From contig DQCI01000001.1 of the NCBI GenBank assembly GCA_003545125.1, positions 1 to 25,794 on the forward strand: a stretch of DNA of 25,794 nt, read 5' to 3'. How positions within the stretch are numbered: position 1 is the first letter of the stretch; the number at the start of each line of letters is the position of its first letter. This document shows, piece after piece, positions 1 to 25,794 of this stretch. This DNA comes from Paracoccaceae bacterium. Its GTDB lineage: Bacteria; Pseudomonadota; Alphaproteobacteria; Rhodobacterales; Rhodobacteraceae. The position numbers and the translations under genes were made by a program. The notes under the pieces are model-generated. The model saw only the letters and a program-made list of their open reading frames with translations. It was not told the origin of the DNA and did no database searches.

Positions 1-332
1 CGCTGCGCATCGGACCAGGCCGAGCAGTCGATCACCGGAACGTAGCCTGCCGGTAGTGTCTTGCCGTTCGGGAGCCGGACGTCCTCCTCAGCTTCGTACA
101 TCTGCTCGACCACCACATGCCGACCGTGGCTCGCCGCGATCACGCCACCGTCGTCGAGGTCCGCCTGGATTGGATTGGTGAAACCAAAGGCCCGGATCGA
201 CGCCTTGATCTCTTCGATCTGGTCCTGCGGATGCGTCCGTGCGTTCCGCTCGTAGAGGGCCAGATCGGTCAGCCGGACCAGCCCGACGGTGACGCTCGCC
301 TCTTCCTTCCGCTCTGTGATCAGACTTCCCAT
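1..332 (-). CDS. ParB-like nuclease-domain protein (partial, C-terminus outside window)
   Basis: Reading the minus strand from ATG 332-330 gives 110 open codons running off the left edge. Residues about 15-60 fit the ParB/Srx N-terminal fold: a start like LTDLALYERNARTHP, then a QIEEIKASI helix, FGFTNPIQAD and GGVIAASHGRHVVVEQM. In family members the corresponding motif is usually a G-x-GR or AGHGR loop that binds nucleotide; here it reads ASHGR. ParB-like domains of this type commonly sit in phage or plasmid proteins, often fused to a DNA methyltransferase, but the C-terminal part that would tell is not in the window. No strong ribosome binding site precedes the ATG (a GGGCTGG stretch only). 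Nothing links it functionally to the stress genes to the right, so it may mark the edge of another element. Confidence 0.7.
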   Translation of the reverse strand, partial: MGSLITERKEEASVTVGLVRLTDLALYERNARTHPQDQIEEIKASIRAFGFTNPIQADLDDGGVIAASHGRHVVVEQMYEAEEDVRLPNGKTLPAGYVPVIDCSAWSDAQ

Positions 333-938
333 TGCCCAGCCCTGATCTTGTTTTGTTCGCACAAGAGAATCACAGAATGTTCTCATCTTCAATGTGGCAA
401 GAACCTTTCGCCGTAGAATCGTGGCGCAGCTTCATCTTCGTCAGAAAGCCGAGCCGCCCCCAAAGCTGAAATCGCTTCGCGGACCCTCGGGTTGTGGGAA
501 ATCAATGCCTTAAGGCCGAAGATTCCAAACAAAACTCGCGTTTTCGAATTTCAAAGAACACCCAGATATCGGGCTGCGGCGACTGCGCGATTCTTGGATC
601 GCCCAAAGGGGACCCGAGGGGGGGAGCAGGTAGCCCCGGAATGGATTTGACGCGACTGACCTCCCGGATTTGGCCGTTGCCCTTGGCTCTATTGAGGAGG
701 ATCGGTGCATTCGCGCGACATTGCCATATTGGGCTCTCTGGGCCTTGGCGTGTACGGGAGGTCGGCATCCGCCGTCACGGCTTGCGCAAGGGATCTCCGT
801 TGAACGGCGCAAACGGAGCGTGGACCGGAAAACGGCCGGTAGATTTCACGCGGGAGCCGGATCACATGCCCAAATATCTGGCAAACTGGACCTGGGTTTG
901 CGACAATCAAACTGGAGCGCAACGGGGATTGAACGAGG
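333..938. other. Intergenic stretch with little coding signal
   Basis: About 600 bp between the ParB-like gene and the MBL-fold gene. The long open frames here are low-complexity readings of GC-rich DNA and resemble no protein I know. Visible elements are a possible very short ORF with a strong Shine-Dalgarno (705-803), a half-conserved FNR-like motif TTGTG-GGAA-ATCAA at 492-505 and a short hairpin ACCGG...CCGGT near 823-839. I see no tRNA, attachment site or transposase remnant. Confidence 0.5.
705..803 (+). CDS. Possible 32-residue small ORF
   Basis: A GTG codon at 705 is preceded by GAGGAGG at 694-700, an almost perfect Shine-Dalgarno with a 4-nt gap, the strongest such match in this intergenic stretch. 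The frame runs 32 codons to TGA at 801-803 and encodes a short peptide with a small hydrophobic centre (IAILGSLGLGVYG, residues about 6-18). I recognise no family. Such matches can arise by chance in purine-rich DNA, and no promoter is evident, so this is a candidate only. Confidence 0.2.
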   Translation: MHSRDIAILGSLGLGVYGRSASAVTACARDLR

Positions 939-1970
939 GTGACACCGCAATTTCATCCATTTCCGGTCAACAGCCGGTTCGAAGACCCGGTGGTCTTTTT
1001 GGAGTTCCGGTATTCCAAGCGCGCGATCCTGTTCGACCTTGGCGATATCGCAGCGCTCGCGGAGCGGAAGATCCTTCGCATCTCCGATGTGTTCGTTTCC
1101 CACATGCACATGGACCACCTGTACGGGTTCGATCGCATGTTGCGGATCTTGCTCGGCCGGCCGCGCCGGGTGCGATTGTACGGGCCAAATGGACTCGTCG
1201 ACGCCATCGGGCACAAGTTGGCCGCCTATAGCTGGAATCTCGCCCCACGAGTGCCCGGCAACCTGACGTTTGTGGTCACGGAAACCGGGGAAGATGGACG
1301 CTGCGTCCGTGCCGAGTTCGCGCTCGCCGACCGGTTCGAGAAAAGCCACGTCCAGGCCTTCCGTCTCTCTGGCGACGTTGTGCACGAGGACGCGACCTTC
1401 ACCGTGCGCCGGGCGAGCCTCGATCACTACATTCCGTGCGTGGCCTACGCTTTCCAGGAACGCATCCATCTGAATGTCTTCAAGAACCGATTGGAGGCGC
1501 TTGGGCTCGGCACCGGACCTTGGCTCAATCGGCTGAAAGATGCGGTCCTGAGCGGGGCACCGGACGATCACCTTGTTCACGCCGCGTGGAAAACGCCGAC
1601 GGGGCGCGAGGAACGCGATATTCCCTTGGGCCTTCTGAAGCGGGATTGTCTCAAGTTCGAGCCCGGACAGAAGATCGCCTACGTGACCGATGCGGTCTAT
1701 TCCGACGAGAACCAGCATCGGATCGTCGAACTTGCGCGCGACGCCGATACCCTTTTCATCGAGACCGCCTTCGCCACCGAAGACGCGGCGCTGGCGATGG
1801 ACCGCGGGCATCTGACGGCGGGACAGGCTGGAGATCTCGCGCGCCGCGCCGGCGTGCGCCGGGCCGTAGCGCTCCACATCTCGTCGCGCTACGTCGACCG
1901 GGAGGCCGACATCCTCGCCCAGTTCCACGCTGCGCACGCGGACATCGGAGCGACCCACGGCACCGCCTGA
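939..1970 (+). CDS. Ribonuclease Z-like metallo-beta-lactamase-fold hydrolase
   Basis: 343 residues of the MBL superfamily, closest in layout to RNase Z/ElaC-type proteins. The zinc motif H-x-H-x-D-H is present as HMHMDH at residues 55-60 (preceded by VFVS and followed by LYGFDR, as in RNase Z). Further metal-site elements are the SLDHYIPCVAYAF segment near residue 160, the YVTDA aspartate near 250 and the late ALHISSRY histidine near residue 310. RNase Z cleaves 3' trailers of tRNA precursors, but paralogues outside the housekeeping role are common and this one lacks an obvious exosite arm, so the substrate is unknown. Start is GTG at 939, with GGGGAT about 10 nt upstream; the N-terminus (FHPFPVNSRFEDPVVFLEF) matches the expected family start, so little is missing. 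It stands alone, facing the decayed acetyl-CoA synthetase gene. Confidence 0.85.
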   Translation: MTPQFHPFPVNSRFEDPVVFLEFRYSKRAILFDLGDIAALAERKILRISDVFVSHMHMDHLYGFDRMLRILLGRPRRVRLYGPNGLVDAIGHKLAAYSWNLAPRVPGNLTFVVTETGEDGRCVRAEFALADRFEKSHVQAFRLSGDVVHEDATFTVRRASLDHYIPCVAYAFQERIHLNVFKNRLEALGLGTGPWLNRLKDAVLSGAPDDHLVHAAWKTPTGREERDIPLGLLKRDCLKFEPGQKIAYVTDAVYSDENQHRIVELARDADTLFIETAFATEDAALAMDRGHLTAGQAGDLARRAGVRRAVALHISSRYVDREADILAQFHAAHADIGATHGTA

Positions 1971-2030
1971 CCCTGCAACGATCAAGCAAGCGCTGACACC
2001 GTGTGCGGTCGCAGGATGTCCAGGCGCGCA

Positions 2031-4030
2031 TCAGAGCTTCAGGGTCACCCGCACCTGGCCGCTGTCTTCGGGCAATCTGAAGCGTTCGCATCCGAACACC
2101 CCGCAAAGTTTCAGCATGGCGGTGTTCTCCTTCAAGACATCCCCGAAGAGCACGCCGGTGCCGCGCCGGCGGGCATAGTCGATGATCCGACGCATCACCA
2201 GAACCCCGAGGCCGAGCCCGGTCATCTCGCGCCGGATGACGATGGCGAACTCGGCATTTTCATTGTCGGGGTCGCAGGACATGCGCACGACGCCGAAGAT
2301 CTCTTTGGTCCCCGGAGTGCCGGGCTCGGTCAGGATCAGCGCCATTTCCCGGTCGTAGTCGATCTGACTGAGGCGGGCGGCCTGGACGTGGGAGAGGGTT
2401 TTCATCGTCACGAAGAAGCGCAGCCGGATTTCTTCCTCACTGAGCTTCGCGAAACCGGCCTTTAGCTGCGGCTCGTCCTCAGGCCGGATTGGGCGCGGCA
2501 ACAGCGTCCTCCCGTCTCCGAGCCGGATGTCTTCCTCGAGCTCCTTCGGGTAGGGGCGGATCGCCAGGCGCTCTTCCGGCGCGCGCCCAGCCTTGCCGAC
2601 CCGGATCCGGGCATCGAGCGCGATGACGCCGAAGGTATCGGCGAGCAGCGGGTTGATATCCCTCTCTTTTATCTCGGCGAAGTCCACGTCCATTTGCGAG
2701 ACCTTGACGAGCGTGAGGGCAATCGCATCCAGGTTGGCCGCCGGCCGGTCGCGGTAGCCTGCGAGCAGTCTCGAGATCCGGGTCCGCTCGATCGCCTCGC
2801 GGGCCAGGCGCATGTTGAGAGGCGGTAGCGCAAGGGCCCTGTCGCCGATGATTTCGGTGTCGGTTCCGCCCTGTCCGATCAGCAGCATGGGGCCGAACGG
2901 GGCGTCTTCGGTGACGCCGACGATCAATTCGAACGCATCGGGGCGCTGAATCATCGGTTGCACCTGGAAACCGTCGATTCGCGCCTGCGGCGCATGCTCC
3001 CGTACGCGCGCGCGCATCGCCGCGGCGGCGTCGCGCACTTCGCGCGACCCGGCGAGGTCGAGGGCGACGCCGCCAAAGTCGCTCTTGTGGGTGAGATCGG
3101 GCGACAGGATCTTCAGCAAGACCGCCGATCCGATCTCGGCCGCGGCCTGCGCTGCCCCCGTGGGATCCTTGGCGACGCGGGTGGTCGGTACCGGGATGTC
3201 GTAGGCCGCAAGGACCCGTTTCGCCTCCGGCTCGCTCAGCCGGTCCCGGCCCGCGGCAAGCGCCATTGCGATCACCGCCCGGGCGGCGTCGCGGTCGGGT
3301 GTGAAAGCCTCGGGCACCGATGGCACGGTGTCGGTCAGCATCTGTTGGTTTCGGCGGCAGGTGAGCAGGTGCATGAAGGCGCGCACCGCCTGGGTCGGTG
3401 TCTCGTAGGTGGGGATCCCGTTCTCGGTGAAAATCCGGCGGGCGTCCTCTGCCTGGTGATTGCCGACCCAGCTCGTCAGTACCGAAACGCGTTGGCGTTT
3501 TGCGACCGCGCCGGCAACGGCTGTGGCAGCCTCGGACTGCGAGGCAATCGCGGTTGGGCAGTTCAGGACCAGAACGGCGTCGGTGTTCGGGTCTTCGCAA
3601 ATCGCTTTCATCGTGTCGGCGTAACGGGCGCCGGTGGCGTCGCCGATGATGTCGACGGGATTGGCCCGCGACCAGGTCGGCGGCAAGGCGGCATCGAGCT
3701 GCGCGAGCGTATCCGCCCCGAGTTCCGCCAGCCGTCCGCCCGCGTCCACCACAGGGTCTGTCGCCAGCACGCCGATGCCGCCGCCGTCGGTCACGATGGC
3801 GATCCGGTCGTCCTTCGGCAGGATCCCGGTGTCAGCGTTGCGACGGCGTCGAACAGCTCCTCGAGGCTGAACACCCCGCAGCATCCCGGCGCGCCGGATC
3901 GCCGTTTCGTAGACCGGGTCGGACCCGGCCATCGCGCCGGTATGCGATGCCGCGGCACGGGCGCAGGCGGGATGCCGTCTGGCCTTGACAACGATCACCG
4001 GCTTCGACCGGGCCGAGACGCGTGCCGCCC
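2031..4030 (-). pseudogene. ADP-forming acetyl-CoA synthetase / GNAT fusion, 5'-truncated and frameshifted
   Basis: The minus strand encodes about 665 residues of the bifunctional acetate--CoA ligase (ADP-forming)/GNAT acetyltransferase family, normally near 900 residues. Present are the ligase subdomain with [13 protein letters not shown] and the [11 protein letters not shown] loop, the ATP-grasp domain ([53 protein letters not shown]), and a C-terminal GNAT domain with [12 protein letters not shown] and a [11 protein letters not shown] acetyl-CoA loop. The N-terminal CoA-binding domain (roughly 220 residues) and the start codon are absent: similarity stops near 4020-4035, where an oppositely oriented acyl-CoA synthetase begins. 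Inside, the frame moves off and returns: the [15 protein letters not shown] segment (about 3835-3885) is read in another frame, implying two compensating indels. The intact relative would make acetyl-CoA and acetylate proteins; this copy is almost certainly dead. Confidence 0.8.
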
Positions 4031-4044
4031 TCACCGGGGCGCGG

Positions 4045-5526
4045 CAAGGGCGGAGTTCAACGGGCTGCCGGGCGGCGCTGAGCTGAATATCGCCCACGAG
4101 GCGGTGGACCGGCATTGCGATGGCCCGCTCGCCAGGACGCCGGCCATCCGCTGGATCCCGAAACGCGGGTCGATCCGCGATTTGAGCTACGCCGATCTGG
4201 GGGCCGAGACCAACCGCTTCGCCAACGTTCTCGGCGCCTGCGGGATCGGTCCGGGCGACCGCGTCTTCTCGCTCGCGGGCCGCATCCCGGAATTCTATGT
4301 CGCCGCCCTCGGAACGCTGAAGGCCCGGAGCGTCTTCTGCCCGCTGTTTTCCGCCTTCGACCTCGAGCCGATCACTCAACGCCTGGTCATCGGCGCGGCG
4401 AAAGCGCTCGTCACCACCGAACGCCTCTACAGGCGCAAGATCGAACCGCTCCGCGAGGCGCTGCCGGACCTCGAGCGCGTCTTCGTCGTCGGGGCGACGC
4501 AGGCCCCGGTGGATATCCCCGGCACCCACGATCTGCGCGCGCTTCTGGCTGCGGCCAGCCCGGATTTCGAGATCCCGCCGACCGACCCCGAAGACATGGC
4601 GCTCCTGCACTTCACCTCCGGCACGACCGGGCGTTCCAAGGGGGCGGTGCGCGTCCACGCGGCCGTGATCGCGCATCATGTCACCGGTCGGCTCGCCCGC
4701 GATCTCCGCCCGGACGACGTGTTCTGGTGCACTGCCGATCCCGGTTGGGTTACCGGCACCTCCTACGGCATCATCTCGCCGCTTACCAACGGCGCAACCC
4801 TGATCGTCGACGCGGCGGAATTCGATGCCGAACGCTGGCTTGGCATCCTCGACGTGCAGAAAGCCACTGTCTGGTACACCGCGCCGACCGCGATCCGGAT
4901 GATGATGCGGATCGGCTCCGAGGTCGCGCGCGGGGTGGACACCTCGGCGCTGCGGTTCATCGCCAGCGTCAGCGAACCGTTCAATCCCGAGGCCGTGGTC
5001 TGGGCCTTCGGAGGCGTTCGACCTTCCCGTCCACGACAATTGGTGGCAGACCGAGACCGGTGGGATCATGATCGCAAACTACCGTTTGATGGACGTGAAG
5101 CCGGGCGCGATGGGGCGGTCTCTGCCGGGCGTCGAGGCGGCCATCGTTCGACGCGGCGCGGATGGCTGCCTCGCGCCGGTTCCCGGGGCGGGGACCGAGG
5201 GCGAGCTGGCGCTCAGGCCGGGCTGGCCGTCGATCTTCCGCGGCTACCTCGGCGAAAAAGCGCGCTACACCAAATGCCTCGCCGACGGCTGGTACCTGAC
5301 CGGCGACCTCGCGAAACAGGATCCCGACGGCTACTTCTGGTTCGTCGGCCGGGTCGACGACATGATCAAAAGCGCGGGCCACCTGATCGGCCCGTTCGAG
5401 GTCGAGCGCGCGCTGATGAAACACCCGGCGGTCGCCGAGGCCGGCGCGATCGGTATTCCGCACCCGACCGTCGGGGAGGTGGTGAAGGCCTTCGTCGCTT
5501 TGAAACCCGGTCATGCGCTGCGGCTA
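4045..5526 (+). pseudogene. AMP-forming acyl-CoA synthetase, truncated at both ends and frameshifted
   Basis: Plus-strand remnant of an acetyl/acyl-CoA synthetase (AMP-binding, ANL family). Similarity starts abruptly at [18 protein letters not shown] (about 4058) with no start codon. The P-loop core [12 protein letters not shown] lies near 4610-4645 and [16 protein letters not shown] near 4738-4785. At about 5005-5013 the frame shifts; the next core motif [13 protein letters not shown] (5037-5078) and the hinge region [27 protein letters not shown] (about 5299-5385) are read in the second frame. Similarity ends at about 5525 after [16 protein letters not shown], losing the last 60-70 residues including the catalytic C-terminal lysine. 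Beyond that the DNA is antisense to the permease gene. In intact relatives it activates acetate or a related short acid to the acyl-CoA. Confidence 0.8.
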
Positions 5527-6777
5527 TGCACCAAGGGTGAGCGCGCCGACCAGGAGGCCGAGGCAGCTCGCGGCACCCAGGGCTGGGACGAGGATCGGCA
5601 CCCGAAAGCCGTCCTCCGGGGCGGGGACGTGGCGCAGTTTCATCCACAACAGCGCCAGGTTCACCACGAAAAATACGGCGAGCATGACCCCAGACGTTGT
5701 TTCTGCAAGCGGCCCGAGTGGGATGAACAAGGCCAGAAACAGGACCACTGCTGTGACCAACGCCGTGGCGCGCACGGGCGTTCGCGTCCTCGGCGAGACC
5801 TGTCCGAGCCACGCCGGCAGGCGGCCTTTCCGCGCCATGCCGTAGGCGACCCGCGCGGCCATGATGAGGATGATGACGACGCCGTTCATCGTGGCGATGA
5901 TGGCGACAAGCGTGATCGCGAGCGGTGGCAGGCCGGTCAGGCGTTCGAACAGCAGGCTGATCGGCGCGTCGCTTGCGGCCATGTCTTCGGCCGGTACGGT
6001 CCTGAGGGCGACGAAGCAGACGAGGACGTAGATCAGGGTCACGAGGATGAGCGTCGCGACGAGCGCGCGCGGCAGGTCGCGGCGCGGCTGGCGCGCCTCC
6101 TCGACGAGGTTGACGATATCGTCGAAGCCGATGAAGGCGAAGAAGGCAAACAGGCTGGCGGCCAGCACGCCCGAAACGGCGGCGGTGTCGCCCAGCGGCG
6201 GCAGGAGCGTCGACGGCAGGTCGCGAATTGCCCCGGGATCCGTGCCGATACCGGCCACGATGATGACGAGGAGCCCGGCGACCTCGACGATCGTCATCGC
6301 GCCGGCGATCGCGATCGATTCGCGTATGCCCCAAGCCGCGATCCCGGCCATCAGAAGCACGATCGCGGCGATCAGACCGGGGCGCGCCAGCGGAACCAGC
6401 TCGGCGACATAGCCCGCGGCTCCCACCGCGATGGCAGCGGCCGCGATCATCGCTTCAACAAGCACCGCCAGGCCGATCAGGATGGTGAGCCAGACGCGGT
6501 GGAACGCGGCGTCGACGTAGGCCGCTTCGCCTGCCGCCTGTGGCACCCGCGCCGACAGCTCGGCAAAAGTGCCGGCGGTAAATCCCATCACGATCGCGGA
6601 GAGCAGGAAGGCCGCCGGCGCATAGTCTCCAGCCAATACGACTGTGTCTCCGACAAGGACGTAGATCCCGGCGCCGATGGTGACACCCAGCCCGTAGAGG
6701 ACGAGCCCGACCGCGCCGATCGAGCGTCTGAGACCGACCTCGTGTGTTGCGGTGTTTCCCCTTGCCGTTTGCGACAT
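5524..6777 (-). CDS. APC-family amino-acid permease, probably C-terminally truncated
   Basis: 417 residues with about 11 hydrophobic helices, of the amino acid-polyamine-organocation (APC) family. The first helix carries the typical [17 protein letters not shown] motif (unwound TM1 region), and TM6 has [24 protein letters not shown], the usual E-x-PRR-P signature after it. ATG at 6777 is preferred to ATG 6849 because AAAGGTGGGG lies just upstream and the family start follows directly. Most members have 12 helices; here the stop (TAG, 5526-5524) falls right after helix 11, at the point where the acyl-CoA synthetase remnant begins, so the last helix was probably removed by a deletion. Substrate unknown. 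It is third in the minus-strand operon after the Lon-like protease and the Usp-like gene (69 bp gap). Whether it still functions is uncertain. Confidence 0.75.
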
Positions 6778-6845
6778 GACCCCACCTTTCCGGTGTCTTC
6801 CATGGTCATGATCGCGCCAATGCACAGGGCGTGCAATGACCCCGA

Positions 6846-7553
6846 TCACTCGGGGAGCGCGACCGCCCCGGTCGGCTGCCCTACGAGCACCACCGGGCAG
6901 TGTGCGGCGGCCAGGAGCGCGCGTAGCTGGTCGACGCTGCGGATCGGCCCCGCTGCGCGGTCAAGCACCACCGCGGCGCAGTTGAGCCGGCTGATCCGGG
7001 CGAGAAGCGCCGCCGCATCGGGGAAGGTTTCGTCCGCCCCTGTGTCGCTGCAAGTCGCGAGCCCGAGGGCGATGGCTGTCGTCCCCGCCGCCCATGCAAG
7101 ATCTTCGGCCAGATCCGCCGCATCCCGGGCGGTGCCCGCTGCTGGGGCGATCAGCACGATCCGGCCGCCAAGCCCGTGGAATTCGCGCAGCCCGTAGACC
7201 ACAACGTCCCATTCGCGCGCGTCCTCCCACATCGCAACGGTCAGATCGCCCCGCCGCCGCTCCAATGGCCGCGCGGTCGCGGACAGCTCGGCAAGTCCTG
7301 ACTGGAACGCCTTCGCATCGTGCTCGATCATTCGGGCGGCCTGCCGGGCAGTGGGCACGTCGTGCAGCGCACCGCTTGCCGTGACGACCCGCTGCCGCGC
7401 CAGGCGCGGCAAATCGCTCAGGATCGCCTCTTCGACGAGCAGGCCACGCACCTCCGCCTGCAGCGTGACCGCCAATTGCCGGGCCAGCCGGAGCGCGGCG
7501 CGCGCATCGGCATAGCTGGCGGCGCCGATGAGAATGCGCCGGGGCGGTCTCAT
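6846..7553 (-). CDS. Usp-like / hypothetical protein coupled to the Lon-like protease
   Basis: 235 residues. The N-terminus [25 protein letters not shown] and the repeated alpha/beta pattern suggest two degenerate universal-stress-protein-like alpha/beta units: strands such as WDVVVYGL (about residue 120) and a C-terminal [11 protein letters not shown]...CPVVLVGQP. The classical Usp ATP-binding motif G-x2-G-x9-G-S/T is not visible, so nucleotide binding is doubtful. Its ATG overlaps the stop of the upstream protease gene (ATGA at 7550-7553), which implies translational coupling and a related role, perhaps as a partner or substrate-recognition factor of the protease; that is inference. The family assignment is tentative. 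Confidence 0.6.
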
Positions 7554-9988
7554 GTGTCGCCCTCGCCGCCCTCGCCGGTCTCGCCGGGCCGCGAGCGAGC
7601 GAAGACCCGGCGGGTTTCGGCAAAAACACGCAATCTGGTCTCGACCCGCTCGTTGACCGAGCCCTCGGTGAACGTGCCGTCGGCTCTGCGCGCACCGGCA
7701 TCGGTCCCGGTGAGGGTCTCGATCCCCTCAGAGATGGTGGTCACCGGGATCACTCTGAACTTGCCGGCCTCGACCGCCTCGACCACTGGCCTGCGCAGCA
7801 TCAGGTGTTCGACATTGGCCTGGGGGATCAGGACGCCCTGGTCACCGGTCAATCCGCGTCCGACGCAGACGTCGAAGAACCCTTCGATCTTCTCGTTCAC
7901 CCCGCCGATGGCCTGGACCTCGCCGAGTTGGTTGACCGAGCCGGTGACGGCGAAGCCTTGCGCGATCGGAAGGCCGGAGAGCGCCGAGAGCAGCGCGTAC
8001 AGCTCGGCCGAGGAGGCGCTGTCGCCGTCGACGCCGCCGTAGCTCTGCTCGAAAACAAGACTGGCGTGCAACGAGAACGGCACGTCGTGCGCATAGGTGG
8101 CGGCGAGGTAGCCGGCGAGGATCATCACGCCCTTGGAATGCAGCGGGCCTCCAAGCTCGACCTCGCGTTCGATGTCGATCAGCTTGCCGGTTCCCATCCG
8201 AACCCGGGCGGTGATCCGCGACGGCCGACCGAACGCCGTGTCGCCAAGCACGACTACCGACAACCCGTTGACCTGTCCAACCTTCGCGCCCTCGGTGTCG
8301 ATCAGCACCGTTCGGCGCGCGATCGCCTCCTGCATCCGCTCCTTGATGCGCGCGGCGCGGCGCTCTTTCTCGCCGATCGCCGTCTCGATGTCGGCTGCCG
8401 TTGTCAGATCGCTTCCGCGGCCGCCGGCGTAGTGATCGGCCTCGCGCAGGATGTCGGCGAGTGCGCCAAGGCGCAGAGACAGTTTCTTGCTATCACCCGC
8501 GAGCCGGGTCGCCTCGTCGAGCAGTCGCGCGATCCCGTCCGCAGAGATCGGCTTCAGCTTCTCACGCCGGGCATAGGCGCCGATGATCCTGGCGAAGAGC
8601 GCGAGCGACGCCTCGTCTCGGTCCACCTCGTCGGAAAAGTCCGCCTCGAGCTTGAACAGCTCACCAAAATCGGGATCGAACATCGTGAGCAGCGCATGCA
8701 GCAGGCGGTCGCCGACCAGGACCACCCGCACGTCGAGCGGGATCGGGTCGGGTTGCAGCGAGGTCGTCGATACCAAGCTCAGGCGTTCGGCGAGCGAGGT
8801 GATGCTGATCGAGCGGTTCTTGAGGCAGCGTTTCAGCGCGTCCCAGGCATAAGGTTCGGAGAGCACCCGGCGGACATCGAGGATCAGGTAACCGCCGTTG
8901 GCCACATGCAGGGCACCGGGCTTGATCATGGTGAAGTTCGTCACCAGCGAGCCCATCTGCGAAACGTGTTCGATGCGCCCGGTGAGCCGGCCGAGCGTGG
9001 GCAGGTCTTCAGTCTCCATCGGCGCGCCGTGTTCCGTTTCGCCGCCATGCGAAACCATGACATTGACCGAATAGCGACCGAACTCGGGTTCCTGGTGGAA
9101 CTTGCGGATCGCCCCTGGAAACGGCCCCTCGTTCTTCTCTGCGGCGGCGGCAAGGAAGACATCGGCGTTGTCGATGATGTCTGCATGGACGGCTTCGAGG
9201 TGACTGGCCACCGCCTCGATTGCCGAGAGATCGGGGGCGACTTCCGCGATCCTGGCGGAAACCGCGCGCTCGGCCATCTTCGCATTCAGGCTTTCTATCC
9301 GCTTGCGGGCTTCCTTTTCGAGCTTGGGTGCGTCGCGAAACACCGCGGCGAGGTCGTCCTGCAAGCGGCTGATCTTCTCGTCGATTTCCGCTTGCCGGGT
9401 TTCATCGAGTTTCTCAAAATCCTCTCGTTTCAGGGCTTTGCCGTCAATGATGGCTGTCAACATGAACCCCGTGGGCGCCCGGAGCAATGCAACATCCTCG
9501 GACTTGGCGCGGTCGGCGAAATCGGCCATCCGGGCCTCCTGTACCTCACCGAGCTCCTCTTCGATGCCGCGGCGTTGCGCCTGGTATTCTTCCGAGTCGA
9601 ACAGGGCCGGGATCTCGTTGGCGAGATCGTCGACCAGCGCCTCCATCGCATGTCTGAGCCGGACAGCGGTTCCCGTCGGCATCCGCAGCGCTTTCGGACG
9701 GTCCGGGGCTTCAAAGTTGTTGACGTAGGCCCAATCCGACGGCGCCTCGCAGGTCGCGGCCCGCTCGGACAGGATCTTTTGCACAGCCGCGTGCCGGCCG
9801 GTTCCGGTCGGGCCGAGCACGAACAGGTTGAAATCCCGGTGCGGGATTTCGGAAGACAACCGGATCGCGTCGAGCGCCCGCTCCTGGCCGAGGAACCCGT
9901 CGAAAGGGGCGAGATCCTCGGTAGAGCGGAACCCAAACGTCTTCGGGTCGCAGGTCTTGCAAAGGTCTTGAGCGGCCAGGGTTTTCAT
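7550..9988 (-). CDS. Lon-like ATP-dependent protease (AAA_32/LonB-type)
   Basis: 812 residues from ATG 9988. Residues about 20-60 are the N-terminal segment (TFGFRSTEDLAPFDGFLGQERA), followed by the P-loop GPTGTGR at 59-65; Arg in place of the usual Lys is, as far as I know, frequent in this branch. A long helical insertion spans about 125-250, then the rest of the AAA domain with GGYLILDVRRVL. The C-terminal Lon protease domain has the Ser-Lys dyad: Ser 657 in VDGDSASSAE and Lys 700 in GGVNEKIEGFF. The helical insertion and absence of a Lon LAN domain separate it from housekeeping LonA. Start 9988 was chosen because GAGAGGGG precedes it; ATG 10030 is an alternative that adds 14 residues. First gene of an operon with the Usp-like gene and the permease. 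It should degrade damaged or regulatory proteins. Confidence 0.9.
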   Translation of the reverse strand: MKTLAAQDLCKTCDPKTFGFRSTEDLAPFDGFLGQERALDAIRLSSEIPHRDFNLFVLGPTGTGRHAAVQKILSERAATCEAPSDWAYVNNFEAPDRPKALRMPTGTAVRLRHAMEALVDDLANEIPALFDSEEYQAQRRGIEEELGEVQEARMADFADRAKSEDVALLRAPTGFMLTAIIDGKALKREDFEKLDETRQAEIDEKISRLQDDLAAVFRDAPKLEKEARKRIESLNAKMAERAVSARIAEVAPDLSAIEAVASHLEAVHADIIDNADVFLAAAAEKNEGPFPGAIRKFHQEPEFGRYSVNVMVSHGGETEHGAPMETEDLPTLGRLTGRIEHVSQMGSLVTNFTMIKPGALHVANGGYLILDVRRVLSEPYAWDALKRCLKNRSISITSLAERLSLVSTTSLQPDPIPLDVRVVLVGDRLLHALLTMFDPDFGELFKLEADFSDEVDRDEASLALFARIIGAYARREKLKPISADGIARLLDEATRLAGDSKKLSLRLGALADILREADHYAGGRGSDLTTAADIETAIGEKERRAARIKERMQEAIARRTVLIDTEGAKVGQVNGLSVVVLGDTAFGRPSRITARVRMGTGKLIDIEREVELGGPLHSKGVMILAGYLAATYAHDVPFSLHASLVFEQSYGGVDGDSASSAELYALLSALSGLPIAQGFAVTGSVNQLGEVQAIGGVNEKIEGFFDVCVGRGLTGDQGVLIPQANVEHLMLRRPVVEAVEAGKFRVIPVTTISEGIETLTGTDAGARRADGTFTEGSVNERVETRLRVFAETRRVFARSRPGETGEGGEGDT

Positions 9989-10030
9989 CGGTTTGCCCCT
10001 CTCGTCGAGTGAAGCGCGAACCACGATCAT

Positions 10031-10515
10031 GCGCCGGGGTCAACCGCCTCAGGTGTTGGACCCGGTGCACCGTCGTCCTCGCTGAGAGTCAACACCTGTC
10101 GGCGCTCGAAGTCTACCGCCATGCGGCAATCAGCGCCCGCTGGGACGCAATGATGCGCATTGGCCGCAGGTCCCCGCTGCCAGTCCGCTGTCCCGCCGCC
10201 GCGTCCGTGAGTTCGTTCGACGAGACGGCGCGCGCCACCTCGGCATTGAAAGGCAGCGGACGACAGCACATCCGGCCAGCGTATACCAATCGCGCACTTC
10301 CGCCCGGTCAGGTCGGCGCCCTTTGCAGGTCGCTTCACGCCACCAATGCGCACTTCGAATGCGCCGCCATCGGCAGCGGCACCCAGCCCCGCGCCAGGGC
10401 GTCGAGCGCCGCCGCGAGCACCTCGGCCATCGTGTCCGTGGTCACCAGAACCTCGCTGCCATGACAGACGGCCCAGCCGACCAACCAAGTGTCGCTCATC
10501 CCGCCCGGCCGCGAA
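10031..10515. other. Stretch between lon-like gene and the groEL promoter, weak coding signal
   Basis: About 485 bp left of the FNR-like box at 10516-10529. A 212-codon minus-strand frame covers it, but its composition (many Arg, Gly and Pro) looks like an uncoded frame. Only the 54-64 residue segment at 10335-10499/10529 reads like protein. The minus-strand frame ending at 10027 overlaps ATG 10030 as ATGA; a 31-residue tail from ATG 10122 could be a tiny upstream ORF of the protease gene, but it has no good ribosome binding site. Confidence 0.4.
10335..10499 (-). CDS. Possible small protein of 54 residues
   Basis: The minus-strand frame from ATG 10499 reads MSDTWLVGWAVCHGSEVLV and continues through a plausible amphipathic helix (MAEVLAAALDALARGW) to TGA. 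It has a more protein-like composition than the frames around it. An in-frame ATG at 10529 would extend it by 10 residues, but that start overlaps the FNR-like box, so 10499 (preceded by GGGCGGG) is preferred. No family recognised. It could also be the remnant of a larger gene, since the sequence on either side does not continue the frame. Confidence 0.3.
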   Translation of the reverse strand: MSDTWLVGWAVCHGSEVLVTTDTMAEVLAAALDALARGWVPLPMAAHSKCALVA

Positions 10516-10529
10516 TTGACCGTCGTCAT
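10516..10529 (+). promoter_or_regulatory. FNR/FixK-type box upstream of groEL
   Basis: TTGAC-CGTC-GTCAT, nine of ten half-site positions matching TTGAC-N4-GTCAA. The centre (10522.5) lies 28.5 bp before the hexamer TATCAT (10551-10556), so with a start near 10564 the box would sit at about -41.5, the class II activator position. That it serves groEL is inferred from spacing and direction. Confidence 0.65.
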
Positions 10530-10550
10530 GGCGCGCCTCGGTCAAATTGT

Positions 10551-10556
10551 TATCAT
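10551..10556 (+). promoter_or_regulatory. Probable -10 hexamer of groEL
   Basis: TATCAT, four of six matches to TATAAT in an AT-rich patch (GTCAAATTGTTATCATTCAT). No -35 TTGACA is present at 17 bp, as expected for an activator-dependent promoter. Implied transcript start is near 10563, about 37 bp before the groEL ATG. Confidence 0.55.
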
Positions 10557-10599
10557 TCATTCGCCGGTAATTGGAGGCAGGTGGTGAAGCGCCTGTGTA

Positions 10600-12228
10600 A
10601 TGATGGCCTACAAACAATTCCTCTTTCATTCCCAAGCCCGTGAGAAGCTGCTCAGCGGAACGCACACGCTCGCCGAGGCGGTGCGGGTCACTCTCGGACC
10701 GAAATCGAAGTCGGTGCTGATCCAGAGGAAATGGGGTGGGCCCATCGTCTGCAACGACGGTGTGACGATCGCCAAGGAGACGAAGCTCAAGGACGCCGAG
10801 GAGGATCTGGGCGCGCAGATGCTGCGCCAGGCTGCCGAGAAGACCAGTGAGGCGGTGGGCGATGGCACTTCGACTTCCACCCTACTGGCTGAGGCGATTT
10901 TCGCCGATGGTGTCCGCAATGTCGTCGCCGGGGCGAGTGCCATCGACTTGCGTCGCGGACTCGACCGTGGGCTCGAGGTTTCGGTGGCGCGGCTGAAAGA
11001 CCTGTCGAAGCCGGTGAAAACCCGTATCGAGAAGGTGCAGGTCGCCACAATCTCGGCCCACAACGATCCGGCCATCGGCGAGTTGGTGGCGGATGCGATC
11101 GAGAAGGTGGGCGATGAAGGCGCGATCACGGTGGAAGAGAGCAGGACAACCGAGACGGTGCTTGAAGTGGTCGAGGGCATGCGCTTCGACCGCGGCTTCA
11201 TCTCGCCCTACTTCGTCACCGAGACAGAAGGGCTGACCTGCGATCTGGAAAATGTCGCCGTCTTTCTGCACGAGAAAAAGCTCTCGACTCTCAGGCCGAT
11301 GATCCCACTTCTGGAGGCGGCGGTGCAGCAGGGCCTGCCGCTGCTCGTCATCGCCGAGGACGTGGACGACGAGGCCCTCGCGACCTTGGTGGTCAACCGG
11401 CTGCGCGGTGGCATGAAGGTGGTCGCGGTGAAGGCGCCGGGATTCGGCGACCGCCGCCGGGCGATGCTCGAAGACATCGCCGTGCTCACCGGCGCCCAGT
11501 TGGTGTCGGAAGACATGGGCATGAAGCTGGAGAACGTGACTCTCGACCATCTCGGGCGGGCCGACCGTGTTGTGGCCACCAAGGACACAACCACCATCGT
11601 CGGCGGACGCGGCGGGAAAGACGAGATCGCGGCGCGGGTGAAACAGATCCGCGCAGCCATCGCCGAGACCACCTCCGACTACGACCGGGAGAAACTCGAC
11701 GAGCGGCTCGCCAAGCTCGCCGGCGGCGTCGCGGTGATCCGCGTTGGCGCGCCCTCCGAGGCCGAGGTCAAGGCGAAGAAGGAGGCGCTGGACGACGCCA
11801 TCAGTTCCACCCGGGCGGCGGTCGAGGAGGGCATCGTTCCCGGCGGCGGACTGGCGCTCCTGCGTTGTGTCGAGCCGATCGAAGCGCTCGCGGCAGAGGC
11901 CGAGGGCGACGAGCGCACTGGGCTCACGGTTCTGGCGCGGGCGCTGTCGGCGCCCACGCGCGCCATTGCCGAGAACTCCGCCGTTGATCCCGGCGTCGTG
12001 GTCGCGCGGATGCAAGGCGGCGAGGGGGCCTTCGGTTTCGATGCGGCCAAGGGCAACTGGATCGACCTGATCGAGGCCGGCATCGTCGATCCAACCAAGG
12101 TGGTCCGCTCGGCGCTGGAAAACGCGGTCTCGGTGGCCGGTCTTCTGCTGCTGACCGAAGCGACAATGGTCGAGATCGAAGAGGACAAAGACCGGCCCGG
12201 CTACTCAGGTATGGGAGAGATGCAATGA
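10600..12228 (+). CDS. groEL: Divergent GroEL-type Hsp60 chaperonin
   Basis: 542 residues collinear with GroEL. The equatorial ATP site is intact: TLGPKSKSVL (31-40), NDGVTIAKE (52-60) and GDGTSTSTLLAEA (88-98), including the essential Asp; late motifs SSTRAAVEEGIVPGGGLAL and DPTKVVRSALENA are also present. It differs from housekeeping GroEL in the N-terminus (KQFLFHSQAREKLLSG), in IQRKWGGPIVC in place of the usual KSFGAPTIT-type segment, and in the C-terminal tail, which ends GYSGMGEMQ with no GGM repeats. No groES is next to it, so it must use a GroES from elsewhere or work without one. Two ATG codons start it (10600 and 10603); GGAGG at 10573-10577 is rather far away. It is followed by a coupled DUF3775 gene and appears controlled by the FNR-type box at 10516. 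It probably refolds proteins under the inducing stress, as a second Hsp60. Confidence 0.93.
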   Translation: MMAYKQFLFHSQAREKLLSGTHTLAEAVRVTLGPKSKSVLIQRKWGGPIVCNDGVTIAKETKLKDAEEDLGAQMLRQAAEKTSEAVGDGTSTSTLLAEAIFADGVRNVVAGASAIDLRRGLDRGLEVSVARLKDLSKPVKTRIEKVQVATISAHNDPAIGELVADAIEKVGDEGAITVEESRTTETVLEVVEGMRFDRGFISPYFVTETEGLTCDLENVAVFLHEKKLSTLRPMIPLLEAAVQQGLPLLVIAEDVDDEALATLVVNRLRGGMKVVAVKAPGFGDRRRAMLEDIAVLTGAQLVSEDMGMKLENVTLDHLGRADRVVATKDTTTIVGGRGGKDEIAARVKQIRAAIAETTSDYDREKLDERLAKLAGGVAVIRVGAPSEAEVKAKKEALDDAISSTRAAVEEGIVPGGGLALLRCVEPIEALAAEAEGDERTGLTVLARALSAPTRAIAENSAVDPGVVVARMQGGEGAFGFDAAKGNWIDLIEAGIVDPTKVVRSALENAVSVAGLLLLTEATMVEIEEDKDRPGYSGMGEMQ

Positions 12229-12671
12229 AGACGCTTTCGATAACGGATACCGGCAACGGCGGGATCGACCTTGCCCTGCCGCTCGACAAGTTGTGCAACA
12301 TCATCTCGCTCGCGCGGGAATACGCCACAAAAACAGCGTCGAGCGATCCGTCTGCCTCCGCCACCGAGGATGACGACATTGCGCTCGCCACGCTGGAAGA
12401 CCGGCCCGCTGATCCGGCAGAATCGGAGCTCAGACAGCTCATCGACGATCTCTCCGAGGATGCCCAGATTGACCTCGTGGCGCTCACCTGGTTGGCGCGC
12501 AATGACCGGTCGCTGGAAGATTGGGCTGAACTCCGGCGGCACGCGACCGAGCAGGCGACGACGCCCACGGCGAAATACCTCATGGGGCTGCCTCTGCTGT
12601 CCAGCTATCTCACCACCGGGCTTGCCGCGTTGGGGCGCGACTGTGCGGCGGAGCTTGCGGGCCGCGCCTGA
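12225..12671 (+). CDS. DUF3775-family protein
   Basis: 148 residues; the ATG overlaps the groEL stop (ATGA at 12225-12228), so the two are translationally coupled. The N-terminal part (LPLDKLCNIISLAREYATK) is followed by an acidic, low-complexity linker (residues about 40-65), then the conserved core LRQLIDDLSEDAQIDLVALTWLARNDRSLEDW and a C-terminal YLMGLPLLSSYLTTGLAALG. This arrangement is that of the DUF3775 family, small cytoplasmic proteins of unknown function. The tight coupling suggests that it acts with this chaperonin, for example as an adaptor or client; that is inference. No hairpin terminator with a T-run is evident in the 195 bp that separates it from the convergent regulator gene. 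Confidence 0.75.
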   Translation: MKTLSITDTGNGGIDLALPLDKLCNIISLAREYATKTASSDPSASATEDDDIALATLEDRPADPAESELRQLIDDLSEDAQIDLVALTWLARNDRSLEDWAELRRHATEQATTPTAKYLMGLPLLSSYLTTGLAALGRDCAAELAGRA

Positions 12672-12866
12672 CGGACAATTGCTGGCGGCGGGTAGGGCAG
12701 GGAGACGGGTCGCCTACACGGAAAGACGCTGATAGTGCTCGCCAAGCTGGTTTTTCTGTCTTCGCGCAACGAGGTCGTCCGAGCCGGTCCGCTCCGCTTG
12801 AGATCGGTGTAGGCCCTGAAACGGCCCGATCGCCGGACATCTCCAGATCATTGGGCGGGCACGGCT

Positions 12867-13760
12867 TCAGTTCATTTTTTCGACGGCGGAACTTGCCCAT
12901 ACAGGGAGCGGCGCCAACCCGTTTGTGGGCGAGGCCAGCAGCCCTGCCGCTGCTGACTTCCTACTGGTGACCATTCCGCTGATTTCGGAACCGTTCAGAC
13001 CCTTGCGGATCATGAATTTTCCGGTGTTGGCAAGATCAATGTAGCTGTGGTTTTTCAGGTCGCTGAACGACCGGCTGACGGTTTCGACCGAAAGGCCCAG
13101 GTGATCCGCAATGTCGCGACGACTCATGGGAAGACTGACGTAACCTGACGTCTGTCGCGAACTGGCAAATTCGCAGAGAAACTGGAAAAGTCGTTGGGTC
13201 GCCCTGGAATGCGTCAGGAAAAGAAGGAGATGCTCGCGCTGTTGAAGGAGGGCAGCCAGGTAGCGCCTGTACTCCTGGCGCAGGGGGATATTGACGGCAA
13301 GCGCTTGTTCGATCGTGATGCGCGGAACGGCTTTCAGAATGACAAAATCGACGGCCTCCGCTGTATAATGCCATTGCTCCACATCGGATAGCCCGACGAA
13401 TTCACCGTCCCGGGCGAATGCGAAAATCTGCCTCGTCCCGTCTGGGTCGATCGTGCAGCAACGCACCGTACCGGAGCTGACCCGGAAGATCGCATCGGCC
13501 GGCTCGCCATGCAGCAATATGGTGCTGTCGGGTTGGAAACGCTGCGTGAATGAATGTTCCTCGAAGAACGATTTCAGACAGGGGTAGTCGGCGTCGATCT
13601 CCCGCTTGGTGTGGCCGGTTGCACCGGAGCACTGTCCACGTTCCGGTATCTCGAGATGCGGGTGGGCTGCCGTCCCGGATCCCAAGTCTTCCGCCAGGAC
13701 ATGTCTCGAGGCATGGAGGTGAGAGGATGGCTTCGATTTCGGAACACCAGAACCCGTCAT
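12867..13760 (-). CDS. Crp/Fnr-family transcriptional regulator
   Basis: 297 residues. A poorly conserved N-terminal extension of about 55 residues is followed by a cyclic-nucleotide-binding-like beta-barrel (about 60-165: FTQRFQPDSTILLHGEPADAIFRVSSGTVRCC), a dimerisation helix, and a winged helix-turn-helix (about 205-250). The recognition helix LGLSVETVSRSFSDLK carries E226-x2-S229-R230, the set that FNR/FixK/Dnr proteins use to read TTGA half-sites. Cysteines occur at about 44, 61, 101, 102 and 196, not in the C-x2/3-C-x5-C arrangement of oxygen-sensing FNR, so a [4Fe-4S] cluster of the FNR type is unlikely; a FixK- or Dnr-like mode is possible. ATG 13760 is chosen over upstream ATG 13880 because AAAGGAG precedes it. 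It is the obvious candidate to bind the TTGAC-N4-GTCAA boxes in this window. Confidence 0.88.
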   Translation of the reverse strand: MTGSGVPKSKPSSHLHASRHVLAEDLGSGTAAHPHLEIPERGQCSGATGHTKREIDADYPCLKSFFEEHSFTQRFQPDSTILLHGEPADAIFRVSSGTVRCCTIDPDGTRQIFAFARDGEFVGLSDVEQWHYTAEAVDFVILKAVPRITIEQALAVNIPLRQEYRRYLAALLQQREHLLLFLTHSRATQRLFQFLCEFASSRQTSGYVSLPMSRRDIADHLGLSVETVSRSFSDLKNHSYIDLANTGKFMIRKGLNGSEISGMVTSRKSAAAGLLASPTNGLAPLPVWASSAVEKMN

Positions 13761-13811
13761 GGTTTCGCTCCTTTGGCACCCGGCCGGCCGAGTCAGACTC
13801 CTTCCCTTGGA

Positions 13812-13817
13812 ACTATA
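13812..13817 (-). promoter_or_regulatory. Possible -10 hexamer of the Crp/Fnr regulator gene
   Basis: Minus strand TATAGT, five of six matches to TATAAT, 52 bp before the regulator ATG. A weak TTCGAC lies 18 bp further upstream as a -35 candidate. No FNR-type box is seen here, so the regulator may be expressed constitutively at a low level. Confidence 0.35.
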
Positions 13818-14139
13818 GCGCATTCCGGTCCGTGGGTCGAATGGGCTGGCTGTCGCAGGGGCCTGGTCGCGACCGGACACCTGAGCACCGGAGGAGGGCG
13901 GCCCGCAGAACCCGGCGGCGGCGCCCGCGCGGGGGCGAAACGACCTTTGGTCTTTGTCCCGGGCAATCCTTCGCGCACCTGGCGGCCTCAGCCGGGAAAA
14001 GCTTGTCCCACGTCAGATTGGAGCCAGCCTTTGCCGGGCTGCCCGATCCGTGTCAGGAAACGACGGAATGCCGCCCGGCTTTCCCGAGGTGGCCTTGCAG
14101 AGCGACCCGCCGAATCGCCGGACCCGCCCCGGCTGAGCG

Positions 14140-14172
14140 GGACAGCGGCCCCGACTTGCGGGACCGCTGTCC
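14140..14172 (-). terminator. GC hairpin downstream of hsp20
   Basis: GGACAGCGG (14140-14148) pairs perfectly with CCGCTGTCC (14164-14172); an inner CCC/GGG extends the stem across one mismatch, leaving a 7-nt loop. It lies about 54 nt after the hsp20 stop. There is no U-run, so it may act as an mRNA 3' end stabiliser or a factor-dependent terminator. Confidence 0.4.
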
Positions 14173-14225
14173 GGACCGAAGCATGCGGCGGATCGTTTCA
14201 CCACGGCCCGGCCTATCGGCTGCGT

Positions 14226-14711
14226 TCATGCGGGCCGGGTCACCTTGATCTTGCGGGTGTTCTCGGCGACCTCTGCCGGCTTCGGCACTGTCACCGTCAA
14301 CACACCATCCTTCACCTCGGCCTTCACGGCGTCGGCGTCGATCTCGAACGGCAACGCAAGGCTGCGCTGGAACGCGCCGGACATGCGTTCGACGCGATGA
14401 AACTGACGGCCTTTCTCGTCTTTCCGTTCCTCGGTTTCCGATTCCTTCTCGCCCTTGATGATCAGCCGGTTGCCGAACACCTCAAGATCGACGTCTTCCT
14501 CGGTCAGCCCGGGAAGCTCGGCGGTGACGCAGATCTCTTTGTCCGTCTCGCTGACGTTGGTGCGGACCGCATAGTCCAAGCTGCGGGCCCAGAAACCGCG
14601 ATCGAAGTCCTCGAACAGGGAATCCATCTGTTTGCGGAGCGAAACCAACGGTTGGTCGGCTTCGTCCTTTCCGTGCAACCAAGATGATGGCAGCAAGTCA
14701 TGATACGACAT
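14226..14711 (-). CDS. Small heat-shock protein, Hsp20 family
   Basis: 161 residues. The alpha-crystallin domain spans about 50-145: VSETDKEICVTAELPGLTEEDVDLEV, NRLIIKGEKESE, the SGAFQRSLALPFEID segment, and the GVLTVTVPK motif at 136-144. The N-terminal arm (about 45 residues, with SWLHGKDEADQPLVSLRKQMDSLF before the domain) is of the class A bacterial type. A short C-terminal extension ends NTRKIKVTRPA, where IKV serves as the I-x-V-type tail anchor. It holds unfolding proteins in the cytoplasm for later refolding by other chaperones. GGAGGGCTGAA precedes the ATG. It is transcribed divergently from the small-protein/ZIP operon, and the two share a central FNR-type box at 14774. Hsp20 is a constant member of known stress-tolerance loci. 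Confidence 0.95.
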   Translation of the reverse strand: MSYHDLLPSSWLHGKDEADQPLVSLRKQMDSLFEDFDRGFWARSLDYAVRTNVSETDKEICVTAELPGLTEEDVDLEVFGNRLIIKGEKESETEERKDEKGRQFHRVERMSGAFQRSLALPFEIDADAVKAEVKDGVLTVTVPKPAEVAENTRKIKVTRPA

Positions 14712-14746
14712 TTCAGCCCTCCATAGGTTTGTCGAACAATGTGGAA

Positions 14747-14752
14747 ATGGTA
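14747..14752 (-). promoter_or_regulatory. Probable -10 hexamer of hsp20
   Basis: Minus strand TACCAT, beginning 28.5 bp from the centre of the box at 14774-14787, the same distance as on the groEL promoter. Implied transcript start is near 14739, 28 bp before the hsp20 ATG. Confidence 0.5.
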
Positions 14753-14773
14753 GCTGTCCGCCGAGGCCGCCGA

Positions 14774-14787
14774 TTGACGGTCGTCAA
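14774..14787. promoter_or_regulatory. FNR/FixK-type box shared by hsp20 and the 14892-16158 operon
   Basis: A perfect palindrome TTGAC-GGTC-GTCAA in its two half-sites. TANNNT hexamers lie at equal distance on both sides (TACCAT at 14752-14747 on the minus strand, TAGCCT at 14809-14814 on the plus strand). One dimer could therefore activate both operons from a class II position. Confidence 0.7.
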
Positions 14788-14808
14788 TTCCCGACCGGGG
14801 CGATGGTG

Positions 14809-14814
14809 TAGCCT
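14809..14814 (+). promoter_or_regulatory. Possible -10 hexamer of the 14892-16158 operon
   Basis: TAGCCT, keeping the conserved TA...T positions, 28.5 bp from the centre of the FNR-type box. Implied start is near 14822, giving a 70-nt leader to the ATG at 14892. Confidence 0.4.
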
Positions 14815-14891
14815 TTTGGTGAATACTCGCGATGGTGCCGCGCTGGAGATCGAGCCGGCGCGGTAGCCCTGAACAAAGGGAGATTGCCCAC

Positions 14892-15107
14892 ATGACCCAA
14901 CTCACCCGTCACAGTCTGGAACTGCTTCTCGGGCGATTGACCGATAATACGGTCCAAGCTTTGCGGGCGACCGGGGCCAGCCTCGAGGACATCGGCCAGG
15001 CCAGGGCCTTGGCGGAGGGTAAGGCCGATATCATCGGGCAGGGAGAGCAGGATATTCCGGAGCCCGTCATGCAGGCTCTCCTCATTCTCCAGGAAGACAA
15101 AAGATGA
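14892..15107 (+). CDS. Small conserved-looking protein of unknown function (71 aa)
   Basis: 71 residues from ATG 14892, chosen because AGGGAG precedes it by about 9 nt; the longer frame from 14832 would start inside the predicted leader. The sequence is soluble, helical and without cysteines: LTRHSLELLLGRLTDNTVQ, then SLEDIGQARALAEGKADII and a C-terminal PEPVMQALLILQEDK. I do not recognise a family. Its last codons overlap the next ATG (ATGA, 15104-15107), so it is the first gene of a coupled three-gene operon with another small protein and a ZIP transporter. The shared promoter with hsp20 points to a stress role; nothing more can be said from the sequence. Confidence 0.75.
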   Translation: MTQLTRHSLELLLGRLTDNTVQALRATGASLEDIGQARALAEGKADIIGQGEQDIPEPVMQALLILQEDKR

Positions 15108-15427
15108 CACAGGAAGACCGGATGCGTCGCGCGCTTCTCGACCCGGCGTCGGAATTCGAAACGCCGGACGAGGTTTTGGCCGCTCCTTCTTTCACAGAGC
15201 CCGAGAAGATCGAGATTCTTCGGCGATGGGAATACGACGCAAGCGAGCTCAGTGTCGCAGAGGAGGAGGGCATGCCGTCCCGTCCCAGGGTGACGGTCGC
15301 GCAGGTCTTGCAGGCTCTGCACCATCTCGGCGCCGACATTGACGTTGGACACAGCCCGCCGACAAAGCAGGGTGGACTTGATCGCGCGGCGGTGAAGGTG
15401 CCGAAATCGACGGGCGGCCCGGCGTGA
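15104..15427 (+). CDS. Small hypothetical protein (107 aa)
   Basis: 107 residues. The first half is acidic and ordered (MRRALLDPASEFETPDEVL, then SFTEPEKIEILRRWEYDASEL); the segment EKIEILRRWEYDASELSVAEEEGM looks like a conserved helix pair. The second half, after VTVAQVLQALHHLG, is rich in Gly, Pro and Lys and probably disordered. Small proteins with this N-terminal pattern, to my recollection, occur next to other stress genes, but I know of no assigned function. It overlaps the gene before (ATGA) and the ZIP gene after (GTGA, 15424-15427), so all three are probably made in fixed proportion. Confidence 0.75.
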   Translation: MTQEDRMRRALLDPASEFETPDEVLAAPSFTEPEKIEILRRWEYDASELSVAEEEGMPSRPRVTVAQVLQALHHLGADIDVGHSPPTKQGGLDRAAVKVPKSTGGPA

Positions 15428-16158
15428 TCGTCGCGACCGCCCCGCTTGCGGTCTACGCAAGCCTTCTGGCCTGCGTGGTGACCACGGCCGGAATTCTGGT
15501 GGTGATGCGCTTCAAGGATTGGGGGCGCAACAACGCGACATATTTCGCCTGTTTTGCCGCTGGCGTTCTGATCGCTGTTTCCTTCCTTCATCTGGTTCCC
15601 GAAAGCCTAGCGAAGACGGCGGACGGCCCCGTGCTTCTGCTCGCCGGCTATCTGGCGATCTACATGCTCAACCGCCTGTTCTCGTCCAAGGTCTGTGACC
15701 GGCTCGGCAACCCGTCGTTTTCTATCGGTCTCATCCCGATGCTCGGGATCGGGTTTCATTCCTTCATCGACGGAACCGTCTATTCGATCGCCTTTTCGGT
15801 GAGCCCCTACACCGGGGCCTTGACCGCGCTAGGGATGGTTCTGCATGAGTTCCCGGAAGGCATCGTGACCTATATACTCCTGTTGAAGGGTGGGTTTCGC
15901 GAAACAACGGCGTTCTGGTTGGCCTTCCTCGCGGCGGCCGTGACGACGCCTGTCGGCGCGCTGTCCTCCTATGCCTGGGTCGGCGCGCAGGACGAAACGG
16001 TTCTGGGCGACCTTCTGGCCCTGTCGGCCGGCGCCCTGATCTATGTCGGGGCCTCCCATCTTCTGCCGATGGCAGAGCGGGAACCGCGCAGATACAGCTA
16101 TCTTCTCGTGGGCGCCGGCGTGGCCACCGCGATCGGCATTGTTTTCACAAAAGGGTGA
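15424..16158 (+). CDS. ZIP-family divalent metal transporter
   Basis: 244 residues with about eight hydrophobic helices. The two metal-binding signatures of ZIP proteins are intact: HSFIDG at 112-117 (helix IV) and HEFPEG at 141-146 (helix V). The variable loop between helices III and IV is short (FSSKVCDRLGNPSFS) without a His-rich cluster. ZIP proteins move zinc, iron or manganese into the cytoplasm; the substrate here cannot be told from sequence. The start is GTG 15424, overlapping the stop of the preceding gene. Its place in an operon divergent from hsp20 suggests that metal supply is part of the same response, perhaps zinc for FtsH and the RNase Z-like protein or iron together with the Feo genes; that link is inference. 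Confidence 0.9.
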   Translation: MIVATAPLAVYASLLACVVTTAGILVVMRFKDWGRNNATYFACFAAGVLIAVSFLHLVPESLAKTADGPVLLLAGYLAIYMLNRLFSSKVCDRLGNPSFSIGLIPMLGIGFHSFIDGTVYSIAFSVSPYTGALTALGMVLHEFPEGIVTYILLLKGGFRETTAFWLAFLAAAVTTPVGALSSYAWVGAQDETVLGDLLALSAGALIYVGASHLLPMAEREPRRYSYLLVGAGVATAIGIVFTKG

Positions 16159-16201
16159 CACCCGAGGGCGTGCCTCAATTTCTGACACACCCCGTCGGAG
16201 G

Positions 16202-16231
16202 GGCCGGGTTCCAGAACGAGCGGCCGGGTTC
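16202..16231. repeat. Short direct repeat between convergent genes
   Basis: GGCCGGGTTC occurs at 16202-16211 and again at 16222-16231, with a 20-bp period, in the 125-bp gap between the ZIP gene and the 192-residue membrane protein gene. Possibly chance in GC-rich DNA; no T-run terminator is seen. Confidence 0.25.
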
Positions 16232-16283
16232 TCCGGGTCGGCGAGGCGATCAGCATCCGGTCCCTGTCCCGTCAGGACGCTGA

Positions 16284-16862
16284 CTATGTCGAGGGATCCT
16301 GCGGTGTCACCCAGTCGCGCTGGAACCCCTCGGCGTCGCCATACTCCACGAATTCCGCGTAGTGCCCGTACACCCCGGTCATCAACTTTGCATGTTTGAT
16401 CGGGCACCAGTGCCTTTCGGTACGGGCCGCGATTTCCCGGACATAGGCCAGCAGGCCATTCGCATAGGCACAATACACGCAGTTCAGTTTCTCGAGCGCA
16501 TTGAGATAGGACAGGTGATGGCGGTCGAACGTGATATACTCCGCCCGGCGCACCTTCTCGATCCGGTATACGGGAAAACAGATGAGTTGGTAGAGGGACG
16601 CGAACAAGTCCAGCAGCACGAAGGGAACAATGACTAAAAAGATGAAGGGTGCCGTCAACACGACAAGCGGCCGTGCCTGCAGGATGTAGGTCGAGAGCTC
16701 TTTCTTGAAAGCGCGGTGCCGCGCGCGCACCTCCTGCTCGAAGGTGACTCGCCCGAGTTCCAGCCGGAACGTGAACGATTTTCGGCGGCGCTCCAGCTCC
16801 TCTGCCAGTTCTTCTTCCAGATTCTGGATCCGTGCGACCGGGCTTGCCACTTTGTCAGTCAA
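16284..16862 (-). CDS. Membrane protein of unknown function with CxxC motif, next to ftsH
   Basis: 192 residues. Residues 10-55 form a charged, probably coiled-coil helix (QNLEEELAEELERRRKSF); 66-98 are hydrophobic and probably span the membrane once or as a hairpin (PLVVLTAPFIFLVIVPFVLLD). The C-terminal part carries LNCVYCAYANGLLAYVREI with C128-x2-C131, followed by HWCPIKHA with C153 and H157, a set that could bind a metal or form a redox pair. I do not recognise a named family. It begins 28 bp after the ftsH stop and is the last gene of the minus-strand cluster, so it may be an FtsH partner in the membrane. No signal peptide is seen. Confidence 0.7.
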   Translation of the reverse strand: MTDKVASPVARIQNLEEELAEELERRRKSFTFRLELGRVTFEQEVRARHRAFKKELSTYILQARPLVVLTAPFIFLVIVPFVLLDLFASLYQLICFPVYRIEKVRRAEYITFDRHHLSYLNALEKLNCVYCAYANGLLAYVREIAARTERHWCPIKHAKLMTGVYGHYAEFVEYGDAEGFQRDWVTPQDPST

Positions 16863-16890
16863 TTGTCCGTCTCCCGATCTTCATTGCCGT

Positions 16891-18741
16891 TCACTGCGCC
16901 GCCCGGACCGGCTCCTGCATCTCGGGCGGCCCGGGCGCAATACGTTTGATCGGTGCAAATTCCGCCGGCGTTATGGTTTCGTGTTCCAGCAGAAGGTCGG
17001 CCCCGGCTTTCAGATCCGCCAGGTGTTCGGACAGGATGCTCTTGGCCTGGAGATAGGCCTCTTCGATCAATTGACGCACGGCCAGGTCGACCTCGCGCGC
17101 GGTCTCCTCGGCATAGTCTCTGGCGACCATGCCCCGGCCGTACTGGCCCAGGAATTGGCCCGGCTTGTCTTCCAGAACGGCCTGCCCAACGCTTGCGTCC
17201 ATGCCGAACCGCGTCACACATTCCCGCGCAATGTCGGTCGCTTTCGCCAGGTCGTCCGAGGCCCCGGTCGAGATCTCCCCGAAAATCAGCTCCTCAGCAG
17301 CGCGTCCCGCCATGAGGACGATCATGCGGTCCTTCAACTCCGGGAACGTGATGAGGAAGCGGTCTTCGGTCGGGCGTTGCATCGTGTAGCCGAGCGCCCC
17401 GATCGAGCGCGGAATGATCGACACCTTGTGCACCGGGTCGGCATGGGCGACTTTGGCGGCGGCGAGCGCATGTCCCATCTCGTGATGCGCCACGCGTTTG
17501 CGCTCCGCCGGGCTGAGAACGCGCGACTTGCGTTCGATCCCGGCCACGATCCGTTCAACGGCCGCGGTGAGGTCGGCCATTGTTACCTGGTCTCCCTCCC
17601 GGCGGGTCGCGAGGATCGCCGCCTCGTTCACGAGATTGGCCAAGTCAGCTCCGGTGAAGCCGGTGGTGATGGCAGCGACCTGGTCCAGATCCACCTCAGC
17701 CGCGATGGCCACGCCCTTGCAATGCACCGCAAGGATCGCGGCGCGCCCTTTCCGTTCCGGACGGTCCACGGCGATCTGCCGATCAAACCGCCCCGCCCGC
17801 AGAAGCGCCGGATCCAGTATTTCCGGACGGTTCGTTGCGGCCAGGAGCACAATGCCGACACGAGGATCGAACCCGTCCAGTTCCGACAGAAGCTGGTTCA
17901 GGGTCTGTTCTTTCTCGCCCCCGCCGCCATAGCCCGAGACCGCGGAGCGCGCCCGCCCCAGCGCGTCCAATTCGTCGATGAAGATGATGCACGGGGCGGC
18001 CTGGCGCGCCTGTTCGAACAGATCCCGCACCCGCGCGGCACCGACGCCGACGAACATCTCGACAAATTCGGAGCCGGAGATCGAAAAGAAGGGCACCTCT
18101 GCCTCACCCGCCACCGCCCGCGCCAGGAGCGTCTTGCCCGTGCCCGGCGGGCCGACCAGGAGAATGCCCTTCGGGACATGTGCGCCGAGGCGGCTGTACT
18201 TTTCGCGATCCTTGAGGAAGGAGACGATTTCCTGCAATTCTCTCTTGGCTTCATCCACGCCGGCGACATCGTCGAAGGTGACGCCGGTCTTCGTCTCCAG
18301 ATAGACCTTCGCCTTTGACTTGCCGATGTTCACAAGACTGCCGACCCCTGTGCCGCCGGACATACGCCGCATGAGGAACATCCACACCACCGCGAAGACG
18401 AGGACCGGCACGACCCAGGAGATCACGGTGGTCAACCAGTTCTGGTCGGAGCCGCCGGTGAAGGCGACATCATATTGCTCCAGTTCGGCGGCGAAATCGG
18501 GGTCGACCCGTTGGACGACGAAGAATTCCTTCCCATCCACAGCATCGATCAGCCGCCCTTCGACCCTGCTCTCGGTCACCGTCATTTCCGCAACCTTGCC
18601 CTTCTCGAGATAGGACAGGAATTCGCTATATTGCAGAGGCATCACGCTTTGATACCCCAGCCAGAGCTGCAGACCCAACCACAACAACCCGGCCATGATC
18701 CAGAAGCTCCAGTTGAATTTCTTTTGTTTGTCCATGGCCAT
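16891..18741 (-). CDS. ftsH: FtsH-type membrane AAA metalloprotease (accessory copy)
   Basis: 616 residues, full length for the family. TM1 at about 13-30, a periplasmic domain to about 100, TM2 at about 103-124. The AAA domain has Walker A GPPGTGKT (197-204), Walker [10 protein letters not shown] (about 252-260) and the second region of homology [20 protein letters not shown] (302-321) with the arginine finger. The zinc protease motif is HEMGH at 420-424; the usual bacterial form is HEAGH, so Met replaces Ala. The third ligand aspartate is in [13 protein letters not shown]. It degrades misfolded membrane and cytoplasmic proteins using ATP. No good Shine-Dalgarno precedes ATG 18741; ATG 18735 is an alternative. 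FtsH copies are standard in heat-resistance loci; the housekeeping gene is expected elsewhere. Confidence 0.95.
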
Positions 18742-18804
18742 AATCCGTTGGGAGGGTTTGTTTTTTCCGTGTAGCGGCGCCGGGACAAGCGGGTGCGCGA
18801 ATGA

Positions 18805-19152
18805 CTACGATTCCGCCCGGGCAACCTCGTCAAAGGCCCGCAGCGCCTCGACGCCGCAGGCTGCCGACAACCCGCCGCCCATGAGGATCGCGACGCCGAT
18901 CATCTCGGCGGCCTCCTGGCGGGTCGCGCCTTCGCGGAAAATGGCCTCTGCATGATGGGAGATGCTTCCCCCGCAGCGGCAGGAAACCGCGATTGCGAAG
19001 GCCGTCAGTTCCTTGAATTTCGTCGGCAGTTCGCCGTCTGCCGTTGCATCCATGACGAGCCGTCCGAAGGCCGCCGCCGTTTTCGGCTGAAGTTCCGCCA
19101 GATCCGCGTAGCCGGCTTGATAGAGCTCAGCGAGATCCCGGTAGGTGTCCAT
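18805..19152 (-). CDS. Carboxymuconolactone decarboxylase/AhpD-like protein
   Basis: 115 residues from ATG 19152, chosen because GGGAGATTTGAA precedes it; the longer frame to 19275 would overlap the hdeD end. The core is the CMD/AhpD helical fold: LPTKFKELTAFAIAVSCRCGGSISHHAEAIF followed by GATRQEAAEMIGVAILMGG. AhpD-type members use C-x2-C-x3/4-H as a peroxidase/reductase site; here the motif reads C-GGS-..-HH, so the second Cys is Ser, although another Cys lies two residues before the first. It may therefore lack AhpD-like disulfide chemistry. It lies between hdeD (106 bp) and ftsH (63 bp), same strand. Role: possibly peroxide or redox defence, by family and context only. Confidence 0.75.
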   Translation of the reverse strand: MDTYRDLAELYQAGYADLAELQPKTAAAFGRLVMDATADGELPTKFKELTAFAIAVSCRCGGSISHHAEAIFREGATRQEAAEMIGVAILMGGGLSAACGVEALRAFDEVARAES

Positions 19153-19258
19153 TTCAAATCTCCCAATGTGACTTTCGCAGGGACTTCGGGCTGTCACGTG
19201 CGGATTCGTTTGAGATCGGTCGAATTGCGCGTGCCCCTCAACCGCGCCGCCGCCGCCC

Positions 19259-19831
19259 TCAGCCCAGTGGGTCAATCGGGCCGGATCGGGCGATCATGAC
19301 CAGAGCCAATCCGGTGCTCAGCATGTCAAAGCCGACCAGCACGCCGATGAGCACCGCCGAGGCCTCCGGCAGGGCAAACAGGATGAAGCCCGCGAACGCG
19401 AGGCTGACGACCGCCGACAGGATGCCCCATCCCCAACCAGGCGCAGGGCGCAGCCAAAGCGAGAACGAGATCTGTGCCGCGCCGGAAAGGAAGAAGACCA
19501 AGGCGATCAGCAAGGTGAGCGCAATCAACCCCTGCTGCGGATCCAGAATGAGCATCAAACCCGCGGCGAAGATGAGAACACCGGGCACCATCTCCCACAG
19601 GAAAAGCCCTGTCCTGCGGAGCGAAAAGGCCCCGAGCATGGTGACGGCGCCGCTGGCCGCCAGGAGCCAGCCCACAATGACCCCGACCACCAGTGAGCTG
19701 ACCGTGGGCACGACCAGTGCAGCGACCCCCAGCAGGATCAGAAAGATGCCGCCCCATGTCATGCCGCTGCGCAGTTTGGCGGGCGAGAAGATGTCGCGGG
19801 TGTTGTCGAAATCGAAGTGGTCGGTGCGCAT
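19259..19831 (-). CDS. hdeD: HdeD-family membrane protein
   Basis: 190 residues with six hydrophobic helices, grouped in pairs as in the HdeD/DUF308 family: TWGGIFLILLGVAALVVP, VVGVIVGWLLAASGAVTML, LWEMVPGVLIFAAGLMLILDP, LTLLIALVFFLSGAAQIS, WGILSAVVSLAFAGFILFALP and VLIGVLVGFDMLSTGLALVMIA. The two internal halves repeat the G-x-L/V-x3-G...G-x6-R pattern. E. coli HdeD protects against acid at high cell density; its mechanism is unknown. The N-terminal cytoplasmic tail (HFDFDNTRDIFSPAKLRSG) is longer than usual. It follows the general-stress-like gene by 64 bp and precedes the CMD-like gene. HdeD is a hallmark of the transmissible stress-tolerance locus, where it also sits near ftsH. Confidence 0.88.
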   Translation of the reverse strand: MRTDHFDFDNTRDIFSPAKLRSGMTWGGIFLILLGVAALVVPTVSSLVVGVIVGWLLAASGAVTMLGAFSLRRTGLFLWEMVPGVLIFAAGLMLILDPQQGLIALTLLIALVFFLSGAAQISFSLWLRPAPGWGWGILSAVVSLAFAGFILFALPEASAVLIGVLVGFDMLSTGLALVMIARSGPIDPLG

Positions 19832-19895
19832 GACCTTCGTGCCTTTCCTTCATTGAGTGCAAGGCGGCGCCCGCGCCGGACGGCCTGCGGTCTTC

Positions 19896-20477
19896 TTATT
19901 GGCTCCAGGCATGGACATGGACGTCGCGCCCGGAATGCCCTTTCAGGATCTTGACCGCGAGCGCCTCCTTGTCCTCGTCCACCGTGCGGACCCACAGGAG
20001 GATGCCGCCGTTTTCAATCTGGTCGGCGTAGTAGTCCTTGTGGTGCCGACCCACCCGCCGCGCGAGCAAGATGCCGAGAACGGCGGCCGGCCCACCGCCG
20101 ACGGAAATCGCCGCTATCGACGCTGCCAATGTGCTGGCAGGCGTCAACATGGCGGCCATGGCGATGTAGGACCCGAGATAGAAGAATCCGCCGACGATGG
20201 CGCCTTCGTATTCCCCGATCGCTTCCTCCGACACGAAGGCCGCGCGCGGCGCGTCCGGATCGTCTTCAAGATCTTCCGCCCGCCAATAGGCCGCGCCCAG
20301 CTTTTCCTTCAATGCCTTCCTGTCGCCCAAGAGGCTGAGGTCGTAGCGGCTGAAGCCGTGCATGCGCAGATCATAGAGCGCAGCGCGAAGTGTGTCGTAG
20401 CTACCGAAAACGCCAACCGCTTCGGGCAGATCGATGACAGTCGTGTCGGGGTGAGATGTCTGAAGTTTCGTCGTCAT
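19896..20477 (-). CDS. General-stress-like membrane-associated protein
   Basis: 193 residues from ATG 20477, preceded by TTCGGGAGGCTTCCC; a longer frame to 20543 would start inside the FNR-type box and is rejected. The N-terminal part resembles the general-stress/DUF1269-like fold (VGVFGSYDTLRAALYDLRMHGF followed by SRYDLSLLG), a central glycine-rich hydrophobic region (about 95-150: GAIVGGFFYLGSYIAMAAML and AASIAAISVGGGPAAVLGILLA) could form one or two membrane helices, and the C-terminus (GGILLWVRTVDEDKEALAVKIL, ending in HSGRDVHVH) looks like a second small alpha/beta unit. Family assignment is tentative and the function is unknown. It is first in the minus-strand cluster 20477-16284 (this gene, hdeD, CMD-like, ftsH, CxxC protein), with its own FNR-type promoter. 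Confidence 0.7.
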   Translation of the reverse strand: MTTKLQTSHPDTTVIDLPEAVGVFGSYDTLRAALYDLRMHGFSRYDLSLLGDRKALKEKLGAAYWRAEDLEDDPDAPRAAFVSEEAIGEYEGAIVGGFFYLGSYIAMAAMLTPASTLAASIAAISVGGGPAAVLGILLARRVGRHHKDYYADQIENGGILLWVRTVDEDKEALAVKILKGHSGRDVHVHAWSQ

Positions 20478-20502
20478 GGGAAGCCTCCCGAAATGTGCGA
20501 TC

Positions 20503-20508
20503 ATCGTA
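20503..20508 (-). promoter_or_regulatory. Probable -10 hexamer of the 20477-16284 cluster
   Basis: Minus strand TACGAT, starting 28.5 bp from the centre of the box at 20530-20543, the same spacing as for groEL and hsp20. Implied transcript start near 20496, about 19 bp before the ATG. Confidence 0.5.
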
Positions 20509-20529
20509 GTGGCCCAGTGATCCCCCCGC

Positions 20530-20543
20530 TTGACGAAGGTCAA
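20530..20543 (-). promoter_or_regulatory. FNR/FixK-type box of the 20477-16284 cluster
   Basis: TTGAC-GAAG-GTCAA, perfect half-sites, between the cbpM stop and the start of the general-stress-like gene. The only correctly placed -10 hexamer is on the minus strand (TACGAT), so the box probably drives the hdeD-ftsH cluster. Confidence 0.7.
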
Positions 20544-20573
20544 TTTGCAGACAGGCGCTGGCGGCCGGGCCGG

Positions 20574-20918
20574 CTACCGGTCGTTCGCCGGCATCCGGAT
20601 GACGACCGGAAGGGTGTCTTCGAACTGGTGCAAACGGCGTTTCAGCCTGGCATTCTCGTCGACGAGGGATAGCACCACGGCGATTCCCGGCAGGTTGATC
20701 CGTAAATCCCCCTGCAGACGCTGAACCCGGCGAATGATCGTTATGCTGGAACTGTCGAACCGCGCGCCCGGATGGTCTTCGTCGACCGGTTCCAGGATGC
20801 CCTCGTCGATAAGCTCGAGAATCCATTCGGCCGAACACCCGCTGATGCGGCAGAGATCGATCAACGACATGGGCTCAACTATTTCGCTTACCTGGATCAC
20901 GGCTTTGCTACGTGTCAT
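20574..20918 (-). CDS. cbpM: Chaperone modulator CbpM-like (MerR-type HTH)
   Basis: 114 residues. Residues about 15-50 form a MerR-like helix-turn-helix (MSLIDLCRISGCSAEWILELIDEG, then ILEP), followed by FDSSSITIIRRVQRLQGDL, the usual CbpM pattern, and a heptad-like helix LVDENARLKRRLHQFEDTLP that should dimerise. In E. coli CbpM binds the J-domain of CbpA and blocks its stimulation of DnaK. Here the gene starts 3 bp after cbpA ends, same strand, as in known cbpAM pairs. The pairing supports both assignments. It ends about 31 bp before the FNR-type box of the next cluster. Confidence 0.88.
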   Translation of the reverse strand: MTRSKAVIQVSEIVEPMSLIDLCRISGCSAEWILELIDEGILEPVDEDHPGARFDSSSITIIRRVQRLQGDLRINLPGIAVVLSLVDENARLKRRLHQFEDTLPVVIRMPANDR

Positions 20919-20921
20919 GGC

Positions 20922-21881
20922 CTATCCCTCCATCGTGACGCGCGGGTCGAAATCCGCCTCGCGGGCCATCTCCCGGTACAATTCTCTTGCCTTCTCGGTC
21001 TCTGTCGGCGGGACGACGATCTTGAGAACGGCAATGAGATTGCCTGGCGATTTACCGGGTATCCCGCGCGCTTTCAGCCGTAATTTCTTCCCGGTCTGCG
21101 TGTGTTTCGGAATGGTCAGCTGAACCTTCCCGGCGGGAGTGCGCATGTCGACACGTGCGCCAAGCGCGGCCTCCCAAGGGGTGATTGGCACATCCATGTG
21201 AACGTCGCGCCCCTCGACGTGAAATCCCGGCTTGTCGCGGATCGTCACCTCAAGGAAGAGATCTCCCGGCTTCCCCTGTCCGAGGCCCGGTGCACCCTGT
21301 CCCGACAACCGTATGTGTTGGCCGTCGGATACGCCCTTCGGGATGGTGACGCGGATAGCGCGTTCGCGCAGCACAACATGGCCTTGCGGGTCCAATTCCG
21401 GCTTGCGCAGGGTGAAGTCGCGCGAACCGCCGTCATAGGCTTCCTGCAGATCAATCGTGATCCGGGCATGGTGATCCTGGCCCGACGCGTGAAACGCGGG
21501 CCGGGGTCCGGCCGTCTGGTCGAACCCGCCACGGCGCGAGAACAGCTCGTCGAAGAACGCGCCGAACTGGTCCGGATCCGCCTGCGTATAGCCGCCGCCC
21601 GAAAACTCGAACCCGTCGTCCCAGTCCGGCGGCGGGCGAAACGCTTCGCCCTCCTGCCAGGTCTTGCCCAGCCGGTCATAGGCGGCGCGTTTCTCGGGAT
21701 CCTGCAGGACCTCATAGGCTTCGCCGACATCCTTGAATTTCTGCTCCACCTCCGCCGCATCCGGACCGGTGTTCACGTCAGGATGATACTTTCGGACCAG
21801 CTTGCGGTAAGCCTTCTTGATCTGATCCTGTGTCGCATCGCGTTCGATATCGAGGATCTTGTAATAGTCCCGGTATTCCAT
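20922..21881 (-). CDS. cbpA: DnaJ-like co-chaperone CbpA
   Basis: 319 residues. J-domain at 1-70 with the HPD tripeptide at 33-35 (KYHPDVN), then a G/F-rich linker (about 85-115: GFEFSGGGYTQADPDQFGAFF) and two C-terminal beta-sandwich domains (ARITIDLQEAYDGGSRDFTL; HIRLSGQGAPGLGQGKPGDLFLEV; PITPWEAALGARVDM). There is no zinc-finger region with CxxCxGxG repeats, which separates CbpA from DnaJ. It stimulates DnaK and delivers unfolded clients. GAGGCAGAC precedes the ATG. It lies between an 85-residue protein gene (30 bp upstream) and cbpM. Well-preserved length and motifs suggest an active protein. Confidence 0.93.
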   Translation of the reverse strand: MEYRDYYKILDIERDATQDQIKKAYRKLVRKYHPDVNTGPDAAEVEQKFKDVGEAYEVLQDPEKRAAYDRLGKTWQEGEAFRPPPDWDDGFEFSGGGYTQADPDQFGAFFDELFSRRGGFDQTAGPRPAFHASGQDHHARITIDLQEAYDGGSRDFTLRKPELDPQGHVVLRERAIRVTIPKGVSDGQHIRLSGQGAPGLGQGKPGDLFLEVTIRDKPGFHVEGRDVHMDVPITPWEAALGARVDMRTPAGKVQLTIPKHTQTGKKLRLKARGIPGKSPGNLIAVLKIVVPPTETEKARELYREMAREADFDPRVTMEG

Positions 21882-21911
21882 GTCTGCCTCACCGCGCCGG
21901 ATCCGGCGCCG

Positions 21912-22169
21912 TCACACCGTCTCCAGTTCCAAGCTGTCCAGCCAGTACCTGACGGAGTGTTCAATCGGGCCGACATGACGCCCTTGCGCCTCCACCGCGG
22001 CGATTTCGCGCGCCATTTCCTCTGTCAGGACCTTGTGACGCGTTGCCAATTCGCTGGGCGTAAGCTGGTGTTCGCAAGACAACAAGCTCTTGAGTTTCTG
22101 GCGCGCAACGGCCTCGTGCAAGTGCGCCTCGAATTCGGAGAGTCTGGAATTGAGGTCCGTTCCGGTCAT
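21912..22169 (-). CDS. Small helical protein of unknown function upstream of cbpA (85 aa)
   Basis: 85 residues from ATG 22169. AAAGGAG lies 7 nt before that codon, whereas the in-frame ATG 22175 is nearly on top of it, so the later start is preferred. The protein is highly charged and helical (RLSEFEAHLHEAVARQKLK, then LATRHKVLTEEMAREIAAVEAQG), probably a coiled-coil dimer, with one Cys. The C-terminal part (HVGPIEHSVRYWLDSLELE) is more conserved-looking. No family recognised. It is the first gene of the cbpA-cbpM operon, so a regulatory or adaptor role for the co-chaperone is possible but unproven. Confidence 0.65.
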   Translation of the reverse strand: MTGTDLNSRLSEFEAHLHEAVARQKLKSLLSCEHQLTPSELATRHKVLTEEMAREIAAVEAQGRHVGPIEHSVRYWLDSLELETV

Positions 22170-22201
22170 GACCATTCTCCTTTCGCACTGTTTTCCTTGC
22201 C

Positions 22202-22207
22202 AGTATG
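22202..22207 (-). promoter_or_regulatory. Possible -10 hexamer of the cbpA operon
   Basis: Minus strand CATACT, five of six matches to TATACT and four of six to TATAAT, starting 28.5 bp from the centre of the half-conserved box at 22229-22242. Implied transcript start near 22195. Confidence 0.3.
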
Positions 22208-22228
22208 GCACCGCCTTCTGTCACCAAA

Positions 22229-22242
22229 TTGACCAAACGCAA
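22229..22242 (-). promoter_or_regulatory. Degenerate FNR-type box upstream of the cbpA operon
   Basis: On the minus strand TTGCG-TTTG-GTCAA: one perfect half-site and one with three of five positions. It is the weakest box of the series, accepted mainly because its distance to CATACT equals that of the stronger examples. Confidence 0.35.
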
Positions 22243-22454
22243 TTCCTGAACGGGCGGTTTGTTGTTTCCTGATCGCAGGCGCGGGGTGGACATCTGTTTG
22301 TTGCCGGGACCGTCGGCAGTCGCCCGCACATGGCCAGCAGGTGTCCCGAACCGGTTTCGGAAATCCAGCCAACCCGTGCTGGCCGCGGCGAGCGTGATCT
22401 TGTCGGAGTTGAGGCACGTGGAGAATGACCGCGCAAAGGCGAGCAGAGGTGGGG

Positions 22455-22889
22455 ATGATGGAGCAAGACTCAAAAGCCAGCCGGGCGGCGAAACAGACTG
22501 CCGCGATGGTTGTTGGCACTGTCCCGATCATCATCGGCGTTCTGGCGCTCACCAGCTTGGTGACCGCGGCAGTCCCGCCGCAGACGATCTGCGACCTGCT
22601 GCCGATGGAAAGCCTTCTCGCCCCGTTTCTGGGTGGTCTGGTCGGCAGCATCGCCGCCGGGCATCCGGTCGTCAGCTACGTCCTGGCGGGCGAGCTTCAG
22701 GCGGCGGGCGTCGGCCTTGCGACGACAACCGCGCTGATCGTCAGTTGGGTCACCGTGGGGATCTTTCATCTCCCGGTCGAGGCTGCGATCCTGGGCGCGC
22801 GTTTCGCCATCTGGCGTAACGTCATCTGCTTCGTCCTGGCCATCGCGACGGGATATGCGGTCGCATTTCTGATGTTGGTCGGAGGGTGA
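22455..22889 (+). CDS. YraQ/ArsP-type permease, N-terminal half
   Basis: 144 residues with four hydrophobic helices. It matches the first half of COG0701/DUF318-type permeases: a first helix AAMVVGTVPIIIGVLAL, the re-entrant-like GGLVGSIAAGHPVVSYVLAGEL, the helix ALIVSWVTVGIFHLP, and EAAILGARFAIWRNVICF. Two adjacent ATG codons (22455, 22458) follow GAGGTGG; either may be used. The gene ends 3 bp before the second-half gene. In the common form both halves are in one protein of about 300-350 residues; here they are separate, as also seen in some other organisms. Substrate unknown (ArsP relatives export organoarsenicals). No FNR-type box at the right spacing is seen in the 240 bp upstream. Confidence 0.75.
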   Translation: MMEQDSKASRAAKQTAAMVVGTVPIIIGVLALTSLVTAAVPPQTICDLLPMESLLAPFLGGLVGSIAAGHPVVSYVLAGELQAAGVGLATTTALIVSWVTVGIFHLPVEAAILGARFAIWRNVICFVLAIATGYAVAFLMLVGG

Positions 22890-22892
22890 GGA

Positions 22893-23438
22893 ATGGGCGC
22901 GACCCGGGGCACGGCTGTTCCACGCAAGATCATCGGGGCATGGCTCTTCCCGGCGGCCGTGGCCGCGCTCTACGCTGCCACCGCGTTGTTCAGCCCCGCT
23001 ATCGCGGCGCAGGCGCTCAAGTCGTTCGGGGCATTGCTGGCCAATATCACCCCGGCCATGGTTCTTGTCTTCTGCCTGATATTCCTGACCAACCTGTTCA
23101 TCGACCGAAGATGGCTCGCCCGGCACCTGGGAAAGACAAGCGGCGTTCGCGGCTGGGTGTTTGCGATCGTTGCCGGGATCCTCTCCGCCGGCCCGCTCTA
23201 TGCATGGTACCCCCTATTGGGCGATTTGAAGGCCAAGGGGATGAGAGGCGAGCTGATCGCAGCGTTCCTCTACGCCCGCGCATTGAAATTGCCTCTTCTG
23301 CCGCTGATGGTGCAATACTTCGGCATGGCATTCACGGTGACGCTGTCGCTCTGCATCATCGTGTTCTCGGTGATCAGTGGCCTGCTGGTGAAGGCAATCC
23401 CCGGCATTGAGGATGCAGACGCGGGCGGCAATCGGTGA
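22893..23438 (+). CDS. YraQ/ArsP-type permease, C-terminal half
   Basis: 181 residues with about five hydrophobic helices. It carries the second-half signature: ITPAMVLVFCLIFLTNLFID, then GILSAGPLYAWYPLLGDLKAKG and IAAFLYARALKLPLLPLMVQYFG. The GP-x-Y-x2-YPL element mirrors the AGHP element of the first-half protein, consistent with an inverted-repeat transporter assembled from two subunits. GGAGGGTGAGGA precedes ATG 22893 and the gene is 3 bp after its partner, so the two should be co-translated. The last 12 residues are hydrophilic. The adjacent Usp gene has its own putative promoter. Confidence 0.78.
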   Translation: MGATRGTAVPRKIIGAWLFPAAVAALYAATALFSPAIAAQALKSFGALLANITPAMVLVFCLIFLTNLFIDRRWLARHLGKTSGVRGWVFAIVAGILSAGPLYAWYPLLGDLKAKGMRGELIAAFLYARALKLPLLPLMVQYFGMAFTVTLSLCIIVFSVISGLLVKAIPGIEDADAGGNR

Positions 23439-23445
23439 GGGCGCC

Positions 23446-23459
23446 TTGGCCCTGGTCAA
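23446..23459 (+). promoter_or_regulatory. FNR-type box upstream of the universal stress protein gene
   Basis: TTGGC-CCTG-GTCAA: nine of ten positions of TTGAC-N4-GTCAA. A TAGAGT hexamer (23484-23489) starts 31.5 bp from its centre, slightly further than at the other boxes. Confidence 0.5.
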
Positions 23460-23483
23460 ACGGGTCCTTCAGGAAAGGTCGGT

Positions 23484-23489
23484 TAGAGT
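23484..23489 (+). promoter_or_regulatory. Possible -10 hexamer of the Usp gene
   Basis: TAGAGT, keeping TA...T. The implied start near 23496 would leave about 20 nt to the ATG at 23517, including the ribosome binding site GGAAGGAAACAGG. Confidence 0.35.
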
Positions 23490-23516
23490 CACGCAAGCAA
23501 CGGAAGGAAACAGGAT

Positions 23517-24371
23517 ATGAAAAACGCCACAATCTTCACCTTGGTCGGCAAAGATTTTTCTGAGGACCAACTCCGGCCTTTGATCGACAGTGCGCGCGCC
23601 GATGACGCCCACCTGACTGTTCTTGCGCTCGGGGCAACGCCTCAAGTGCCGGTCTATGCCGCCAATATCCAACCCTACGCGGCAGCGATCCTCCCCGACG
23701 ACTGGCAAAAAGATTTCCTGGTCGAGAACGCGGCACTTACTGCCACGGCCAAGGAGGTCGGAGCCCTACTTCAGCGCGAAGCGGTCTCGGGCGATGTGTC
23801 GGTGCTCAACTGCGAACCGTCACGGATCGCGGCCAGGGTCGCGCGCCGGGCGGTGGTCTGCGATCTGTGCGTACTCTCGCCCGGATTGCGCGCGCGCGAG
23901 GATGTATTCCATCCGGCGCTGCAAGGCGTTTTGTTTGAATCGCCGGTTGCGGCTGTCCTGAACTATGAAACGTTGAAAACGCCTGCCAAAATCGACAGGG
24001 TGTTCGTGGCCTGGGATTCCGGGTTGCCCTCCGCACGGGCGGTGCAACGAGCGATGGCGATGCTGCGGCAGGCACGGGAAGTGACCATCGGCATTTTCGA
24101 TCCGGTCATGACCGAGAACCGCGACGGCGAGAACCCGGGGTCAGAGCTGGCGGAATGGCTCAGTCGGCATGGCTGCAACGTGCGGGTCAACCAGTATCCC
24201 AGCGGCGGAAAGGAAATCGGCGATTGCATTGTCGGGCGGGCAAAGGAAACCGGCGCGGATCTCGTGGTCATGGGGGCCTACGGCCATTCCAGGCTGCGCG
24301 AAGATCTCTTTGGCGGAACGACGCGAACCATGATCGAACAGCGGGAGCTGGCCGTGCTTCTTGCCCACTGA
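23517..24371 (+). CDS. Tandem universal stress protein (UspA family)
   Basis: 284 residues with two Usp domains. The N-terminal one (about 1-145) is degenerate; the C-terminal one (about 155-284: KIDRVFVAWDSGLPSARAVQRAM and further) has the nucleotide motif GAYGHSRLREDLFGGTTRTMI, i.e. G-x2-G-x9-G-T, so ATP binding in that half is expected. The last residues (RELAVLLAH) fit the usual Usp C-terminal strand. Usp proteins help survival during growth arrest and anaerobic or oxidative stress; several Usp genes of Pseudomonas are controlled by the FNR-type regulator Anr, which fits the box at 23446. GGAAGGAAACAGG precedes the ATG. A GC hairpin follows at 24374-24387. Confidence 0.9.
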   Translation: MKNATIFTLVGKDFSEDQLRPLIDSARADDAHLTVLALGATPQVPVYAANIQPYAAAILPDDWQKDFLVENAALTATAKEVGALLQREAVSGDVSVLNCEPSRIAARVARRAVVCDLCVLSPGLRAREDVFHPALQGVLFESPVAAVLNYETLKTPAKIDRVFVAWDSGLPSARAVQRAMAMLRQAREVTIGIFDPVMTENRDGENPGSELAEWLSRHGCNVRVNQYPSGGKEIGDCIVGRAKETGADLVVMGAYGHSRLREDLFGGTTRTMIEQRELAVLLAH

Positions 24372-24373
24372 CC

Positions 24374-24387
24374 CCCGGCGGCGGGGA
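24374..24387 (+). terminator. Possible GC hairpin after the Usp gene
   Basis: CCCC-CGGCGG-CGGGG beginning three bases after the Usp stop can fold with a short loop. No T-run follows, so it is a weak candidate. Confidence 0.25.
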
Positions 24388-24417
24388 TCGGAGGGACCAC
24401 ATCGGCGCGGTGTTCGA

Positions 24418-24431
24418 TTGACGCGCGTCAT
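24418..24431 (+). promoter_or_regulatory. FNR-type box upstream of the Feo genes
   Basis: TTGAC-GCGC-GTCAT: nine of ten half-site positions. TAAGGT (24454-24459) starts 29.5 bp from the centre, within 1 bp of the groEL arrangement. FNR activation of feo is established in E. coli, which makes control of the Feo genes credible here. Confidence 0.6.
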
Positions 24432-24453
24432 ATCGGCTTGCGTTGTATCTGGG

Positions 24454-24459
24454 TAAGGT
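24454..24459 (+). promoter_or_regulatory. Possible -10 hexamer of the Feo genes
   Basis: TAAGGT, keeping TA...T, in the expected window downstream of the box at 24418. Implied transcript start near 24466, about 34 bp before the TTG start. Confidence 0.4.
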
Positions 24460-24499
24460 GTCGCAAGGCGCGTTGTCTTGATATCTCACGGAGTTCAGC

Positions 24500-25537
24500 T
24501 TGGCGGGGGAGTTCATTTTTGTAGCGTTGACCGTTTCGGTCCTGTGCCTTTTCGGGATCGTCTGGCTTGGGCGCCGTTGGCAGCGCCGACGCCGTCAGAT
24601 TCAGCACGAGGACGTGCTCAAGCAGATCTGTAGCGCAAGGCAGGAGGGGCGGCCCGTCACGATGGCCGAGATCGGTGGCCGGCTCGGACTTCAGCCGAAA
24701 GCGATGCTGCCACTGGTCGAGGAGCTGGAAGCGGCAGGCTTTTTGCGCTGCATTGCCGGAACGCTGGAACCGACCGAGGCCGGAGACCGCCTCGGGATGC
24801 ATGTATTGCGCGGGCACAGGTTCTGGGAGCGCTATCTCTCGGACGAGGCGCAACAACCGCTGGACCGCCTGCACAAACAGGCCGAGCGGGCAGAACATCG
24901 CTTGCGGCCGGATCAGATCGACGCCCTGGCGGAGCACCTCGGCCATCCTCTCGTCGATCCCCATGGGGATGTCATTCCCACCCCGGCGGGGGTTTTCCCG
25001 GAACAGGAACGCACGCCGCTGACCGACTGGCCCCGTGATGTTTCTGCGGTCATCGTCCATATCGAGGACGAGCCGGGACGCGGGCTGGAAGACGCGCTCA
25101 GCGCGGGGTTGCGACCCGGGACGGTGCTTCGCGTCGTTGGGAAAGATGCAAGCGGCATAACCTGCGAAACGGCCGAGGGGCAGCGGCGGATCCCGCCGGC
25201 GGTTGCGGCGCAGATTGATGTTCGTGCGTCGCGCGGGGGCAAAGCGTTTGAGCCAGTGCCGGCCACGCTGGCGGATCTGGACATCGGTGGCGAGGCCGAA
25301 ATCCTCGGGCTGCGGGACCGGTGCAGCGGCCTGACACGGCGGCGTTTGCTCGATCTTGGCTTTACACCCGGGGCAAAGATTGTCGCGGTTCTGTCCAATG
25401 CCGGCGACGAGGCGCACGCCTATCGCATTCGCGATACGCTGATTGCGTTGCGCCAGGGACAGGCAGAACAGGTTCTGATCGGCGACGGCGCCCCCGACAC
25501 CTCGCAGCGGCAGCGCGAAAGCCAGGTGTCGGCATGA
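24500..25537 (+). CDS. Membrane-anchored DtxR-like / FeoA fusion protein
   Basis: 345 residues from TTG 24500; GGAG lies about 7 nt upstream. Order of parts: one transmembrane helix at about 5-23 followed by a run of Arg/Lys ([10 protein letters not shown]), so the rest is cytoplasmic; a winged HTH at about 36-90 ([20 protein letters not shown]); a DtxR/MntR dimerisation and metal-binding domain at about 95-165; and two FeoA/SH3-like domains (about 175-245 and 255-335). DtxR-type metal ligands are visible: H106 and E110 in HRFWE, H125, E129, E132 and H133 in HKQAERAEH, with Glu where DtxR has Cys102, as in MntR. Its stop overlaps the feoB ATG. It may join iron sensing to FeoB activation at the membrane; whether it still binds DNA is unknown. 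Confidence 0.85.
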
Positions 25538-25794
25538 TCTCGAGGTTCTTGCGCGGCAACTGCCGGGACTGTCCGGCACATCGGGGCGGCACCGATCAGC
25601 CCGGCGAAAAAACCGACAAGACCTACACGGTCGCCTTGGCCGGCAACCCCAACACCGGAAAGTCCACAGTGTTCAACGCCCTGACCGGCCTGCGGCAACA
25701 CACTGGCAACTGGCCGGGGAAAACCGTCACCCGCGCCGAGGGCCGGTTTACGCATGGCGATGCGAGCTACCGGCTCGTCGATCTTCCGGGCACC
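25534..25794 (+). CDS. feoB: Ferrous iron transporter FeoB (partial, 3' end outside window)
   Basis: The first 87 codons are present. An N-terminal C-x2-C element (NCRDCPAH, residues 9-16) precedes the G-domain: G1 GNPNTGKST at about 37-45, the switch region [13 protein letters not shown] with G2 Thr, and G3 DLPGT at the window edge. FeoB imports Fe2+ across the inner membrane in a GTP-dependent way. The ATG overlaps the stop of the DtxR/FeoA fusion gene (ATGA, 25534-25537). Placement behind an FNR-type box fits the use of ferrous iron at low oxygen. The transmembrane part cannot be checked here. Confidence 0.93.

Follow-up and report, generated by a model that had tools for sequence, protein, structure and literature searches.

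A 25,794 nt stretch of contig DQCI01000001.1 of a Paracoccaceae bacterium (assembly GCA_003545125.1; whole genome 4.35 Mb), which we call the window, carries a series of TTGAC-N4-GTCAA palindromes (boxes) that, judged from sequence, are probably operators read by an activator from the Crp/Fnr superfamily, of the FNR/FixK specificity class, acting at class II promoters. A first-pass annotation of this DNA had proposed one FNR/FixK-type class II design across its stress operons, and this is supported by box conservation and by a fixed register of box and -10-like hexamer in relatives; as both hold in related genomes, a real regulon is the likely reading. The genes concerned are the following.

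10600..12228, plus strand: GroEL paralogue (Pfam Cpn60_TCP1)
12225..12671, plus strand: DUF3775 protein (Pfam), overlapping the GroEL stop and presumed to be in the GroEL operon
12867..13760, minus strand: FixK-like Crp/Fnr regulator, the candidate activator (Pfam HTH_Crp_2 and cNMP_binding)
14226..14711, minus strand: Hsp20 (Pfam)
14892..16158, plus strand: two small genes (14892, 15104) and a ZIP-type transporter (15424; Pfam Zip)
16284..20477, minus strand: presumed operon of the 19896, DUF308 (HdeD-type), CMD/AhpD-like, FtsH and 16284 genes (Pfam)
20574..22169, minus strand: CbpM-like MerR gene, DnaJ/CbpA gene and 21912 gene (Pfam MerR_2, DnaJ, DnaJ_C)
23517..24371, plus strand: universal stress protein, Usp (Pfam)
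24500..25537, plus strand: protein with DtxR-type and FeoA domains (Pfam Fe_dep_repr_C, FeoA)

The 16284..20477 operon is presumed because of short gaps and a common strand. The two small genes had no match in Pfam or NCBIfam scans, the CbpM-like protein scored under the NCBIfam CbpM cut-off, and the second GroEL of the genome (contig C5) is 53% identical to the island paralogue.

A pattern scan of the window recovered, position for position, all six boxes reported earlier.

10516..10529, plus strand: box TTGACCGTCGTCAT, 9/10 half-site positions, 84 nt from the start of the GroEL paralogue
14774..14787, unstranded: box TTGACGGTCGTCAA, 10/10, between two divergent transcription units, 76 nt before Hsp20
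20530..20543, unstranded: box TTGACGAAGGTCAA, 10/10, before the 19896 operon
22229..22242, unstranded: weak box TTGACCAAACGCAA, 8/10
23446..23459, plus strand: box TTGGCCCTGGTCAA, 9/10, before Usp
24418..24431, plus strand: box TTGACGCGCGTCAT, 9/10, before the DtxR-FeoA gene

The five with at most one mismatch are all intergenic, as had been claimed, on a gene map made by hand on which 87% of the window is coding, and 4 of the 17 two-mismatch matches (3985, 14003, 19210, 22229) are intergenic as well. The core TTGA-N6-TCAA, the FNR-class palindrome, is complete (8/8) in two of the six boxes and 7/8 in the other four. Matches with up to two mismatches number 22, versus a shuffled mean of 7.0, a count reached in none of 100 shuffles. 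The site at 19210 is a possible additional 8/10 box before the CMD gene, one genome (G164) having a good box at the matching place; it has no in-register -10 and was left uncounted. For the whole genome, pattern scans, used in place of a matrix scan, returned 8 exact boxes versus 1 for a reversed control pattern, and 100 versus 50 with at most one mismatch; the window holds two of the former and five of the latter (0.59 expected; Poisson P 4e-4).

Register with a TANNNT hexamer is the second mark of the design, and the hexamers lie as follows.

10551..10556, plus strand: TATCAT, 28.5 bp from the centre of box 10516, 5/6 to TATAAT
14747..14752, minus strand: TACCAT, for Hsp20, 28.5 bp from the centre of box 14774
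14809..14814, plus strand: TAGCCT, for the rightward unit, 28.5 bp from the centre of box 14774
20503..20508, minus strand: TACGAT, 28.5 bp from the centre of box 20530
23484: TAGAGT, 31.5 bp from the centre of box 23446, outside the main register
24454: TAAGGT, 29.5 bp from the centre of box 24418

Thus TANNNT begins exactly 28.5 bp from a box centre on four sides (10551, 14809 and, reading left, 14752 and 20508), each facing a gene, and within 3 bp of this register on two more, in agreement with the first-pass annotation. Box 22229 has no TANNNT in register; its in-register hexamer is CATACT (22202-22207; 4/6 to TATAAT), on the left side, facing the 21912 gene. The chance of 1 in 64 previously assigned to TANNNT turned out to be conservative: at 64% GC it is about 1 in 173, and in the window itself the hexamer occurs at 0.0015 per position and strand. 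When the letters of the 12 flanks were shuffled, four matches at 28.5 bp, or at any single offset, were never reached in 2000 trials.

The same register is found in related genomes, where TANNNT stands at 28.5 bp on 9 of 68 sides of 34 boxes (0.65 expected), a count that includes loci L049 and L050, of 35-36% identity, and every other offset occurs at most twice. The composite of box, N21 and TANNNT has 10 matches in 52 loci (1.01 Mb) versus none for a reversed-box control, and in relatives it also precedes an ATP synthase alpha/beta-type subunit gene and a phasin gene. Loci L033-L048 (317 kb) hold 9 exact and 31 one-mismatch boxes versus 0-2 and 0-17 for eight control palindromes. At 24 promoters of genomes without the local regulator (12867-13760) the spacing is looser, with two TANNNT at 28.5, three at 29.5 and two at 30.5 bp, an equally high peak at some offset arising in 51% of shuffles, and no TANNNT stands 27.5-31.5 bp from any of 12 boxes on five further stretches of the bacterium's genome. 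As related sites share descent, P values overstate independence.

The box also recurs before orthologous hsp20, GroEL-paralogue, dtxR-feoA and 19896 genes, a comparison that the first-pass annotation had suggested. One example is the GroEL-paralogue orthologue of G435 (78%), with box TTGATGGGCGTCAA 86 nt before its start versus 84 nt in the window; of 22 other groEL loci 19 have no box, the matches being at L219 (TTGAACTTGTTCAA), L227 and L228. Another is Hsp20, with the box 76 nt before the gene in G164 and G428 as in the window, although in G428, where it is spelled TTGATGCAGATCAA, no TANNNT is in register. We claim Hsp20 orthology only for four near full-length matches of at least 55% (own, G164, G428 and G171), and all four have the box; a scan of 17 Hsp20 loci, that of the window among them, gave a core match of at least 7/8 within about 330 nt at 13, and L205, L196, L199 and L206 have none in that range. 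The L196 protein matches at 62% over only 76 residues. A third example is the 19896 gene, for which 24 of 28 orthologue loci in genomes without the regulator have a core box of at least 7/8 upstream, the boxless ones being L145, L147, L148 and L151. Box placement varies among these orthologues, at 160 nt in L130 and as two weak boxes, at 220 and 90 nt, in L143; four distant homologues (L117-L120, 32-37% identity) have no box. In G276 each of the two DtxR-FeoA orthologues has a box, 109-111 nt upstream of the aligned part.

These recurrences bear on a reading to which we give hardly any credence, that the TTGAC words are either common sigma-70 -35 hexamers or palindromes due to chance, the genes being controlled by sigma-32 or HrcA or expressed constitutively. 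Chance does account for about half of the one-mismatch matches genome-wide, by the 100 versus 50 of the reversed control, but box, register and location recur across genera. The -35 consensus of sigma-70 is TTGACA, and the left half-site begins 35 bp ahead of the -10 hexamer, a distance too great for a -35 element. Scanned with one pattern each, the window has no CIRCE element, the best match having 6 mismatches, and just one loose match to a sigma-32-like site, which lies within dnaJ, with none in intergenic DNA, consistent with the earlier statement that this is not a classical sigma-32 response.

As to the protein that reads the boxes, we see about even chances that the FixK-like protein encoded at 12867-13760 is the main activator, sharing sites with FnrL. 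The residues E..SR of the recognition helix set FNR/FixK specificity, and E226, S229 and R230 are present in all 120 aligned relatives listed (of 989 matches, the window protein included). Recognition-helix residues are named as specificity determinants, in general terms, in an excerpt of PMC4999443. The best solved-structure match of the regulator is FixK2 (4i2o), and its score against the FixK equivalog NCBIfam NF050806 is 108.4 bits, below the curated cut-off of 300. None of the 120 has the FNR cysteine motif C-x2-4-C-x5-8-C in its first 90 residues, and 67 of the 75 closest relatives have a vicinal cysteine pair, RCC. The label 'FNR-type' given earlier therefore suits the DNA site better than the sensor. 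The local protein would have to receive its signal in some other way, for instance through regulation of its own transcription or through the cysteine pair.

An oxygen-labile Fe-S regulator, FnrL, is encoded elsewhere in the genome (L016; 440.8 bits, cut-off 300), and it is possible, if somewhat doubtful, that FnrL alone reads the boxes and the island FixK-like gene controls something else. Excerpts of published work place TTGAC forms among FnrL sites, one at feoABC, and report activation of Usp genes by FnrL in Dinoroseobacter shibae (PMC2908626; PMC5398030). In favour of the local protein, the regulator is found at E 1e-45 in 4 of 394 family genomes, and the same four have the 19896 gene. 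In favour of FnrL, the 19896 box is kept in genomes without the local regulator; the majority of genomes whose 19896 promoter carries a box gave no match to it by the cut-offs applied (E 1e-45, where a small number of candidates was scored in each genome, or E 1e-30), so it is unnecessary for the box. G171 has a 31% match to the regulator near its cluster. Against FnrL alone speaks the local bias: within 10 kb of regulator orthologues lie 11 of 92 TTGAC boxes versus 2 of 199 TTGAT boxes (own genome entering with the whole 25.8 kb window, L049/L050 left out), and in regions without the regulator 4 of 167 versus 4 of 264, with no such bias. A general excess of TTGAC boxes in regulator-bearing genomes, also considered, fails (92 in 16 genomes versus 167 in 29 without); there are about 5.8 per genome in either group, and only local density differs. 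Another exact TTGAC box of this genome, outside the window, separates a COX1-family gene from a Usp gene.

A Dnr-type, NO-responsive Crp/Fnr protein is an improbable third reader. An excerpt of PMC5398030 describes denitrification genes of D. shibae that FnrL and Dnr control through TTGAC-N4-GTTAA and TTAAC-N4-GTCAA sites. In the present genome a UbiD gene has an exact TTGAC box in front of it, and on the same contig a nearby Crp-type regulator gene has a box as well; however, neither box has an in-register TANNNT, the scans run found no denitrification gene in the window, and no NO sensor was identified.

Returning to an FNR/FixK-class activator, a dimer would bind each palindrome at about -41.5 and help a sigma-70-type RNA polymerase to start from a weak -10 hexamer, as in class II activation, box 14774 serving two divergent promoters. 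The regulon would be an accessory island of the GroEL paralogue, Hsp20, 19896-DUF308-CMD-FtsH, DnaJ/CbpM, Usp and DtxR-FeoA, and its signal presumably low oxygen or redox state. Aliishimia ponticola and Primorskyibacter sedentarius are examples of cultured relatives that carry the island.

Parts of this arrangement resemble known systems. The FnrL regulon of Rhodobacter sphaeroides and D. shibae shares the TTGA-N6-TCAA sites and the feoABC and Usp targets, and in D. shibae one site stands 39.5 bp from the first and 41.5 bp from the second of two divergent starts, but the sensor is an Fe-S protein and chaperonin, DnaJ, FtsH and HdeD-type genes are absent from the targets described in excerpts of these papers (PMC2908626; PMC5398030). 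Rhizobial FixK/FixK2, the source of the nearest solved structure, likewise lack the FNR cysteine motif, and Hsp20 is within the predicted FixK core regulon (PMC2908626, in part); unlike FixK, whose NCBIfam cut-off it misses, the local regulator has a TTGAC-biased neighbourhood; in more distant relatives, chiefly Bradyrhizobium and its kin, 62 loci have 74 TTGAT versus 9 TTGAC exact boxes. In Rhizobium leguminosarum, by the excerpted account, an Hsp20-type small heat shock gene with a TTGA-N6-TCAA box is induced about 50-fold microaerobically and requires FnrN, but it is a single gene with two boxes and no island (PMC11784457). The lxa locus of Burkholderia cenocepacia is a low-oxygen-induced block of Usp and heat-shock genes with a proposed FNR-type regulator (PMC6127331; PMC9104464; PMC3759415, all in part); it belongs to another bacterial class, has its regulator gene outside the block, and is likened here by description.

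FNR-type control of Usp, Hsp20 and feo singly is already published, whereas so broad a set next to a regulator gene of its own, in a marine-type bacterium, looks new; the open-licence literature yielded no paper on the present gene set under FNR/FixK control. Tentatively, we suggest that a FixK-like clade without an Fe-S cluster, perhaps switched through RCC, has evolved an operator biased to TTGAC and moves together with a stress island, in which a spare chaperonin, DnaJ/CbpM, FtsH, Hsp20 and the uptake of ferrous iron all answer to a single hypoxia or redox switch, separate from heat shock. Being simple, the promoter rule (box, 21 bp, TANNNT) lends itself to searches for the remaining regulon and to reporter tests. 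Such a regulon, if real, would show that bacteria can hold a second protein-quality-control set under a switch of the oxygen or redox type in place of one that responds to heat.

The boxes (TTGAC-N4-GTCAA palindromes) reported by the first-pass annotation were all confirmed in position by a pattern scan of the window; the five with up to one mismatch are indeed intergenic, as it had claimed, while the sixth, at 22229, has two mismatches. Of 100 up-to-one-mismatch boxes genome-wide (reversed pattern, 50), five fall in the window versus 0.59 expected, as do two of the eight exact boxes (reversed pattern, 1). No TTGAC-type box was found near the start of the LonB-type protease gene (7550-10030), left of the boxes. 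At ~2031-5540, long opposite-strand reading frames, acyl-CoA ligase-like by reading, meet and seem interrupted, possibly through a frameshift or an assembly fault. The boxes and genes are as follows.

10516, box; presumed target the GroEL paralogue (with a DUF3775 gene; Pfam)
12867-13760, minus strand, FixK-like Crp/Fnr regulator (Pfam/NCBIfam scans)
14774, box; presumed targets Hsp20 (Pfam) and the 14892 gene
Two small genes and a ZIP-type transporter (Pfam for Zip)
16284..20477, minus strand, presumed operon: 19896-20477 gene (no Pfam match), DUF308 (HdeD-type), CMD, FtsH, 16284 gene
20530, box; presumed target the 19896 operon
22229, weaker box; presumed targets the 21912-DnaJ-CbpM genes (CbpM-like and DnaJ/CbpA; Pfam/NCBIfam scans)
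23446, box; presumed target Usp (Pfam)
24418, box; presumed target DtxR-FeoA (Pfam)

The register of these boxes with a -10-like hexamer was also as claimed: TANNNT begins exactly 28.5 bp from the centre of three boxes, for 10516 on the right, for 20530 on the left and for 14774 in both directions. The two near-register cases hold as well: 24418 has it at 29.5 bp, 23446 at 31.5 bp. At 22229 the in-register hexamer is CATACT. For all six boxes the hexamer sits on the side toward the presumed target gene (a permease gene right of 22229 likewise faces that box, some 200 bp off). Apart from 14774, which has a presumed target on each side, the boxes have no TANNNT at 27.5-31.5 bp on the side away from the target. 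Four matches at one offset occurred in 0 of 2000 trials with shuffled window flanks.

The register is kept in related genomes. In 34 distinct TTGA[CT]N4[AG]TCAA boxes, from 18 loci around relatives of the regulator (L033-L050) and four stretches (L154, L183-L185) of islands in Aliishimia ponticola (G164) and Litorivita pollutaquae (G219), 9 of the 68 sides have TANNNT at 28.5 bp, against 0.65 expected from shuffles, and no more than two have it at any other offset; part of this promoter set is orthologous to window promoters, so the events are not fully independent. The composite box-N21-TANNNT has 10 matches in 52 loci (1.01 Mb), its reversed-box control none. The matches precede genes for an ATP synthase alpha/beta-type subunit (L034), a phasin (L038), CMD (L046), Hsp20 (L047) and an HlyD-type protein (L184), one gene in L174, and four in L154: the 19896 gene; CMD, then FtsH; Hsp20; and Usp. 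A universal box/TANNNT rule is counted against by 12 boxes in five other stretches of the window's own genome, with TANNNT at 27.5-31.5 bp on neither side, and by the 19896 orthologues of genomes that do not have the regulator, whose 24 upstream boxes give two at 28.5, three at 29.5 and two at 30.5 bp. This looser or absent register implies that strict register is more a mark of the islands linked to the regulator than of FNR-type sites in general.

Conservation also extends to orthologous promoters, with boxes recurring before the 19896, Hsp20, GroEL-paralogue and DtxR-FeoA orthologues. The 19896 gene, without a Pfam or NCBIfam match, is present in 32 of 394 family genomes. With the own genome, two genomes that carry the regulator and four distant homologues excluded, 28 orthologue loci were compared; in 24 an FNR-type box with at least 7 of the 8 core bases (TTGA-N6-TCAA) lies within 250 nt upstream, in 22 of these 53-91 nt before the start. 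The Hsp20 box stands 76 nt upstream of the gene in three cases: the window; G164 (75% identity), where TATGGT is in register; and G428 (58%), where the box is spelled TTGAT and there is no TANNNT. In G171 (55%) a 7/8 box precedes the aligned part by 87 nt, and TAAACT keeps the register. The GroEL orthologue of G435 (78%) has TTGATGGGCGTCAA at 86 nt (window, 84 nt), with no in-register TANNNT; 19 of 22 other groEL loci showed no 7/8 match within 700 nt. Boxes also precede the aligned part of both DtxR-FeoA orthologues of G276, by 109-111 nt and likewise with no in-register TANNNT; this promoter rests on few cases because orthologues occur in only 2 of 21 searched genomes, own one included. At 19210 in the window, a degenerate box, TTGAGATCGGTCGA, precedes the CMD gene, and G164 has a well-formed box there.

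The regulator has FixK2 (4i2o) as its best solved-structure match and scores 108 bits against the NCBIfam FixK model and 53 against FnrL, both under cut-offs of 300. The FNR-type N-terminal cysteine motif is found in none of 120 aligned sequences (120 of 989 matches), in which E226, S229 and R230 are invariant; RCC (residues 100-102), in 67 of the 75 closest relatives, is a candidate thiol switch. At E 1e-45 the regulator occurs in 4 of 394 family genomes, all four of which also carry the 19896 gene. In the regulator-bearing A. ponticola and L. pollutaquae the two are 28-33 kb apart on one contig; in Primorskyibacter sedentarius (G375), also regulator-bearing, they are on different contigs. 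G435 carries two regulator paralogues on two contigs (L047, L048).

Box spelling also differs close to the regulator. Exact boxes in 16 regulator-bearing genomes number 92 TTGAC and 199 TTGAT, of which 11 and 2, respectively, lie within 10 kb of it (own genome entered with the whole window; Fisher P 9e-5), or 9/84 versus 2/192 with the own genome left out (P 5e-4). Around 19896 in 29 genomes without the regulator, the counts are 4/167 versus 4/264 (P 0.72). This skew, seen near the regulator only, suggests a TTGAC-reading protein bound up with the regulator's neighbourhood, within the limits set by shared descent and differing gene content. FnrL, an Fe-S regulator, is also encoded in the own genome. 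One exact TTGAC box elsewhere in that genome has a COX1-family gene on one side and a divergent Usp gene on the other (L002, contig C61); another exact box, at 9136 of L191 (contig C168), lies between CoA-ligase and cation P-type ATPase genes, there with no in-register hexamer.

Published reports describe an FnrL ChIP site, TTGACgcggATCAA, at feoABC and a predicted FixK core regulon that includes Hsp20 (PMC2908626); Usp genes activated by FnrL in D. shibae, where the distances from one site to a pair of divergent starts are 39.5 and 41.5 bp (PMC5398030); FnrN control of a small heat shock protein whose gene has a TTGA-N6-TCAA box (PMC11784457); and an FNR-type regulator proposed for the lxa locus (PMC6127331, PMC9104464, PMC3759415). 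Individual stress genes under FNR-type control are thus already known. For the Rhodobacterales genomes of PMC4999443, FnrN alone is reported, and no FixK. Searches of the open-licence literature did not find a set of GroEL paralogue, DnaJ/CbpM, FtsH and HdeD-type genes under FNR-type control beside a FixK-like regulator.

Overall, boxes, register and orthologous promoters bear out the proposal of one FNR/FixK-type promoter design across these operons. Its activator and signal are candidates only; the predicted class II design of the FNR/FixK kind is, on sequence grounds, real and conserved, and 19896 is a conserved gene, of function unassigned by Pfam/NCBIfam, that its promoters predict to be tied to an FNR-type switch.
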